64,000 nucleotides of DNA from positions 1-64,000 of the forward strand of contig NZ_JAKVIR010000009.1 of the NCBI RefSeq assembly GCF_022601975.1, in the 5' to 3' direction. Below the pieces are notes generated by a model, which was given only the letters and a program-made list of their open reading frames with translations, made no database searches and was not told the origin of the DNA. The translations under genes and the position numbers were made by a program. Shown piece after piece: positions 1 to 64,000 of this stretch. The DNA comes from Pontibacter sp. E15-1 (GTDB lineage Bacteria > Bacteroidota > Bacteroidia > Cytophagales > Hymenobacteraceae). Each line of letters starts with the position of its first letter. The stretch's first letter is position 1.

Positions 1-137
1 ATTTTGGGCGCTGCCGATTGCTCAGTTTAAGATTGTTTAGTTTAGGTATTGGGACTTGCTAAGGAGCGACTAATTAAATATGTATATTAGAACTATTCTA
101 TTTAATCGTAGATTTAGGATTGAATTATTTAGCCTCT

Positions 138-3100
138 ATGAAAACACGTTTACTCATACTGTTAATTCCTGTATTTGCTCTTTTGCAGCTAACTGCCTAT
201 GCGCAAGCGTGGCAATGGGTAAAACCAGGAGTAGCGTACACTAACTTAATCTCCGGCATTGATAATTCCAGACAACGGGTGATAGGTATAGAGGTGGATG
301 TTTTAGGTAATTCTGTAGTGGCCGGAAACTTTGAATCCAGTACGCTTAATTTCTATCCCTTCACGCTATATGGCAGTTTTTCGGGGACCCCATTTTTAGT
401 AAAGTATAGTAAATCTGGAATTCCGATTTGGGCAAGAAAGATTTCGAATTCTTCAGGGGTTGGCGGAAGGACATTGTCTGCTTTGACGACAGACAATAAC
501 GGGAATATTTATGTTGTTGGGTATTATAATGGGAGTATAGCTTTCTCTCCCTCCGTTACATTTCCTGACGCAACGTTAAATGGACCCAAAAAAAGCTTTT
601 TTGCTAAATATGATAAAGATGGGAATGTGTTATGGGCTAGAAATCTTGGCGTGGGTGAAATCTATCCGTTAGCTATAACTAATACTGGTGATGAAGTTGT
701 AATAACCGGAAAGTTTCAAGATACAGTCGAATTTGGTACGCAAACATTTAAAACTAATGATCTTGGAGATATCTTCTTAACTAAGTATGACTCAAGTGGC
801 AACTTTAAGTGGGTAGAAGTTATAGCCGGTCAAGATATAGATTCAGGAGAAGATGTAAAAATCGATGGTAAAGGCAATATCTTTCTCGCAGGAGTTTTCT
901 CGTGGCAGTTAGAGTTTGAAGACATTAGTTTATCATCCAATTTACCTAAATCACATTTTGTCAGCAAGTTTTCAGCAGGCGGTAAATTGCAATGGGCAAA
1001 GGTGTTTAATAGTAGTAACCATGAGAACTCAATTAGTACTGATAAAGCGGGGAATGTTTATCTCACAGGATCCTGTTCCAAGACTTTTAAAGTAGATGGT
1101 TTTGAAATAGTTAACAGAGGGGCGGATTACAGTACAAGTGATGTGTTCATCTCTAAGATCCATACAGATGGTAGTGTGGAATGGATTAAATCTTACGGCA
1201 GTTCAGCCAATGAGATTGGTGTAAGCATAGCGACTGACAATTACGGTGATTCTTTTGTATCAGGCTTTTTTAATAAGGAATTTAAGATCGAAGGAGATAC
1301 TCTGAAAAATGTTCCGTCTACACAGTATGATTACAAATTTGATCTTTTTTTATTTAAAATAGACAGGAACGGTAATGTCAGATGGACAGCTTCTGCGAAT
1401 TTAAACCTTTCTCAAGCATCCTTCGAGTATGTCAGAGGTTTGGGTATAAGTACGGATAAGGTGGGAAATGTGAACCTTTGCGGAGCGTATTCTAAAGTTG
1501 GTGTATTCGATACTACAGAGTTACCTAAAGCAAATTGCAATATTTTTACAGCAAGAATAGTTGATGCAGACTTTGTTCCTCCTGGCTCTGCCTTTATTCA
1601 AGGGAGTATTTTTGAAGACGTAAATGGAAACAAAGTCAGGGATGCCTTTGAACGGGGCATGTCTGATATAATTCTAAAAGCAGAACCTGGGCCCTACTAC
1701 GCAATCTCGAATTCTCAGGGAAAATTTTTTATGGATGTAGAGCCCGGGGCATATACTGTTTCACAGGTTCTTCCTGTGAGCAGGACAAAGATCATTGATC
1801 AGGTATACCCTGGAGCTAATCAGTCCTTTACTACTGATATATCAGAGTCAGGCAAGTCCCAACACCTGAACTTTGCCAATCAGGTCAAAGAATGTTCTCA
1901 ACTAACCGTTGATATCGCCGCTGATCGCCGCCGCCGCTGCTTCCGGAGCAAGACCACCGTTACGTATACCAACGAGGGCACAGCAGATGCCCAGGATGTG
2001 AAGATAAAGGTACTTTACCCCAAATACGTCGTGCCTATCAGCAGCGAGGTGCCCTGGACGGCGAAACGTGACTCGGCGCTGGTATTTGACATTGGCTTGG
2101 TGCGGGCAGGGGAGCGCAAAAGCTTTGTGATTACGGACTCGACTATATGCGGCAACGAAAGCATCCGGGGGCTGAGCCAATGCATCCAGGCCTTTATCAC
2201 GCCTAAAAGCACCTGTGTTGTCCCGAGCGATAACCGGGCCTATGCCAGTGTGGCGGTGGCGGGCAGCATTACTAACCAGGAGCAAACGGTGACCTTTTCT
2301 ATTGCCAACCAAGGCACCGAAGACATGAGCGACAGCACCTCCTATCGGGTATTTGCCAACGCTGCGCTGATCAAGGAGGGCAAGGTAATGCTAAGCCAGG
2401 GAGAGCACGTCACGTTAGAACTGCCTGCCCAATCCGTAACTTACCGCCTGGAGGCAGACCAGGTAGCAGACCACCCCGGCAAGAGCCGTCCCACGGCAAG
2501 TATTCAGCCGTCATCTGTTCCGGGAGGCGCGGATTCTATTGTAGTGCCCACGCCCATCGATGCTTTTTACCAGGATGATGCCGATGTCGATACAGATGTC
2601 TCCTGCCTAACCATCATAGACAGTTACGACCCAAACGACAAGCAGGTGAGTCCGCAGGGTATCACCAGCCGGAGGTATATAAAAGCCGAAGACGACCTGA
2701 AGTATCTCATCCGGTTTCAGAACACGGGCACAGACGTGGCCTACAACGTGGTGGTGGAAGACACCATCAGCGAGCACCTGGACATCTCCTCGCTTCGGAT
2801 TGGCTCCGCGTCGCATCCGTTCACCTATACCGTGTCGGGCAAAGGCAGGCCCGTTGTTACGTTCACCTTCAAAAACATCAACCTCCCGGACGATAAAGCA
2901 GACGAGCCGGGGAGCCATGGCTATATAAAATTCTCCATCGCCCAGAACCCAAGTAACCCGGACGGAACAGTGATCCGCAACACCGCCTATAACTACTTTG
3001 ACTATAACAGCCCGATTGCCACCAATGAAGTGGTGAATATAATTGGGGATACCGTGTTGGCCTCGCCGGTGCCCCTGGTGGTATACGAGTGCGGCAAAGA

Positions 3101-4043
3101 CGAGCCAACCCCGGCACAGGCAGGCGCGGCCATACAGTTGTGCGAAACCAACCAGGCCGTGTTGCAGGCCAACCAGCCTGCCAAAGGCAGAGGCCGCTGG
3201 AAGCTGCTCAGCGGGCAGGCAACAATTGTTAACCCGGAAAGCCCAACCACTGCGCTACAAGATATCGGGTATGGCGAAACGCTGCTGGAATGGTCGGTCA
3301 CCTTGTGCGAGGCGTCCTCCAGGAGCCAGCTGAAAGTTAACCGGTTTGCCCTGCCTCCCGCCCCCGGTATAACTATGCCCGACATCCAATGCGAGGGCGA
3401 TCAGCTTTTGCCTGTCACGGCCGAGGGGAGTAACATTGCCTGGTATGAGGATGCGGCGAAGCAGCACAGGGTGTTTGCAGGCAACAGCTTTATACCCACG
3501 GTGTCTGCCACTACCACGTTCTATGCCACCCAGACAGTAAACGGCTGCGAGAGCCCGGTAAGTGCTGCCGTTGTGCGCATTCATCCCAACGAAGTGGCGG
3601 TAACCGCTACCAAGGATACGTTGATTGCGCCGCAGGCAGATAGCTACCAGTGGTTTTTCGAGGATCAGCCGCTAAAGGGAGAAACGAGCCAGAAACTGCT
3701 GGCCAGAAACACGGGCCCATACCGCGTGGCAACAGTCACCAACGGCTGCGAAGCGCAAAGCAAAAGCGTTATGCACGTGGTGCAGTTGCCCACATCCATA
3801 CTCAAACTGAGCCCGAACCCTACGCAAGATGAACTATTGGTGGCATTTGTCTCGAACGCTATCGGGGAGGCGACCATTACTGTCAGGGATCAGTTGGGCA
3901 GGCGGGTCATGCGCGTTCAGGTCCGGAAAGCGCATACCGTTCTGGAGCAGCAGCTTGATATGGGATCGCTTGCGCCGGGTATGTATTTTCTGGATATCCG
4001 CATACAGCAGGAGGTATACAAGGCCAAACTGGTGAAGCTGTAA
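138..4043 (+). CDS. T9SS-exported multidomain beta-propeller/Ig-like protein
   Basis: Predicted secreted or cell-surface protein of 1301 residues. A TTG at 120 could extend it, but the ATG at 138 begins a clear Sec signal peptide (MKTRLLILLIPVFALL, cleavage after TAYAQ). Residues about 30-480 carry SBBP-like propeller repeats of the form DxxGNxYxxG. Residues about 484-560 resemble an SdrD_B/Cna-type domain (IFEDVNGNKVRDAFERG). Residues about 850-970 form a DUF11-like block (IRFQNTGTDVAYNVVVEDT), followed by two Ig-like modules (about 1075-1150 and 1160-1220). The last 80 residues form a T9SS sorting domain starting LSPNPTQDE and ending in KAKLVKL. The first 1.75 kb is AT-rich and the rest GC-rich, with a sharp change near 1900. 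Ligand or substrate is unknown. The domain and export calls are firm; the role is not. Confidence 0.88.
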   Translation: MKTRLLILLIPVFALLQLTAYAQAWQWVKPGVAYTNLISGIDNSRQRVIGIEVDVLGNSVVAGNFESSTLNFYPFTLYGSFSGTPFLVKYSKSGIPIWARKISNSSGVGGRTLSALTTDNNGNIYVVGYYNGSIAFSPSVTFPDATLNGPKKSFFAKYDKDGNVLWARNLGVGEIYPLAITNTGDEVVITGKFQDTVEFGTQTFKTNDLGDIFLTKYDSSGNFKWVEVIAGQDIDSGEDVKIDGKGNIFLAGVFSWQLEFEDISLSSNLPKSHFVSKFSAGGKLQWAKVFNSSNHENSISTDKAGNVYLTGSCSKTFKVDGFEIVNRGADYSTSDVFISKIHTDGSVEWIKSYGSSANEIGVSIATDNYGDSFVSGFFNKEFKIEGDTLKNVPSTQYDYKFDLFLFKIDRNGNVRWTASANLNLSQASFEYVRGLGISTDKVGNVNLCGAYSKVGVFDTTELPKANCNIFTARIVDADFVPPGSAFIQGSIFEDVNGNKVRDAFERGMSDIILKAEPGPYYAISNSQGKFFMDVEPGAYTVSQVLPVSRTKIIDQVYPGANQSFTTDISESGKSQHLNFANQVKECSQLTVDIAADRRRRCFRSKTTVTYTNEGTADAQDVKIKVLYPKYVVPISSEVPWTAKRDSALVFDIGLVRAGERKSFVITDSTICGNESIRGLSQCIQAFITPKSTCVVPSDNRAYASVAVAGSITNQEQTVTFSIANQGTEDMSDSTSYRVFANAALIKEGKVMLSQGEHVTLELPAQSVTYRLEADQVADHPGKSRPTASIQPSSVPGGADSIVVPTPIDAFYQDDADVDTDVSCLTIIDSYDPNDKQVSPQGITSRRYIKAEDDLKYLIRFQNTGTDVAYNVVVEDTISEHLDISSLRIGSASHPFTYTVSGKGRPVVTFTFKNINLPDDKADEPGSHGYIKFSIAQNPSNPDGTVIRNTAYNYFDYNSPIATNEVVNIIGDTVLASPVPLVVYECGKDEPTPAQAGAAIQLCETNQAVLQANQPAKGRGRWKLLSGQATIVNPESPTTALQDIGYGETLLEWSVTLCEASSRSQLKVNRFALPPAPGITMPDIQCEGDQLLPVTAEGSNIAWYEDAAKQHRVFAGNSFIPTVSATTTFYATQTVNGCESPVSAAVVRIHPNEVAVTATKDTLIAPQADSYQWFFEDQPLKGETSQKLLARNTGPYRVATVTNGCEAQSKSVMHVVQLPTSILKLSPNPTQDELLVAFVSNAIGEATITVRDQLGRRVMRVQVRKAHTVLEQQLDMGSLAPGMYFLDIRIQQEVYKAKLVKL

Positions 4044-4100
4044 CATTTCTGTGCGAATCCGCTTATAGGAAAATAGTGCTGTTATTTTAACCCCCTTGCG

Positions 4101-5390
4101 ATGAACAAGATTATACTTCCTGAGCTTCCTGTCTTAGACGACTTCGATCTATACCTCACCTTCCTCCGGACAAACCAGCAGGTGTCCGTTACCGGGAGCA
4201 GCGCGCATCTGAAACAGGCAGACCTGTTCCGGCTGAACCCGGAGATGCACTTCCAGGCCGCTTGGGTGACCAATAAAAGCAGGCAGCCGCAGTACCCTTT
4301 GCTCGACTTCTTCTATCAGGTGGTGATCGCCGGTAAGCTGGCGCGGGTGCACCACGAGAAAAAAGGCGTATACCTGAAAGTGAATCCCGAGCAATTGGAG
4401 AAGTATGACCTGATGACGCGCACCGAACGCTACTTTTTTCTGCTGGAGACGTTGTGGTGCCACCTCAATTGGGAAGAGCTGACAGGTGCCCGGAGCCTGT
4501 TTTTTGCAGAATCAGTGTTTGAGTTGCTGGGCCTGATGGCGCTAAGCGATCCCGGACAGGAGCTGGAGGTGCAGGACAGATCGGTGCAGGTGCAGGCTGG
4601 CAAGCCGCCGCTTCATCTGTTTAGCCGGAAAGCGTATGAAGTGCTTTGGTTTCTGGGCTTTTTCGATCTGGTGCCAGACCACACGCTCACGAAGCGGCCC
4701 GAGAGCCATGAATTTCCATACCGAAAAATAGTAGCCCGCGAGTTGAGCCAGCACCTGGTGCCTGTGCTGCTGGAGCAACGGCCACTGGAAGCATGGAACC
4801 AGCCTTTTGACCAGGGGACTGATATGTTTGATGAATTGGAGAACATCTTCAACATGCTGCAGGACGTTGCAGGAGGAGAGGCAGAGGAGACGGAACCAGA
4901 GATGAGTAAACCGGATGAGCCTTTCATCGAAGCGTTTAAGCCCCTGTTTGCTCCTGAAGATCTGGAGGAGGATTTTTATAGCCAGCAGGAAACGTTTAAG
5001 GACGGTTGCTATACCCTTAAAGTGTCACTGTCCGGGAAGCTATACCGGACCATTGCCATCGGCGCCTCGGCCACGCTGGAAGAGCTGCACCTGGCTATTC
5101 AGCACTTCTATAAGTTCGACAACGACCATTTATATGCCTTCTACATGGATGGTAAAGAATGGTCGGACGCGGGCATATTTGACCGGCGCGGAGAACGAGG
5201 GCCGTTTGCAGATGAGGTACGGCTAGGCGAGCTGGATTTATATGAGGGCATGCGCTTTGTGTACCTCTTCGATTTTGGCGACTGCTGGCTTTTTGAGTTG
5301 TTGGTTCAGAAAATTGAACCGAACGTGCCCGTTACTGGTACGGCCACATTGGTGGAAGAAAAAGGGGATGCACCCGCCCAGTATCGGTAG
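4101..5390 (+). CDS. plasmid pRiA4b ORF-3 family protein
   Basis: Cytoplasmic protein of 429 residues. The last ~130 residues match the pRiA4b ORF-3 fold (YTLKVSLSGKLYRTIAIG, then TLEELHLAIQHFYKFDNDHLY, then YLFDFGDCWLFELLV), with the family's typical FDFGDxW motif. The N-terminal ~270 residues are a helical region that I do not recognise. No biochemical function is established for the family. The reading frame stops at TAG (5388) right after APAQYR, but the next seven in-frame codons encode EDEEEEQ before a TAA, which resembles the acidic tail often seen in this family. The stop may therefore be a recent point mutation that trims the tail. A small unknown gene follows 47 bp downstream. Confidence 0.8.
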   Translation: MNKIILPELPVLDDFDLYLTFLRTNQQVSVTGSSAHLKQADLFRLNPEMHFQAAWVTNKSRQPQYPLLDFFYQVVIAGKLARVHHEKKGVYLKVNPEQLEKYDLMTRTERYFFLLETLWCHLNWEELTGARSLFFAESVFELLGLMALSDPGQELEVQDRSVQVQAGKPPLHLFSRKAYEVLWFLGFFDLVPDHTLTKRPESHEFPYRKIVARELSQHLVPVLLEQRPLEAWNQPFDQGTDMFDELENIFNMLQDVAGGEAEETEPEMSKPDEPFIEAFKPLFAPEDLEEDFYSQQETFKDGCYTLKVSLSGKLYRTIAIGASATLEELHLAIQHFYKFDNDHLYAFYMDGKEWSDAGIFDRRGERGPFADEVRLGELDLYEGMRFVYLFDFGDCWLFELLVQKIEPNVPVTGTATLVEEKGDAPAQYR

Positions 5391-5437
5391 GAGGATGAAG
5401 AAGAGGAGCAATAAGGCTCATAAAAAAACTTATACGA

Positions 5438-5848
5438 ATGGCTAAAAAGAAATCCCCGAAAATGTGGCTGCCCACAACTGGCAAAGCTGTCAAGCCAAAA
5501 ATAGCGGAGGCACAGAAGCAGCAGGTGGAGGCGCAGTGCCAGGTGCTCATCCAAATGAAAAAGCCCGAGTGGGTGCAGCCGCCAAACAGTGAGTGGGGCT
5601 ACGTGAGCGATGTATATGGCAAGTGGTACCGCAGCTTCTTTTACTTCTGTGCCACCTATCGCTATGCGTCGCCAGATGCCATCCTGCCAGAGCGGGAGAT
5701 GAAATTTGCCCGCCTGGAGTATGCTGGTGCCAACACGTTTCATCTGGCTTACTTTCGCCATACCGGACAGTGGTGGCAGGTGTTCGAAAGCCTCAGCCTG
5801 CAGGATTGCCTGGAGGAAGTGGAGAAAAACCCGATTTTCTGGCCCTAA
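5438..5848 (+). CDS. conserved hypothetical protein, 136 aa
   Basis: Small soluble protein beginning MAKKKSPKMWLPTTGK. It is rich in aromatic residues and tryptophan (WGYVSDVYGKWYRSFFYF, QWWQVF, ending NPIFWP) and has a basic N terminus. There is no signal peptide or membrane segment and no motif I recognise. It lies 47 bp behind the pRiA4b ORF-3 family gene on the same strand, so the two are probably co-transcribed and may work together. Base composition matches the neighbouring chromosome. The gene call rests on an intact frame, its codon use and its position; the function is unknown. Confidence 0.65.
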   Translation: MAKKKSPKMWLPTTGKAVKPKIAEAQKQQVEAQCQVLIQMKKPEWVQPPNSEWGYVSDVYGKWYRSFFYFCATYRYASPDAILPEREMKFARLEYAGANTFHLAYFRHTGQWWQVFESLSLQDCLEEVEKNPIFWP

Positions 5849-5873
5849 AGCTAACAGTGCTCCTCATACCTCC

Positions 5874-5908
5874 AGACCTCACAGTGTCTGCAAGACCTGT
5901 GAGTGTCT
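5874..5908. repeat. 35-bp inverted repeat, left copy
   Basis: This copy is a perfect reverse complement of 6142-6176 (35 of 35 positions), with 233 bp between them. Each copy contains a smaller palindrome: CTCACAG, 12 bp, CTGTGAG. A diverged relative lies at 41491-41525 (28 of 35 positions identical). Confidence 0.9.
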
Positions 5909-5919
5909 GTGCTATACCG

Positions 5920-6001
5920 AAGCGGCTGTGCTATACCCAAGCGGCTATGCTTACCCAAGCGGCTATGCTTACCCAAGCGGCTGTGCTATACCGAAGCGGC
6001 T
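5920..6001. repeat. 18/19-bp tandem repeat array
   Basis: Four units plus a partial fifth, each starting AAGCGGCT: 5920-5938 (19 bp), 5939-5956 (18), 5957-5974 (18), 5975-5993 (19) and 5994-6001. Units 2 and 3 are identical; units 1 and 4 differ at one base. The array follows the left inverted repeat directly. Further right, a 17-bp direct repeat (GCTCTTCATCATACCCC) occurs at 6040-6056 and 6106-6122. The whole 5849-6210 stretch shows no credible gene. Confidence 0.85.
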
Positions 6002-6141
6002 TAATTATTCCAGGAAACGCTCTGTTATACCTGAGAATTGCTCTTCATCATACCCCGTAGCCACTCCCATACTCCGAAGACACTCACTAGCATATCCCCA
6101 AAGAAGCTCTTCATCATACCCCAACATTCCATCCTTCCCAA

Positions 6142-6176
6142 AGACACTCACAGGTCTTGCAGACACTGTGAGGTCT
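6142..6176. repeat. 35-bp inverted repeat, right copy
   Basis: Perfect reverse complement of 5874-5908. A partial copy of its outer edge (AAGACACTCAC) also appears at 6077-6087, 64 bp upstream of the same bases at 6141-6151, which suggests local duplication. The ABC operon promoter begins about 38 bp to the right. Confidence 0.9.
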
Positions 6177-6213
6177 TGAAGTTCTCTCGATGTAAAAAAA
6201 TCTCAGGCATTAG

Positions 6214-6243
6214 TTGGCAATACGAAAACTATTTCTACATTTG
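6214..6243 (+). promoter_or_regulatory. Bacteroidota-type promoter of the ABC/GntR operon
   Basis: TTGG at 6214-6217 and TACATTTG at 6236-6243, with 19 bp between TTG and TA, fit the Bacteroidota -33/-7 consensus (TAnnTTTG). Transcription would start near 6249, giving a leader of about 34 nt before the ATG at 6283. GntR autoregulation from an overlapping operator is likely by analogy, but no operator was identified. Confidence 0.75.
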
Positions 6244-6282
6244 TAGTGTACTATGTAACTAATACACTAAGCAAATGAGACT

Positions 6283-7134
6283 ATGGTTGAGTTAAAGAAC
6301 ATTCACTTCAGGTATAAAAAGAAGAAGCCGCTCTTCGAGAACCTGAACCTGACCCTGCAGCCGGGGTTTATCTATGGTCTGCTGGGAAAAAACGGCGCGG
6401 GGAAATCCTCGCTCCTGAAGCACATCTCCGGGTTGCTATACCCCGACAGCGGCCAATGCTCGGTGTTTGGCTTCGATGCTTCGGCCCGAAAGCCTGCCAT
6501 GCTGGAGGATATTTACCTGATCCCGGAGGAGTTTAACCTGCCGCCCATCAGCCTGCGCAGCTACGTGAAGACGAACGGCGTGTTCTACTCCCGGTTCAGT
6601 TACAACCAGCTGCAGGCGTACCTGGCGGAGTTCGAGCTGCCAGAGGACGCCAAACTCTCCACGCTGTCGTACGGGCAAAAGAAGAAGTTCCTGATTGCCT
6701 TCGGCTTGGCCACCAACGCCCGCCTGCTTATCATGGACGAGCCAACTAACGGCCTCGATATCCCGTCCAAGAGCCAGTTCCGCAAGATCATGGTGTCGGC
6801 GCTGGACGAGGAGAAGATTGTCGTGATTTCCACGCACCAGGTCCGCGACCTCGAAAACCTGATCGACAACGTGGTGGTGCTCGAGAACGGCAGCATCATC
6901 TTTAACCGCAACATAGCCGAGATCTCAGAGAAACTGGCCTTCGAACACGATGTGGCGGACATGCCTGCAGCAGAGGTGCTGTACGCTGAGGAAATGCGGG
7001 GCCGGAAAGCGGGCATCGTCAAGAACGCGGCGGGCCACGATGCGCGGGTAGATCTGGAGTTGCTGTTTAATGGCGTTATCCGGAACGCAGCCGGTATAAA
7101 CGAACACTTTGCCAGTTACAAGTATGAGTACTAA
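6283..7134 (+). CDS. ABC transporter ATP-binding protein (YtrB-like)
   Basis: ATPase subunit of an ABC-2 type transporter, 283 residues. It has Walker A GLLGKNGAGKSSLLKH (about residues 33-48), a signature region LSYGQKKK, Walker B RLLIMDEPTNGLD, and the switch histidine in VVISTHQVRDL. The C-terminal ~70 residues are an extension typical of YtrB/CcmA-like subunits. It is the first gene of a four- or five-gene operon that also encodes a permease and a GntR/YtrA regulator. By family analogy such operons respond to cell-envelope stress, but the substrate is unknown. Its last codons overlap the start of the next small gene by 11 bp, which indicates translational coupling. Confidence 0.9.
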   Translation: MVELKNIHFRYKKKKPLFENLNLTLQPGFIYGLLGKNGAGKSSLLKHISGLLYPDSGQCSVFGFDASARKPAMLEDIYLIPEEFNLPPISLRSYVKTNGVFYSRFSYNQLQAYLAEFELPEDAKLSTLSYGQKKKFLIAFGLATNARLLIMDEPTNGLDIPSKSQFRKIMVSALDEEKIVVISTHQVRDLENLIDNVVVLENGSIIFNRNIAEISEKLAFEHDVADMPAAEVLYAEEMRGRKAGIVKNAAGHDARVDLELLFNGVIRNAAGINEHFASYKYEY

Positions 7135-7318
7135 ACACACCGTGCGCCACCAACTGAAGCAGTTGGAGCTCTCCTTCAGCACTCCGCTAATTGCCATGGC
7201 AGCCCTTGCCTGTGCCATTCTGGTAGAGACAGAGCAGCTAAACTATACCTATCCGCTGGAATTGGTGCTGCAAGGCATTGTACACGATTCCGCTCTCCTA
7301 ACCATTCTCGTAAAATAA
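7124..7318 (+). CDS. small membrane protein, 64 aa, in ABC operon
   Basis: Begins MSTKHTVRHQLKQLEL at an ATG inside the end of the ATPase gene (11-bp overlap) and stops 4 bp before the permease gene. One hydrophobic segment (TPLIAMAALACAILV) suggests a single membrane pass or a small accessory subunit. There is no recognised family. Its placement between ATPase and permease with tight spacing at both ends argues that it is real and co-translated. A start 15 bp earlier (7109) is possible but less compact. Confidence 0.6.
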   Translation: MSTKHTVRHQLKQLELSFSTPLIAMAALACAILVETEQLNYTYPLELVLQGIVHDSALLTILVK

Positions 7319-7322
7319 AACC

Positions 7323-8060
7323 ATGACTACAGAACTGAACCTGAAACGGCTGAGCTTCTTCTTGAGAAGGCAGCTATACCTGAACGTCAACACCATGTGG
7401 ATCGCCATTGTGGCAGTCCTGGGCGTGCTGCTGATCGTTTCTGCGCTGTTTGCCTACTTTAACCCTGACCCCGACACCCTGCTGAATTTGCGCAATCTAT
7501 ACCTGGTGGTGTTCATGCTGGGGGGGTATATCTTCACCAGCAAGGTTTTCGACGAGATGCACGCCCCGCAGAAAAGCTATATGTTCCTGACGCTGCCTGT
7601 GTCGGCCGCCGAAAAGCTTCTGGCGGCCTGGTTTGTCACCTCGCCGGTATATGTGCTGGTGTTCGGGCTGATCATACTGCTGCTCTCTTTCTTCAGCTCC
7701 CTGGTGGCAGGCAACCTCGAGGCGTTTCCATACCTGTTCGACAAGAGTTTCTTTGTCGTGATACGGGTATACCTGGTTACGCAGGCCATCTTCGTGCTAG
7801 GGGCAACCGCTTTCCGGGGCAACAACTTCCTGAAAACGCTGCTGGCCCTGATCGTGGCGGCGCTCCTGATTAGTGCCTACACCGGAGGCCTTGGCTATCT
7901 GCTGTTCGGGCAAAGCAACTACCGGGGAGGCCCCAGCGACGAGTTTAAAGACACCGCAGAATATATCTTTACTAAAATCATCCCGATGCTGTTCTGGTGG
8001 CTGTTTGCGCCGTTCATGCTGTTGGTTTCTTATTTCAAACTAAAAGAAAGGCAGGTGTAA
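7323..8060 (+). CDS. ABC transporter permease (ABC-2 type)
   Basis: Integral membrane protein of 245 residues with about six hydrophobic segments (such as MWIAIVAVLGVLLIVSALFA and VYVLVFGLIILLLSFFSSLV). The stretch YMFLTLPVSAAEKLLAAW is typical of Bacteroidota permeases paired with YtrA-type regulators. It should form the membrane channel driven by the ATPase at 6283. It starts 4 bp after the 64-aa gene and ends 1 bp before the GntR gene, so it is clearly within the operon. The substrate cannot be inferred. Confidence 0.85.
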   Translation: MTTELNLKRLSFFLRRQLYLNVNTMWIAIVAVLGVLLIVSALFAYFNPDPDTLLNLRNLYLVVFMLGGYIFTSKVFDEMHAPQKSYMFLTLPVSAAEKLLAAWFVTSPVYVLVFGLIILLLSFFSSLVAGNLEAFPYLFDKSFFVVIRVYLVTQAIFVLGATAFRGNNFLKTLLALIVAALLISAYTGGLGYLLFGQSNYRGGPSDEFKDTAEYIFTKIIPMLFWWLFAPFMLLVSYFKLKERQV

Positions 8061-8061
8061 G

Positions 8062-8433
8062 ATGGAATTCAGAGAGAACCAAGCCATATATCTACAGATC
8101 GCGAACCGCTTCTTCGAGAACATCCTCCAGAAGAAATGGGGCAGCGGCGACAAAGTACCCTCTATCCGCGACATGGCCGTGGAGTTTGAGGTGAACCCCA
8201 ACACCACCATGCGCACCTTCAACTACCTGCAGGACAAAGGCATCATCTACAACAAGCGCGGCATTGGCTATTTCCTGGCCGACGACGGCTTTGAGAAAAC
8301 CATCGCGATCAAAAGAGAGCAGTTTCTGGAGGAAGAGCTGCCGGTGTTCTTCAAAAACATGCAGCTGCTGGGCATCAAGCTCGACGACCTGAAGGCCTAT
8401 ATAAGTGCGAAGCCGGAGCTGAATGGCCATTGA
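8062..8433 (+). CDS. GntR family regulator, YtrA subfamily
   Basis: Transcription factor of 123 residues. An N-terminal winged helix-turn-helix (residues about 5-75; GDKVPSIRDMAVEFEVNPNT, then GIIYNKRGIGYFL) is followed by only a ~45-residue helical tail (REQFLEEELPVFFKNMQ). That short effector region is diagnostic of the YtrA subfamily, which regulates neighbouring ABC transporters. It starts 1 bp after the permease stop and probably represses its own operon from the promoter at 6214-6243. Confidence 0.9.
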   Translation: MEFRENQAIYLQIANRFFENILQKKWGSGDKVPSIRDMAVEFEVNPNTTMRTFNYLQDKGIIYNKRGIGYFLADDGFEKTIAIKREQFLEEELPVFFKNMQLLGIKLDDLKAYISAKPELNGH

Positions 8434-8470
8434 GTGTGAAATTTATAAGTTATTTTAAAGCGCTAAAAAC

Positions 8471-8644
8471 ATGAACATGAGTAATAAACTTCTGCTGGGC
8501 CTTCTGCTGACGATCCTGGTATTTATAACCGTGATGCTCGGCACAGCTAGATTTTACGTTATGGAGGGGAAATTCAAACAGGAACATACGTCTCCCCCTG
8601 CCCCGCCTGCCGTGCCGGAGGCTCCTGCTGCCCCAGCGCTTTAA
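8471..8644 (+). CDS. small proline-rich membrane protein, 57 aa
   Basis: Starts MNMSNKLLLGLLLTILVFIT, giving one membrane segment (residues 7-25), and ends in a proline/alanine-rich tail (PPAPPAVPEAPAAPAL) likely outside the membrane. It lies 37 bp behind the GntR gene on the same strand and may be the last gene of that operon. There is no known family. The call rests on the clean hydrophobic segment, codon use and position. Confidence 0.5.
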   Translation: MNMSNKLLLGLLLTILVFITVMLGTARFYVMEGKFKQEHTSPPAPPAVPEAPAAPAL

Positions 8645-8803
8645 TAAGCGTTTTTGGAAGTTCGTTTTGGAAGCAAAGCTTGCACATGCTTCAAAGAAAC
8701 ACTGCTGGTACAAGCGCCCTTTGCAATTTTTATCTCGCGCTCAGGCAACCTTTGCCCTTGCTTCCTTATCTATTAGGCGAACCTTCATTTAACCTATACA
8801 ACT

Positions 8804-9589
8804 ATGATGAGAAAAATACAGATGGTATGCGTGTTGCTGCTGTTTCCGCTGCTGACCTGGGCACAAACCAAAGTGAACGCCTCCGAGATAATCGAGAAGA
8901 TGAACCGGGGCGAGGCCGTTTCTTACAAAAATGCAGAGATCGTGGGCAACCTCGACATGACGAAGCTGCAGAACATGAAACGCAAGAGCGGGAAGCAGGA
9001 CACCGAAGCGTACATCAGCACCGTGACAGCCCCAGTTACTTTTGTGAACTGCACGTTCAGGGGCGATGTGCTGGCATATTATAGCCCAGACAACGGCGCG
9101 TCGGGCATGTTTAACAATACCAACCGAGTATATAATACCCATTTCGAGAAAGACGTGCTTTTTGAGAACTGCATGTTTGCGCAGAAAAGCGCCTTTAAGT
9201 ATGCCGGGTTCAAAGGCAAGGCCTCTTTCCAAGGAAGCCGCTTTACAGAAGAGGCGCTGTTCAAGTATACCGATTTCTCCAAAGACGTGAACTTCAGCAA
9301 TGTGCGTTTCGAGGAGGCGGCCAATTTCAAGTATGTTGATTTCCCGGATAAAGTGAGTTTTGCCGGCGCTACGTTTGCGGAAGAGGCAAACTTCAAATAC
9401 ACCAAGTTTCTGGAGGGCGCAGACTTTCAGGAAGCCCGTTTCGATGGCACGGCCAATTTCAAGTACGCCAAGATCTCAGACAGCTTTAACCTTCGCGGCA
9501 CCGACTTCCGGGGCGGAGACGACTTTAAGTATACCCGGCTGAACGATAAATCCGTTTCGCTTTCTGGTTTACAGAGCAGGTATAAATAA
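8804..9589 (+). CDS. secreted pentapeptide-repeat-like protein
   Basis: Product of 261 residues with a signal peptide (MMRKIQMVCVLLLFPLLTWAQ). From about residue 70 onward it has repeats built on AxFKYxxF and A(N/D)F motifs with ~20-residue spacing (ANFKYVDF, ANFKYTKF, ANFKYAKI, DDFKYTRL). These resemble pentapeptide-repeat right-handed helices of the Pentapeptide_4 type. The protein would be periplasmic or outer-membrane associated; its partner and role are unknown. The gene stands alone, and its stop codon TAA (9587-9589) abuts a 163-bp palindrome. A related sequence fragment (GCGTTTTTGGAAG) lies upstream at 8647-8659. Confidence 0.8.
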   Translation: MMRKIQMVCVLLLFPLLTWAQTKVNASEIIEKMNRGEAVSYKNAEIVGNLDMTKLQNMKRKSGKQDTEAYISTVTAPVTFVNCTFRGDVLAYYSPDNGASGMFNNTNRVYNTHFEKDVLFENCMFAQKSAFKYAGFKGKASFQGSRFTEEALFKYTDFSKDVNFSNVRFEEAANFKYVDFPDKVSFAGATFAEEANFKYTKFLEGADFQEARFDGTANFKYAKISDSFNLRGTDFRGGDDFKYTRLNDKSVSLSGLQSRYK

Positions 9590-9751
9590 GAGTATGTTTA
9601 AATTTCGTTTTTGGAAGCGAAAATTGTTCAGGAAGGGTTCTGGCGAAGCGTTTTTTGAGCCGCATAGCAGCGCTATGGGGTGATAAAAAGGCGAAGTCAG
9701 GTTCCTTTATGAACAATTTGCAGCCCAAAAGATGAATTTTAAACATGCTCT
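9589..9751. repeat. 163-bp imperfect palindrome (80 + 3 + 80)
   Basis: Positions 9589-9668 and the reverse complement of 9672-9751 align without a gap over 80 bases, about 55 identical by hand, with a 3-bp loop (9669-9671). The tips read AGAG(T/C)ATGTTTAAA and the centre is GCATAGC-agc-GCTATG. It could be a MITE-like element, or a very large hairpin that ends the upstream transcript. Confidence 0.75.
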
Positions 9752-9760
9752 AAGGCCGTT

Positions 9761-10324
9761 TTACTCAACCAGCGATAGGATATGGACAAGCCCCTCGCTG
9801 GAGTCCAGGTCTTTCACGGGCGGCAGCGCCAGCCATTTTGCCCGCACCTCGTTTATAAAGGGCGTACCGATCACGGTGCCCTCGCTGTTCTTTTTCCTGG
9901 TAATCGCCGCGGCGAGGGCTATTTTCAGCACATTGGCTTTCACGCGCAGGGTATACCGGGCATAGCGGCCCGGGTGTATGTGCACATGCCTGCCCGGCAC
10001 CACTCCCCAGCGCAGCACCCACGCCGAGGCATCTGAGAGCGGGAGCACGCGGTGGGCCGCCCCCGAACTGGCGATATACCGGCGATAGGCGTCGGGCTGC
10101 AGCAGGCCGTGCTCCTTTAAAAACTGGAGCACCTCCTCCGCTACCTGCGCTGCCGGCAGTGCCCCTATGTATAAATCCAGCTGTGAGCGGCCGATTGTTC
10201 GGAAAGCTGCCTTTAACTCGGCCTCCGGGGCATGTGTCCCGCGCTCCACAAACGCTTTTATATACCCCAGGTGGTGTTTCAGCGGATGAAAGAGGATCGG
10301 AGCCGGGAGATGTTCTGAAAACAT
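9761..10324 (-). CDS. conserved hypothetical protein, 187 aa
   Basis: Minus-strand protein beginning MFSEHLPAPILFHPLKHHLG. It looks soluble, with a central alanine-rich helical region (AAQVAEEVLQFLKEHGLL) and a basic C-terminal half (HIHPGRYARYTLRVKANVLK). No signal peptide or known domain is visible. A longer frame overlapping it (9765-10448) on the same strand has poor, proline/arginine-rich content and was rejected in its favour. The gene is convergent with the pentapeptide-repeat gene, with the palindrome between them. Function unknown. Confidence 0.6.
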   Translation of the reverse strand: MFSEHLPAPILFHPLKHHLGYIKAFVERGTHAPEAELKAAFRTIGRSQLDLYIGALPAAQVAEEVLQFLKEHGLLQPDAYRRYIASSGAAHRVLPLSDASAWVLRWGVVPGRHVHIHPGRYARYTLRVKANVLKIALAAAITRKKNSEGTVIGTPFINEVRAKWLALPPVKDLDSSEGLVHILSLVE

Positions 10325-10640
10325 AGAGGATATGCGCTACTGATGATTGAGGCAGAAGTTTGCGTGTCGAAATTTTGTGCCACTCAGGCAACCCTTCATT
10401 CTGTACCTGCATCTGTGTTTCTATAAGTCGATGGGGTATACCCATCACCTTCCAAACCCTGCGCCGGTGCTTATACCAAAATACCGGCTGCCAAATTCCG
10501 GATTCGTCGAGTCTGCTACGCTGTAGATCGATAAATTTCCGTTATAAGTATAAAGGAATAAAGTTTTTGTATAACATTCAGTACCTTGTATAACAAACTA
10601 CCGTTATAAATAAGGACCGCCACCGAAAAAGCCGAAGCCT
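10325..10640. other. intergenic region before the MacAB-type genes
   Basis: No gene is seen in these 316 bp. It holds one GGTATACC octamer (10435-10442) and an AT-rich end with a weak -7-like box (TACCTTGT at 10582-10589) that lacks a well-placed -33 element. It separates divergent genes, so both promoters should lie here. Confidence 0.5.
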
Positions 10641-11366
10641 ATGATCGAGCTGAACCACATTCATAAATATTACGCCGTGGGGCAAAACAAGCTGCATGTG
10701 CTGAAAGGAATCGACATGCAGGTGCGCGAGGGTGAGTTTGTGTCGATCATGGGCTCCTCTGGCTCCGGCAAGTCCACGCTGCTCAACATCCTGGGCATTC
10801 TCGACGATTATGAAGGCGGCGAATATACCCTGGCCGGCACCCGGATCAAGAACCTGTCGGCGGCAAAGGCGGCTTTTTACCGCAACAAGTTTCTGGGCTT
10901 CGTGTTCCAGTCGTTCAACCTGCTCTCGTTTAAAAACGCGATGGAAAACGTGGCGCTGCCGCTCTACTACCAGCAGGTAGGCCGCAAGCAACGCAACAAG
11001 CTGGCGCTGGAGTACCTCGACAAGGTGGGATTGAGAGACTGGGCCGAGCACTCGCCCAACGAACTGTCGGGGGGGCAAAAGCAGCGCGTGGCCATTGCCC
11101 GGGCGCTTATCTCGCAGCCCAAGCTCATCCTGGCCGACGAGCCGACCGGTGCCCTCGACACACAGACCTCCAACGAGGTGATGGAAATTTTCAAGGACGT
11201 GAACCGCAAGGGCATGACCGTGGTGATCGTGACGCACGAGAACGACATTGCCGACCAGACCCACCGCGTGATACGCCTGAGAGACGGCCTGATCGTGAAC
11301 GATGACCACGGGCTGAGTACGGAGGCCGCACAGCCAGACAAGAGGACTGTGGCTACGGGCCATTAG
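10641..11366 (+). CDS. ABC transporter ATP-binding protein (MacB/LolD type)
   Basis: ATPase of 241 residues in the MacB/LolD/FtsE group. Walker A is [13 protein letters not shown] (about residues 38-50), the Q-loop is FVFQSFNLL, the signature is [15 protein letters not shown], Walker B is [12 protein letters not shown], and the H-loop lies in VVIVTHE. It should power the two permeases that follow. The operon continues with 11411 (permease), 12861 (permease) and 14251 (adaptor), which together resemble a MacAB-like tripartite pump or mechanotransmission system. The substrate is unknown, and no TolC-like outer membrane factor is in the window. Confidence 0.92.
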
Positions 11367-11410
11367 CCCGCAAACACAAACCAGCCATCAACCATTTAAC
11401 CACTCAGCAG

Positions 11411-12655
11411 ATGTTCGACCTTGACAAATGGCAGGAGATATGGGGCACGATGCAGAAAAACAAGCTGCGTACGTTCCTGACAGCCTTCGGTGTGTTCTGG
11501 GGCATCTTTATGCTGGTGCTTTTGCTGGGCGCGGGCAAGGGGCTGGAGAATGGGGTATACAACCGCTTCGGCGACGGGGCCAAGAACAGCATCTACGTCT
11601 GGAGCGGCAAGACCGCAGTTGCCCACAAGGGTATGAAACCCGGCCGGGAGATAAAACTCACCAATGAAGACCTCAAAGCCATAAACCGCGAAGTCAGCGA
11701 CCTGGACATGATGGCCCCCCGCAACCGCGTGTGGGGCGAGTATACCATCAACTACAAAAAGCAGAACGGCTCCTACCAGGTGTTCGGGGCACAGCCGGAT
11801 TTTCTGGAGCTGAACGGCGAGCGCCCCAACCGCGGGCGCCTGCTCAATGAACTGGACGAGCAGGAAAAGCGCAAAGTGGTGGTGCTGGGCGAGCAGGTGG
11901 CGCAGGTGCTTTTCAAGGAACAGGACCCAGTGGGCGAGTACGTCAACATCCGGGGCATATATTTTAAGGTGGAGGGCACCTTTAAGGTGCGTGGCAACAA
12001 CAGCGGCCGCCGCGAGGAGCGCGCCTATATCCCTTTCGCTACCCTGCAAGGCGCCTTCAACCAGCCAAACCAGGTGCAGATGATGCTGCTCACCTCCCAG
12101 AATGACGTTCCGGCCACAGAGATGGAAGACCGCCTGCGGAAGCTGCTGGCACAGCGGCACAAATTCTCGGAGGAAGACGACATGGCGCTCGGGGTGGAAA
12201 ACACGGAGAAGGAATTTCTAAAAGTGATGGGCCTGTTCAGCGGCATCCGCATCTTCGTCTGGGTTGTGGGCATCGGCACGCTGATAGCGGGTATAGTAGG
12301 CGTGAGCAACATCATGCTGATCATCGTGAAGGAACGCACCCGCGAGATTGGCGTCCGGAAGGCGCTGGGTGCCACGCCCGCCTCCATCGTAAGCCTCATT
12401 TTACAGGAGTCGGTGGTGATCACGGCGTTCTCGGGCTATCTGGGGCTATTGGCCGGCACGGGGGTGCTGGCGCTGCTGGAGTATTTGCTGGTGTCGTCGG
12501 GGGCGGAGATGGCTTTCTTCGCCAACCCCGAGGTAGACCTGAGCGTGGCGCTGTCGGCTACGGTGGTGCTGGTGCTGTCCGGGGCGCTGGCCGGTTTGGT
12601 GCCTGCCCTGAAAGCCGCCAACATCAAACCCATTGAGGCACTGCGGGCGGATTGA
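11411..12655 (+). CDS. MacB-like ABC permease, first paralogue
   Basis: Protein of 414 residues with the MacB layout: an N-terminal membrane segment (LTAFGVFWGIFMLVLLLGAG), a large MacB_PCD periplasmic domain (about residues 45-260), then three C-terminal segments of the FtsX type. The conserved stretch KERTREIGVRKALGATP follows the second membrane segment. It starts 44 bp after the ATPase gene. It is closely related along its whole length to the permease at 12861, so the pair probably forms a heterodimer around one ATPase dimer. Confidence 0.9.
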   Translation: MFDLDKWQEIWGTMQKNKLRTFLTAFGVFWGIFMLVLLLGAGKGLENGVYNRFGDGAKNSIYVWSGKTAVAHKGMKPGREIKLTNEDLKAINREVSDLDMMAPRNRVWGEYTINYKKQNGSYQVFGAQPDFLELNGERPNRGRLLNELDEQEKRKVVVLGEQVAQVLFKEQDPVGEYVNIRGIYFKVEGTFKVRGNNSGRREERAYIPFATLQGAFNQPNQVQMMLLTSQNDVPATEMEDRLRKLLAQRHKFSEEDDMALGVENTEKEFLKVMGLFSGIRIFVWVVGIGTLIAGIVGVSNIMLIIVKERTREIGVRKALGATPASIVSLILQESVVITAFSGYLGLLAGTGVLALLEYLLVSSGAEMAFFANPEVDLSVALSATVVLVLSGALAGLVPALKAANIKPIEALRAD

Positions 12656-12684
12656 TTTTAATTATGAATGACGGAATACCTGAT

Positions 12685-12828
12685 TTTTGAATGAGAGGTT
12701 GAGTGAGTTTTATACTTAGTAAATCTGAAGCTTTCGCCTTACAAGATATAACTAGAGAGCCGCTGTTGCTGCTTCAAAAATGAAGCGTTCATACCATTTT
12801 AATCAGTCACTCAACCACTCATTCAAAA
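12685..12828. repeat. inverted repeat pair between permease genes
   Basis: TTTTGAATGAG(A)GGTTGAGTGA at 12685-12706 is repeated in inverted form at 12807-12828 (21 of 22 bases), with 100 bp between. It fills most of the 205-bp gap inside an otherwise compact operon. It could be a short non-autonomous element or an attenuator hairpin; there is no T-tract. Confidence 0.7.
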
Positions 12829-12860
12829 TTCAATAATCAGTTATTCAAAATTATGTATGC

Positions 12861-14111
12861 ATGATCGACATCGATAAATGGCAGGAGATTTTCAACACCG
12901 TGAAGAAGCACAAGCTGCGCACGGCGCTGACCGCCTTTGGCGTGTTCTGGGGCATCTTTATGCTGGTGGTGTTGCTGGGTGCGGGCAAAGGGCTGGAAAA
13001 CGGCATCACGAGTGAGTTTAACATTGCCAAGAACGCCGTCTTCGTCTGGACACAGCGGACCAGCGTGCCCTATATGGGACTGAAGGCCGGTCGGTTTGTC
13101 CAGATGACAAACGATGATGTGGCGGCCATCAGAGCCAACATCCCGGAGGTGGGCGTGGTGGCACCCAGCAACCAGCTGCGGGGCGATTTCACGGTGAACT
13201 ACAAAGACAAGAGCTCTGCCTTCACAGTGAACGGCGAAACGCCCGATGTGCTTTTTGTGAAGCCGCTGCAAGTGACCTCCGGCCGTTTTGTGAACGAGAT
13301 CGACATGCAGGAGAAGCGCAAAGTAGCCGTAGTGGGGCCGCGCGTGCTGGAGGTGCTGTTTCCGGGGGAGGAAAATCCGATCGGTAAGTACATCAGCATC
13401 CGGGGCAGTTATTTTCAGGTGGTGGGCACGTTTGAGCCGCAGGGCAAGGGCGAGGACATTGTGGAAGACGCCAAGGTGATTTACATACCGCATACCACCC
13501 TGCAGCAAACCTATAATCAGGTGAACCAGATCGGGTTTATGGCGCTCATACCTAAGCCCGGGGTGCCCGCTGAACTGATAGAGGAGAAAGTAAAGACCCT
13601 GCTAATGCAGCGCCATCAGGTAGCCCCCGAAGATGTGAAGGCCTTTGGCTCGGCAAACGTGGAGAAAGAGTTTCAGGATGTGCAGGGGCTGTTTGCCGGT
13701 ATCGCCGGGTTTAGCTGGCTGGTGAGCATCGGCACCATCATCGCGGGCATCATCGGGGTGGGCAACATCATGCTGATTGTGGTGAAGGAGCGGACCAAGG
13801 AAATCGGGGTGCGCAAGGCCCTGGGCGCCACGCCGTGGTCTATCATCAGCCTGATTATACAGGAGTCTATCGTGATCACGGGCTTTGCCGGGTATATGGG
13901 GCTGCTGACGGGCACCGGTCTCATCGCCCTGATTGAGTACCTGATGCGCCGGTTCGATGTGCAGGCGGGCTTTTTCGGCATTCCGGAGGTAAACCTGGGC
14001 ATCGCAGTGACGGCCACCGTGCTGCTGGTTTTCACGGGGGCTCTGGCTGGCCTCATACCGGCCACCAAAGCCGCCCGCGTCAACCCGGTGGTGGCGCTCC
14101 GCGACGAGTAG
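12861..14111 (+). CDS. MacB-like ABC permease, second paralogue
   Basis: Protein of 416 residues with the same arrangement as the preceding permease: membrane segment FGVFWGIFMLVVLLGAGKG, periplasmic MacB_PCD domain, and three C-terminal segments with KERTKEIGVRKALGATPWS. Sequence similarity to 11411-12655 is strongest in the membrane parts and weaker in the periplasmic domain, as expected for an old tandem duplication with diverging substrate or partner contacts. It begins with MIDIDKWQEIFNTVKKHKLR, matching MFDLDKWQEIWGTMQKNKLR of its paralogue. The same operon is likely, although 205 bp with an inverted repeat separates the two. Confidence 0.9.
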   Translation: MIDIDKWQEIFNTVKKHKLRTALTAFGVFWGIFMLVVLLGAGKGLENGITSEFNIAKNAVFVWTQRTSVPYMGLKAGRFVQMTNDDVAAIRANIPEVGVVAPSNQLRGDFTVNYKDKSSAFTVNGETPDVLFVKPLQVTSGRFVNEIDMQEKRKVAVVGPRVLEVLFPGEENPIGKYISIRGSYFQVVGTFEPQGKGEDIVEDAKVIYIPHTTLQQTYNQVNQIGFMALIPKPGVPAELIEEKVKTLLMQRHQVAPEDVKAFGSANVEKEFQDVQGLFAGIAGFSWLVSIGTIIAGIIGVGNIMLIVVKERTKEIGVRKALGATPWSIISLIIQESIVITGFAGYMGLLTGTGLIALIEYLMRRFDVQAGFFGIPEVNLGIAVTATVLLVFTGALAGLIPATKAARVNPVVALRDE

Positions 14112-14250
14112 CGCGTTGCAATTTCCCTGTTGTCATCCTGAAAGGATCTTGTGGGCGTATCGCAACAGCATAACTTCCACAGAACCAGTGTTCTTCTGAA
14201 TAAGAGGTATGCGAACTGATAAATGATACATGTTAATTGATGAATGAATT

Positions 14251-15348
<1,098 letters not shown>

Positions 15349-15372
15349 AACAAACTTAATGGTGATGCAGAG

Positions 15373-15396
15373 AAGCGGGTATAGCCCGCTTTTTTG
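15373..15396 (+). terminator. rho-independent terminator after the adaptor gene
   Basis: Stem AAGCGGG/CCCGCTT (15373-15379 with 15385-15391), loop TATAG, followed by a T-run to 15396. It ends the MacAB-type operon. Confidence 0.85.
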
Positions 15397-15622
15397 TTGC
15401 CCTCTCACGATCAGTAGCCGCAGTTTATGCCGCTGGAAAACAGAGGGGTACAGGGGGAGTGCTGCCGTAGGGGGTATGCTTTCTGGTAAAATGTGCTTAC
15501 GCCACCTTCTCATACCAGTTGAAGCCGGATTATACATGCTTCACGGAATAATCCGGTAGGGCACCTAACCATTGGAAAAGGGGATAGTAAGTATAATCAG
15601 CTATTTACTTACCTAAAAATCA

Positions 15623-16132
15623 ATGACTATGAATGTGAAAAAAAGTTTACGCACACACAATTTACTGCTGGCAGTGCTGATGCTGCTGGGTACTGTTTTC
15701 ATGACATCCTGCGAAAAGGATGATATTGACCTGGGCGACCTGCTTAAAGACGACAACTCGTGGAAAGGAGTGCAGCTGAAGGGGGCTAATGAGGTGCCGG
15801 CCGTGGACTCGGATGGCTATGGGTTGCTGAATGCCCATTACAACAGCAAAACAAAAATGCTCAAGTATGACTTCGTTTGGACACTGGGCAACCCCAGCGA
15901 TACCACGGTGGCCATGCACTTCCATGGGCCAGCCACACCGACGATGAGTGCGGGGGTGAAAAGACCGGTTACCGGCTTTGCGGCCAACAGCTCCGGCGGA
16001 TCTCATTCTGGTGCCGTTGGCCCACTGAGCGATGACGAAGAGAAGCAACTGCTAAACGGCCTGTGGTACTTTAACATCCACAGCAAAACGCATCCTTCCG
16101 GCGAACTGCGCGGGAATCTGCTCAAGAAGTAA
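15623..16132 (+). CDS. CHRD domain lipoprotein
   Basis: Product of 169 residues with a lipoprotein signal ending in VFMTSC (Cys at about 30). It then has a CHRD-like domain (about residues 50-168; LKGANEVPAVDSDGYGLLNA, MHFHGPA, GLWYFNIHSKTHPSGELRG). The NIHSxxHPxGELRG ending is the hallmark of CHRD proteins. It is probably anchored at the outer membrane or periplasm. The biochemical role of CHRD domains in bacteria is not settled. It is a single gene followed by a strong hairpin terminator. Confidence 0.9.
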   Translation: MTMNVKKSLRTHNLLLAVLMLLGTVFMTSCEKDDIDLGDLLKDDNSWKGVQLKGANEVPAVDSDGYGLLNAHYNSKTKMLKYDFVWTLGNPSDTTVAMHFHGPATPTMSAGVKRPVTGFAANSSGGSHSGAVGPLSDDEEKQLLNGLWYFNIHSKTHPSGELRGNLLKK

Positions 16133-16150
16133 GAAGCCTGACATGCGTCT

Positions 16151-16206
16151 AAACGATGCCCGCCACCCATGCAGCAGATTGCATGGGTGGCGGGCATCGT
16201 TTTTTG
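16151..16206 (+). terminator. strong hairpin terminator, 22-bp perfect stem
   Basis: Stem 16151-16172 pairs perfectly with 16181-16202 across an 8-nt loop and is followed by TTTT. It closes the CHRD gene. The T-run doubles as the -33 region of the next promoter. Confidence 0.92.
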
Positions 16207-16237
16207 TGGCAGATGACAGAGAGGATGTATACCTTTG
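16204..16237 (+). promoter_or_regulatory. Bacteroidota-type promoter of the GNAT gene
   Basis: TTG at 16204-16206 and TACCTTTG at 16230-16237 with 23 bp between. Transcription would begin near 16244. This rules out an upstream start at 16143 for the acetyltransferase and favours the ATG at 16266. Confidence 0.75.
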
Positions 16238-16265
16238 CGGTTATCCAAAAAAAAGCGCACCCGAT

Positions 16266-16757
16266 ATGCCACAGGAATACACCATGCCGTCGTCTATCCA
16301 GATCGTGGATTTCAACCCTTTTTACGCACAGGCCTTTTATGATCTGAACCACGAGTGGATCACGAAGTACTTTGTGATGGAGGAAGCCGATGAGAAGTCG
16401 TTGGGCGATCCGCAGAACTATATCATCAACAAAGGCGGCCATATCCTGATGGCGCTTTTTCATGGGGAGCCCGTGGGGGCCTGTGCCTTGCTGAAGGAGG
16501 ACGAAGAGGTGTATGAACTGGCGAAGATGGCCGTGGCACCCCGCGCCCAGGGCCTTCACATCGGCAGGTTACTGGGCGAGCGGATTATCGAGAGAGCCAG
16601 ACAGGCGGGTGCCCGCAAGGTATACCTCGTCTCGAACCGTAGGCTTACCACCGCGCTCAGCCTCTATACCCGCCTCGGCTTTGTGGAAGTGCCTATGCCT
16701 CCCAGCATTTACGAGCGCGCCGACATTAAAATGGAACTGGACCTGAAAGGAGAATAA
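16266..16757 (+). CDS. GNAT family N-acetyltransferase
   Basis: Acetyl-CoA dependent N-acetyltransferase of 163 residues. The frame is open from 16143, but that part covers a terminator and a promoter, so the ATG at 16266 (MPQEYTMPSS) is chosen; 16284 is a close alternative. The GNAT core is visible as ILMALFHGEPVGACALL (beta strands 2-4), then LAKMAVAPRAQGLHIGRLLG, the acetyl-CoA binding motif A, and VYLVSNRRLTTALSLYTRLGF near the end. The acceptor substrate is unknown. It is a single gene. Confidence 0.88.
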   Translation: MPQEYTMPSSIQIVDFNPFYAQAFYDLNHEWITKYFVMEEADEKSLGDPQNYIINKGGHILMALFHGEPVGACALLKEDEEVYELAKMAVAPRAQGLHIGRLLGERIIERARQAGARKVYLVSNRRLTTALSLYTRLGFVEVPMPPSIYERADIKMELDLKGE

Positions 16758-16914
16758 AACGCCACTGCACAACCTCGGGGGTTTCATTTCAGGAGAATTT
16801 TGGGGCTGACATGGGTACTTGTTTATACCAATATCAATTGATTAGCATCCAGACTCTCTGATGGCGCAAGCGTCCGTTTGTGCCATATAAGAGGTTGTGT
16901 GTGTAAGGGGATTC

Positions 16915-17475
16915 CTAGGTGCGGCTTGTCAAAACTTCTTCCTCCTGCCGCGCAATCCCATCCGTCATCCAGCAGCCTTTGTACGTGCCTTTGCGCTGTT
17001 TCGAGAGGATAAACATGTAGGCGCCTTCCCGCCCATCGCGGCCCTCAATCACCACAAGCTGGTAGGCGGTGTTGCCCGTCACCACAAGCTGCCCCCTTTT
17101 GTAACTTTTAAAGTTAAGCATAGATTGGTATGCCGGCGCGCGCACCATCATCCGCAGATGCTCTACAGGGCCGATGTGTAGCTTGGTTTTTGGGGAGGAA
17201 AAATTAAACACCGTGATCACGCCGCTGTCGCTGCGGTCGTTTTGCTGCAGCGCCTGCAGTTGGATGTGCACCACCTGTTGCGGCGACATAGACTTGTCAG
17301 GTTTCAGGAAGGTCCATTTGGCCGAAGAACTGGCGATGGCGTCGGGCATCACATAGGCTGTGGACTGCCGGTCTTCCAGTACAGGCATGGCGGGGAACCG
17401 CACCCAGAACAGTACCAGGAGGAGGAGGCCCACCAGAAGCATCAGGAAGTCAAAGGCTTTGTCTTTACCCTTCAT
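16915..17475 (-). CDS. DUF4864-like membrane-anchored protein
   Basis: Protein of 186 residues with one N-terminal membrane segment (FLMLLVGLLLLVLFWVRF). The rest is probably periplasmic. The segment VVHIQLQALQQNDRSDSGVI followed by FNFSSPKTKLHIGPVEHLRMMVR and a YQSMLNFKS element resembles DUF4864, a SnoaL/NTF2-like fold of unknown function. It stands between genes on the opposite strand: convergent with the GNAT gene and divergent from the PAP2 gene. The family call is moderately sure; no role can be given. Confidence 0.7.
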   Translation of the reverse strand: MKGKDKAFDFLMLLVGLLLLVLFWVRFPAMPVLEDRQSTAYVMPDAIASSSAKWTFLKPDKSMSPQQVVHIQLQALQQNDRSDSGVITVFNFSSPKTKLHIGPVEHLRMMVRAPAYQSMLNFKSYKRGQLVVTGNTAYQLVVIEGRDGREGAYMFILSKQRKGTYKGCWMTDGIARQEEEVLTSRT

Positions 17476-17612
17476 AAGAATATGTACTTTGGTTAGATAG
17501 GCAGGGTTGTGTTGTTTGCCGTATTTGAAGGGGGATTATCAGAAAGTGTACAAAAAAGTAATCCCCGAAAACAAAGCCGCGCCATACCGTATATGCTTGT
17601 TAGCCTCTTTCT

Positions 17613-18404
17613 ATGAAAAACCCACTCTCTGGTTACGTCAAGCAAGCCATCGGCAAACTAAAGCATCAGCCGCTAGTGCGGCGGCTGCGGGAGCAATACC
17701 CCGGGCTGTGGCGGTTTCTGATGAACCGCTTCAACACCCGGGTTTTCCTCGGGTTGCCGTTCACGCTGATCTCGCTGGTATTTGTCCTCAACATCGCCCT
17801 GCTGTCCGAACTGACCGAGAGCGTGCTGGAGTCGGCATGGATCGTAACCCTGGACGAAACGTTTACAGGCCTGCTGTTTAAGGTGCGCTCGGAGGCGCTG
17901 AGCCAGGTGCTGTATGCGTTTACGCAGCTCGGGGAGCAGGAAACGGTGTTTATAGTGGGTGGGGTTGTGTCTGCCATCTTCCTTTACCGCCGCAACTTTG
18001 TGGCCCTCTTTGTTTTCTGGTTTACGCTGGCAGGGGTGGGCATCTCTACCCGCTACGGCAAGACTTTCTTCAGCCGCGAGCGCCCCTCTGAGGTGGCCTA
18101 TTATGCCGTGGAGCATTTTTCATTTCCGAGCGGACACGCCACCACCGTGCTTGCCATGTATGGGCTGCTGGCCTATTTCCTGTACCGGCACTACCATACC
18201 CACCCGTGGCGGGAGCTGGTGCTGTGGCTGGCGGGCATCCTCATCGTCATCGTAGGCTTCAGCAGAATCTATTTGGGTGTGCACTTCCTGTCTGATGTGC
18301 TGGCCGGTTTCCTGCTTGGCGCGCTGTGGCTGCTGGTGGGCGTGAGCCTGATGGAGGTGATGATCTACGACAAAAAACGAAAAGCCAGGAGAAGGGAACA
18401 ATAA
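17613..18404 (+). CDS. PAP2 family phosphatase
   Basis: Integral membrane lipid phosphatase of 263 residues. The three-part PAP2 active site is complete: KTFFSRERP (KxxxxxxRP), FSFPSGH (PSGH), and SRIYLGVHFLSD (SRxxxxxHxxxD). About six membrane segments surround it. Likely substrates are undecaprenyl diphosphate or phosphatidic acid type lipids. It ends 47 bp before the phospholipase C-like gene on the same strand, so the two lipid-related genes may share a transcript. Confidence 0.93.
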   Translation: MKNPLSGYVKQAIGKLKHQPLVRRLREQYPGLWRFLMNRFNTRVFLGLPFTLISLVFVLNIALLSELTESVLESAWIVTLDETFTGLLFKVRSEALSQVLYAFTQLGEQETVFIVGGVVSAIFLYRRNFVALFVFWFTLAGVGISTRYGKTFFSRERPSEVAYYAVEHFSFPSGHATTVLAMYGLLAYFLYRHYHTHPWRELVLWLAGILIVIVGFSRIYLGVHFLSDVLAGFLLGALWLLVGVSLMEVMIYDKKRKARRREQ

Positions 18405-18451
18405 GGGTGCATCTTTTCCGGGTATGCTCCGTATTTCATATATATAAATAT

Positions 18452-19714
18452 ATGGAATTGAAAATATATAAATACCTCGCTTGCCTGTCTCTCCTCCTGT
18501 GCCTGTTGGCTGGCGCAGCGCAGCAGGCATACAGTTACAGCGTCCTGACGCACCAGGCAGTGGTAGACGCCGCCTGGGAAGAGGGCCTGAAGGCGCTTTT
18601 GCTGAAGCGATATCCAAATGCCACCGAGGAGGAGTTGCGGCAGGCGCATGCCTATGCCTACGGTGGCTGCATCGTGCAGGACATGGGGTATTATCCTTTC
18701 GGCAACACCTTCTTCACAAACCTGACCCATTACGTGCGCAGCGGCGATTTTGTGCTCAACCTGATGCAAGCCTCCAAAACAGTGGACGAGTACGCGTTTT
18801 CGCTTGGGGCGCTGGCACATTTCAACGCCGACATTTACGGGCACCCAATTGGCACCAACCGCGCCGTGCCGCTGGTATACCCCAAAACAAAGGCAGCGCA
18901 CGGCGACGTGGTGACCTATGCCGATGACCCGGTGGCGCACGTGAAAACAGAGTTCGGGTTTGATGTGCTGCAGGTAGCCCGCGGTAACTTCGCGCCACAG
19001 TCGTACCAGGATTTTATCGGCTTCAAGGTATCGAAAGACCTCCTGAAAGAAGCCTTTGAGACCACCTACGGACTGGAACTGAACGATGTGTTTTTAAACC
19101 TGCCGCTGGCCATCGGGAGCTATAGGTATACCATTCGCAACGTGTTTCCGGAGCTGACGAAAGCGGCCTGGATGGCCAAGAAGTCGGAGATACAGGCGGC
19201 AAAACCGGGCATAACGCGGCGCAAGTTCGTCTATCGGATGAACCGGGCCGAGTTCCACAAGCACTGGGGCCGTGAGTATGAGCGCCCGGGCATTTTTGCC
19301 CGGCTGGCCTCCTGGGTGATCAGGGTGCTCCCCAAAATTGGCCCGCTGCGCCCCCTTGCCTTTAAGCCCCCCACGCCAGAGGCCGAAGCGTTTTTCCTGG
19401 AAAGCTTTAACATGACCGTAGATAATTATAGTGCCATGCTGAAACAGATGCGGCGGCAAGACCTCACCCTGAAAAACCTGCAACTCGACACGGGCCTGCC
19501 AACGGCACCCGGCGAGTATACCCTGACGGATGAGACTTACGCTGAACTGCTTAAGAAACTCGCCAAGTCGGACTTCAAGCTTCTCACGCCCGAACTGCAA
19601 ACCGATATACTCCGGTTTTACAAGAAAGCCAAGCCGCCCCGCTCCGGCAAAGACGCTGAAGACGGGGAAAAAATGCAGGAGCATCTGGCGCAACTGAAGG
19701 CTGCGCAGTTCTAA
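18452..19714 (+). CDS. zinc-dependent phospholipase C family protein
   Basis: Exported protein of 420 residues. The ATG at 18452 gives a signal peptide (MELKIYKYLACLSLLLCLLA, cleavage near QAYS); an earlier in-frame start at 18326 lies inside the PAP2 gene. Putative zinc ligands follow the Clostridium phospholipase C pattern: His in VLTHQAVVDAAW, Asp in GGCIVQDMGYYPFG, His in LTHYVRSGDF, the cluster LAHFNADIYGH, and HVKTE as HxxxE. The C-terminal ~170 residues are helical and unassigned. It probably acts on phospholipids in the periplasm or outside the cell. The family match is good; catalysis is inferred. Confidence 0.82.
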   Translation: MELKIYKYLACLSLLLCLLAGAAQQAYSYSVLTHQAVVDAAWEEGLKALLLKRYPNATEEELRQAHAYAYGGCIVQDMGYYPFGNTFFTNLTHYVRSGDFVLNLMQASKTVDEYAFSLGALAHFNADIYGHPIGTNRAVPLVYPKTKAAHGDVVTYADDPVAHVKTEFGFDVLQVARGNFAPQSYQDFIGFKVSKDLLKEAFETTYGLELNDVFLNLPLAIGSYRYTIRNVFPELTKAAWMAKKSEIQAAKPGITRRKFVYRMNRAEFHKHWGREYERPGIFARLASWVIRVLPKIGPLRPLAFKPPTPEAEAFFLESFNMTVDNYSAMLKQMRRQDLTLKNLQLDTGLPTAPGEYTLTDETYAELLKKLAKSDFKLLTPELQTDILRFYKKAKPPRSGKDAEDGEKMQEHLAQLKAAQF

Positions 19715-19954
19715 GTACCCGGCATCCTGTTTTTGTACTGATTTTATATAGCGAAAGTGATACAATGCCAGCCCCGCCCGCTGCACGGCTCACACGACAC
19801 TACGTTGGCATTGACGTAAAAAAGTAGCTTCAGGTGTAACTATATCCCTTCGTTATCGATAAAACAATGTATGGTCTTTGCTGACCCGGGAAATGAATCC
19901 TGGATGGGGGCAAGGGCCATAAAATTGTATTTTAATTTTAATCAGACGAAAACC

Positions 19955-20467
19955 ATGGAAAATAACACGAATAATAACACGAATAATAAATCACAGGCAA
20001 CCCCTCAGCATCAAAGTCAGGGCAACTCAACACCCGGCAGTGCCTCCACATCGGCTAGCCATACCTCTGCGCAGGGCAACAGCACCTCACAGCGCAGCAT
20101 GAGCACAAACAACTCTGCCTCCACAGGCAGCACCAATAGCCAGTCGGCCCAGGGAACAGGCAGCCAGCACCAGCAGGCCACTTCGGGCAAAGACAGCATG
20201 AAAAACATACAGGACAAGCTGCAGGAGTACTCAAGACCAATCGCGAAGAAAATCAACAGCCTCTCTACCACCCAAAAGGTAGTGGGCGGATCGTTGCTGG
20301 CACTGGGTGCCGGCTGGCTGGCCCTGGGGTCGAGCAACAAAAACAAGATCAAGGCAAAAACCAACGCGCTTACGTCTTCTGCAAAAGAAAAAATAAGCGC
20401 AAAGAAGAACGATAAATCCTTCGGCAGGTCGAGCGGAAGCTCTGCCGTGGATGCAAGAGTAAAATAA
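19955..20467 (+). CDS. low-complexity N/Q/S/T-rich protein, 170 aa
   Basis: Starts at the ATG at 19955 (MENNTNNNTNNKSQ). An upstream in-frame start at 19871 would cross an AT-rich leader. Residues 1-75 are almost entirely Asn, Gln, Ser, Thr and Gly. Residues 77-105 form a charged helix (MKNIQDKLQEYSRPIAKKIN), followed by a short hydrophobic segment (VVGGSLLALGAGWLALG) and a lysine/serine-rich tail. It resembles stress-associated small proteins but belongs to no family I recognise. It is followed by a good terminator. Confidence 0.6.
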   Translation: MENNTNNNTNNKSQATPQHQSQGNSTPGSASTSASHTSAQGNSTSQRSMSTNNSASTGSTNSQSAQGTGSQHQQATSGKDSMKNIQDKLQEYSRPIAKKINSLSTTQKVVGGSLLALGAGWLALGSSNKNKIKAKTNALTSSAKEKISAKKNDKSFGRSSGSSAVDARVK

Positions 20468-20501
20468 GCACATTGCTGCATACCTAACAGCGGCACTTCT
20501 A

Positions 20502-20538
20502 AGAGAGCCGGGCTATAGCTAGTCCGGCTCTCTTTTTT
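20502..20538 (+). terminator. rho-independent terminator
   Basis: Stem AGAGAGCCGG/CCGGCTCTCT (20502-20511 with 20524-20533), 12-nt loop, T-run to 20538. It ends the N/Q/S/T-rich gene. Confidence 0.9.
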
Positions 20539-20651
20539 TGCCAGCCTTCGGCAGAAATGTGTGCCTCCAACATTGCGTGCAACCTTATGGGCCACTACGG
20601 GCTATACATGGGTATTCATTCATCTATTAAATAACCGAAACACTTATCCCA

Positions 20652-21098
20652 ATGAACGATATACTAAAAGCTTTTGCAGGTGGCCTGGCTGGTGCCTGCG
20701 TCGTGACGGCAGTGCACGAAACAGTGAGGCGCGTGAACCCCAATGCGCCACGTATGGATGTGCTGGGCATGCGCTCTATCTCGAAGCTGATGCAGAAGGC
20801 CGACCTTACACCGCCACAGGATGACAAAAAGCTGCATGCCTGGGCGCTGGTCGGCGATATCATCTCCAACTCTTTATACTATAGCCTGTCTGGCACGGGC
20901 AATAGCGCCTGGTGGCGCGGGTCTGTGTTAGGGGCTGCTGCAGGGGCGGGGGCCGTGTTGCTGCCCGGCCCGCTGGGATTAGGCGAGGAGCCAAGCAACA
21001 AAACCACCGAGACGCAGGTGCTGGCCGTGGGGTATTACCTGCTGGGGGGCTTGGTGGCCGCCGCTGTAGGGTATGCCCTCAGCAACGACAAAGAGTAA
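20652..21098 (+). CDS. conserved membrane protein, 148 aa
   Basis: Starts MNDILKAFAGGLAGACVVTA, an N-terminal glycine/alanine-rich membrane segment. Two more segments follow (SVLGAAAGAGAVLLPGPLGL and VGYYLLGGLVAAAVGYALS). The middle contains VHETVRRVNPNAPRMDVLG. It resembles small multi-pass membrane proteins of unknown role that are common in Cytophagales. It is a single gene with a long hairpin directly after the stop. Confidence 0.65.
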   Translation: MNDILKAFAGGLAGACVVTAVHETVRRVNPNAPRMDVLGMRSISKLMQKADLTPPQDDKKLHAWALVGDIISNSLYYSLSGTGNSAWWRGSVLGAAAGAGAVLLPGPLGLGEEPSNKTTETQVLAVGYYLLGGLVAAAVGYALSNDKE

Positions 21099-21163
21099 GC
21101 ACTGCTGAAACAGCGAGGGGGAGACGCCATTACGGTGCCTCCCCCTCGCTGTTTCAGCGGTGC
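21099..21163. terminator. long hairpin between convergent genes
   Basis: 21099-21123 pairs with 21139-21163 (24 of 25 positions, one G-T), loop 15 nt. It lies between the stop codons of convergent genes and could end transcription from both sides, although no strong T-run flanks it. Confidence 0.65.
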
Positions 21164-21175
21164 TTGGTTGCCAGC

Positions 21176-21406
21176 CTACTGGTTGTCTGTCTGCTGTTCG
21201 GCGTCCATGCTATTGTTCGTGTCTGCCGTGTCCAGTGGGCTCACGTTTTCTTCAGTCACGGTGCCTCCCTGCGGGTCGTTCAGCTTTCCGTCAACCTCGT
21301 TGGTGGTGGTTTGGGTGTCAACTCCGGTCGTGTTCTCGCTGGAGCAACCCGCCAGGCTCATGCTCAGCAATGCGCCTGAGATCAGGAATGCATATGTCTT
21401 TTTCAT
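21176..21406 (-). CDS. small lipoprotein, 76 aa
   Basis: Begins MKKTYAFLISGALLSMSLAGC with a clean lipobox (LAGC, Cys 21). The mature part is short, acidic and rich in Thr, Asn and Asp (TTGVDTQTTTNEVDG) with no structured domain in sight. It is likely an unfolded lipid-anchored peptide in the envelope. Similar short acidic lipoproteins occur at 36620. Function unknown. Confidence 0.75.
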   Translation of the reverse strand: MKKTYAFLISGALLSMSLAGCSSENTTGVDTQTTTNEVDGKLNDPQGGTVTEENVSPLDTADTNNSMDAEQQTDNQ

Positions 21407-21633
21407 CGTTTTCTTTTTTAGAGGTTAAATTTCTGATTCCTGTTGTACGGCGCGCGCGCAGATTTTGATAGGATGCCGTTTGCAAAAGCTGCCTTTCTGA
21501 TGGAGGTATAAATTTGCGGAAAAGCGGTGGGCCTCTCGTCGGATACCGTTATATGCCGGGATGTGTCTGGCGAAGTTGGAACAGTGGGAACGCAGCCTCC
21601 TTTTTAGAGGTATGGAGGAAAAGATGAGTTGGG

Positions 21634-22035
21634 TCAGGCTTCCACAGAAACCAGCCACTCGTATGCCGAGGTAAGGTCTTCGAACACCTGTGTTTTGAAG
21701 GGAAGCGGATACTGCCTGTTGTTCAGGAAGAGGTGCAACTGTGCTGACGCCTGCTCGTCAAAACTGTTGATGATGGCAAAGCGCTTGAGAGGAAGCTTGG
21801 CAAAGCACCTTATGTATTCGTGCATCGACCACTCAATGTCTTCCGGGGAGAGCGGGGGCAGGAGACGCCGGTCTGAAATGGCAAAGGGTATGCGCATCTT
21901 CTGGATGTAGCTGGAGGTGTTGGTCACCGCCTCGCGATACTGCTGACTACTGCAGCCACCATACCATTGGCTTACCAGCACGTGGTGCGCCGCGTAGTAT
22001 TCGAGGTGCAAATATTCAGAGTCGAATAAAGTCAT
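21634..22035 (-). CDS. conserved hypothetical protein, 133 aa (STAS/SpoIIAA-like?)
   Basis: Starts MTLFDSEYLHLEYYAAHHVL. The pattern of a short strand, Y/W-rich segment (VSQWYGGCSSQQYREAV), an isolated RRLLPPLSPEDIEW and a C-terminal helix is like proteins of Cytophagales loosely tied to the SpoIIAA/STAS fold, but no diagnostic motif is present. It is soluble, with no signal peptide. Transcribed alone. Function unknown. Confidence 0.65.
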   Translation of the reverse strand: MTLFDSEYLHLEYYAAHHVLVSQWYGGCSSQQYREAVTNTSSYIQKMRIPFAISDRRLLPPLSPEDIEWSMHEYIRCFAKLPLKRFAIINSFDEQASAQLHLFLNNRQYPLPFKTQVFEDLTSAYEWLVSVEA

Positions 22036-22207
22036 AAGCTGCAGCTTTTTAGGTATTTACATATACTAATATTACTAAGAAGCATGTAAATAACAAAGGC
22101 TTTAACTCATTTTAGAGGCCTGTCTATCTGCGATAAATAGCCATTGAGCCTGAAAATCATTAAACCGGTAAGCGTTTTTCGTGCTTTTTCGTAAAAGCCA
22201 TGGCCCA

Positions 22208-22271
22208 ATACAATGCCCAAGCGGCAGCCCACAAGCACCTGCTTGCCCGGGCTGCCGCTTGGGCATTGTAT
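22208..22271. terminator. 23-bp perfect hairpin
   Basis: 22208-22230 pairs perfectly with 22249-22271 around an 18-nt loop. It lies just after the stop of the minus-strand gene at 22294-22515 and probably ends or stabilises its transcript. A T-run is lacking. Confidence 0.65.
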
Positions 22272-22293
22272 CAGAAGTAAACGTGTCGGCGGG

Positions 22294-22515
22294 CTATTTG
22301 GTGCGCAGCGTGTTAGCGTTGCTGCCGTCCAGCTCCCGGGTGTCTTCCTCTTTTTTGGCGGCCACGTTCCCGGCTTCCTCCTTGCCCTCAAAGCCGGTTT
22401 CCAGTATATCCGTCTCTTCTTTTTTATGGCCGGTCAGCGGCTCCGGGTTCTCCTCGGGCAGTCGCTTGCTCTCATCCGCGTTTGTGATGATGTCCTCGTC
22501 TTTTGGTGTATCCAT
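22294..22515 (-). CDS. small acidic hydrophilic protein, 73 aa
   Basis: Sequence begins MDTPKDEDIITNADESKRLP and stays highly charged (Glu, Asp, Lys) with no hydrophobic core, so it is probably disordered. Overlapping frames on the plus strand (22181-22650) are longer but show the composition of shadow frames. A hairpin at 22208-22271 lies where its terminator should be. The gene call is moderate and the function unknown. Confidence 0.5.
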   Translation of the reverse strand: MDTPKDEDIITNADESKRLPEENPEPLTGHKKEETDILETGFEGKEEAGNVAAKKEEDTRELDGSNANTLRTK

Positions 22516-22777
22516 GGGGTTCTTGCGTTAAGTTTCAGTTTGTGTTTACGGAATCAAGGCGATTTGAGTGCTATTTTGGAGGAAGCGCGAACCTCCGGGC
22601 AGGGTATAAAAAGGCGGTATGCACAGCTCCAGCGCATGGCATGGCCGTGAATTTACAGTCAGCTGGCATATTTTGGAGGGGCAGATGGAGGGTATAGCGC
22701 CTAAAAGGCATTAAAACACCCGTAGTTTTATTAAATTTGCAAAAATTGAGTTGATTTTCAGATAGCAAGATATTCTT
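22516..22777. other. upstream region of carB
   Basis: No gene is seen. At 22732-22739 lies a second -7-like box, TAAATTTG, about 95 bp before the carB start, but without a good -33 partner. The main promoter is at 22778-22809. Confidence 0.5.
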
Positions 22778-22809
22778 TTTGCCTCCTTTAATATTTAGCC
22801 CTAACTTTG
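22778..22809 (+). promoter_or_regulatory. carB promoter
   Basis: TTTG at 22778-22781 and TAACTTTG at 22802-22809 with 20 bp between, an excellent -33/-7 pair. An apparent TTG start at 22807 lies inside the -7 box, so translation must begin at the ATG at 22834. The leader is about 18 nt. Confidence 0.85.
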
Positions 22810-22833
22810 GGCAATTTATACATACCGACCGAA

Positions 22834-25647
22834 ATGCCTAAAGACTCCAGTATCAAATCCGTTCTTATTATTGGTTCCGGCCCCATCATCATCGGCCAGG
22901 CCTGCGAATTCGACTATGCCGGCTCTCAAGCCGCCCGCTCGCTGCGCGAGGAGGGAATAGAGGTAACGCTAATCAACTCCAACCCGGCCACGATTATGAC
23001 GGACCCGGTGACGGCAGACAACGTGTACCTGAAGCCGTTGGAAAAGAAGTATATCATCGAGATTCTGGAGAAACACCAGATTGATGCGGTGCTGCCAACC
23101 ATGGGCGGACAGACGGCCCTGAACCTTGCGATTGACTGCGAGAAGGCCGGTATCTGGAAAAAGTACGGCGTGCGCATGATCGGCGTGGATATCAAAGCCA
23201 TCGAAACGACAGAAGACCGCGAGCAGTTCCGCCTGAAAATGCTGGAACTGGACGTGAATGTGTGCAGAGGCGAAACGGCCACCTCTTTCCTGGAAGGCAA
23301 GGAGATTGCGCAGGAAATCGGCTTCCCGCTTGTAATCCGCCCTTCGTTTACGCTCGGTGGATTCGGTGGTGGCTTCGTGCATACCCCGGAGGAATTCGAC
23401 GCGGCCCTGACGCGCGGGTTGCATGCCTCGCCTACGCACGAAGTGCTGGTGGAGCAAAGCATCCTGGGCTGGAAAGAGTATGAGTTGGAGTTGCTGCGCG
23501 ACAACGTGGGCAACGTCATCATCATCTGCTCGATCGAGAACTTCGACCCGATGGGCATCCATACCGGCGACTCTATCACGGTGGCGCCAGCCATGACGCT
23601 GCCCGATACGGTATACCAAAGAATGCGTGACCTGGCCATCAAAATGATGAACGGCATCGGGCAGTTCGCAGGTGGCTGTAACGTGCAGTTCTCCGTGAGC
23701 CCGGATGATGACACCATCATCGCCATCGAGATCAACCCGCGCGTGTCGCGCTCATCAGCGCTTGCCTCTAAGGCCACTGGTTACCCGATCGCGAAGATCG
23801 CCGCCAAACTGGCCATCGGCTATAACCTGGACGAGCTGAAAAACGCCATCACCAAAACAACCTCTGCTTACTTTGAGCCTGCGCTGGACTATGTGATCGT
23901 GAAGATACCGCGCTGGAACTTCGACAAGTTCCCGGGCGCTGACCGCAAGCTTGGCCTGCAGATGAAATCGGTGGGTGAGGTAATGGGCATCGGGCGCACC
24001 TTCCAGGAAGCGCTGCAGAAGGCCTGCCAGAGTTTGGAGATCAAGCGCAACGGCATTGGCGCAGACGGCAAAGAGAAGACGAACTACGACGAACTGATCG
24101 ACAGCCTGACAAACGCCAGCTGGAACCGCCTGTTCAGTATAAAAGACTCTATGCGCATCGGTATCCCGACCAGCACCATCCAGAACATCACCAAGATCGA
24201 TCCGTGGTTCCTGGCCCAGATCGAGGAATTGGATATGTTGGAGAAGGAAATAGAGAAGTTCAACCTGTCGAACATACCAACTGAACTGCTGCGCGAGGCG
24301 AAAGTGAAAGGCTACGCCGACCGCCAGATAGCGCACCTGCTGCGTTGCAAGGAAAGCGAAGTGCACAGCGTGCGCACAGAGCTGGGCATTAAGCGCGTGT
24401 ATAAAATGGTGGATACCTGCGCGGCCGAGTTTGAGGCGAGCACGCCATACTATTACAGCACCTTCGACGGCGAGAACGAGAGCATCGTTTCGGACAAGAA
24501 GAAGGTCGTGGTGCTGGGTTCCGGTCCGAACCGTATCGGACAGGGCATCGAGTTCGACTACAGCTGTGTGCACGGGGTGTTGGCTGCCAAAGAGTGCGGC
24601 TACGAGACCATCATGATCAACTGCAACCCGGAGACGGTTTCAACGGACTTCGACATCTCGGACAAGCTGTACTTTGAGCCGGTGTTTTGGGAGCATATCT
24701 ATGACATCATCCTGCACGAGAAGCCGGAAGGCGTGATTGTGCAGCTGGGTGGCCAGACAGCCCTGAAACTGGCCGAGAAACTGGAGCGCTTCGGCATCAA
24801 GATTTTCGGAACCAGCTACCAGGCACTGGACCTGGCCGAGGACCGCGGCTCGTTCTCATCGCTGCTCCGCGACCTGGACATTCCATACCCTCCGTTTGCC
24901 GTGATCGAGACGGCGGAGGAGGCGCTGCAACTGAGCAAGGAACTGAAGTTTCCGCTGCTGGTGCGCCCAAGCTACGTGCTGGGTGGCCAGAACATGAAGA
25001 TTGTGATCAACAACAAAGAGTTGGAGTCGCATGTGATCGACCTGCTGAAAGACCACCCAGGCAACAAGGTGCTGCTCGACCACTTCCTCGACAACGCGAT
25101 TGAGGCCGAGGCCGACGCGATCTGCGATGGAGAGGATGTGCACATCTGCGGAATCATGGAGCACATCGAGCCTGCCGGTATACACTCCGGCGACTCCTAC
25201 GCCGTGCTGCCGCCCTTCGACCTGAGCGAGAAAGTACTTGCCCAGATTGAGGAATACACCAAAAAGATCGCGGTGGCGCTCCGCACGGTGGGTGTGATCA
25301 ACATTCAGTTCGCCATCAAGAACGAAACGGTATACATCATCGAGGCCAACCCACGCGCCTCGCGTACGTTCCCGTTCATCGCGAAGGCATACCGCGAGCC
25401 ATACATCAACTACGCCACCAAGATCATGCTGGGCGAGAAGAAGGTGAAGGACTTTACCTTTAACCCCTACAAGCACGGGTATGCCATCAAGGTGCCGGTG
25501 TTCTCCTACAACAAGTTCCCGGAAGTGAACAAGGAGCTGGGCCCTGAGATGAAATCCACGGGTGAGGCCATCTACTTCATTGATGACCTTCAGGACGATT
25601 ACTTCACTCAGGTTTACTCAGAGCGGAATTTATACCTTAGTAAGTAA
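22834..25647 (+). CDS. carB: carbamoyl-phosphate synthase large subunit, short form
   Basis: Makes carbamoyl phosphate from bicarbonate, ATP and ammonia for pyrimidine and arginine synthesis, together with CarA. The product has 937 residues. The two homologous synthetase halves each start with a nucleotide-binding loop (GSGPIIIGQACEFDYAGS near residue 13 and GSGPNRIGQGIEFDYS near 563) and contain ATP-grasp motifs (EINPRVSRSSALASKATGYP and EANPRASRTFPFIAKAYREP). Enterobacterial CarB has about 1070 residues; the missing part corresponds to the C-terminal MGS-like allosteric domain, so regulation by UMP/ornithine may be absent. This shorter form is known in some Bacteroidota. carA is not adjacent. 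Confidence 0.96.
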   Translation: MPKDSSIKSVLIIGSGPIIIGQACEFDYAGSQAARSLREEGIEVTLINSNPATIMTDPVTADNVYLKPLEKKYIIEILEKHQIDAVLPTMGGQTALNLAIDCEKAGIWKKYGVRMIGVDIKAIETTEDREQFRLKMLELDVNVCRGETATSFLEGKEIAQEIGFPLVIRPSFTLGGFGGGFVHTPEEFDAALTRGLHASPTHEVLVEQSILGWKEYELELLRDNVGNVIIICSIENFDPMGIHTGDSITVAPAMTLPDTVYQRMRDLAIKMMNGIGQFAGGCNVQFSVSPDDDTIIAIEINPRVSRSSALASKATGYPIAKIAAKLAIGYNLDELKNAITKTTSAYFEPALDYVIVKIPRWNFDKFPGADRKLGLQMKSVGEVMGIGRTFQEALQKACQSLEIKRNGIGADGKEKTNYDELIDSLTNASWNRLFSIKDSMRIGIPTSTIQNITKIDPWFLAQIEELDMLEKEIEKFNLSNIPTELLREAKVKGYADRQIAHLLRCKESEVHSVRTELGIKRVYKMVDTCAAEFEASTPYYYSTFDGENESIVSDKKKVVVLGSGPNRIGQGIEFDYSCVHGVLAAKECGYETIMINCNPETVSTDFDISDKLYFEPVFWEHIYDIILHEKPEGVIVQLGGQTALKLAEKLERFGIKIFGTSYQALDLAEDRGSFSSLLRDLDIPYPPFAVIETAEEALQLSKELKFPLLVRPSYVLGGQNMKIVINNKELESHVIDLLKDHPGNKVLLDHFLDNAIEAEADAICDGEDVHICGIMEHIEPAGIHSGDSYAVLPPFDLSEKVLAQIEEYTKKIAVALRTVGVINIQFAIKNETVYIIEANPRASRTFPFIAKAYREPYINYATKIMLGEKKVKDFTFNPYKHGYAIKVPVFSYNKFPEVNKELGPEMKSTGEAIYFIDDLQDDYFTQVYSERNLYLSK

Positions 25648-25669
25648 GGTGCCAATTTTGACCCCTCCC

Positions 25670-25704
25670 AAGCCCTCCCCTAAAAACAGGGGAGGGCTTT
25701 TTTT
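25670..25704 (+). terminator. terminator of carB / left hairpin beside DUF559
   Basis: Stem AAGCCCTCCCC/GGGGAGGGCTT (25670-25680 with 25689-25699) and a T-run to 25704. Its core CCTAAAAACAGG (25679-25690) recurs inverted at 26134-26145 and again at 31035-31046, so it is also a member of a dispersed hairpin family. Confidence 0.88.
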
Positions 25705-25754
25705 ATTGGGAACAGCCTTGCCGTTTGTTTGTGTTATGAGGCAAACCTAGCATC

Positions 25755-26123
25755 ATGCGGAAAGATCAGTTACACAGTTTGCCTGCTTTAAGGCAAGAGC
25801 GTGCTTTGCTGCGGAGCAATCAAACTCCGGCGGAAGAAGAACTTTGGCACTTGCTGCGTAAGCACAGGCTCGGTGGGCAGAAGTTCAGGCGGCAGCATAG
25901 CATTGGCAACTACATCGTGGACTTTTATTGTGCAACAGAAAAGCTAATAATTGTGGTGGACGGCGCTGTGCATGACACAGCTGAAGCCATAGCCAATGAT
26001 GAAGTTAGAGACGAGACCTTGGAACACCTGGGCTATAAAGTTATCCGCATTAGAAACGGAGAGGTTTTTAACGAACCTCAAGCAGTACTGAAAAGAATAG
26101 CCGCTGGATTCAGGAAAGCCTAA
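25755..26123 (+). CDS. DUF559 endonuclease-like protein
   Basis: Protein of 122 residues matching DUF559, a family with the Vsr/PD-(D/E)XK nuclease fold. Visible are LLRSNQTPAEEELWHLLRKH, KFRRQHSIGNYIVDFYC, the strand LIIVVDGAVHD, and the Lx(Y/F)KVIRI ending. The conserved glutamate in AEEELW, the aspartate in IVDFYC, and the D in VVDG are likely catalytic or metal-binding residues. The cellular role is undetermined. The gene stands alone between carB and the DUF4834 gene and is bracketed by oppositely oriented G/C-rich hairpins, unlike a normal operon gene. Confidence 0.88.
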   Translation: MRKDQLHSLPALRQERALLRSNQTPAEEELWHLLRKHRLGGQKFRRQHSIGNYIVDFYCATEKLIIVVDGAVHDTAEAIANDEVRDETLEHLGYKVIRIRNGEVFNEPQAVLKRIAAGFRKA

Positions 26124-26126
26124 AAT

Positions 26127-26163
26127 ACCCCCGCCTGTTTTTAGGAGGGGGCAGGGGGAGGCG
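26127..26163. repeat. right-hand G/C-rich hairpin beside DUF559
   Basis: Contains CCTGTTTTTAGG (26134-26145) with C-rich left and G-rich right arms. It is the inverted counterpart of 25670-25704 on the other side of the DUF559 gene. The same core lies in the composite repeat at 30877-31110. Confidence 0.8.
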
Positions 26164-26171
26164 AAATTTAT

Positions 26172-26179
26172 TATCTTTG
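26172..26179 (+). promoter_or_regulatory. -7 box before the DUF4834 gene
   Basis: TATCTTTG followed by C, a perfect TAnnTTTG box. The matching -33 element is not clear. If used, it gives a leader of about 105 nt that holds a GTAC...TTTTTGCAGT stretch before the ATG at 26289. Confidence 0.55.
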
Positions 26180-26288
26180 CGCTACCCATCTCAAGGCCAA
26201 CAGAACAAAAAACAAGGCAGAAGAGTTGGTATAAGGAATAGGTACTGTTTTTGCAGTGACCACGTTACGTAAGAAAGCATTTCATTAG

Positions 26289-26567
26289 ATGATCAAATAC
26301 ATATTAACCACAATCCTTATTATATACCTCATCCGGCTGGTCGCGCCTTTTTTGTTCAGGTGGCTGCTGGCGATGTTCGTGAAGAAAAGCATCCGCAACG
26401 GTACCTTTTTTAACATGAACCCCAACCAGCAACAGCAGGCCCGCCCTAACGGAAGCCAGCAAAACGGCAAGCCCCGCGGCGAGGTGAAGATCGACTACAT
26501 CCCGGAGCAGCCCGAGCGCAAGGATTTCAACGGCGGGGAGTACGTCGATTATGAAGAAGTGAAATAA
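26289..26567 (+). CDS. DUF4834 family protein
   Basis: Small protein of 92 residues. It has an N-terminal membrane segment (MIKYILTTILIIYLIRLVAP and onward to about residue 30), then a glutamine/proline-rich linker (NPNQQQQARPNGSQQNGKP) and a C-terminal motif GEVKIDYIPEQPERKDFNGG. This matches the Bacteroidota family DUF4834. It is 44 bp upstream of the YfhO-like gene, with which it is often found. Function unknown. Confidence 0.85.
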   Translation: MIKYILTTILIIYLIRLVAPFLFRWLLAMFVKKSIRNGTFFNMNPNQQQQARPNGSQQNGKPRGEVKIDYIPEQPERKDFNGGEYVDYEEVK

Positions 26568-26611
26568 AACTGTTAACTTTCAATCTCTATATTCTGAGGT
26601 TTTTGAAAGAT

Positions 26612-29056
26612 ATGACAACCAGTTCCTTCCATTTCAGGCGTGATGTGCTTCCGCATCTCATTGCTGTTCTGATTTTCCTGATCCTGACAGCGGCGTATTT
26701 CTCGCCCGTTCTCTTTGAAGACAAAGGCCTGGCCCAGCACGACATCCTGCAGTTTAAGGGTGGGGCCAAAGAAATACAGGACTACCGCGCCGCCACCGGC
26801 GAAGAGGCACTCTGGACAAACTCTATGTTCGGGGGCATGCCCGCCTATCTCATCCAAACCCACTTTCCCGGCGATTGGTCCGGCTATATCCATTCCATCC
26901 TGACGTTTAACCTGCCAGCCCTGGCCGGTAATATCTTTATTGCGCTGATCTGCGCCTACATCCTGCTGGTGGCCATGGGTATGAGTTCGTGGCTTGCCGT
27001 AGTGGGGGCTATGGCCTTTGCTTTTACTTCCTACAACATCATTATACTGGAGGCCGGGCACAACACCAAGTCGCTGACCATCGCCTATATACCGATGGTG
27101 CTGGGCGGACTGATTTACGCGCTGCGCCGCAACCTCTGGATCGGGGCGGCCCTGTTTGCGGTCGGCCTGACGATGAACCTGCACTTCAACCACCTGCAGA
27201 TGACCTATTACATGCTGCTGCTGGTGCTGATCTTCGGTATAGTGGAGGTGGTTTATGCCATCAAGCATGGCTCTTTAGCGGAGTTACTGAAGCGTGGTGC
27301 CCTGTTGCTGGCGGCAGCCATTCTGGCCATAGGCGTTAACTTTGGCCGACTGTCCACTACCGCTGAGTATAGCAAGTACAGCATCCGGGGTAAATCGGAG
27401 CTCACGCAGCCGAACAGCAACCAGGAGGTTGGCTCTGGCCTGGACCGTGATTACGCCTTTAACTGGAGCTACGGCATCAGCGAAACCATGACCCTGCTGA
27501 TTCCGAATTTCTATGGCGGCAGCTCCAGCGCTTCTCTGGATAAAGACTCCGAAACCTATAAGGCCTTCCTGAACATGGGCGTGCCAGCAGGGCAGGCCGA
27601 GCAGATCGTGGAGCAGGGCCTGCCAATGTACTGGGGCGCACAGCCCATGACGAGCGGGCCGGTATACGTGGGAGCCATTATATGCTTCCTGTTTGTGCTG
27701 GGGCTTTTCATCGTGAACCGCCGCTGGACCAGCTGGCTGGTAGCCGGTACCATCCTTTCTATTGTGCTGGCCTGGGGCAAGAACTTCGAGGCCTTCAACT
27801 ATTTCATGTTCGATTACTTCCCGCTCTACAACAAGTTCAGAGCGGTTGCCTCGGCCCTGGTGATCGCCCAGATCACGATGCCGTTCCTGGCTATTCTGGC
27901 GCTTTGGAAATTACTGCGCGAGCGTGAGGAAATCAAGGACCTGGACAAGAAACTGCTGATTGCGGGAGGTATAACCGCAGGCATCTGCCTGTTGGTATGG
28001 CTGTTTGCGGGCAGCGCCAGCTTTGTGTCTGCCACCGACCAGCAGCTGATTCAGGCGCAGTTCCCGATTGACGCCATCCGTGCCGACCGCGAGGGACTGA
28101 TGCGGGCAGACGCGTTCCGCTCGCTGGTGTTTATCGTGCTGGCGGTGGGTTTGCTCTACTTCTATCTCAAAAACAAACTGTCCTCTACAGTGGCCATTGC
28201 CGGTATAGGTGCGCTGATCCTCGTGGACCTTTGGACAGTAGACAAGCGCTACCTCAACAACAACGACTTTCAGGCACAGGTAGAGGCGAATTTCTTCCAG
28301 CCAACGCCTGCCGACCAGCTGATCCTGCAGGACAAAGACCTGAGTTACCGCGTTATCAACCTGCCCAACCCGTTCAACGACGCCCGTACCTCATACTACC
28401 ACAAGTCCATCGGAGGGTACCACGGGGCCAAGCTGCGCCGTTACCAGGATGTGATCGACCGCCATATCTCCCAGAACAACCTGGAGGTATACCGCATGCT
28501 GAACACGCGTTACGCCATTACCGGCGATCCGAAACAGCCGGTGCAGCGTGTGCCAGGAGCCCTGGGCAACGCCTGGTTTGTGGAGGAAGTGAAGCCGGTG
28601 CAGTCGCCGGACGAGGAGCTGGATGCCCTGACCATGTTTGATGCCGGAGCAACAGCCGTGGTGGATGTGACCAAATTCCCGGTGGAGCGACGCAATTACG
28701 TTGCGGATATCGGCACCATCAAATTAACTGAGTACAAGCCAAACTACCTGAAATACGAGTATACCGCCAAGGATGAGGCTCTGGTAGTGTTCTCTGAGAT
28801 TTATTATGCCGACGGTTGGCAGGCATACCTCGACGGGCAGCCGGTAGACCATTTCCGCGCCGATTATATTCTGAGAGCGATGGAAGTGCCGGAGGGCAAG
28901 CATACCATCGAGTTTAAGTTTGCGCCAAAAGTGTATGCCATCGGCGACACCGTATCGCTGGTATCCTCTATTTTACTAATACTCGTTACCATAGGCGCTA
29001 TCTGGTATGGCGTAAAGAAAACGCGTACTGAGGTGCAGATCGTAGAGAAAGTCTAG
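26612..29056 (+). CDS. YfhO family multi-pass membrane protein
   Basis: Product of 814 residues; the ATG at 26612 is preferred to a TTG at 26603. It begins with a membrane segment (VLPHLIAVLIFLILTAAYFS) and has about a dozen more, a large loop region, and a C-terminal periplasmic-like domain (VVFSEIYYADGWQAYLDGQP, then the last segment). The layout and motifs (GLAQHDILQFKGGAKEIQDY, LAGNIFIALI) fit YfhO/GT-C-like membrane proteins, some of which glycosylate cell-surface polymers. The acceptor is unknown. It sits in a likely two-gene operon with the DUF4834 gene. Confidence 0.85.
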   Translation: MTTSSFHFRRDVLPHLIAVLIFLILTAAYFSPVLFEDKGLAQHDILQFKGGAKEIQDYRAATGEEALWTNSMFGGMPAYLIQTHFPGDWSGYIHSILTFNLPALAGNIFIALICAYILLVAMGMSSWLAVVGAMAFAFTSYNIIILEAGHNTKSLTIAYIPMVLGGLIYALRRNLWIGAALFAVGLTMNLHFNHLQMTYYMLLLVLIFGIVEVVYAIKHGSLAELLKRGALLLAAAILAIGVNFGRLSTTAEYSKYSIRGKSELTQPNSNQEVGSGLDRDYAFNWSYGISETMTLLIPNFYGGSSSASLDKDSETYKAFLNMGVPAGQAEQIVEQGLPMYWGAQPMTSGPVYVGAIICFLFVLGLFIVNRRWTSWLVAGTILSIVLAWGKNFEAFNYFMFDYFPLYNKFRAVASALVIAQITMPFLAILALWKLLREREEIKDLDKKLLIAGGITAGICLLVWLFAGSASFVSATDQQLIQAQFPIDAIRADREGLMRADAFRSLVFIVLAVGLLYFYLKNKLSSTVAIAGIGALILVDLWTVDKRYLNNNDFQAQVEANFFQPTPADQLILQDKDLSYRVINLPNPFNDARTSYYHKSIGGYHGAKLRRYQDVIDRHISQNNLEVYRMLNTRYAITGDPKQPVQRVPGALGNAWFVEEVKPVQSPDEELDALTMFDAGATAVVDVTKFPVERRNYVADIGTIKLTEYKPNYLKYEYTAKDEALVVFSEIYYADGWQAYLDGQPVDHFRADYILRAMEVPEGKHTIEFKFAPKVYAIGDTVSLVSSILLILVTIGAIWYGVKKTRTEVQIVEKV

Positions 29057-29108
29057 GGCTAGTTCCGAGTTATGGGTTCCGAGTTCTGAGTTTAGCATGT
29101 ATACACAT

Positions 29109-29139
29109 AGCCCCGGCGTATCGCTGGGGCTTCTTTTTT
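29109..29139 (+). terminator. rho-independent terminator after the YfhO-like gene
   Basis: Stem AGCCCCGGC/GCTGGGGCT (29109-29117 with 29123-29131, one G-T) with loop GTATC and T-run. Confidence 0.85.
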
Positions 29140-29145
29140 AGACCT

Positions 29146-30045
29146 ATGGAAGCACCCCTGCAACAACTGTCGGACCCTTTGCTGGACGCGCATGGAGTGG
29201 AACTGTGGGTAAAGCGTGAGGACCTGCTGCACCCGACAATCTCGGGGAATAAATGGCGCAAGCTGAAGTATAACCTACAAGAGGCAACGCGACAGGGGCA
29301 CCATACCCTGCTTACGTTTGGCGGGGCCTATTCCAATCACATCGCGGCCACTGCGGCGGCGGGGCAGGAGTTCGGTTTTGATACGATTGGCGTTATCCGA
29401 GGGGAAGAGCATCTGCCGCTCAACCCGACACTGCAATTCGCTATCTCCTGTGGTATGCAACTCCAGTACATTTCCCGGGAACAGTACCGCCAGAAAGACG
29501 AACCGGCCTTTCTGCAGGAGTTATCGGAGCAGTACAGCAAGCCTTACATCATACCCGAGGGCGGCACCAACAATCTGGCCGTGCAAGGCTGCACCGAGAT
29601 CATACAGGACATCAACCAAGACTATGACTACATCTGCTGCGCGGCAGGCACGGGCGGCACGGCGGCAGGAATTATAGCCGGATTAAAAGGAGAGAAGCAG
29701 GTGCTGGTTTTTCCGGCCCTGAAAGGCGGCGACTTCCTGCAGAAAGAGATTCAGGAGCTTATTTATACCTACTGCGGGCAGGAGTTTAGTAACGGGCACC
29801 TGATTACCGATTATCATTTCGGTGGCTATGCGAAAATCAAACCCGAGTTAATGGCGTTCATGCAGGCCTTTCAGGAACAGCACCACATCCCGTTGGAGCC
29901 CATTTATACCGGCAAAATGCTCTTCGGCCTTTTCGACCTCATCCGGCAGGGCTATTTCCCCAAAGGCAGCCACATCGTGGCCATCCATACCGGCGGCTTG
30001 CAGGGCAACGCCGGCTTTAAGCAGCGCTTGGGGGTAGAGGTTTAG
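29146..30045 (+). CDS. PLP-dependent ACC deaminase/D-cysteine desulfhydrase-like enzyme
   Basis: Protein of 299 residues of the tryptophan-synthase-beta fold. The pyridoxal phosphate lysine is in KREDLLHPTISGNKWRKLKY (about residue 45). FGGAYSNHIAA and AAGTGGTAAGIIAGLKGEKQ supply the phosphate-binding turn. Such proteins act on D-cysteine or aminocyclopropane-carboxylate, and the exact substrate cannot be read from sequence. It starts 7 bp after a terminator and has no close partner. Confidence 0.88.
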   Translation: MEAPLQQLSDPLLDAHGVELWVKREDLLHPTISGNKWRKLKYNLQEATRQGHHTLLTFGGAYSNHIAATAAAGQEFGFDTIGVIRGEEHLPLNPTLQFAISCGMQLQYISREQYRQKDEPAFLQELSEQYSKPYIIPEGGTNNLAVQGCTEIIQDINQDYDYICCAAGTGGTAAGIIAGLKGEKQVLVFPALKGGDFLQKEIQELIYTYCGQEFSNGHLITDYHFGGYAKIKPELMAFMQAFQEQHHIPLEPIYTGKMLFGLFDLIRQGYFPKGSHIVAIHTGGLQGNAGFKQRLGVEV

Positions 30046-30184
30046 CTGGGTGCCCATCACAGACGGTGTGGCCAAACCAGTACATTTATGAAAAGGATAT
30101 ATGTAACTTATTGGGCATGATTCATGTTGACATAGCATAAAAATAATATACATTCCCACGCATTTTAAACTTACTCCCTCACAC

Positions 30185-30820
30185 ATGCCCTTACTCCGTT
30201 TCCTGTTCAAACTTCTCCCCTGGATTCTCATTCTGCTGGCCGGTGTTTTCCTGTGGCGTATTTTCGGAAACTTCTTTACTAAGCCGGAAGAGAAGAAGGA
30301 GCCGGAGGTAGTCGTGAACTTTAACACCGTGCTGACGTCAGTGGAGGACCTGGGCAAGATGGAGTTGGTGCGCTATAATTTCAGGGATGTGGTGGAGTAT
30401 GAGAAGTCTGTTTCCCGGTTTGTACCCAATTCTAAACTGGTGCTGATCGTGTCGGGGGAGGCGGTGGGCTGTGTGGACTTCGCCAAAATAACGCAGGCCG
30501 ATATCCGGTTTCAGGGAGATACGCTGGTGCAGGTGGCCTTGCCTGCCCCCGAGATATGCTATTACAAGGTAGACCACAGCAAGTCCAAGGTGTTCAGCAA
30601 GGAGAATACGTATTTTCAGGATGCGGAATTGGTGGAGGAGGGGTATAAGTACGCGGAGCAGAACGTAAAAAAAGCCGCCCTCAACTCCGGCATCCTGCGC
30701 CAAACTACCGAAAACGCAGAGCGCATCCTGAAGCCGATGTTGGAAGAGATCACCGGCCGCCGCGTGGTGCTGGTGCCGCAACGCCGCATCCAAAACCCGC
30801 AGCCGCCGAGGAAGCGGTAG
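30185..30820 (+). CDS. DUF4230 domain protein
   Basis: Protein of 211 residues with an N-terminal membrane anchor (MPLLRFLFKLLPWILILLAG). The periplasmic part (about residues 35-195) has DUF4230 features: VEDLGKMELVRYNFRDVVEY, GEAVGCVDFAKI, ALPAPEI, and AEQNVKKAALNSGILRQTTE near the end. The function of the family is unknown. Single gene; a repeat-rich spacer follows it. Confidence 0.85.
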   Translation: MPLLRFLFKLLPWILILLAGVFLWRIFGNFFTKPEEKKEPEVVVNFNTVLTSVEDLGKMELVRYNFRDVVEYEKSVSRFVPNSKLVLIVSGEAVGCVDFAKITQADIRFQGDTLVQVALPAPEICYYKVDHSKSKVFSKENTYFQDAELVEEGYKYAEQNVKKAALNSGILRQTTENAERILKPMLEEITGRRVVLVPQRRIQNPQPPRKR

Positions 30821-30876
30821 TTGCTTGCTGGTTGTTGCTGGGCTTTGCTGGTGGTTTGGCGTTTGGCTAGCTTTTA

Positions 30877-31110
30877 TCCAACCACCCCCTGCCCCTCCTT
30901 GTCTAAGAAGGGGAGTCTGCTGTTGCCACGGCAAGCCATATGTTCTATAGCTGCTGTTTAATAGTTAGGGTAAACCAGCAATAGCTATAATTATACTCTA
31001 TAAGCTTTACAGAAGGAGGTATAGAACTCCCTCTCCTGTTTTTAGGAGAGGGCTGGGGAGAGGTAAAACTCCCCGCCTTGGACAAGGAGGGGGCAGGGGG
31101 TGGTTTGACC
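30877..31110. repeat. 234-bp composite repeat R1 with ~40-bp inverted ends
   Basis: Ends read TCCAACCACCCCCTGCCCC on the left and its near reverse complement on the right (GGGGGCAGGGGGTGGTTTGA). Inside are a GGGGAGTCTGCTGTTG segment and a hairpin with the core CCTGTTTTTAGG (31035-31046). A relative in opposite orientation lies at 36290-36522. The whole 30821-31134 gap shows no gene. Confidence 0.8.
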
Positions 31111-31134
31111 CGGTATTTACACTTTCCCCAGCAC

Positions 31135-31617
31135 CTACTCTTCCAGTCCCTTCAACGCATCCTGCACCAGGTCACCCTCATACCCCTTGCTCATCAGGAA
31201 ATAGGTTAGCTTTTGGCGGCGGGTGAAGGGGTTCTTTTCTTTTTCAGTGGCGTTTTTCTTCTCCAGCAGGTTCAGTAGGTTCTCTTCGTATACCTCCGGG
31301 TCTATTTCTTTCATACCTTGCTTGATGCAGTAATCGGAGATGCCTTTGCTTTTGAGGCCTTGGGTTATCTTGCGGCGGCCCCATTTTTTCAGGGCGTACT
31401 TGCCGCGCACGTAGCTTTGCGCGTAGCGTTCCTCGTCCAGTAGCTTCTCCTGGCCCAGGCGCACAATCAGTTCTTCCACATCGTCCGGTTCAAGGCCATA
31501 GGAAAAAAGTTTTGTGCGCACTTCCTGCTGCGTGCGCTCCTGGTAGGCACAGTAAGCCGCCACCTTAATCAAGGCTTCCTTGGGGGTATAAAACCGCTGT
31601 TTCTTTTGTCGCTCCAA
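31135..31617 (-). CDS. recX: RecX family regulatory protein
   Basis: Protein of 160 residues modulating RecA filaments. The three-helix RecX repeats are visible: AYCAYQERTQQEVRTKLFSY, then LLDEERYAQSYVRGKYALKK, and WGRRKITQGLKSKGISDYCI. The C-terminal part (FTRRQKLTYFLMSKGYEGDL) is a third repeat. Length fits the family. recA is not in the window, so this recX stands apart from it. It is divergent from the EamA transporter gene at 31820. Confidence 0.92.
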   Translation of the reverse strand: MERQKKQRFYTPKEALIKVAAYCAYQERTQQEVRTKLFSYGLEPDDVEELIVRLGQEKLLDEERYAQSYVRGKYALKKWGRRKITQGLKSKGISDYCIKQGMKEIDPEVYEENLLNLLEKKNATEKEKNPFTRRQKLTYFLMSKGYEGDLVQDALKGLEE

Positions 31618-31819
31618 ATCTCTACTCTTTCTTTTTAGCTAAACATGCTGCCACGGCACAAGGTTCTGAGGCGGCTAAGTTAGGCAAAGGCCCTATTGCA
31701 ACGCGGCCAAATTACTTTTCCGCAGAAGCCGGTAGGCATTCCCGCTATTATACTGTCAAAAGTAGCAATCACGCAGCAAAACCACGACCTTCGCAGCTTT
31801 AATCAAACTGAAAGCCAAG

Positions 31820-32689
31820 ATGCTGACGAAAGGAGTGAAGTACATGCTGCTGTCTACGCTTTTCTTCTCGCTGATGAACGTCTGCGTGAAGTTGGTGGCG
31901 CACATTCCGGCGGCGGAGGTGATCCTGTTCCGGTCCGTTATTTCGCTCGTGATCAGCTATGCCTATTTGCGGCGGGCAAACGTGAGCGTGTGGGGCCACA
32001 ACAAGGTATGGTTGGTGGCGCGAGGGGTAGCCGGGGCCTCAGCGCTGATCCTGTTTTTCAACACGCTGCAGCATATTCCGCTGGCCACGGCAGCTACGGT
32101 GCAGTACATGTCGCCTATTTTTTCGGCGGTGCTGGGGCTTTTTATCGTGAAGGAGCGGGTGCGGCCCTGGCAGTGGGCGTTTTTCCTGCTCTCGTTTGCG
32201 GGCGTGCTGGTGATTGAGGGCGTGGAAACCAGTGTGGATACCTTTTACCTGTGGGTCGGGGTGCTGAGTTCTGTGTTTACGGGCCTCGCTTACGCCATCG
32301 TGCGCAAACTCAACACGCAGGAGCATCCCCTGGTCATCATCTTTTACTTTCCGCTGGTTGCGCTGCCGGCGGTGGGCCTTTACGCGCTGTTCCATTGGGT
32401 GCAGCCCGAGGGCTGGGACTGGGCACTGCTGCTGCTGGTGGGCTTGCTCACGCAGTTGGGGCAGTATTACATGACGATGTCGTACCAATCCGAAGAAATC
32501 TCAAAAGTGGCCAACCTCAACTACATCGGAATCATTTATGCCCTGTTCCTGGGGTATGCGCTTTTCGGAGAGCTGTTTCATGCGGGCGCCTATGCCGGTA
32601 TGGGACTGGTACTGCTGGGCGTGGTGCTGAACATGCGGTACAAAAACCGGCTGGCGAAGCGGGAGGCACTACATCAGCGAGCACACTAA
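31820..32689 (+). CDS. DMT superfamily transporter (EamA)
   Basis: Integral membrane protein of 289 residues with ten hydrophobic segments in two EamA halves (such as YMLLSTLFFSLMNVCVKLVA and VANLNYIGIIYALFLGYALF). The half ending YMSPIFSAVLGLFIVKERV is typical of drug/metabolite exporters. The substrate is unknown. A second, different DMT protein of RarD type lies at 37017. Confidence 0.9.
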   Translation: MLTKGVKYMLLSTLFFSLMNVCVKLVAHIPAAEVILFRSVISLVISYAYLRRANVSVWGHNKVWLVARGVAGASALILFFNTLQHIPLATAATVQYMSPIFSAVLGLFIVKERVRPWQWAFFLLSFAGVLVIEGVETSVDTFYLWVGVLSSVFTGLAYAIVRKLNTQEHPLVIIFYFPLVALPAVGLYALFHWVQPEGWDWALLLLVGLLTQLGQYYMTMSYQSEEISKVANLNYIGIIYALFLGYALFGELFHAGAYAGMGLVLLGVVLNMRYKNRLAKREALHQRAH

Positions 32690-32855
32690 TTTTTACATTT
32701 TATAAGAATCTACTATATAGTATATTCGGCAATTCAATTACGGTTATCGGCACAACGGTTGTTGGCTAAACGTAATAAGGTACGCATATCTATAAGTTAG
32801 GCTAAATAAGCGTTACTGAACCAAAATAAATCAACCATAGAGATACTACCCTTAT

Positions 32856-33479
32856 ATGAAAACAAATCTACTTTACCTGCTTTCCTTTGCGGCAGCACTG
32901 ACCCTCACAGGCTGCCCAGACCCTGTTTGTTTTAATCCTGAACCTGTCTACTCCTTCGCTGTTACTGCTCACTTCACTCCTGAGCAGGACAGTATACAGG
33001 TAGGTGACACACTTTACTTAATCTCTGAGTTTCCTTCTACTATGAGACCTGTAGGAGGTCAGGAAGCGGTTGTTTATACTAACTCCACTGGTATAGGAAA
33101 TACACTTGGGGTTTTAGAACTCACACCTAATAAAAGTACGCTTGATGCTGTCTACAGCTTTGACTACTTTAATGTTGATGGCATGATATATAATTCCAAG
33201 AAAATACCAACACCCGAGCGAGCGCAGCAAATTCGGTATAAAGAAGAAGGAGAAAAGTATATTCTAAAAGTGGGTATCATACCGAAAAAAAGAGGGACCT
33301 ATTCATTAATCATAGGAAGCGGTCTCAGCAATGGCAGGAGGACAGGCGATGAATGCAGTAAAGCTTCTTTCTCAACTTCACTTACTAACACTGATTATCA
33401 TCAATACCTTTATGAGAGTTGGTGGGGAGAACCTGTAAGTCCAGAACCTGATTACCGTTACCTTTTCAAAGTGTATTAA
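32856..33479 (+). CDS. hypothetical lipoprotein, 207 aa
   Basis: Starts MKTNLLYLLSFAAALTLTGC, a lipobox at Cys 20. The mature part is mostly beta-rich (VTAHFTPEQDSIQVGDTLYL, YTNSTGIGNTLGVLEL, GIIPKKRGTYSLIIGSGLS). Codon use is more AT-rich than in its neighbours, which hints at acquired or poorly expressed DNA. No family is recognised. Single gene. Confidence 0.65.
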   Translation: MKTNLLYLLSFAAALTLTGCPDPVCFNPEPVYSFAVTAHFTPEQDSIQVGDTLYLISEFPSTMRPVGGQEAVVYTNSTGIGNTLGVLELTPNKSTLDAVYSFDYFNVDGMIYNSKKIPTPERAQQIRYKEEGEKYILKVGIIPKKRGTYSLIIGSGLSNGRRTGDECSKASFSTSLTNTDYHQYLYESWWGEPVSPEPDYRYLFKVY

Positions 33480-33670
33480 AGTTGCATAGGCTGCCAGTAG
33501 GTTCTTATGCATGTGAAAATATTACTCAGCCTAACCATGCCTATAATTTAGCTTCGCCACATTATAGGCAAGTCCGTTAATCTCCCCCTCACTTAAACGT
33601 TCTAGCCCATTTTCTGCGTTATAAAATTACTACTGAAACGAGCCTAATATATACCCTTTCCACATATCCC

Positions 33671-36259
33671 ATGCGCCACTTTTACCTGTTCTTGCTGCTT
33701 TTGCTACCTGCCGTCACGATGGCCGGGGTGCTGCATGGGCGTATCACCAATGAGAATGGGCAGGGGCTTCCGTTTGCCAGCATCTACATCAAGGAAACTG
33801 CCAGCGGCACTGCCTCCAACGACGAAGGGCTTTACCAACTGCAACTCCGCCCCGGCACCTATGCCCTCGAGTTTAAGTATGTCGGCTACCGCGCCCGCTT
33901 CGAGACGGTGACGGTGGGCGAGGGCAGCCAGGAACTGAACGTGCAGCTACAGCCCGAAATCCTGAACCTAAAAGAGGTGGTGGTGCGGGCCGCCGATGAA
34001 GACCCGGCCTACGGCATCATGCGCAAGGCCATCCGGCTGCGCAAGTACCACCAGAACGAGGTGAACGCCTGGCGCGCGCGGGTATACATGAAAGGCGTGT
34101 ACCGCCTGGACAAAGTGCCGCCCAAGGTGCTGGGTATAAAAGTGGTGGACGTGGACACGGGCATTGTATACCTGTCGGAGTCGGTGTCGGAGCTGAGCTT
34201 TAAGAAGCCTAACAAGATAAACGAGCGCATGATCTCGAGCAAGGTGAGCGGCCAGAAGAAAGGCTTCAGCTTTAACCAGGCCTCCGAGATGAGCATCAGC
34301 TTTTACGATAACCTGCTGAAGGTGGAGGGCCTGAGCGAGCGCGGCTTCGTGTCGCCGCTGGCCAGCAACGCGCTGTTCTACTACCGCTTCGAGTACCTGG
34401 GCACGTTTCAGGAAAGCGGCCGCACCATCAACAAGATAAAAGTTATACCCAGGCGCAAGAACGACCCTGTGTTTTCGGGCAATATCTACATCGTAGACGA
34501 CAGCTGGCGCATCCACAGCACCGACCTGATGCTGACCAAAGCCTCGGGCATCGAGTTTGTGGACTGGATACGGGTGCGGCAGGTATACGCCCCGGTGGCC
34601 GAGCAGGTATGGATGCCGGTGTCGCAGCGCTTCAGCTTCGAGGCGGCGGGCCTGGGCTTTAAGGGCGGCGGCTACGCGATGGGGGTATACTCGAACTACA
34701 AAGTGCAGCCCGCCTATGCCCGGCCTCCGAAGCTGGAGGAAGTAGAACCGGAGCCAAGCGAAGAAGCAGTCGTGGCCGTTGCGCCTCCCAAGAAAGAGAA
34801 ATTCAGGCTGGTCAAGCCAAAGGAGGCAGACCCGGAGGCGCAGCAACCGATTGTAGACGAGCAGCTGTTCAGCAAGGAGGTACTGGTGGTGGAGAAGGAG
34901 GCCAACGAGCGCGACGCGGCGTACTGGGCATCCGTGCGGCCGGTGCCGCTCACGCAGGAAGAGGTAACGGACTACCATAAAAAAGACAGCCTGGAGGTCA
35001 TCAAAAAATCCCGCCCCTACCAGGACTCGCTGGACCGCGTGCGCAACAAGCCTTCGTTTGGCAGCTTCCTGGTGGGGGGGTATACCTACTCTAATTCCTT
35101 TAAACGCCAATTCTATGGTATAAACCCGCTGCTGAGCGTAACGGGCGGTCCGAGCATTTTGCAGTATAACACCGTGGAAGGTATGGTGGCCGATGTGCGG
35201 CTGGAGTATACCAAACGCTTCGAAGACCGTACCCGCTACGAGATTGCGCCTTCGGTGCGCTACGGCTTTTCGAACGAGAAACTGAATGCCAAACTGCGCC
35301 TGACGTATAATTTCAACCCGATTGATAACAGCACCATTTCGGTGGAGGGAGGCCGGTATGTGGAGCAAATCAGCAGCGTGGAGCCCATTTCGCCTTTTGT
35401 GAACACACTGTATACCCTGCTGGCCGAACGTAACTACATGAAACTCTACCAGCGTGATTTCGGCCGCCTGACATACCGCGGCGAGCCCTGGAACGGCGTG
35501 TTCCTGAATGGCTGGCTAGACTACGCGCACCGCATGCCGCTGCAAAACACCGCCGACTTCAGCTTTCGGAAGGGTATGGATGAGGTAACGAGTCGCTTTA
35601 CCTCCAACGTGCCGGTAAATGCCGAACTGCCCGACGCTTCCTTCCCGGAGCACGACGCCCTGACCCTGACGCTGAGCGTGAGCTACCGGCCCGGGCAGGA
35701 GTACATCACCCGCCCCGACAACAAGATAAACCTCGGCTCCAAATACCCCACCTTCTCCCTCGGTTACCGCACTGGCATCAACGCCCTGGGCAGCGATGTG
35801 GCCTTCCAGACTGCAGCCCTCCGCATAAGCGACGATATGAGCTTTGGGTTACTGGGCCGCAGCAAATACAGCGTAACCGGCGGCACGTTCTGGGGCAGAA
35901 AGAAAATGTCTTTGATCGATTACAAGCACTTCAACGGCAACCGCACGCTGTTTGCCGGGGTATACGAGGGCTTCCAACTGCTGGACTACTTCCGCTACAG
36001 CACCAACAACAGCTATCTGGAGGGGCATTACGAACATCATTTCAATGGCTTCCTATTCAACAAGATCCCACTGTTCCGCAAGCTGAAGTGGCAGGAAGTG
36101 TTTAGCCTGAACTACCTGCAAACCCAGCAATCGCGCAACTACCTGGAGCTCGGCCTCGGCATCGAGCATATCTTCAAAGTCATCCGCGTCGATTTCGTCA
36201 CCTCTTTCCAGGAAGGCAACAAAGCCAGAACCGGGATAACGGTTGGGGTTGGGTTTTAG
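33671..36259 (+). CDS. DUF5686 outer membrane protein with carboxypeptidase-like domain
   Basis: Protein of 862 residues. A signal peptide (MRHFYLFLLLLLPAVTMAG) leads to a CarboxypepD_reg-like domain (about residues 20-105; HGRITNENGQGLPFASIYIK, then LEFKYVGYRA). A DUF5686 region follows (ILNLKEVVVRAADEDPAYGI, RKAIRLRKYHQNEVNAWRA) with a proline/glutamate-rich linker near 360-420 and a C-terminal beta-barrel ending in GITVGVGF. The family is conserved in Bacteroidota and probably sits in the outer membrane; its task is unknown. Single gene, followed by composite repeat R2. Confidence 0.9.
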   Translation: MRHFYLFLLLLLPAVTMAGVLHGRITNENGQGLPFASIYIKETASGTASNDEGLYQLQLRPGTYALEFKYVGYRARFETVTVGEGSQELNVQLQPEILNLKEVVVRAADEDPAYGIMRKAIRLRKYHQNEVNAWRARVYMKGVYRLDKVPPKVLGIKVVDVDTGIVYLSESVSELSFKKPNKINERMISSKVSGQKKGFSFNQASEMSISFYDNLLKVEGLSERGFVSPLASNALFYYRFEYLGTFQESGRTINKIKVIPRRKNDPVFSGNIYIVDDSWRIHSTDLMLTKASGIEFVDWIRVRQVYAPVAEQVWMPVSQRFSFEAAGLGFKGGGYAMGVYSNYKVQPAYARPPKLEEVEPEPSEEAVVAVAPPKKEKFRLVKPKEADPEAQQPIVDEQLFSKEVLVVEKEANERDAAYWASVRPVPLTQEEVTDYHKKDSLEVIKKSRPYQDSLDRVRNKPSFGSFLVGGYTYSNSFKRQFYGINPLLSVTGGPSILQYNTVEGMVADVRLEYTKRFEDRTRYEIAPSVRYGFSNEKLNAKLRLTYNFNPIDNSTISVEGGRYVEQISSVEPISPFVNTLYTLLAERNYMKLYQRDFGRLTYRGEPWNGVFLNGWLDYAHRMPLQNTADFSFRKGMDEVTSRFTSNVPVNAELPDASFPEHDALTLTLSVSYRPGQEYITRPDNKINLGSKYPTFSLGYRTGINALGSDVAFQTAALRISDDMSFGLLGRSKYSVTGGTFWGRKKMSLIDYKHFNGNRTLFAGVYEGFQLLDYFRYSTNNSYLEGHYEHHFNGFLFNKIPLFRKLKWQEVFSLNYLQTQQSRNYLELGLGIEHIFKVIRVDFVTSFQEGNKARTGITVGVGF

Positions 36260-36289
36260 GGGAATCACAGGATTCTGGTGCAGATTGTA

Positions 36290-36522
36290 TCCAACCACCC
36301 CCAGCCCCCTCCTTGTCTAAGGCGGGGAGTTTTTCTTGCTTCATTCTCCGCTATAACTTTTAGCTCAGCTTTTTTCTTTATGGAGGTATAAATTAAGGTG
36401 CAGTTTGTAAATAAACTCTTCTCCAGAAGCTACAACACATAGCGTTTTAAAACCAACAGCAGACTCCCCTCCTGGGGGTAGGGGCCCTCGAAAAAGACAA
36501 GGAGGGGCAGGGGGTGGTTGGA
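36290..36522. repeat. 233-bp composite repeat R2, inverted relative to R1
   Basis: Begins TCCAACCACCCCCAGCCCC and ends in GGGGCAGGGGGTGGTTGGA. Read on the other strand it shares the GGGGAGTCTGCTGTTG segment and the AACTCCCCGCCTT(A/G)GACA end with R1. The middle is AT-rich and diverged. The whole 36260-36619 gap shows no gene; degenerate GAACTC-type repeats follow the element. Confidence 0.8.
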
Positions 36523-36619
36523 CCACTCATAACTCAGAACTCGCGACTCAGAACTCCCACATATAACCTATTAGCGTGCAGACCGTTAAAAATAGCGCAA
36601 TAACCAATAAAAACTGACT

Positions 36620-36922
36620 ATGAAAAAAGCATCAAATATAATGAAAACAGGTATAGCCGTAGCGTTTGCGGCGGTAACAGGCTTTGGCTGTAACGGCGAG
36701 CGCCCCGCAACGAACCCAACCGACGACACCAGCACCTCTGAGGCGATTGTGGACATGACAGACGCCGAGCACCTGAACGAGCCGCGCCCGTCAGCCATTG
36801 GTGATACCGCCGTGACCGAGGAGCAGGCAAACCAGTTCGGAGACATGAACTCCAACGTAGACACCACCGCCCGCAAGCTGCACAAGCTGGATATGGAGAG
36901 GCAGAAAAGAGAGAAACAGTAA
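36620..36922 (+). CDS. small hydrophilic exported protein, 100 aa
   Basis: N terminus MKKASNIMKTGIAVAFAAVT leads to FGC, a weak lipobox (Cys about 24), so it may be lipid anchored. The rest is acidic, rich in Thr, Asp and Glu (DDTSTSEAIVDMTDAEHLNE), ending in a charged helix (ARKLHKLDMERQKREKQ). It is similar in style to the small lipoprotein at 21176. Convergent with rarD, sharing a terminator. Confidence 0.6.
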   Translation: MKKASNIMKTGIAVAFAAVTGFGCNGERPATNPTDDTSTSEAIVDMTDAEHLNEPRPSAIGDTAVTEEQANQFGDMNSNVDTTARKLHKLDMERQKREKQ

Positions 36923-36977
36923 GTTTCTTCGGCAATCAGCGCGATCTCTGGTTGCTTCAAGAGTATATAAAAATCAG

Positions 36978-37019
36978 TAAAGATAGCCCCGGCAGTTACA
37001 ACTGCCGGGGCTATCTTTA
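36978..37019. terminator. bidirectional terminator overlapping the rarD stop
   Basis: 19-bp perfect stem (36978-36996 with 37001-37019), 4-nt loop, A/T-rich base that acts as T-run on both strands. Its right arm contains the stop codon of the minus-strand gene (37017-37019). Confidence 0.9.
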
Positions 37020-37967
37020 TTTTACCACGGCGGTAGTGCCCACAGGAGGTATAACCAGGCCGTTGCCGTCTTTTTTGCGGCCCTTCAGGTTCAGGTTATA
37101 GATGATCACCGAAATGAAGATAATAAGGTAGGCCAGCAGTTGGGTAGGGGTAGTTTTCTCGCCGAAATACAAAAAAGCCATCATGAAGTTGATGATCGGG
37201 TTGATGTACATCAGGATGCCGATCGTGCCCGAGGTCAGCTCTTTCAGGGCGAACAGGTTCAGGAAAAGCGGCAGCACCGTGAACCCGGCGCTCAGCAACG
37301 CGATGTTCAGGAAAAAGTGCGTGTCCAGTGCCAGGTGGCTGTCTCCTTTGAAATAGGTATAGAACGGTGCCAGCAGCGCAAAAGAGAGTAGCAGTTGCAG
37401 CGTGAGCAGCACTATTTTGTCGTAGGCCCGCAGGAGGCGTTGCGTGATCAGGTAAAAGGCATAGCTCAGCCCGATCAGCAGGCTGAACAGCAGGCTCGAA
37501 AGCTCGCCCGAGCCCACCAGCACACAACTCAGGCCACTCAGCCCGATGGCCAGCCACTGGTTGGCCCGGAGCTCCTCCTTCAGCAGCAGGAAGCCCAGCA
37601 CCGCCGTCAGGATAGGACAGAGGAGGTAGGAGAAAGAGCCCGTCTGGATGTTGATGTGGTTGATGACGTAGATAAACGCGAGCCAGTTGACGGTAAGCAG
37701 CAGGCCGCCCAGGAAGGTATACAGCGCGAAAAGTTTCTTCTCTCGGGGCACGGCGCTTTTCACCTGCGCAATGGTTTCCTGCAGCTGCCTGCGCCGGAAC
37801 AGCAGCAGGATCAGCAGCAGCAACACCACCGACAGCGCCACCCGGAACGACAGAATCTGCCCGCTAGGGTATGCCGCCAGCGCCTTCAGCGGAAAAGGAA
37901 TGAAGCCCCAGATGACGAAAGCCGCGATGCCGGCGGTATAGTATGGTTTGGTGTTCGGTGTTTCCAT
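37017..37967 (-). CDS. rarD: RarD-type EamA transporter
   Basis: Integral membrane protein of 316 residues with ten membrane segments. RarD hallmarks include an N-terminal YYTAGIAAFVIWGFIPFPLK and NWLAFIYVINHINIQTGSFS followed by YLLCPILTAVLGFLLLKEEL. It also has the late segment LALKELTSGTIGILMYINPI-type helix. The transported compound is unknown. Single minus-strand gene, divergent from the barrel protein at 38112. Confidence 0.88.
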   Translation of the reverse strand: METPNTKPYYTAGIAAFVIWGFIPFPLKALAAYPSGQILSFRVALSVVLLLLILLLFRRRQLQETIAQVKSAVPREKKLFALYTFLGGLLLTVNWLAFIYVINHINIQTGSFSYLLCPILTAVLGFLLLKEELRANQWLAIGLSGLSCVLVGSGELSSLLFSLLIGLSYAFYLITQRLLRAYDKIVLLTLQLLLSFALLAPFYTYFKGDSHLALDTHFFLNIALLSAGFTVLPLFLNLFALKELTSGTIGILMYINPIINFMMAFLYFGEKTTPTQLLAYLIIFISVIIYNLNLKGRKKDGNGLVIPPVGTTAVVK

Positions 37968-37992
37968 AGAAGAAGTACGCTGAAAAAGTGCG

Positions 37993-38000
37993 CAAAAGTA
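37993..38000 (-). promoter_or_regulatory. -7 box of rarD
   Basis: On the minus strand the sequence reads TACTTTTG, followed by GCGC, 26 nt before the ATG at 37967. No good -33 partner is seen. Confidence 0.5.
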
Positions 38001-38111
38001 AGGAATTCCCTCAGAAACGAAGCTTGTCTGAGGTACAATTCAGGAGATGTTTTAAACAGATGATTATTATGTATTAAAATATGATTATCTTGTATTATAA
38101 ATCCTTCCTCT

Positions 38112-38915
38112 ATGAAAACAAATTCCTGCTTACCTCGCCTTACTGGTCTGCTTCTCCTTTTTGTCCTGTTGTGCAGTAACAGGGCGTATGCGCAACAGCA
38201 GCAAACCACTTCTGCTGACGACCTTAAAAGGTTTGATTGGGACTTCAGCGCAGACATGAAGTTTCTCTTTAACTCAAACTATGGGCAAGGGGATGTCTTG
38301 CTTCGCAAAAACAAGGAAAAACGCCTTAAGACGTGGGGGATGCGCTACACCGCCTTCCGGTACCGTTTACAGTTCAATCATCAAAAGACTACTTCAGACG
38401 CACTTGATGACCTATTATCATCCGAAGAGGTGACATCAGGCAACTACAGCATGCTATACTACAGTGACAAAACGCTACAGTCTACCAACCTGAAACTTTC
38501 TGTTGGGTACGAGTGGCAGCAGTACTTTGGGCGGTTTATGGTGCATTATGGCAGTGACCTGCAGCTCAGCCGCAGTGTAGAAGAGCGCGAATATTCACTT
38601 TACCTCCGCAAGCAAGATGACGTTGAATCGAAAATGTACAAAGACGCATCTAAAAAGAAGTCTACTTCGCTGGGCATTGCCTTGGCGCCTGTTTTGGGTG
38701 CGCGTTACTTTTTACATCCCAGGATTTCTGTTACAGCGGAAACGCAACTAAATATCAGCCGCTCCTCAACAGACTATACGGTCACTCCGTCTGAATTGGG
38801 TAATCACAACTTTTATTACTATGACCCATATGCAGGAAACAGCAGAGATAAGACTACTTCCCTGCAATACACCCCGGTTTCGTTCTTAGGGATTACGCTT
38901 CACTTGGGCAAATAA
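38112..38915 (+). CDS. hypothetical outer membrane barrel-like protein
   Basis: Product of 267 residues with a signal peptide (MKTNSCLPRLTGLLLLFVLL, cleavage near RAYA-Q). Many alternating strands with Tyr and Trp (FDWDFSADMKFLFNSNYGQG, LKLSVGYEWQQYFGRFMVHY) and a final SFLGITLHLGK suggest a small outer membrane beta-barrel. No family is recognised. A -7-like box (TATCTTGT at 38086-38093) lies 19 bp before the start. Slightly more AT-rich than its neighbours. Confidence 0.7.
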   Translation: MKTNSCLPRLTGLLLLFVLLCSNRAYAQQQQTTSADDLKRFDWDFSADMKFLFNSNYGQGDVLLRKNKEKRLKTWGMRYTAFRYRLQFNHQKTTSDALDDLLSSEEVTSGNYSMLYYSDKTLQSTNLKLSVGYEWQQYFGRFMVHYGSDLQLSRSVEEREYSLYLRKQDDVESKMYKDASKKKSTSLGIALAPVLGARYFLHPRISVTAETQLNISRSSTDYTVTPSELGNHNFYYYDPYAGNSRDKTTSLQYTPVSFLGITLHLGK

Positions 38916-38944
38916 GGCCGTTTCTCATTCTAGCGCAGGTTGTT

Positions 38945-38952
38945 TAAATTTG
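38945..38952 (+). promoter_or_regulatory. -7 box before murF-alr
   Basis: TAAATTTG at 38945-38952, 20 bp before the ATG at 38973. It lies in the region that an upstream TTG start (38940) would use, so the ATG is preferred. The -33 element is weak. Confidence 0.55.
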
Positions 38953-38972
38953 GGCTAGATAAACGCCGTGCC

Positions 38973-41429
38973 ATGCTTGACTTTAACCAGTTATATACTG
39001 TTTTTGGGGGGGGACTGCTGCAGCTCGCACAGCCCCTGCCCATCATCCACCTGCTCACCGACAGTCGCAAGCTCTCGCAGCCGGCGGGCACGCTGTTTTT
39101 TGCCATCCGGGGGAGGTATAACGACGGGCATAAGTACCTGCATCAGTTATACCTGCAGGGCGTGCGGCAGTTTGTGGTGGAACAGGGCGATGCAGCCGAA
39201 CTGAGGCAACGCTATCCGGAGGCGAACCTCCTGCAGGTGCCCGATAGCCTGGCGGCGCTGCAGCAATTGGCGGCATGGCATCGGTCCAGGTTTCAGATTC
39301 CGGTGGTGGGCATTACGGGCAGCAACGGCAAAACGATCGTGAAGGAATGGCTCGCGCAACTGCTCAGTCCTGACGAGTTGACCGTGAAGAGCCCGCGCAG
39401 CTACAACTCGCAGCTGGGTGTGCCGCTGAGCGTGTGGCAAATGGACCAGAACCATACCTTCGCCATCTTTGAGGCAGGCATCTCGCAGCCCGGCGAAATG
39501 GAGAAGCTGCAGCGCGTGATACAGCCCACGCTGGGCATTTTCACCAACATCGGCAGTGCCCACGACGAAGGCTTTGCCTCGCACCAGCAGAAAGTAGCCG
39601 AGAAGCTGCAGCTGTTTAAAGGCGTAGACCTGCTTTTCTATTGCGCTGACCATACCCTGGTGCACGAGGCCGTACAGGCGGAGGGTATAAAAAGCTTCAC
39701 CTGGTCGCGCACCCAGGCAGCGGATGTGACCATTTCAGGGACGTCCACGGTAGGCCACAAAACGATCATCGTGTTTAAGTGGCAGGGCCGGAAGGAGCGC
39801 CTGGCCATTCCGTTTACCGATGAGGCCTCGGTGGAGAATGCCCTGCACTGCGTGGCCTTTCTGCTATACCGCAACCTGCCGCTCTCCGAGATTCAGGACC
39901 GGCTGGACCGCCTGCACCCGGTGGCCATGCGCCTCGAGATGAAAGAGGCTATCAACAGTTGCTACCTCATCGACGATACCTACAACAACGACCTCGCCGG
40001 TCTGGCCATCGCCCTCGACCTGCTGATGAACCAACCACAGCGCGGCCGTCATACCGTCATCCTTTCTGATCTGCTGGAATCGGGTTTGCCCGAGGAAAAG
40101 CTATACCGGCAAGTGGCGGAACTGGTGCAGGCGCGGGGTGTGGAGCGGCTCATCGCCATCGGCGAGAAAGTCAGCAGGTATAGCAGCCTGTTTTCGGTGC
40201 CCACCGAGTTTTATACCTCCACCGCAGATTTCCTGGCGCAGTTTCAGCCGGCACAGTTCCGGAACGAGTTGATCCTGGTGAAGGGGGCGCGCGTGTTTGA
40301 GTTCGAGAAGATCGTGCAGGCCTTTCAGCAAAAAGTGCACGGCACGGTGCTGGAGGTGAACCTGGATGCGCTGGTGCATAACCTGAACTATTACCGCTCC
40401 AAGCTGGCCCCGGACGTGCGCCTGATGGTGATGGTGAAAGCCTTTGCCTATGGCAGCGGTAGCTTCGAGGTGGCCAACCTGCTACAGTTCCACCGCGTGG
40501 ACTACCTGGCTGTGGCCTACGCCGACGAAGGCGTGATGCTGCGCGAGAACGGCATCACTTTGCCGATTATGGTGATGAACCCCTCGCCGGACAGCTTTGC
40601 CAAACTCCGGCAGTATACCCTGGAACCGGAAATATACTCGGCAGAGCAGTTGGAAGCTTTTGTTAGCTCACTGGAGAAGGGTGCTCCTTCCAAAATTCAC
40701 CTGAAACTGGACACGGGCATGCACCGGCTCGGTTTTACGGCAGAGGATTTTGACGCGCTTTTCATACTCCTGCAGCAGCACCCACAGGTGCAGGTGGTCA
40801 GTGCCTTCAGCCATCTGGCCGGGGCGGATGAGGCCGTGCACAACGATTTCTCGCAGCAGCAAATTAGCCAGTTCAGGGGTATGGCAGCTGAGGTGGAGGC
40901 GCGTTTGGGGTATAGCGTCATCAAGCATATCCTGAACTCGGCGGGCATTGTGCGCTTCCCGGAGCACCAACTGGACATGGTGCGCCTGGGCATTGGCATT
41001 TACGGTGTAGAAGCGACAGGCACGGCGCAGGAGGCCTTGCGACCGGTCAGCACGCTCAAAACCACGGTATCGCAGGTGAAGCAGATTAAGCAGGGCGAAA
41101 CAGTAGGGTATAGCCGGAAGGGTATGGCTGCCTCCGATACCACCATCGCCACCATCGCCATTGGCTACGCCGACGGCTACGACCGCCGCTTCAGCAACGG
41201 CGTCGGGCATGTGCTTATCCATGGGCAGCGCTGCCCGCTCATCGGCAACGTGTGCATGGACATGTGCATGGTAGATGTAACCGGCCTGCCCGTAAAAGCG
41301 GGCGACGAAGCCATTGTGTTTGGGCCACGGCTCACGCTGGTAGAGCTCGCCAAAAGTATCGGCACCATACCCTATGAGCTGCTCACCAACGTCAGCAGTA
41401 GGGTAAAGCGAATCTTCTATGCGGAGTAG
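38973..41429 (+). CDS. murF: bifunctional MurF ligase / alanine racemase
   Basis: Fusion of 818 residues. The N-terminal half (residues 1-440) is MurF, which adds D-Ala-D-Ala to UDP-MurNAc-tripeptide; its ATP loop is GITGSNGKTIVKEW, and DDTYNND and HTVILSDLLESGLPEEKLY follow. The C-terminal half (about 455-818) is a fold type III PLP alanine racemase with the PLP lysine in MVMVKAFAYGSG, a catalytic tyrosine in RLGIGIYGVE, and IGYADGYDR. It makes D-Ala and uses it in one polypeptide. This fusion is usual in Bacteroidota. Cytoplasmic. Confidence 0.95.
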   Translation: MLDFNQLYTVFGGGLLQLAQPLPIIHLLTDSRKLSQPAGTLFFAIRGRYNDGHKYLHQLYLQGVRQFVVEQGDAAELRQRYPEANLLQVPDSLAALQQLAAWHRSRFQIPVVGITGSNGKTIVKEWLAQLLSPDELTVKSPRSYNSQLGVPLSVWQMDQNHTFAIFEAGISQPGEMEKLQRVIQPTLGIFTNIGSAHDEGFASHQQKVAEKLQLFKGVDLLFYCADHTLVHEAVQAEGIKSFTWSRTQAADVTISGTSTVGHKTIIVFKWQGRKERLAIPFTDEASVENALHCVAFLLYRNLPLSEIQDRLDRLHPVAMRLEMKEAINSCYLIDDTYNNDLAGLAIALDLLMNQPQRGRHTVILSDLLESGLPEEKLYRQVAELVQARGVERLIAIGEKVSRYSSLFSVPTEFYTSTADFLAQFQPAQFRNELILVKGARVFEFEKIVQAFQQKVHGTVLEVNLDALVHNLNYYRSKLAPDVRLMVMVKAFAYGSGSFEVANLLQFHRVDYLAVAYADEGVMLRENGITLPIMVMNPSPDSFAKLRQYTLEPEIYSAEQLEAFVSSLEKGAPSKIHLKLDTGMHRLGFTAEDFDALFILLQQHPQVQVVSAFSHLAGADEAVHNDFSQQQISQFRGMAAEVEARLGYSVIKHILNSAGIVRFPEHQLDMVRLGIGIYGVEATGTAQEALRPVSTLKTTVSQVKQIKQGETVGYSRKGMAASDTTIATIAIGYADGYDRRFSNGVGHVLIHGQRCPLIGNVCMDMCMVDVTGLPVKAGDEAIVFGPRLTLVELAKSIGTIPYELLTNVSSRVKRIFYAE

Positions 41430-41490
41430 TCTTTGATTGTTGGATAGTTATCCAATCACCTTACTTGTAATGACCTCTCATAACCTGTAC

Positions 41491-41525
41491 TGACCTCACA
41501 GCGTGCGCAGCTCCTGTGAGTGTCT
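41491..41525. repeat. diverged copy of the 35-bp element
   Basis: 28 of 35 bases match 5874-5908, with the palindrome CTCACAG-12 bp-CTGTGAG intact and the central bases changed. As in the first locus, an 18-bp tandem array begins at its right edge. Confidence 0.8.
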
Positions 41526-41591
41526 ATGTTTCGTTAAGTGTCTACATTTTGTTGAGCATCTACATTTTATTGCGTGTCTGCATCAACAAAT
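41520..41591. repeat. 18-bp degenerate tandem array
   Basis: Four units of exactly 18 bp: 41520-41537, 41538-41555, 41556-41573 and 41574-41591, on the pattern GTGTCTACATTTTGTTGA with substitutions, then a partial unit. Unit sequence differs from the array at 5920, but the period and placement beside the palindrome are the same. Confidence 0.75.
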
Positions 41592-41828
41592 GTCTGTATC
41601 AAGGTTGTATGATTTCACAACAAGCAAGGCGTTTCAAGAAGATGGACCATGTAAGCCTTCCCTGACCGGTAAAATAGGAGATATTCTGTCGAGGGTTCTG
41701 CTTCAGGTGGAAAAGCGCAAAACGGGTAGTGTTTCAAAAGCAGGCTATCCTTCTCCTATGTATTTATACCCCGCTAATTCCCTCATTCCCAAATAACAAC
41801 ATCTCCTCAGCCCCAAATCCTGAATTCT

Positions 41829-41859
41829 TTTGCTTTAAACCTGAACACCTTGTAACTTG
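41829..41859 (+). promoter_or_regulatory. probable feoAB promoter
   Basis: TTTG at 41829-41832 and TAACTTG at 41853-41859 with 20 bp between. The -7 box lacks one T of the TAnnTTTG consensus. The 12-mer TGTAACTTGCGG (41851-41862) is repeated before uppS at 62450-62461. Confidence 0.5.
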
Positions 41860-41896
41860 CGGTTGTTTATAAACAGTCTAAATAAAAACAAGAGAG

Positions 41897-42148
41897 GTGC
41901 GAAAAACGGTAGAAGAGCAGGAGGGCCAAAAGAGCGTGCGCGACCTGAAGATAGGGGAGCAAGGCATTATTTGCTGCCTCAAAGACCCCGAAATGGGCTT
42001 AAAACTGCTTGAGATGGGCTGTATACCGGGCACACCGGTAAAAATGAACAGCCGCGCCCCCTTTGGCGACCCCATCACGATCATCGTGAATAATTATACC
42101 CTCTCCCTGCGTTTAGACGAAGCCGAGACCATATTGCTCAAGCAGTAG
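41897..42148 (+). CDS. feoA: FeoA ferrous iron transport protein
   Basis: Small SH3-like protein of 83 residues that assists FeoB. It starts at GTG; no ATG is available before residue 32. Typical FeoA features are VRDLKIGEQGIICCLKDPEM, GLKLLEMGCIPGTPVKM, and TIIVNNYTLSLRLDEAETIL. It lies 12 bp upstream of feoB, as in most feo operons. Confidence 0.93.
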   Translation: MRKTVEEQEGQKSVRDLKIGEQGIICCLKDPEMGLKLLEMGCIPGTPVKMNSRAPFGDPITIIVNNYTLSLRLDEAETILLKQ

Positions 42149-42160
42149 TAAAATTCATAC

Positions 42161-44317
42161 ATGACTGTCGTAACTACCCAACCTGACATATCACAGGTCG
42201 AGCGGCCTCCCTTGCAGCCTGCGGTGGCCAAAATTGCCCTGATTGGCAACCCAAACTCAGGGAAAACCTCCCTGTTTAACCAGCTGACTGGCCTCAACCA
42301 GAAGGTGGGCAACTTCCCGGGTGTTACGGTAGACAAGAAAACAGGCTACAGCCAGCTTACGCCCAAATTAAAGGCCCAGATCATCGACCTGCCGGGCACC
42401 TACAGTTTATACCCCAAGTCGCTGGACGAGCGCGTGATCATCGACCTGCTCTACGACCCTCAGTCAGCCCATTACCCAGACCTTGTGATTGTCACCGCCG
42501 ACGCCTCGAACCTGAAGCGCAACCTACTGCTTTTTTCGCAGCTGGCGGACCTGCAGATTCCGGCGGTGCTGGCCCTCAACATGGTGGACGTGGCCGAGCA
42601 GGAAGGGGTAAAGATTGACATACCTGCCCTGCACAAGGAACTGGGCGTGCCGGTTATACCCATGAATGCCCGCAAAGGGGTAGGGGTGGCCGCCCTGAAA
42701 ATAGTGATGACGCAGCAACTGGAGCCCACCAAGACCACCTTTTTCGAGGTGCCCGCGGAATTACAGCCATTGCTGCAAAATATAAAGTCCAGGTTTGGGC
42801 TAAAGAACGATTACCTCGCGCTGCAATACGCGCATCATAATAAGAGTCTAAAATTCCTTGGGGAGGAGGACGTGGCGTGGCTGGATGAACAACTGGAAAA
42901 AGCCGACTTCCATTCCAATGCGCTGCAGGCCGACGAGACCATCGCCCGCTACACCCGCATCAACGGCATGCTGCTGGACGTGGTTCGCGTGGAGAAGGCC
43001 GAGACAAACGAGAAGTTCAGCAACCGCCTCGACCAGATTCTGACGCACAGGGTGTTTGGCTACCTGATTTTCTTCACCATACTGTTTCTTATCTTCCAGG
43101 CCATCTTTGCCTGGGCCAGCTACCCGATGGACCTCATCGACCTGGGCATCGCTAACCTGAACAGCCTGATCCAACAGAACTTTGAGGGCCCGCTGGTGAA
43201 CCTGCTGACCGAGGGCGTGATTGCCGGACTGGGCGGCGTGCTGATCTTCGTGCCCCAGATTGCCATCCTCTTTGCCTTTATCGCCATTCTGGAGGAAACC
43301 GGCTATATGGCCCGCGTAACTTTTATGATGGACAAGATCATGCGCAAGTTCGGGCTGAACGGCAAGAGCGTCGTGCCGCTCATATCCGGGGTGGCCTGCG
43401 CCGTGCCGGCAGTGATGTCGGCGCGCACGATTGAGAACTGGAAAGACCGGATGATCACGATCTTCGTGACGCCGCTGATGAGTTGCTCTGCCCGCATACC
43501 GGTATATACCGTGCTGATCGCGCTGGTGGTGCCGGATAAATACTACCTCGGGTTCCTGAATTTACAGGGCCTGGTGCTGATGGGGCTGTATGTGATCGGC
43601 TTCCTGGCTGCCATATTCTCGGCCCTGTTGCTCAAAACGATCCTGAAAGCCCGTGAGCGCAGTTACTTTATCATGGAGTTCCCGGTATACAAGATGCCGC
43701 GCTGGAAAAACGTGGGCATGACAATCCTGGAAAAATCGAAGGCGTTTGTGTTTGAGGCCGGAAAGGTGATTGTGGCCGTGTCGATCATCCTGTGGGTACT
43801 GGCCTCCTATGGCCCCGGCAACAATTTTGAGCAAGCCCGGGTGCAGGCACTAGCCGAGGCCCAGGCGCAAAACCTGACGGAGGTGCAGACCGAGAACCTG
43901 ATTGCCTCGCACCAGTTGGAGTCATCTTACGCGGGGCTGGTCGGCCGCGCCATCGAGCCCGCCATCCGGCCACTGGGCTACGACTGGAAGATCGGTATCG
44001 CTCTGCTTACCTCCTTCGCCGCCCGCGAAGTGTTCGTCGGCACTATCTCCACAATCTACAGCATCGGTGAGGAAGAGAACGTAAGCACGATCAAGGAGAA
44101 GCTGATGGCAGAGAAAGACGCCAACGGAGACCCCTTCTTTACACCAGCCCGCGCATTTTCCCTCATGATCTTTTACCTGTTCGCGATGCAGTGCGTGAGC
44201 ACGCTGGCCATCGTGCGCCGCGAAACCAAAAGCTGGACCTGGCCCATGGCGCAGCTGCTCTACATGAGCGGCCTCGCCTACGTAATGGCCTTTATCACCT
44301 ACCAGATCTTCAGCTGA
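42161..44317 (+). CDS. feoB: FeoB ferrous iron transporter
   Basis: Inner membrane Fe(II) transporter of 718 residues with an N-terminal G domain (G1 GNPNSGKTSLFNQLTG, G3 DLPGTYSLYP, G4 NMVD, about residues 30-185), a GDI-like helical spacer, and a membrane domain with two Gate repeats (LEETGYMARVTFMMDKIMRK, then CSARIPVYTVLIALV). The cysteine-bearing Gate motif GVACAVPAVMSARTI is present. Co-transcribed with feoA; no feoC is seen. Confidence 0.96.
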   Translation: MTVVTTQPDISQVERPPLQPAVAKIALIGNPNSGKTSLFNQLTGLNQKVGNFPGVTVDKKTGYSQLTPKLKAQIIDLPGTYSLYPKSLDERVIIDLLYDPQSAHYPDLVIVTADASNLKRNLLLFSQLADLQIPAVLALNMVDVAEQEGVKIDIPALHKELGVPVIPMNARKGVGVAALKIVMTQQLEPTKTTFFEVPAELQPLLQNIKSRFGLKNDYLALQYAHHNKSLKFLGEEDVAWLDEQLEKADFHSNALQADETIARYTRINGMLLDVVRVEKAETNEKFSNRLDQILTHRVFGYLIFFTILFLIFQAIFAWASYPMDLIDLGIANLNSLIQQNFEGPLVNLLTEGVIAGLGGVLIFVPQIAILFAFIAILEETGYMARVTFMMDKIMRKFGLNGKSVVPLISGVACAVPAVMSARTIENWKDRMITIFVTPLMSCSARIPVYTVLIALVVPDKYYLGFLNLQGLVLMGLYVIGFLAAIFSALLLKTILKARERSYFIMEFPVYKMPRWKNVGMTILEKSKAFVFEAGKVIVAVSIILWVLASYGPGNNFEQARVQALAEAQAQNLTEVQTENLIASHQLESSYAGLVGRAIEPAIRPLGYDWKIGIALLTSFAAREVFVGTISTIYSIGEEENVSTIKEKLMAEKDANGDPFFTPARAFSLMIFYLFAMQCVSTLAIVRRETKSWTWPMAQLLYMSGLAYVMAFITYQIFS

Positions 44318-45176
44318 TTTTTCCTTCCATTCGTCTACTCCACCCCCCCGCTTCTGCAAGTGCAGTGGCCCAGGCTACCCTGTAGCATCCAACTGCGTAA
44401 TGGCTTTTATGTATGAAGGTCTTAAGCCGATAGCGCTATAGTATGCATAACTACCTAACATTGGGGAAAGATAATTATTAGATGCATATATAGGATGTTA
44501 TATATGATTGCATGAGTGCAAGTATCAAATTTTTATTTCAGCAAATTAATCACGCATACTTGGTATCACTCTTTTATCGCTTTACTATTAAAGTTGTAAC
44601 AAATGACACTGTTTAATAGTAATTTATTTATGAACTCAGGTGAAATTTATTTTTACTTAAATGAGGGAAAAGTATTTTATAAAACAACTAAGAAAAATTG
44701 GTGTGATTTGCAATGCTTTAGGGCTTTGAGGCTTATCGAACCCAAAGAAAATGTTATGCATAAGCACCTTACTTATTTGTTAATAAACAATAAATTAGGT
44801 AAACTTGGTGTAAAATGATTTAAAAGCACTTTTATACATGAAGAAAACTTTACTGTTAACCTCTTCCTATCAAAGTCAACGTAACCTTTTCTCCGTTATC
44901 AAATGCCCTTTCTCTTAGGAGGAGTTGGGCCTGACTGCCAGTGTATGTGCAGGCATACAAGCCGGATTAGCGGCTGTATCTGTGCAATCCCCTCGCTGTA
45001 GTCTTTAGCTTTACACAACCGAATACTTTAAGGAACGACTGAATTTTATATAGCATCATTGAAGTATTCTTAATCTAGTTTAGTGCATATTTTCAGTATG
45101 TAGTCGCGGATGCCGCTTTTATCTGACACCGCAATTTATTACTACTGTAGACTCCCCTGTCGGGCCAGCCATAGGC
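44318..45176. other. long AT-rich gap before susC
   Basis: 859 bp with no convincing gene. A 71-codon frame at 44603-44818 (MTLFNSNLFMNSGEIYFYLN) is very AT-rich and unsupported. No tRNA or clear repeat is seen. The gap marks the left edge of the AT-richer susC/susD segment. Confidence 0.6.
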
Positions 45177-45208
45177 TTGTTTCAACTGCATTTTATACGC
45201 TAATTTTT
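45177..45208 (+). promoter_or_regulatory. probable susC promoter
   Basis: TTG at 45177-45179 and TAATTTTT at 45201-45208 with 21 bp between; 7 of 8 positions fit the -7 pattern. The start of transcription would be about 20 nt before the ATG at 45235. Confidence 0.5.
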
Positions 45209-45234
45209 CACTCACACTTCAAACAACCAACACA

Positions 45235-48200
45235 ATGAAGAAAATTTTATTGTTAACCTTCTTTCTGGTTTCAGTCCTGCTGCAGCAGGCGATGGCCCAG
45301 AGCAGAACAGTAACAGGCGCTGTTACTGACCAGGCGACAGGACAACCCTTGCCTGGTGTTGCGGTTATTGTAAAAGGAACGACTGTAGGTACCACAACAG
45401 GCGCTGATGGTGTTTACTCTATAGCGGTTCCGGCAGATAAAAATACGCTAATGTATCGTTTTATCGGCTATACCACCGTAGAGCGAGCGATCGGGAACGC
45501 TTCTACTCTAGATGTATCCCTGTCTACGGATACTAAGTTACTTGATGAGGTAGTGGTGACCGCGCTTGGTATTGAGCGTAACAGAAACGAGTTAGCTTAC
45601 TCTGCGCAGCAGGTAAGCGGGGACCAAATTACCCGTACCAGAAGCAGTGACTTTGTTAATACATTGTCTGGTAAAGTTGCCGGTCTGGACATCAGAACGA
45701 ACAATACCATGGGCGGCTCTACAAACGTGGTTATCCGTGGTTATTCTTCTATCACAGGCAACAACCAGGCACTGTTTGTAATTGATGGTGTGCCGGTAAG
45801 TAATGCGAACAACAATACTGCAAATCAGCAAACTGGTAGAACCGGAACTGACTTTGGTAACGCTGCAGCTGACTTGAATCCGGACAACATTGAGTCTGTG
45901 AACGTGCTTAAAGGTGCGGCTGCAACAGCGCTTTATGGGTCGCGTGCAGCAAATGGTGTTGTAATGATCACTACCAAGAAGGGTAAAAAGAATAGCCTGA
46001 GTGTTAATGTAAACAGCGGCGTTACCTGGAGCAGCATTGACAAGAGCACTTTCGTAAAATACCAGAATGAGTATGGTGGAGGCTATTTCCAAGGTTTCCG
46101 TACTGCTAAAGATCTAGGTAGTGGAGAAGCCCCTGTTGTGAGATTTCAGGATGACGCTTCTTACGGACCTAAGTTTGACCCTAGCCTGATGGTATATCAG
46201 TGGGATGCAATTGACCCATTCTCGCCAAACTTTGGCAAGACAAGGCCTTGGGTTACTGCTGAGAATGACCCTAGTACTTTCTATGAGACAGGTGTTAATT
46301 CTAACCAAAGTATAGTAGTTAGTGGCGGTGGAGAAAACACTACGTTCAATGTAGGGTATACCCGCAACGACATTAAAGGTAACCTTCCGAACAGTACCAT
46401 TGATAAAGACCTTTTCAACTTTAACGGTACTTTCGATGCCACAGAGAAACTAAAAGTAACCGCATCTGCTAACTATGCCCGCACAGTAGGTGTAGGCCGA
46501 TATGGTACCGGTTATAACGGCCGTAACCCTAACCAGCAGTTCAGGCAGTGGTGGCAAACCAACGTGGATATCAGAGAGCAGGAAGAAGCTTACCACAGAA
46601 ATGAGCAGAACGTTACCTGGAACTGGAACAGCTCAAACACAGGCCCAATCTACTCGGATAACCCTTACTGGTCAAGATTCCAGAACTTCTCCAACGATAG
46701 CAGAGATAATTTCTATGGCTATGCAACCGCCAACTATAAGTTTACAGACTGGTTCAGTGTGATGGGTAGAGCCGCTATTAACACAACTGCGGATATGCAG
46801 GAGGAGCGTGTTGCAATAGGGAGTGCGTCGTTGAGCGAATACGCGAGATATAACAGAAGCTTTAACGAGTCTAACTTTGACCTTTTGTTAAATTTCAACA
46901 AGGCCATCAACGCGGATATCAGCTTCAACGGTTTATTAGGCTCTAACCTGCGCAGGGATCGTACTAGCGCTATCAGAGCGAGCACAAACGGTGGACTTGT
47001 TGTTCCTGGCTTATACTCTCTGTCAAACTCAAAGAACCCTATAAATGCGCCAATAGAAGAATTTGAGCGCAGAGGCGTTGATGGTATTTTCGCTAACGCA
47101 AACTTCGGTTACAAAGAGACAATGTATGTTGAGCTTTCTGCACGTCAGGACAAATCAACCACATTGCCTACAAACAATAACTCATACTTCTACCCAGCTG
47201 CGGCTGCTAACTTCGTTTTCTCAAATGTAATCGAAACGCCGTGGTTATCACATGGTAAGGTGAGAGTAAACTATGCAGAGGTAGGTAACGATGCACCGGC
47301 ATTGAGCTTATATGATGTATATGACAAGCCTACTGGTTTTGGTTCTATTCCAATTTTCTCGCTTCCGAACACAAAGAATAACGGTGATTTGAAGTCTGAA
47401 AGACAGAAAAGCTTAGAAGCAGGTATAGAGGCCGACTTCTTTAATAGCTTATTCGGGTTTGACTTTACATGGTATAAATCTAACACAGTAGACCAGATTG
47501 TGCCTGTAAGCACATCCTCTGCAAGCGGTTACACACAGCGATTCGTGAATGCCGGTGAAGTGCAAAACAAAGGTATCGAGATATCTGCCTTTGCCACCCC
47601 GGTCCAAACAGGAGATTTCACCTGGAACATGAACATTAACTTCTCGCGCAACAGAAATGAGGTAGTGAGCCTGTATGAAGACGTGAAGAACTTAACCATA
47701 GCTTCTTTCCAAGGCGGTGTGTCTCTTAACGCAGCAGTAGGCGAGCCATACGGTGTTATCAGAGGTACTGACTTTGTGTACACAAATGGCCAGAAAACGG
47801 TGAACTCTGATGGTTACTACATGCGATCATCCAGATCTGACGTTGTTATTGGCAATCCGAACCCTGACTGGATGGGTGGGTTCAACAACACGCTTACTTA
47901 TAAAGGAGCTTCATTAGGCTTCTTAATCGACGTACGCCACGGTGGTGATGTCTTCTCACTAGATCAGTGGTACGGTGAGGCAACCGGTTTATACGATCAC
48001 ACTGCAGGCTTAAACGCAAAAGGCAACCCTTCTCGTCTTCCTGTGTCTGAAGGTGGTGGTGTATTGCTGCCTGGTGTGAAAGAAGATGGAACACCTAACG
48101 ATGTATATGCAGAGAACCAGGATGGAGACGGCATGACTCCGTATGGCTACGCTGCTGATAATTATGCAGGTGCACCAAGAGCGGCATATGTATTTGACGG

Positions 48201-48447
48201 TAGCTTTGTGAAGCTAAGAGAAGTTGCGCTTACGTATGCTTTGCCGGAGTCTATTGTCGGTAACTTAGGGGCCATCAAAGGCGTTGATCTGCAACTGATT
48301 GGCCGTAACCTGTGGATCATCCATAAGAACATGGAATATTCTGACCCGGAAGAAGGGTTGAGCTCAGGAAACGCAGCCAGAGGGTATCAGAGTGGTGCGT
48401 ATCCCGCTATTAAGACTTACGGATTCAACGTTAAGTTAAATTTCTAG
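45235..48447 (+). CDS. SusC/RagA TonB-linked outer membrane transporter
   Basis: Outer membrane protein of 1070 residues. A signal peptide (MKKILLLTFFLVSVLLQQAM) is followed by a CarboxypepD_reg-like domain (RTVTGAVTDQATGQPLPGVA), the SusC connection to the plug (LDEVVVTALGIERNRNELAY), the plug (NIESVNVLKGAAATALYGSR) and a large TonB-dependent barrel ending in TYGFNVKLNF. It imports a glycan or peptide with the SusD partner 36 bp downstream. No degradative enzyme, sensor or sigma factor is nearby, so the substrate cannot be inferred. Codons are more AT-rich than average. Confidence 0.95.
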   Translation: MKKILLLTFFLVSVLLQQAMAQSRTVTGAVTDQATGQPLPGVAVIVKGTTVGTTTGADGVYSIAVPADKNTLMYRFIGYTTVERAIGNASTLDVSLSTDTKLLDEVVVTALGIERNRNELAYSAQQVSGDQITRTRSSDFVNTLSGKVAGLDIRTNNTMGGSTNVVIRGYSSITGNNQALFVIDGVPVSNANNNTANQQTGRTGTDFGNAAADLNPDNIESVNVLKGAAATALYGSRAANGVVMITTKKGKKNSLSVNVNSGVTWSSIDKSTFVKYQNEYGGGYFQGFRTAKDLGSGEAPVVRFQDDASYGPKFDPSLMVYQWDAIDPFSPNFGKTRPWVTAENDPSTFYETGVNSNQSIVVSGGGENTTFNVGYTRNDIKGNLPNSTIDKDLFNFNGTFDATEKLKVTASANYARTVGVGRYGTGYNGRNPNQQFRQWWQTNVDIREQEEAYHRNEQNVTWNWNSSNTGPIYSDNPYWSRFQNFSNDSRDNFYGYATANYKFTDWFSVMGRAAINTTADMQEERVAIGSASLSEYARYNRSFNESNFDLLLNFNKAINADISFNGLLGSNLRRDRTSAIRASTNGGLVVPGLYSLSNSKNPINAPIEEFERRGVDGIFANANFGYKETMYVELSARQDKSTTLPTNNNSYFYPAAAANFVFSNVIETPWLSHGKVRVNYAEVGNDAPALSLYDVYDKPTGFGSIPIFSLPNTKNNGDLKSERQKSLEAGIEADFFNSLFGFDFTWYKSNTVDQIVPVSTSSASGYTQRFVNAGEVQNKGIEISAFATPVQTGDFTWNMNINFSRNRNEVVSLYEDVKNLTIASFQGGVSLNAAVGEPYGVIRGTDFVYTNGQKTVNSDGYYMRSSRSDVVIGNPNPDWMGGFNNTLTYKGASLGFLIDVRHGGDVFSLDQWYGEATGLYDHTAGLNAKGNPSRLPVSEGGGVLLPGVKEDGTPNDVYAENQDGDGMTPYGYAADNYAGAPRAAYVFDGSFVKLREVALTYALPESIVGNLGAIKGVDLQLIGRNLWIIHKNMEYSDPEEGLSSGNAARGYQSGAYPAIKTYGFNVKLNF

Positions 48448-48483
48448 TTTATTAGGGAATTTTAAATTGTAAATTATCAGAAA

Positions 48484-49908
48484 ATGAAGAAACTTCTTAT
48501 ATGCTTATTCTCGCTGGTGTTTATGGCATCATGCGTAGATGACCTGGAAGACTATAATATAGACCAGAAGCGAGCGACGACCGTTCCTGCTGCTACCCTG
48601 TTTACAGGTGCAGTGAAGAACCTGACAGATGTGCTAACTACGCCAAACGTTAACACCAACAATTACAGATTTTATGTGCAGCATTGGACCTCAACCCAGT
48701 ATCTGGATGAGCCAAGGTATAACATGACATCACGTCTGATTCCTCAGAACGTATGGCAGACGCTTTACCGCGATGTGCTTAACGACTTAAAGGAGTCTAA
48801 AAGACTCGTGATGGCAGATAAAGTAACTGCTGAGAATGTTAAAAAGAATCAGTTGGCGCAAATAGAGATCATGGAAGTTTACGCCTGGTCGGTGCTGGTG
48901 AATACTTTTGGTGATGTTCCTTATACTGAGGCGCTTGATCCAACCAACTCTCTGCCTGTTTACGATGATGCGCAAACAGTATACAACTCTATCCTTGGTC
49001 GTCTCAACACTGCGTTGGGACAGATCGACCCGGCAGTGCTTGGGTTTAAAGAAGGAGATGTGCTGTACACGGGCAATATGGCGAAGTGGGTGAAATTCGG
49101 TAATTCACTGAAGCTGAAGCTAGGTATGGTTATCGCTGACGTTGACCAGGCACAGGCTAAAACGCTTGTGGAAGCTGCAGCGCCTAATGTGTTTACAAGC
49201 AACGCTGACAACGCAGCCTTTCGTTATTTGAGTTCTACACCAAATAATAACCCTATTTCTTCCAACGTGAAGGGAGCGCTTACAAGCAGAGAGGACTTTG
49301 TAGCTGCAAACACACTGGTTGATGTAATGAATAACCTGTCCGATCCGAGAAGACCGTTTTACTTCTCAACAATAGAAGGGAAATTTGTAGGTGGGCAATA
49401 CGGCTACACTAATGACTATGCAAAAACGTCAACAGTGAGCACTAAGTTAGCTGACCCTACTTTTGAGGCATTGCTAATGGATTATGCTGAGGTTGAATTT
49501 CTGCTTGCTGAAGCTGTTGAAAGAGGTTTTTCTGTTACAGGCACTGCAATGGAGCACTACAACAACGGCATTACAGCTTCGATCATATACTGGGGTGGTT
49601 CAGCAACCGATGCTGTGGCGTATATAGCGCAACCAGATGTAAACTACCTTACGGCTCCAGGTGAATGGAGACAGAAAATCGGTAAGCAGGAGTGGATCGC
49701 GCTTTATAACCGCGGCTACGATGCATGGCTGACATGGAGAAGATTGGATTCGCCAAACTTGTTACCTCCAGTAGAAGGGCTGATTGTGCCGACAAGATTG
49801 ATTTATCCAATCAATGAGCAAACGCTAAACGGCGCAAACCGAAGTGCAGCTGCCGCAGCGATTGGTAGTGATGAAAGCAGCACGAAACTCTTCTGGGACG
49901 TTAGATAA
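48484..49908 (+). CDS. SusD/RagB family substrate-binding lipoprotein
   Basis: Surface lipoprotein of 474 residues with a lipobox (LVFMASC, Cys 17). SusD features include the N-terminal DLEDYNIDQKRATTVPAATL and the TPR-like helices (NQLAQIEIMEVYAWSVLVNT, FGDVPYTEAL, then AKWVKFGNSLKLKLGM). It ends near KLFWDVR. It caps the SusC barrel and binds its substrate. A good terminator follows. Confidence 0.93.
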   Translation: MKKLLICLFSLVFMASCVDDLEDYNIDQKRATTVPAATLFTGAVKNLTDVLTTPNVNTNNYRFYVQHWTSTQYLDEPRYNMTSRLIPQNVWQTLYRDVLNDLKESKRLVMADKVTAENVKKNQLAQIEIMEVYAWSVLVNTFGDVPYTEALDPTNSLPVYDDAQTVYNSILGRLNTALGQIDPAVLGFKEGDVLYTGNMAKWVKFGNSLKLKLGMVIADVDQAQAKTLVEAAAPNVFTSNADNAAFRYLSSTPNNNPISSNVKGALTSREDFVAANTLVDVMNNLSDPRRPFYFSTIEGKFVGGQYGYTNDYAKTSTVSTKLADPTFEALLMDYAEVEFLLAEAVERGFSVTGTAMEHYNNGITASIIYWGGSATDAVAYIAQPDVNYLTAPGEWRQKIGKQEWIALYNRGYDAWLTWRRLDSPNLLPPVEGLIVPTRLIYPINEQTLNGANRSAAAAAIGSDESSTKLFWDVR

Positions 49909-49966
49909 TCACTCTAGCGACTGAAGTAGTATACGATCAATAATACTTCAATAGTATGCATCACGA

Positions 49967-49997
49967 AAAAGGCTCCCGGATTCCGGGAGCCTTTTCT
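49967..49997 (+). terminator. rho-independent terminator after susD
   Basis: Perfect 13-bp stem AAAAGGCTCCCGG/CCGGGAGCCTTTT (49967-49979 with 49983-49995), 3-nt loop. It ends the susC-susD operon. Confidence 0.9.
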
Positions 49998-50105
49998 GTT
50001 ATATATGACTGAGGATAAATTGTGAAGGCTGTACTTTGCTCCCGCACCGTTGCCTATAATGGCGGCAACTGCGCAAAAGCATGGTGTATATAAGGTGCAG
50101 CAGCG

Positions 50106-50822
50106 TTACTTGTAGATCAGAAAGACTGCGGGTTGCTTGTGTATGTCCGGGAGCTTGCCGCGCCATTGCTGGATGGTTTTGGTCTGGATGAACTCATGCG
50201 TGGGCGAGGTGATGTTGGCCGCAATGCACAGCCGGGTATCGGGGTGCAGCGTCTGGAGGAGGTCTTCCAGCAGCTTGTTGTTGCGGTAAGGCGTTTCCAT
50301 GAAGATCTGGGTCTGGTCGCGCTGCTGCATCTCTTTCTCCAGCGTGCGGAGCGCCTGGATGCGGTCGCGCTTCTCGATGGGGAGGTAGCCGTGGAAGGCG
50401 AACTGCTGGCCACTGAAGCCGCTGGCCATCAGGCTGAGCAGGATGGCCGACGGGCCGGCAAACGGTACTACCCGGATGTCCTTCTGGTGCGCGACCTTTA
50501 CTACCTCCGCGCCAGGGTCCGCCACACCCGGGCAACCCGCCTCCGATATGATGCCGGCGTCTTTGCCAGCGTCCAGCAAAGGCTTGAGTGATGCCTGCAC
50601 CTGGGCTGGCGTGGCGTCCTTATCTATCTGCACGAAAATTAGCTGCTCAATCACCAGTTCGGGGCAGATGCTTTTCACGTAGCGGCGGGCAGTGCGCAGG
50701 TTTTCCACGATAAAATACTGGAGGTGCCGCACGGTATCCACCACCTGTGGCGAGATAACCTTGTCTGCCGTGTCATCGGCCAGAACCGTAGGGATCAGGT
50801 ATAAAGTGCCGGTCTTTTTCAT
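50106..50822 (-). CDS. RsmI-like SAM-dependent methyltransferase
   Basis: Tetrapyrrole-methylase fold protein of 238 residues (MKKTGTLYLIPTVLADDTAD). It contains the SAM-binding pattern DAGIISEAGCPGVADPGAEV, VVPFAGPSAILLSLMASGFS and QFAFHGYLPIEKRDR, close to RsmI, the 16S rRNA C1402 2'-O-methyltransferase. Bacteroidota often carry a second shorter member of this family, so the rRNA target is not certain. A -7 box sits only 4 bp before the start codon (see promoter). Confidence 0.85.
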   Translation of the reverse strand: MKKTGTLYLIPTVLADDTADKVISPQVVDTVRHLQYFIVENLRTARRYVKSICPELVIEQLIFVQIDKDATPAQVQASLKPLLDAGKDAGIISEAGCPGVADPGAEVVKVAHQKDIRVVPFAGPSAILLSLMASGFSGQQFAFHGYLPIEKRDRIQALRTLEKEMQQRDQTQIFMETPYRNNKLLEDLLQTLHPDTRLCIAANITSPTHEFIQTKTIQQWRGKLPDIHKQPAVFLIYK

Positions 50823-50826
50823 GGGG

Positions 50827-50834
50827 CAAAGGTA
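50827..50834 (-). promoter_or_regulatory. -7 box next to the methyltransferase start
   Basis: On the minus strand the sequence reads TACCTTTG-CCCC-ATG. A perfect TAnnTTTG box ends 4 nt before the start codon, so the mRNA would start at or very near the ATG (leaderless). The -33 element is not clear. Confidence 0.55.
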
Positions 50835-50882
50835 AGGCTTTGTGCAGGATTACGGTTCATACCGGTGGGAGGGTATAAAACA

Positions 50883-50915
50883 AAAACTGCCACAGCTGTG
50901 AGCCGCGGCAGTTTT
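50883..50915 (-). terminator. terminator of the hydrolase gene
   Basis: On the minus strand AAAACTGCC...GGCAGTTTTTG forms a 14-bp stem with two mismatches (50883-50896 with 50902-50915) ending in T-run. It separates the hydrolase from the methyltransferase gene. Confidence 0.75.
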
Positions 50916-50933
50916 ATACGGGAAGCTGGCGAA

Positions 50934-51704
50934 TCAGTCGGTGTTCAGGAAAGTAGTCACCAGGTCATATACCTCGTCTGGGGCCTGCGCGTGTACCCAG
51001 TGGCCCGCGTCGGGTATGGTTTCTATCTCCACCAGGGTAAACAGGCGCTCGATGCTGCCATACATATCCTCCGGCTTGATATAACCGGATTTCCCGCCTT
51101 TAATAAACAGCGTGTGCTTTTTAAACGGCACGTCGGCAGTGATGGCGCCCGCAATTTCCTCATAATTATTGGCAAGGGCATCAAGGTTCATGCGCCAGGC
51201 AAAGCCGTTGTTTTCGGTGCGGTACAGGTTCTTCATCAGGAAGAGGCGCACGTCTGTCTCCTTAATGTGCTTGGCCAACTGTTTGTCGATCTCGCTCCGG
51301 CTTGTCACGCCATCCAGCTTCACCGATTTCAGCGCATCGATGATCTCGTCGTGGTGCGGCGGGTATGCCTTTGGGGCAATGTCCACTACAATCAGTTTGG
51401 TGATGCGGGTAGGGTATTTCAGGGCATACTTCATCGCCACTTTCCCGCCCATGGAATGGCCCATAATGGCTGGGGTTGGTATACCCAGTTCGTCCACCAG
51501 TTCCAGCACGTCGTCGGCCATCAGGTCGTAGGTATGCTCCTCGGAATGTGGCGAGCGACCGTGGTTGCGAAGGTCTACCAGAAATACGTTGTAGTGCTCG
51601 GCAAAGCGATTCGCCAGCGTCTGCCAGTTGTCCAGGGTGCCAAACAAACCGTGCAAGATCAGCAGCGGCTGGCCGTGGCCCATTTCCTTATAGTGTAGTT
51701 TCAT
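50934..51704 (-). CDS. alpha/beta hydrolase (YbfF-like esterase)
   Basis: Protein of 256 residues. The nucleophile elbow GHSMGG, an oxyanion segment ILHGLFGTLDNW, DLRNHGRSPHSEEHTY, and the late catalytic histidine in IPDAGHWVHAQAPDEV are all present. It matches esterases of the YbfF type that act on short acyl esters or thioesters; the natural substrate is unknown. It follows the selD operon with a 100-bp gap and may have its own promoter. Confidence 0.88.
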   Translation of the reverse strand: MKLHYKEMGHGQPLLILHGLFGTLDNWQTLANRFAEHYNVFLVDLRNHGRSPHSEEHTYDLMADDVLELVDELGIPTPAIMGHSMGGKVAMKYALKYPTRITKLIVVDIAPKAYPPHHDEIIDALKSVKLDGVTSRSEIDKQLAKHIKETDVRLFLMKNLYRTENNGFAWRMNLDALANNYEEIAGAITADVPFKKHTLFIKGGKSGYIKPEDMYGSIERLFTLVEIETIPDAGHWVHAQAPDEVYDLVTTFLNTD

Positions 51705-51804
51705 ATCGTCAGGGAGTGATAATCAAATAAATAAGATACAGTTTTCAGCTTACGAAGAAACATAAAAGAGCGACAGACTTAACGAACCCATCGCTGCTGA
51801 TGTG

Positions 51805-52854
51805 TTAAATCACCTTAATCAGCTTCTCTCCGTCGCGCTCCTTCAGCACGCCGAGCGGCTCGAGTTTCAGCCCGTTCTTCTCAAAAACAGCCAGCACTTC
51901 GTCGCGGCCGGCGGGGTCTACGGCTACCAGCAGGCCGCCGCTGGTTTGCGGGTCGCAGAGGAGGTATTTCTGTTCCGGGGTAAGTTCAGCCAGTTTGTGG
52001 CCGTAGCTGTCGAAGTTGCGGTGGGTGCCGCCCGGTATGGCGTTCTGTGCCATATACTCCAGCGCCTCTGGCAGTGCCGGCACTTTGCCGAAATACACTT
52101 CAGCGCTGAGGTTGCTGCCCTCGCACATCTCGGAGAGGTGCCCCATCAGCCCGAAACCCGTTACATCGGTCATGGCCTTTACCTGCGGCAGCAGCCCGAG
52201 TTCAGCCCCGATCTTGTTCAGTTGCATCATCTGCTGCGGGGCCAGCTGCGCATGCTCCGGCTTCAGGATGCCTTTTTTCTGCGCCGTAGTGAGCATGCCC
52301 ACGCCAAGCGGCTTGGTCAGGTATAGTTCGCAGCCGGCGGTGGCGGTGTCGTTCTGCTTCAGGTTTTTGATATCCACCATACCCGTCACGGCCAGGCCGA
52401 AGATGGGCTCCGGGCTGTCGATGCTGTGGCCGCCCGCCAGTGGTATACCTGCCTCGTGGCAGATGCTGCGGCTACCCTCAATCACGCGCTTGGCTACCTC
52501 AGGCGCCAGCTTGTCTATCGGCCAGCCCAGCACGGCAATGGCCATCATCGGCGTGCCGCCCATGGCGTACACATCCGAAATGGCGTTGGCCGAGGCAATG
52601 CGACCAAAGTCGTAGGCGTCATCCACGATCGGCATAAAAAAGTCGGTGGTGCTGATCACGGCGCGGCCCTGGCCAATATCATACACGGCGGCATCGTCGC
52701 GGGAGCTGTTGCCAACCAGCAGGCTCTTGTTTTCGGGGTAACTGATGTCGGTGTGCAGAATGGCGTCCAGCACTTTAGGGGATATTTTACAGCCGCAACC
52801 AGCACCATGGCTGTATTGTGTCAATCGTATTTGTTCTTCAGGTGTATCTTTCAT
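51805..52854 (-). CDS. selD: selenide, water dikinase
   Basis: Makes selenophosphate from selenide and ATP. The product has 349 residues. The N-terminal loop reads [15 protein letters not shown], with cysteine (TGC) where some species have selenocysteine, and the conserved lysine after it. The ATP-binding core has [20 protein letters not shown] and [14 protein letters not shown]. It ends the pdxJ-mnmH-selD operon, 4 bp after mnmH. No selA or selB is seen, so its selenophosphate probably feeds mnmH alone. Confidence 0.95.
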
Positions 52855-52858
52855 GAGA

Positions 52859-53887
52859 TTAAATTAAATGGTGTTGTTTGGCAAGCGCCACTACGCGCTG
52901 TGCATTTTCTGCGGCATCCAGACTGTCGAGCGGCAGTGGCACTACCTGCTTTTTCCGGTCCAGTTCATAGGCGTAGGTCTTGTCGTAATAGGTAAGGGCG
53001 ATCTCCACCATCTTCTCCATATCGCCAGTAGCAATGGCGTCCAGGGCTTCTTTCGTAGCCAGGCCACCCAGGCGTTTCTTTATTTTGAGGATGGAAGTCT
53101 CCAGGAGTTCTTTGTCGGTTTGGCAGTATTCCTCGGCCAGCTTTTGCACGCGCAGTTGCTTGGGCAGTTCCAGCATAATCAGCGGCGATTCCTGCATTCG
53201 GTCGTAGAGCGGCTTGGGCAGCACGATGCGCCCGATGGTAATGCTCTCGTCCTCGAGCCATACCGGTTGCTGTTCGCTCAGGCGCAGTAGCTCCATACCC
53301 AGCAGGTTCTCGAAATGCTCGGTGCTGGGTTGTTCAGGCATACCGATGCTGCCAAAGGCAGAGCCCTTGTGGTTGGCAATGCCCTCCAGGTCCACGGTTT
53401 GCTGGCCGAGTTGCTGCAGATGGGGGAGCAGGTCAGTTTTGCCGCTGCCCGTCAGGCCGCCGATCATCAGGAAGGGGCGTGGCTTCTGAAACTGCTCCTG
53501 CATCAGGTGGCGGTATTTTTTATACCCCCCCTCCAGCAGGTGCACGTTATAGCCCGAGAAGCTGAGCAGCCAGGCCATGGCCCCGCTGCGCATGCCGCCG
53601 CGCCAGCAGTGCACCAGCAGCTCTTTGTCTTTGGCCAGTTTCCCGGCCTTCTTCACAAACGCTGACATCTTCGGGCCGAACAGGTCCAGGCCCATCAGCA
53701 CGGCCGGGTCGTGGCCCTGCTTTTTATAGGCCGTGCCAATAATGGCGCGTTGCTCATCATCAAAAATAGGGAAGGAGTGTGCCTGCGGAATGTGGCCGAC
53801 CGCATACTCTTTGGGCGCGCGCACGTCCAGCACAGGCAAATGTGCTGCTTTCTGGATAAATTCTTCGATCGATAGGGTATGCAGCAT
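52859..53887 (-). CDS. mnmH: tRNA 2-selenouridine synthase
   Basis: Protein of 342 residues (SelU/YbbB) that replaces sulfur by selenium in wobble 2-thiouridine of tRNAs for Lys, Glu and Gln. An N-terminal rhodanese domain ([20 protein letters not shown], active Cys in [16 protein letters not shown]) is followed by a P-loop region ([15 protein letters not shown]) and a helical tail. Located 3 bp downstream of pdxJ and 4 bp upstream of selD, so its selenium donor is made by its neighbour. Confidence 0.95.
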
Positions 53888-53890
53888 AGG

Positions 53891-54604
53891 CTATTTTAAC
53901 TGGCGCAGGTATAGCTGGATAGTGTTCTCCAGCCCATAGTACAACGCGTCGCAAATAAGGGCGTGGCCAATACTGACCTCGGCCAGCGCTGGCAGGTTGT
54001 TTTTCAGGTATTTCAGGTTGTCGAGGTCCAGGTCGTGGCCGGCGTTAATGCCCAGGCCAAGCGCATTCGCTTTTTCCGCAGCCAGTATGTAGGGTGCCAG
54101 CGCCTGCTCCGGGTTTGCATGGTAGTTTTTGGCGTAGGCCTCGGTATACAGCTCAATGCGGTCTGTGCCTACTGCAGCGGCGCCTTCTACCATGCTAACG
54201 TCAGGGTCAACAAAAATCGAGACGCGCATACCTTCCGCTTTCAGCTCCCGGATGGTATGGGTCAGGAAGTCTTTGTGCGTGATCGTGTCCCAGCCGGCGT
54301 TGGAGGTGATGGCGTCGGGCGCGTCGGGCACCAGCGTTACCTGCTCGGGCCTCACGTCCTTCACCAGCTTGATGAAATCCGGAGTCGGGTTGCCTTCGAT
54401 GTTAAATTCCGTGGTCACGATTTCCTTCAGGTCATATACGTCCTGGTAGCGGATGTGGCGCTCATCGGGGCGCGGGTGCACCGTGATGCCCTGCGCGCCG
54501 AACCGCTCGCAGTCCTTGGCTACCTGCACAACATTTGGCCTGTCGCCGCCACGGGCGTTCCGTAGCGTGGCTATTTTGTTTATATTTACACTCAGTTTCG
54601 TCAT
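53891..54604 (-). CDS. pdxJ: pyridoxine 5'-phosphate synthase
   Basis: TIM-barrel enzyme of 237 residues that makes pyridoxine 5'-phosphate from 3-hydroxy-1-aminoacetone phosphate and deoxyxylulose phosphate. Motifs include [53 protein letters not shown] and [17 protein letters not shown]. First gene of the operon with mnmH and selD. A link to selenium is not expected, so co-transcription is probably coincidental or for coenzyme supply. Confidence 0.95.
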
Positions 54605-54776
54605 GAATATATAAATTTGATCGGAAGCGCTGTTTCCTGCCGCTGTATACGAATGACTAAATTAATGGAATTTTGTTTAACATGCCTGCCTATAGCTACG
54701 GGCAAGGCAGCGTATACACGAAGACCTGCGGTATAAACCGCTTTGACCAAACCATAAAACTCTAGCAAAAAAGACT

Positions 54777-55238
54777 ATGACATTAAAAGAACGCATCGAC
54801 GCTGACATAAAGCAAGCCATGCTGGCCAAAGAAAAAGGCCGTTTGCAGGCACTCAGAAGCATAAAATCACAGATCCTGCTGGCCGAAACCGAGAAAAGCG
54901 GTACTGAGGGCATCTCCACCGACACCGAGATGAAGCTTCTGACCAAGGCTGCCAAGCAGCGCCGCGATTCTGCCGCACTGTACGCCCAGCAGGGCCGCAC
55001 CGACCTGGAAGAAGTAGAGCTGGCCGAACTGGCCGTGATCGAGGAGTACCTGCCGAAGCAGCTGGACGAGGGCGACCTGCGCGCGCGCCTGCTGGAAATC
55101 ATTCAGCGGGTGGGTGCCACCGGCCCGTCTGACATGGGCAAGGTGATGGGCATCGCCTCCAAAGAGCTGGCCGGCCTGGCCGACGGCAGAGCCGTTTCCT
55201 CGGCAGTGGGCAGCCTGCTGAACAATACCGATTTTTAA
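54777..55238 (+). CDS. GatB/YqeY domain protein
   Basis: Protein of 153 residues with the YqeY layout: an N-terminal helix (MTLKERIDADIKQAMLAKEK), LQALRSIKSQILLAE, then the tail domain RDSAALYAQQGRTDLEEVEL and GPSDMGKVMGIASKELAGLA. YqeY resembles the tail of GatB that contacts tRNA, but its own role is unsettled. It is followed by a hairpin and then by cvpA. Confidence 0.9.
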   Translation: MTLKERIDADIKQAMLAKEKGRLQALRSIKSQILLAETEKSGTEGISTDTEMKLLTKAAKQRRDSAALYAQQGRTDLEEVELAELAVIEEYLPKQLDEGDLRARLLEIIQRVGATGPSDMGKVMGIASKELAGLADGRAVSSAVGSLLNNTDF

Positions 55239-55250
55239 TGTATAAACTAA

Positions 55251-55287
55251 TGCTTTGGAGCTCCTGAGCGGAGGTGGCTCCAAAGCA
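55251..55287 (+). terminator. hairpin after the YqeY-like gene
   Basis: 11-bp perfect stem TGCTTTGGAGC/GCTCCAAAGCA (55251-55261 with 55277-55287) with a partly paired inner loop; no strong T-run. Confidence 0.6.
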
Positions 55288-55365
55288 CTTGTTTAAGATT
55301 TAGCAGGAGCGTTAACTTAGTGAAAGGCTAACGTCTTGTGTCTGACATCTTACGTCTGAAACTAC

Positions 55366-55884
55366 ATGAGCACGTTTGATTTTTTCCTGGCAATCCCGAT
55401 TGCGTACGGTGCCTTTCAGGGCTTCCGGAAAGGCCTCCTGCTGGAACTGGTGTCGTTGGTGGCGCTGGTGCTGGCCATACTGGGCGGACTGAAGCTGCTG
55501 GATACGGCACTGCCGATGATGGAGGGTATGGTGGGCGACGCGCACGGGCTGCTGCCTTACGTCACGTTCCTGATCGTGTTCGTGGGCATCATCCTGCTGA
55601 TTCACCTGGGGGGGCTGATGCTCAAAAAAGTCATCGACTTCACGCCCTTCGGTTTCTTCGATAACTTCCTGGGAGGTATACTGGGCGCACTTAAGTGGTG
55701 CGTGGCCCTGAGCCTTCTGCTGTACGTGTCGGAAATGGCCGGCATCAGCGTGTCGAAGGAGACGGCCGCCGCCTCGATGGTATACCCCGTGGTGCTCAAA
55801 ACCACCCCGTACGCCCTCGACATCCTGAGCTATGTGCTCCCCTTCGTGAAATCCCTGATCACTTCGCTCAAGCATCATTTTTAG
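55366..55884 (+). CDS. CvpA family membrane protein
   Basis: Protein of 172 residues with four membrane segments (MSTFDFFLAIPIAYGAFQGF, VSLVALVLAILGGLKLLD, LPYVTFLIVFVGIILLIH and a late one in WCVALSLLLYV). CvpA proteins are linked to colicin V production and to membrane or envelope stress survival. The start is preceded by degenerate TCTTACGTCTGA-type repeats. The role here is not determined. Confidence 0.85.
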   Translation: MSTFDFFLAIPIAYGAFQGFRKGLLLELVSLVALVLAILGGLKLLDTALPMMEGMVGDAHGLLPYVTFLIVFVGIILLIHLGGLMLKKVIDFTPFGFFDNFLGGILGALKWCVALSLLLYVSEMAGISVSKETAAASMVYPVVLKTTPYALDILSYVLPFVKSLITSLKHHF

Positions 55885-56083
55885 CAGTCAGAAGGTTTGG
55901 AAGTGAGAGGGGGTATAAAGTTGAAAAGACAGGTATGAAATAACCATAAGTTGGCGATGGCTGCGGGCAGTGTCTACAGCCATATATGATTTCTGCTGCG
56001 GCAGATGCATGCTGCGATACTCATGCTGTTTCCAAAATTTTAACTTTCTAATTCTCTCACTTCCAAACTTTCTAACTTCTCAG

Positions 56084-56653
56084 ATGCTTTTGCTGCTCGA
56101 CAACTTCGACTCGTTCACTTACAACCTGGTGGACTACTTCGGGCAACTGGGGGTGGCGGCAAAAGTGGTGCGGAACGACGTGCCGCTGGAAGAGATACAG
56201 CAGTTGCCGGTAGAGGCCATCGTGCTCTCGCCGGGGCCGGGCGTGCCACAAGCGGCAGGGTCTTTGCTGCGTGTTATTGAGCATTATCATGCCAGGGTGC
56301 CCATGCTGGGCATCTGTCTGGGGCATCAGGCCCTGGGCGAGTTCTTCGGGGCCACGCTGGCAAAAGGCATCCGGCCCATGCACGGCAAAATCTCCGAGAT
56401 CATTTGCGAGACAGACCCGATATTTGCGGGGATGCCATCCATCACGCAGGTGGTGCGGTATCATTCGTTAGTGCTGCACCGCACACCCGAATGCATTCTT
56501 CCGCTGGCACATACGCCCGAAGGCGAACTGATGGCATTCCGGCACAAAGAACTGCCGCTGTATGCGCTGCAGTTTCACCCGGAGGCCGCATTAACGACAT
56601 ATGGTTTGCACATGCTCCGAAATTGGCTTACTATTGCTAATATTGCACCGTGA
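56084..56653 (+). CDS. TrpG/PabA-type glutamine amidotransferase
   Basis: Class I glutamine amidotransferase subunit of 189 residues. The ATG at 56084 is chosen because an upstream start (55970) would pass through a repeat-rich leader. The triad is complete: cysteine in LGICLGHQALGEFFG, histidine and glutamate in YALQFHPEAALTT. The opening LLLLDNFDSFTYNLVDYF is typical of TrpG and PabA. It supplies ammonia for anthranilate or 4-amino-4-deoxychorismate; no partner synthase (trpE/pabB) is near, so the pathway is undecided, with folate (PabA) more likely for a stand-alone gene. Confidence 0.88.
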   Translation: MLLLLDNFDSFTYNLVDYFGQLGVAAKVVRNDVPLEEIQQLPVEAIVLSPGPGVPQAAGSLLRVIEHYHARVPMLGICLGHQALGEFFGATLAKGIRPMHGKISEIICETDPIFAGMPSITQVVRYHSLVLHRTPECILPLAHTPEGELMAFRHKELPLYALQFHPEAALTTYGLHMLRNWLTIANIAP

Positions 56654-56704
56654 ATTGACCGTATCCCGCAGGAATACGTTTCTTTCAAAAAGTTTTGACG
56701 CCAC

Positions 56705-57481
56705 ATGGATCTACAAATCAAGCAACAAGGGGATTTCCAATACATAGACGAAGGAGAAGGTGAGGTGCTACTGCTGCTACACGGGCTTTTTGGTGCCCTG
56801 AGCAACTGGAACGGTGTGGTAGACCATTTCTCCAAAAACTACCGCGTTGTTATCCCGCTGATGCCTATTTATGAGATGGCGCTGCACAAGGCCGGGGTGC
56901 CGGGGCTGGTCGCCTTTGTGGAGGACTTCGTGAAGCTGAAGAAACTGAAAGATCTGACCCTGCTGGGCAACTCGCTGGGTGGGCACGTGGGGCTAGTGTA
57001 TACCCTGAAGAACGCTGCGATGGTGCAGCGCCTGGTGCTTACGGGCAGCTCAGGCCTGTTCGAGGATTCGATGGGCGGCTCTTTCCCGAAGCGCGGCAAT
57101 TACCAGTATGTGGAGGAACGCGTGGGCTATACCTTCTACAACCCGAAAACGGCCACCAAAGAACTGGTGGACGAGGTGTTCGCCATCACCAACAGCAATG
57201 CCAAGTGCCTGCGCATTATTGCCATCGCCAAGTCGGCGCAGCGCCATAATATGGCCAAGGATATCACAAACATCAAGGTGCCGACGTTGTTAATTTGGGG
57301 ACTGAACGATACGATCACCCCGCCCCTGGTAGGCCACGAGTTTAACAGGCTTATCGAAGGCTCTGAGCTGTATTTCATCGATAAGTGCGGGCATGCCCCG
57401 ATGATGGAACATCCGGAGAAGTTTAACAGTATCCTTGAAAAGTATTTAGTCCGTACACCTATAACCACGCCAGCAACATGA
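56705..57481 (+). CDS. alpha/beta hydrolase
   Basis: Protein of 258 residues with LLLLHGLFGALSNWNGVVDH near the start, a nucleophile elbow GNSLGG and the late histidine in DKCGHAPMMEHPEKF. The gene overlaps the CBS gene by 4 bp (ATGA), so the two are translationally coupled. It probably belongs to the esterase/thioesterase group. It is distinct from the YbfF-like protein at 50934, and the substrate is unknown. Confidence 0.88.
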   Translation: MDLQIKQQGDFQYIDEGEGEVLLLLHGLFGALSNWNGVVDHFSKNYRVVIPLMPIYEMALHKAGVPGLVAFVEDFVKLKKLKDLTLLGNSLGGHVGLVYTLKNAAMVQRLVLTGSSGLFEDSMGGSFPKRGNYQYVEERVGYTFYNPKTATKELVDEVFAITNSNAKCLRIIAIAKSAQRHNMAKDITNIKVPTLLIWGLNDTITPPLVGHEFNRLIEGSELYFIDKCGHAPMMEHPEKFNSILEKYLVRTPITTPAT

Positions 57482-58143
57482 TTGCAGAAGAACTCATCAA
57501 CCAAATGATTCCGCCGCTGAAGCTCTACGATACCGTAGACAAGGCTTTGCGATGGATGGATGAGTTCCGTGTGAATGAACTGCCCGTGGTGAGCAACCGC
57601 AAGTACATAGGGCTGGCCACCGAGCCGCGCCTGATCGAGCTCACTGAGCGCAGCCAGCCGCTGAAAGAGCTGGAACTGGAGCATCAGGACGTGCACGTGG
57701 TCCAGCACCAGCACTTTTACGACGTGATGGAGGCGGCCATCAAGAACAAAATCCAGGTGGTGCCTGTGCTGGACGAGGAGCAGGAGTATATCGGCATCAT
57801 CACGATAAACGACACGCTTGCGGCCTTTGGGCAGATGTCGGCGTTGCAGGGGCAGGGCAGCATTCTGGTGCTCTCGATGCCCGAGCGCGACTACTCGCTG
57901 AGCCAGATCAGCCGCCTGATTGAAGAGGAGAACGTAAAAATCCTGAGTGCCTATGTGGCGCAGGACGAAATGGACCCTTACAAGATAAAGCTCACGCTCA
58001 AGCTCAACACCACCGACCCAACCCGTATCATCGCCACGCTGGAGCGCTTCGAGTACCGCATCACAGCCCAGTTCAACGACGGCCACGACAACGACGTGGG
58101 CCGCGACCGCCTGGACATGCTCCTGAAATACCTCGATATCTAA
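57478..58143 (+). CDS. CBS domain protein
   Basis: Protein of 221 residues: a tandem CBS pair (about residues 1-125; DKALRWMDEFRVNELPVVSN, then IKNKIQVVPVLDEEQEYIGI) followed by an ACT-like C-terminal region (DYSLSQISRLIEEENVKILS, then KIKLTLKLNTTDPTRIIATL). CBS pairs bind adenine nucleotides, so this is probably a regulatory protein. It overlaps the upstream hydrolase by 4 bp and lies 12 bp before the barrel protein. Confidence 0.9.
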   Translation: MIAEELINQMIPPLKLYDTVDKALRWMDEFRVNELPVVSNRKYIGLATEPRLIELTERSQPLKELELEHQDVHVVQHQHFYDVMEAAIKNKIQVVPVLDEEQEYIGIITINDTLAAFGQMSALQGQGSILVLSMPERDYSLSQISRLIEEENVKILSAYVAQDEMDPYKIKLTLKLNTTDPTRIIATLERFEYRITAQFNDGHDNDVGRDRLDMLLKYLDI

Positions 58144-58155
58144 GCCCGCGCGGTC

Positions 58156-59544
58156 ATGCCACTGCGTGTCTCTCTCTTTTTTTTCTTTTTGTTGATTTTT
58201 GCCGCCGCCAGGGCCCAGCCATGCGATGGCCCCCAGGCTGTGCTGGCCGGTGTGACGCTGGAGGGCAACGAGGTCACCAAAGATCAGGTGCTGTTGCGCG
58301 AGCTTACTTTTGCCCCCGGCGATACGGTAAACGCAGCAGATCTGGAGCCGCTACTGGAGGAAAACCGGAAGCGGATCTACAACTTGCGCCTGTTCCATAA
58401 GGTGGCCTATACCTATACCTGTGCTGCGGGCCTGGTGCAGGTAACGTATCAGGTGCTGGAGCGATTTTATACCTACCCCGTGCTGATTCTCGACTTCGCT
58501 GACCGGAACTTTAACGCCTGGCTCGAGAAAAAAGACTGGAGCCGCATAGACTATGGGGCCAGCCTGGTGCGCCGCAACTTCAGGGGCCGCAACGAGGAGG
58601 TGCGGCTGCGGGTGCAGCGGGGCTTTAACAAGCGGCTGGAGTTTTCGTATCGTGTCCCTTACATTAGCAGGAGGTATAACCTTGGCGCCGAGGTGGGCGT
58701 GGCCGACTACCGGAGCCGCACCGTCAGCTATACCAATGACGGCAACAGGCAGCGTTTCTTTGAGCAGGAGGAAGGCCTGCCGATCAGGCGCACGGCTTTG
58801 TCTGCCGGCCTCGTGCACCGGCAGAGCGTGCAGCGGCAGGAAGGGTTGCGGCTCTCATACCACCACGAGCGCATCTCGGGGGCGGTGACGGAGCTGAACC
58901 CGGCATTTTACGGCAGTGATCTGGGGCGGCGCAACTACCTTCGCACAGAACTGTATAAAGTGGTGAACCTGCGCAACTACTTTGCATACCCCCTCTCGGG
59001 CAGTTATCTTGAGGTTGGGGCTGCGCAAACGCTTTTCCTGCAGAACTCAGGCACGCCCTATACCATCCTGCGGGGCAAGTACGTCCGATATACCAGGTTC
59101 CTGGAGAAGTACTCGTACATGGCCGGGGGCGAGGCGCAGCTGCGGCTGGCCGGGCGGCATGCCTTCGCCGACAATTACGCGCTGGGCTTCCGGTCGCTGG
59201 TGCGGGGGTATGAGCTGTATGTGGTGGGGGGGCAGCACTATGGGCTGTTTAAGCAGGGCATCACCCGCGAGCTGTTGGAGATAGAGGGCATCCGGCTGAA
59301 ATTTATCCGGAACCCTAAATTTAATACGATACCTTTGTCTTTATACCTCAATGCCTTTACAGATGCGGGTTACGTGGTGGATCGCGTGTACGAGGAGGGC
59401 AACCCGCTGACCAACAGTCTGCTGGTAGGGGGCGGGATGGGGCTGCACGCCGTCACGTTTTATGATATCGTGCTGCGGATGGAGTACACGCTCAACAAAG
59501 AAGGCGACAGAGGGTTCTATTTTAGCACCAGTTTTCCCTTTTGA
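58156..59544 (+). CDS. BamA/TamA-like outer membrane protein with POTRA domain
   Basis: Protein of 462 residues with a signal peptide (MPLRVSLFFFFLLIFAAARA). One POTRA-like domain (about residues 25-110; VLAGVTLEGNEVTKDQVLLR, ENRKRIYNLRLFHKVAYTY) precedes an Omp85-type barrel ending in RGFYFSTSFPF, a C-terminal aromatic signal. It is shorter than BamA, which starts at 63232. It may insert or secrete outer membrane proteins. It lies in a run from the CBS gene to nadK with 12- and 10-bp gaps. Confidence 0.85.
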   Translation: MPLRVSLFFFFLLIFAAARAQPCDGPQAVLAGVTLEGNEVTKDQVLLRELTFAPGDTVNAADLEPLLEENRKRIYNLRLFHKVAYTYTCAAGLVQVTYQVLERFYTYPVLILDFADRNFNAWLEKKDWSRIDYGASLVRRNFRGRNEEVRLRVQRGFNKRLEFSYRVPYISRRYNLGAEVGVADYRSRTVSYTNDGNRQRFFEQEEGLPIRRTALSAGLVHRQSVQRQEGLRLSYHHERISGAVTELNPAFYGSDLGRRNYLRTELYKVVNLRNYFAYPLSGSYLEVGAAQTLFLQNSGTPYTILRGKYVRYTRFLEKYSYMAGGEAQLRLAGRHAFADNYALGFRSLVRGYELYVVGGQHYGLFKQGITRELLEIEGIRLKFIRNPKFNTIPLSLYLNAFTDAGYVVDRVYEEGNPLTNSLLVGGGMGLHAVTFYDIVLRMEYTLNKEGDRGFYFSTSFPF

Positions 59545-59554
59545 TAAAAAAACT

Positions 59555-60442
59555 ATGAGAATAGCCATACTCGGAAAACCTTTCAACGATACCATCGCGC
59601 CCTTTATCCAGACGCTGTTTGATGAGCTGCAGCGGCGGAAAGCAGAGCTTTTCCTTGTAGAGCAGTTTCAGCTTTTCCTCAAAAACACCATCAACCTGCC
59701 TACCGGCATCCAGACCTTCCGCCGTGGCGAGCTGCTGGAGGAGGTGGACGTGGTGCTGAGCATCGGGGGCGACGGCACCCTGCTGGACACCGTGACCTAC
59801 GTGGGTAAGCAGCAGCTTCCGATCCTGGGTATAAACACCGGCCGGCTGGGCTTTCTGGCCACCATCCCCTACGACAGCATCAACGTTGCCCTGGACGCAT
59901 TGTACCAAGGCCACTATACCCTGGATGACCGCGCGCTGATACGGGTAGATTCCGATCAGGAGATTTTTGATGGCATTAACTTCGGATTAAATGAGTTTAG
60001 CGTATTAAAACGCGATTCCTCGGCTATGATTGTGGTGCACACGTATATAGACGGGGAATATTTGAACTCTTACTGGGCGGATGGCCTGGTGGTGGCCACC
60101 CCCACGGGCTCTACCGGATACTCCCTGAGTTGCGGCGGGCCTCTGGTGCTGCCCCAAACGAATAACTTCGTAATTTCGCCGGTCTGTCCGCATAACCTGA
60201 ACGTCAGGCCGATGATTGTCTCAGACAGAAGCGTGATTTCCTTTGAGGTAGAGGGGCGCAGCAGCACTTACCTCGCCTCCCTCGATTCGCGCTCCACCGC
60301 CGTTGACATGAATGTGCAGTTGGCCGTCCGGCGCGAGAACTTTGCCGCCCGGCTGATCAAGTTGCATCAGGTCAATTTCCTGTCTACTTTGCGCAGTAAA
60401 CTCAACTGGGGCTTAGATAAAAGGAATGATAGTCTAAAGTAA
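59555..60442 (+). CDS. nadK: NAD kinase
   Basis: Phosphorylates NAD to NADP. The ATG at 59555 gives 295 residues (MRIAILGKPFNDTIAPFIQT); an upstream frame start (59462) would overlap the barrel gene. Motifs are complete: LSIGGDGTLLDTVTYV, LGINTGRLGFLATIP, LNEFSV, and VVATPTGSTGYSLSCGGPLV. In many Cytophagales it sits beside envelope genes as it does here. Confidence 0.95.
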   Translation: MRIAILGKPFNDTIAPFIQTLFDELQRRKAELFLVEQFQLFLKNTINLPTGIQTFRRGELLEEVDVVLSIGGDGTLLDTVTYVGKQQLPILGINTGRLGFLATIPYDSINVALDALYQGHYTLDDRALIRVDSDQEIFDGINFGLNEFSVLKRDSSAMIVVHTYIDGEYLNSYWADGLVVATPTGSTGYSLSCGGPLVLPQTNNFVISPVCPHNLNVRPMIVSDRSVISFEVEGRSSTYLASLDSRSTAVDMNVQLAVRRENFAARLIKLHQVNFLSTLRSKLNWGLDKRNDSLK

Positions 60443-60463
60443 TATTAAATATATATAATATAA

Positions 60464-60494
60464 TTTCCTAAATTCAGTTTTATCACTATTTTTG
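60464..60494 (+). promoter_or_regulatory. probable promoter of the first DUF6089 gene
   Basis: TTTC at 60464-60467 and TATTTTTG at 60487-60494 with about 20 bp between. Start of transcription near 60500 leaves a leader of about 58 nt. Confidence 0.5.
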
Positions 60495-60557
60495 TCTCAG
60501 CTTAAGTTGGGCTAGTCATTACCAGCTGAAATACCATCTATTAGATACTGTTTCGTC

Positions 60558-61553
60558 ATGAAGAAATTTTGTACCCTTGTTGTATTATTTATTTTTACCC
60601 TTACCCTTGCCGCCACCGATGCCGACGCACAGCGCTTTACGAAGCGGAAGCGCTACGGCTCTGTGGGCGTGACGCTGGCCGCTGCAAACTACTTCGGTGA
60701 CATTGTGCCAGCTCCAGACTTCACAAGCTTCCGTTTCAAATCTACCCGCCCGGATGTGGGGATTAACTATACCTACCGATTTGCCCCGCGCGTGTCCTTC
60801 AGGACCTCCTTTAACTGGATGCGCATTATGGGCGACGACAGACTGAGCGCCTCTGTGGACGAGGGCGAAAACGCGCCGCGTTTCAAAAGAAACCTCTCGT
60901 TCCGCAACGACATAAAAGAGTTGAGTGCTGTAGCCGTTTTCGACTTGTTTGAGAACCGCAACTACTATCGCCGCCGCCCTGATTTCGTTCCTTACGGTTT
61001 CCTGGGAGTGGCTGTGTTGCACCACAACCCAAAGGCCTATTATGTAAATGGCTCCCGCGACGGGCTCAATGCGGCCAACGATATCCCGACAGGCTGGTAT
61101 GAATTGCAGCCCCTGGGCACCGAAGGCCAGTACGCCTCTAATGCCAGCGATTACCCCAAGCCTTACAGCCGAGTGCAGATTGCCATCCCTTTTGGAATCG
61201 GGGTGCGGTATAAGATAGACAGAAACCTGGACCTGAGCCTGGAGGTGGGCTGGAGAAAAACGTTTACGGATTACCTGGACGATGCCAGCTCGTCGTTCGC
61301 CTCTAAGGCAGACATTCTGAACGGCGGAGGCTCCAACCCAAAGGCCGCCACCATCCTGTCAGACAGAAGCGCGGAGGCCGGTTTTGCCACTACGCAGGAC
61401 CCAAGCGGGACGGTGTATGATATCGTACCAGGCTATGGCACCTCAGCAAATAAAAAAAGAGGCAACAATTCTGACGATGATTGGTATATCACCACTGGTA
61501 TAACCCTTAATTATATTTTGGCACCGCAGATTAGAAGTCCTAAGTTCAGATAA
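60558..61553 (+). CDS. DUF6089 outer membrane barrel protein, first copy
   Basis: Product of 331 residues with a signal peptide (MKKFCTLVVLFIFTLTLAAT). The barrel region starts with RKRYGSVGVTLAAANYFGDI and contains paired strands FAPRVSFRTSFNWMRIMGDD and IAIPFGIGVRYKIDRNLDLS. It matches the DUF6089 group of Bacteroidota, usually located between nadK and uppS. Probably an outer membrane protein of envelope assembly; function unknown. A paralogue follows. Confidence 0.8.
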   Translation: MKKFCTLVVLFIFTLTLAATDADAQRFTKRKRYGSVGVTLAAANYFGDIVPAPDFTSFRFKSTRPDVGINYTYRFAPRVSFRTSFNWMRIMGDDRLSASVDEGENAPRFKRNLSFRNDIKELSAVAVFDLFENRNYYRRRPDFVPYGFLGVAVLHHNPKAYYVNGSRDGLNAANDIPTGWYELQPLGTEGQYASNASDYPKPYSRVQIAIPFGIGVRYKIDRNLDLSLEVGWRKTFTDYLDDASSSFASKADILNGGGSNPKAATILSDRSAEAGFATTQDPSGTVYDIVPGYGTSANKKRGNNSDDDWYITTGITLNYILAPQIRSPKFR

Positions 61554-61601
61554 TAGAACGGGCCCCACTGCGTTGTTCAACTGAACTCCGCGAACACTTA
61601 C

Positions 61602-62417
61602 ATGGCATTAAAGAATATCACAGGTACACTCCTTATTTGTTTCGCATTACAAATAGGGAGTGTTTTTTTTAGCTCCGCATCGTTTGCACAGCGCGTAACC
61701 CCTGTAACTACCTCCGAGATTGGCGTAGGTATAGGAGGGGCAAACTACAAAGGCGAACTCGCGCCAAACTACCGCTTCCTGAATAACCAGCCGGCGCTCA
61801 CCGTCTTTTACCGCCGCGACATGTCTAACGCCATCACGCTCCGGGGCGGGCTGATGGGGAGCCACCGCATCGTGGATGACAACACGCTGAGCGACGAAGC
61901 CTATGCCGACGAGCGGCCATACCATGCCTACCGAAGGGCCGAAGCCCGGTTAAGCCTGTTTGAGGTTTCCGGCGTGATGGAGTATAACTTCCTCGATTAT
62001 TACGATCTCTCGCAAAAGGTCCGGATCTCGCCCTACGTGTTCGTGGGAGTGGCAGGGCTTCTTTATAATGTCAAGCTTTCATCGGCCAACCCCGCTCTGG
62101 GAAAACTGGCGTCTGCCCCTGGCGCAGCTGACGGAGGCGTGCTATCCAAGCCCTACGACACCAACATTACTGTAGCCATACCGTTTGGGGTGGGGGTGAA
62201 GTATGCCCTGAGCAAGCATTGGAACCTGGGCCTGGAGTTCGGCGCCCGCAAGCTGCTCACCGACCGGCTCGACTACCTGTCGGAAGAGGAACCCAAGCAC
62301 CTTGCCAACCCACACGACAAGGACTGGTATTTCTACAACGGCGTGAGCATATCCTACACCTTTTATCGCACAAACTGCCCCCCTGTGTATAAGAATAAAG
62401 CCGGTCTCCTAGATTAA
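61602..62417 (+). CDS. DUF6089 outer membrane barrel protein, second copy
   Basis: Product of 271 residues, signal peptide then VTTSEIGVGIGGANYKGELA, similar to VGVTLAAANYFGDI in the previous protein. Also shared are the ANYxG/FGD start, the YVFVGVAGLLYN strand, and AIPFGVGVKYALSKHWNLGL near the end. It lacks the ~60-residue insert of the first copy. Lies 48 bp after it. A tandem duplication is likely. Confidence 0.8.
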   Translation: MALKNITGTLLICFALQIGSVFFSSASFAQRVTPVTTSEIGVGIGGANYKGELAPNYRFLNNQPALTVFYRRDMSNAITLRGGLMGSHRIVDDNTLSDEAYADERPYHAYRRAEARLSLFEVSGVMEYNFLDYYDLSQKVRISPYVFVGVAGLLYNVKLSSANPALGKLASAPGAADGGVLSKPYDTNITVAIPFGVGVKYALSKHWNLGLEFGARKLLTDRLDYLSEEEPKHLANPHDKDWYFYNGVSISYTFYRTNCPPVYKNKAGLLD

Positions 62418-62451
62418 GTTGCAATGTTCCACAAATTTGTGATGGTTTTTG

Positions 62452-62459
62452 TAACTTGC
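62452..62459 (+). promoter_or_regulatory. -7-like box before uppS
   Basis: TAACTTGC at 62452-62459, 17 bp before the ATG at 62477; the surrounding 12-mer TGTAACTTGCGG is the same as before feoA. No clear -33 element. Confidence 0.4.
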
Positions 62460-62476
62460 GGGGAAATTGTGTTTTA

Positions 62477-63220
62477 ATGAATCTTAAGGAGAACGTAAAC
62501 TTAGGCAATTTACCGAGGCACATCGCCGTTATAATGGACGGCAATGGGCGTTGGGCGAAGCAAAGAGGTGGGCTGCGGATATTTGGGCACCAGAATGCGA
62601 TCAAGGCGGTGCGCGACACAGTGGAGGGCGCTGCAGAGCTTGGCGTGGAATACCTGACCCTCTATGCTTTCTCTACCGAAAACTGGTCCCGGCCTATGGC
62701 GGAGGTTACAGCCTTGATGACATTGCTGGTATCTACCATACGCAAGGAAACCGCCACACTCAACAAGAACAACATCCGGCTGCAAACGATCGGAGATACC
62801 GAAAGCTTGCCAAAAGCCTGCCAGCGGGAACTGATGGAGGCCATCGAGCTGACCAAACAAAACGCGGGCATGACGCTGGTGCTGGCGCTCAGCTATAGCG
62901 GCCGCTGGGACATAACGCAGGCCATGCAGCAGGTGGCAACGGAGGTGGCGCAAGGAAAGCTCCAGGCCAGTGCCATAAACGAGGCCACGGTGGCAGACCG
63001 CCTGTCCACAGCGGGCATTCCGGATCCTGAGCTGCTTATCCGCACGAGCGGCGAACAACGCATCAGTAACTTTCTGCTGTGGCAATTAGCATATACCGAA
63101 CTTTACATCACAGAGTTGCTTTGGCCTGACTTCAGGAAAGAGCACTTGTATGAGGCAATAATTTCTTACCAGCGCCGGGAGCGGCGTTTCGGGAAGACAA
63201 GTGAACAAATAATCAAGTGA
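62477..63220 (+). CDS. uppS: isoprenyl transferase (undecaprenyl diphosphate synthase)
   Basis: Makes the C55 lipid carrier for peptidoglycan and O-antigen precursors. 247 residues from the ATG at 62477; an upstream TTG at 62456 lies in the promoter area. Cis-prenyltransferase motifs are clear: HIAVIMDGNGRWAKQRGG, TLYAFSTENWSRP, and LLIRTSGEQRISNFLLWQLA. It lies 11 bp before bamA, an arrangement common in this phylum. Confidence 0.95.
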   Translation: MNLKENVNLGNLPRHIAVIMDGNGRWAKQRGGLRIFGHQNAIKAVRDTVEGAAELGVEYLTLYAFSTENWSRPMAEVTALMTLLVSTIRKETATLNKNNIRLQTIGDTESLPKACQRELMEAIELTKQNAGMTLVLALSYSGRWDITQAMQQVATEVAQGKLQASAINEATVADRLSTAGIPDPELLIRTSGEQRISNFLLWQLAYTELYITELLWPDFRKEHLYEAIISYQRRERRFGKTSEQIIK

Positions 63221-63231
63221 TAAGAATACCA

Positions 63232-64000
63232 ATGACAAGATGTATATGGGTGCTTGTGCTGCTGCTGTTATCGGCGGGTGCTGCCTCTTCTCAAGTTCTA
63301 AACAAACCTGCTCAGGGCGCAGTAGATTACGCACAGCCAAAGCAATACCGCATCGGCGGTATTTCGGTAACGGGTGCAAAGTTTCTGGAGCCGATGGCGC
63401 TTATCTCGGTAATTGGTCTGAAGGAGGGAGATGAGATCACGGTGCCCGGAGAGGATATCAGCCGCGCCATCCAAAAACTATGGCAGCAGGGCATTCTGGG
63501 CGATGTGGAGGTTTTTGCCCGCCCCGAGGGAGGCCTGATCTTCCTGACGTTTGACCTGAAAGAGCGTCCCCGCCTGTCTGACTTCCGCTTTTCGGGTATA
63601 AATAAGACACAGTCAGATGCGCTCCGTACCAAAGTGCCGCTGCAGCGTGGCCGCATCGTGACAGACGCCGTGCTGAACAGCACACGCAACGTGATTCGCA
63701 ACTACTACCTGGAGAAGAGTTACCTGAACGCCAAGATCAACATCACGCAGCGACCGGACTCTACCTTGCCCAACAGTGTCGTGCTCAACATCCATGTGGA
63801 CAAAGGCAACAAAGTGAAAATCGCAGAGATCGAATTTGTGGGGAACGAGGCATTCGCGGACAAAAAGCTGAAGAAGCAACTCAAGAAAACCAAAGAGAAG
63901 AAAATCTACAAAATATTCACCTCCTCTAAGTTCAACCAGACGGAATACGATGCCGACAAGCAGCACCTGCTGGACTTCTACAGCAAAGAGGGGTATCGGG
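63232..64000 (+). CDS. bamA: outer membrane assembly factor BamA, 5' part
   Basis: The first 256 codons of a longer gene cut by the window end. It begins MTRCIWVLVLLLLSAGAASS (signal peptide). POTRA domains follow: YRIGGISVTGAKFLEPMALI, ISRAIQKLWQQGILGDVEVF, then RPRLSDFRFSGINKTQSDAL and VKIAEIEFVGNEAFADKKLK. BamA folds outer membrane barrels. It follows uppS by 11 bp. The barrel lies beyond the window. Confidence 0.93.
   Translation, partial: MTRCIWVLVLLLLSAGAASSQVLNKPAQGAVDYAQPKQYRIGGISVTGAKFLEPMALISVIGLKEGDEITVPGEDISRAIQKLWQQGILGDVEVFARPEGGLIFLTFDLKERPRLSDFRFSGINKTQSDALRTKVPLQRGRIVTDAVLNSTRNVIRNYYLEKSYLNAKINITQRPDSTLPNSVVLNIHVDKGNKVKIAEIEFVGNEAFADKKLKKQLKKTKEKKIYKIFTSSKFNQTEYDADKQHLLDFYSKEGYR

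Follow-up and report, generated by a model that had tools for sequence, protein, structure and literature searches.

Related species of the genus Pontibacter use different dialects of one short motif, the core of which is the directional word GGTATA. In our judgement there is slightly better than an even chance that this motif is a genome-wide self-recognition signal whose candidate reader, a DNA-binding protein, acts most probably while DNA is being taken up in natural transformation. A narrower proposal, to which we give a shade less than an even chance, is pilus-free sequence-specific uptake, in which a putative envelope protein reads a password of 7-8 letters, transformation stocks the genome with that password, and shifts of the reader by one letter have broken the genus up into dialect groups between which DNA exchange may be poor.

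GGTATA is the top over-represented 6-mer of the window (the 64-kb stretch of DNA analysed here, positions 1..64000, whose G+C content is 52.6%, not the roughly 56% given in an earlier note), with 164 copies over both strands where an order-2 model predicts 45; these half-sites (86 on the + strand and 78 on the - strand) are dispersed across its whole length. The octamer GGTATACC, in which two inverted GGTATA half-sites overlap, is present in the window in 14 copies (mean 0.49 and largest 3 in 100 dinucleotide shuffles); the strong excess already noticed there by eye thus stands, with the count raised from 13 and the expectation lowered from about one. One copy lies between called genes (10435..10442). 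The others are within ORF 120-4043 (1802..1809), ORF 7323-8060 (7766..7773), ORF 9761-10324 on the - strand (9950..9957), ORF 16143-16757 (16619..16626), ORF 18326-19714 (18874..18881 and 19125..19132), the carbamoyl-phosphate synthase large-chain gene 22807-25647 (23610..23617), ORF 26603-29056 with a YfhO match (28486..28493), ORF 33671-36259 with DUF5686 (35079..35086), the TonB-plug gene 45235-48447, which the gene caller overlooked (46355..46362), ORFs 50934-51704 and 51805-52854, both on the - strand (51478..51485 and 52442..52449, respectively), and ORF 55366-55884 (55779..55786). The twelve GGTATA/TATACC half-sites in 56999..59920 are each exactly where they had been reported, but the region is just mildly dense, since the overall rate of the genome would already give about 6 sites there. 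The impression that ATA and GTA codons are concentrated in the motif was partly right; 121 of 1,087 ATA codons (11%) and 101 of 1,359 GTA codons (7%) fall within it, so most of them lie elsewhere.

In 464 kb of the same genome GGTATA is again the top enriched 6-mer (951 copies against 281, z 40, or about 2 per kb), which bears out the suggestion of a genome-wide iterated motif, and over 5.59 Mb of this genome GGTATACC is present 800 times against 55 for its reversed control. The palindrome, which had been taken for the unit, is not the unit. Counted on both strands, GGTATACC occurs 28 times in the window against 33 predicted from its parts, with no extra enrichment, and in eight related loci AGGTATAG is found at about 29 times expectation, outstripping AGGTATAC at about 9 times.

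Clear dialects could be assigned in 40 of 50 Pontibacter genomes, and there are four of them: AAGTATAA, AACTATAG, AGGTATAG and the window's own RGGTATRR. Among named species, P. flavimaris has AAGTATAA, P. populi AACTATAG, and P. indicus and P. roseus AGGTATAG; nine genomes are poor in the motif. In the richest genomes AAGTATAA reaches 7,030 copies, 88 times the 80 of its reversed control, AACTATAG 8,208 against 160, and AGGTATAG 5,222 against 102; the excess over control across dialects is 13- to 88-fold. The 8-mers reach densities of up to about 1.4-1.8 per kb; in three data sets the 7-mers stand at 1.8-3.0 per kb. The perfect 8-mer is 13-16 times as frequent as the average mismatched word (4.9 times in the window's own genome), and its count amounts to 0.54-0.67 of the sum of all 24 mismatched words (0.21 in the window's own genome). 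The AAC, AAG and AGG dialects form a chain of one-letter steps, and four genomes carry two dialects at once. A division of the species into high- and low-copy classes by GGTATACC (549-821 copies in 10 of 37 genomes and 91-249 in 27 of 37) was abandoned, as the dialects explain these counts instead.

The dialects largely follow descent. On a ComEC tree of 48 of the 50 genomes the dialect labels require 10 changes, against 26.4 when they are shuffled; the AGG genomes make up one side of a branch with support 94/99, and the four AAC genomes and three of the four mixed AAC+AAG genomes form a single clade, while the AAG label alone requires 4 changes. A tree of the TonB-plug gene groups P. roseus (AGG) with two AAG species at 100/100 support, which counts against the fit of dialect to phylogeny. 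At orthologous loci the 7-mer is retained above permuted 7-mers in 41 of 41 same-dialect pairs, and the reverse, lower retention than these controls, holds for 74 of 79 pairs of different dialect. Between dialects separated by one letter, sites are converted in place. From AAG to AAC, 53 of 268 sites (19.8%) are changed exactly at the dialect letter (control 0.25% of 1,206), and in the opposite direction 53 of 334 (15.9%; control 0.13% of 1,592); from AAG to AGG the figure is 178 of 774 (23.0%; control 4.0%) and from AGG to AAG 187 of 951 (19.7%; control 4.5%). The two-letter step between AGG and AAC gave 0 of 398 and 0 of 362 in the two directions.

Three stretches of putatively acquired DNA nearly lack the motif: a metal-resistance stretch of genome G018 has 9 motifs against 43-78 in eleven other 20-kb stretches, the mobile-looking first 20 kb of contig C1 of G029 has 3 against 42 near comEC, and the plasmid-like second contig of G001 (116 kb) has 2 in 20 kb against 23, 25 and 24. 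Counting against the uptake reading, G013 has a 26-kb contig with methyltransferase genes, and 3.6 kb of it contain 6 copies of AAGTATA.

The mechanism we propose would begin with a sequence-specific DNA-binding protein that reads the clade's word, most likely at DNA uptake. The cell would favour fragments bearing the word for uptake and for recombination into its chromosome, and alleles with the word would be copied over alleles without it, so that copies would accumulate wherever a protein or promoter tolerates them. If the specificity of the reader then drifted by one letter, the old sites, each one mutation off, could be converted in place, which would yield dialects that track phylogeny. 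We infer from the patterns above that the reader acts at uptake and that recombination is the driving force. The putative reader would sit on the cell surface as part of a Bacteroidota machinery that works without type IV pili, like the one that genetics has revealed in Riemerella.

Known DUS and USS systems depend on the PF00437 family of type IV pilus/T2SS/Tad ATPases. A profile search of 44 of the 50 Pontibacter genomes gave a full-length PF00437 match in none of the 44 (the control found 14 of 14), and every one of them shows weak matches that span about 40-66 of the 370 positions, with those in G033, G126 and G015 at most 1 bit above the curated cut-off. Type IV pilus uptake was therefore rejected as an explanation, and uptake would need other machinery. 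ComEC is matched in all 50 genomes, including those without a clear motif, and so does not track the motif. In three motif-rich genomes the comEC gene appears to be damaged or shortened: it has an internal stop in G009, which nevertheless holds 5,041 copies of AGGTATAG, and in G022, which shows the lowest excess among 21 AAG-bearing genomes, and in G018, the richest AACTATAG genome, its frame is 561 amino acids long against 702-736 in 47 others. ComEC has diverged further than five genes of its neighbourhood, chiefly on the AAC branch, with the changes spread along the protein. As a possible reader we leave it as a lead only, since it is also present in motif-poor genomes. DUF5689, to which one of the Riemerella transformation proteins belongs, has matches in only 21 of 44 genomes, with none in the window's own; the scanned neighbour in two of its loci (L215 and L223) is SusD-like, and a DUF5689 reader is thus unsupported. 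We know of no uptake experiment on Pontibacter.

An artefact of codon, dipeptide or composition bias can be dismissed almost entirely. Sites occur on both strands and in every possible codon phase at 4-9 times their number in synonymous shuffles; all stop-free phases and the gaps between genes are enriched, and dialects differ among species of similar G+C. Each of the six strand-by-phase classes of GGTATA stands 3.0-6.9 times above its level in synonymous-codon shuffles, which rules out a preference for codons or dicodons as the cause, just as the earlier note had argued from the use of all phases. The motif prefers non-coding DNA, with some inverted pairs closely spaced, and reaches its highest density, in each of the four data sets, in the gaps between convergent genes (18.8, 9.1, 6.8 and 3.4 per kb, against 7.1, 4.1, 2.6 and 2.6 between divergent genes); these non-coding densities are probably underestimates, since the gene caller omits some genes. 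Strand use bears on two further readings. Genome-wide the two strands are used nearly equally, although a replichore bias would cancel in such totals, and the leading-strand share of intergenic sites, with replichores taken only from the GC skew of single stretches, is 62, 57 and 57% in three sets and 51% in the AGG set; the lean in the three sets also counts against the uptake reading. A segregation signal, also raised in the earlier note, is unlikely in view of both figures, and strong KOPS-type polarity from ori to dif was not found in these intergenic shares. A Chi-like word, recognised by an AddAB/RecBCD-type exonuclease so that the cell's own broken ends are rescued and foreign ends degraded, would likewise be short, directional, species-specific and missing from putatively acquired DNA, and the modest leading-strand preference in three of the four sets fits it. 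Chi, however, has a stronger strand skew than the 51-62% that these approximate replichores give or the near-equal totals, and a lower excess and density than 13- to 88-fold and 1.8-3.0 seven-mers per kb; we consider this explanation unlikely.

The binding site of a chromosome-organising or xenogeneic-discrimination protein, selected site by site without DNA uptake, would also be retained at orthologous positions and be missing from putatively acquired DNA. But sites that number in the thousands, fall in any codon phase, crowd most in convergent gaps and are rewritten exactly at the dialect letter look more like drive than like sites that are useful one by one, and every site would have to follow the protein simultaneously; this too we regard as unlikely. 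Quite improbable is the idea that a solitary DNA methyltransferase and methyl-directed repair ratchet the genome to its site, as in a HIP1-like system, with the dialects reflecting different methyltransferases. In its favour, the cyanobacterial alternate HIP words are paired with matching methyltransferases (PMC4390886). The Pontibacter motif, however, is not palindromic, 20 kb of a plasmid-like contig are without it, and none of the four methyltransferase families examined can be convincingly placed in every motif-rich genome: of the 50 genomes, 31 have PF01555, 23 have PF00145 and 13 have PF02086, and PF02384 matches all 50, but in G119 and G006 at just 7e-5 and 1.5e-4, matches we read as RNA- or protein-methyltransferase kin. 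G119 has 4,958 copies of AAGTATAA yet no PF01555, PF00145 or PF02086 match. These four methyltransferase families were accordingly set aside as the cause.

The motif resembles DUS/USS dialects more than HIP1 or Chi; it would work like them, though we do not count it as a member of either group. Of the comparisons in the earlier note, that with uptake signals is thus better than that with HIP1, for which neither the lack of a palindrome nor the methyltransferases fit. As with the DUS of the Neisseriaceae (Frye et al. 2013, PMC3630211), there are thousands of short directional words per genome, in dialects a few letters apart round a fixed core (CTG in DUS, TAT in Pontibacter), which track phylogeny; some family relatives have no such word, and two-dialect genomes exist, as in Simonsiella muelleri, which carries two DUS dialects (PMC3630211). 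Unlike DUS (PMC3630211), the Pontibacter word belongs to Bacteroidota rather than Betaproteobacteria, has 7-8 letters rather than 10-12, and goes with no full-length type IV pilus ATPase in the 44 genomes searched, so that there is no obvious ComP-type pilin reader. It is at least as dense as DUS and USS, at about one per kb (PMC1626085), and shares with the Hin and Apl types of Pasteurellaceae USS a word common to many relatives, the subclade variants, the preference for non-coding DNA and some close inverted pairs (PMC1626085). USS use the two strands near-equally (PMC1626085), as the genome-wide totals do here, although the intergenic shares lean to one strand in three of the four sets. It differs from USS (PMC1626085) in that no pilus machinery was found, in that its flanks hold no AT-rich motif beyond one or two letters, and in its spacing, which is clustered (coefficient of variation 1.07-1.66, with a surplus of short distances) and not more regular than random, while USS and DUS are described as regular; this spacing is a point against the uptake reading. 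HIP1 of cyanobacteria has a similar density and alternate words that swap among relatives (PMC4390886), but it is palindromic, and no methyltransferase family examined accompanies all motif-rich Pontibacter genomes. Riemerella, like Pontibacter a member of the Bacteroidota with ComEC, transforms with ComEC, DprA, ComF, RecA and four proteins unrelated to well-characterised machineries (PMC8459023), and R. columbina favours its own DNA (PMC7965970). A difference is that for Flavobacterium johnsoniae and both Riemerella species the k-mer table of that paper gives nothing but A/T-dominated words (PMC7965970). Another is DUF5689, which is matched in fewer than half of the Pontibacter genomes searched for it (21 of 44).

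If the uptake proposal is true, it would represent a third, independent origin of such passwords, in another phylum and without pilus machinery, and would mean that they evolve repeatedly. To our knowledge no sequence-specific uptake signal is known outside the Neisseriaceae and Pasteurellaceae, and we found no paper in the open-licence literature that links Pontibacter with uptake sequences. The AAC-AAG-AGG chain and the two-dialect genomes would then make it possible to study by comparison how a genome changes together with the specificity, and to test dialects as barriers to gene flow; the word itself would be the one needed to make Pontibacter genetically tractable.

Beyond the genus, genome-wide counts were made of AAGTATAA only in other genera of the family and of GGTATACC only in other families. 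Across 76 genomes from the family's other genera, the count of AAGTATAA never exceeds about 2.4 times that of its control. Nine genomes from the order's other families showed no obvious comparable motif (20 kb of each was used, 5 kb for G052; G038 is dominated by another repeat), nor did two sister genera, of which 28 and 22 kb were pooled. Nor was one obvious in 31 loci of other genera, save for CAATGC, which is weakly in excess, 3-4 times, in the Dyadobacter loci.

The protein encoded at 45235-48447 of the window is 82% identical to a P. anaerobius protein, and the source of the window is Pontibacter (Bacteroidota). The palindromic octamer GGTATACC, of which the earlier note had found thirteen copies with about one expected, occurs 14 times against 0.49 expected, so the excess stands with altered figures. 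It is also highly iterated genome-wide, as that note proposed: the window's own genome has 800 copies (55 of the word read backwards), and GGTATA is the most over-represented 6-mer in 464 kb of it (951 vs 281). The palindrome is not, however, the iterated unit that it had been taken for, since it shows no excess past what its component parts predict; the palindromes that were noticed come from inverted pairs of the word, many of which overlap at a constant register (offset 2 or 3). GGTATG is likewise enriched (637 vs 307), and GGTATA is preferentially preceded by G or A and followed by A, then A; the local word is therefore approximately RGGTATRR. Several 6-base palindromes fall short of expectation in the same 464 kb (GGATCC, GGTACC and GGGCCC at 0.21, 0.28 and 0.36 of it, respectively), a pattern as under restriction pressure. 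A second, far rarer repeat family of this genome (stretches L002-L021 and the window) includes the 10-mers AATTACGAAT and AATTCGTAAT (16 copies each, 58x expectation) and AATTAGAAAT (13 copies).

Across 37 Pontibacter genomes (the window's own included), GGTATACC is present in 549-821 copies in 10 and 91-249 in 27, and some of the latter carry another word. These "dialects" share a constant TAT core and vary in the three preceding letters, for which they are named, and in those that follow it. The orthologous locus was read in 18 other Pontibacter records: 8 carry the AGG word AGGTATAG (23-36x an order-2 model), 5 the AAG word AAGTATAA (12-33x) and 3 the AAC word AACTATAG (31-71x); P. harenae has a weak, mixed signal, and no dialect word was found there in P. 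qinzhouensis. Genome-wide, 21 of 44 genus genomes hold 2,125 or more copies of AAGTATAA (13 to 88x the reversed control), against 1.3 to 5.6x in the remaining 23 and at most about 2.4x, as read from the count table, in 76 genomes drawn from five further genera in the family; AACTATAG has at least 2,000 copies in 7 of 50 genomes and 907 in one more, and AGGTATAG 2,823-5,222 in 12 of 50. Whole-genome counts and fetched stretches together assign a dialect to 40 of the 50 genomes: AAG 19, AAG+AAC 4 (G027, G033, G074 and G095), AAC 4, AGG 12 and GG 1, the window's own (G021 and G146 were called from stretches, without whole-genome AAGTATAA counts). Nine have no clear dialect, some with weak residues (G002, G007, G024, G025, G026, G028, G034, G142 and G147; G007, G028 and G147 are without a genome-wide AAGTATAA count, and G028 was judged on 10 kb only). 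G060, which the ComEC tree places as sister to the window's genome, possibly carries one more dialect, judged from only 20 kb (L191) rich in TATATA (94 copies, 4x expectation). Elsewhere, G020 has at least 39 AGGTATAG in one tandem array spaced by about 66 bases (C1:1944098-1946633), possibly a CRISPR or some different kind of repeat array; four genomes from other families of the order (G046, G049, G052 and G055) have GGTATACC at 6-13x the reversed control, with only 30-146 per genome; and CAATGC is weakly enriched (3-4x expectation) in each of the Dyadobacter loci L050-L055 and L059.

The words are sharply defined. The exact 7-mer is at 10-18x expectation in three data sets and its one-letter variants at 0.2-4x, the one exception being an A-to-G change at position 7 (up to 5.5x). 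The window's own genome is weaker and less sharp (GGTATA 3.4x), with perfect GGGTATAA at 4.9x its mean one-letter variant vs 13-16x in the other three sets. Codon bias is ruled out as the cause, as the earlier note had argued, by synonymous-codon shuffles of the called genes (706 sites vs 175 in the own genome, 296 vs 35 in G013, 368 vs 45 in G018 and 629 vs 69 in the AGG set) and by enrichment in the strand-by-phase classes. That all codon phases are used holds for every class save one in G018, which has zero sites because the word would put TAG in frame there. Called genes, at 1.6-2.0 sites/kb, lie below the gaps between them; densities in G018, G013, the AGG set and the own genome are 18.8, 9.1, 6.8 and 3.4 sites/kb (convergent), 7.2, 7.4, 3.4 and 3.0 (tandem) and 7.1, 4.1, 2.6 and 2.6 (divergent). 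These densities were taken only from gaps 20-600 bp long that are flanked by called genes; "intergenic" totals include coding DNA, since gene calling was incomplete (coding fraction 0.75-0.77).

Dialects follow descent to a large extent on a midpoint-rooted ComEC tree of 48 of the 50 genomes (without G009 and G022), which requires 10 label changes vs a mean of 26.4 for shuffled labels. AGG occupies one side of a branch (94/99), and the four AAC genomes share a clade with all but one of the four mixed ones (100/100); the AAG label changes 4 times and the motif-poor label 5. An earlier TonB-plug gene tree, which groups P. roseus (AGG) with two AAG species (100/100), counts against AGG having arisen only once; a move of the gene is possible, and we place no reliance on this tree. 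In pairwise alignments of orthologous loci from 16 named records, the word is retained above permuted 7-mers in 41 of 41 same-dialect pairs (for example 0.68 vs 0.14 at 76% identity) and below them in 74 of 79 different-dialect pairs (above in 5). Between dialects one step apart, 16-23% of sites, pooled over pairs that are not independent, are mismatched with the partner at precisely the dialect letter (controls: A/G step 4.0-4.5%; G/C step 0.13-0.25%, about 2 and 3 events), vs 0/398 and 0/362 for the two-step pair AGG-AAC. The window's own dialect is less clean: 20% of others' AGG sites are retained (control 15.7%) and 1.2% correspond to GGG (control 2.0%), as expected if its word takes A or G before GGTATA. 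From these alignments we read an inherited site set as having been rewritten position by position.

A drive by biased DNA uptake with recombination would account for such a process. Copies would build up wherever tolerated, specificity would be sharp, dialects would arise with old sites converted, and the word would be missing from DNA without homologues. By analogy the word would work like the DUS/USS uptake signals, and this much of the HIP1 or uptake/segregation likeness suggested earlier survives; a HIP-like or a Chi-like signal is the weaker explanation. DUS/USS systems have a type IV pilus uptake machinery and regular spacing, neither of which we found for the Pontibacter word, so membership is not claimed. 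Full-length PF00437 ATPases were found in 0 of 44 genus genomes searched (short weak matches occur in all, three marginally over the cut-off), which counts against an uptake drive. On the other side, transformation in Riemerella, of the same phylum, is described as depending on four proteins that do not resemble known machineries (PMC8459023), and R. columbina as preferring its own DNA (PMC7965970); therefore another uptake route exists. One full-length PF00437 secretion/pilus ATPase each is present in G065, G096 and G145 (other genera of the family), the only ones among 120 genomes searched. ComEC is not supported as the protein that reads the word, since a match is present in 50 of 50 genomes, motif-poor ones included; nor is DUF5689 (21 of 44). 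The comEC match has one internal stop in G009:C76:160505-161305 and G022:C1:2771217-2771876, and G018:C23:51507-52310 has a short open frame (561 aa). ComEC of the AAC clade (L170 and L196, from G018 and G144) is 50-51% identical to that of G013 (five neighbours, 83%), and its divergence beyond the neighbours' level is larger than in other dialects.

Putatively acquired DNA is mostly poor in the word. Only 9 sites lie in a 20-kb G018 stretch that encodes ArsR, MerT, a P-type ATPase, RND efflux and multicopper oxidase, vs 43-78 in eleven other stretches of that genome; contig C1 of G029 begins with 20 kb (SusCD, YhcG nuclease, RadC) that look mobile and have 3 vs 42 near comEC; and the partly A+T-rich L011 of the own genome has 21 vs 29-57 in the other nineteen. 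The second, 116-kb contig of G001 is presumably a plasmid, and 20 kb of it have 2 sites vs 23, 25 and 24 for stretches of the main one; a word-free resident replicon would be evidence against a bias of mutation or repair that affects all the DNA of a cell. A contrary case is a 26-kb contig of G013 that carries methyltransferase genes, with 6 sites in a 3.6-kb piece. In motif-poor G002, the second contig (L085, G002:C2:1-20000), perhaps acquired from an AGG species, has 14 AGGTATA per 20 kb vs 6 and 5 in two main-contig stretches.
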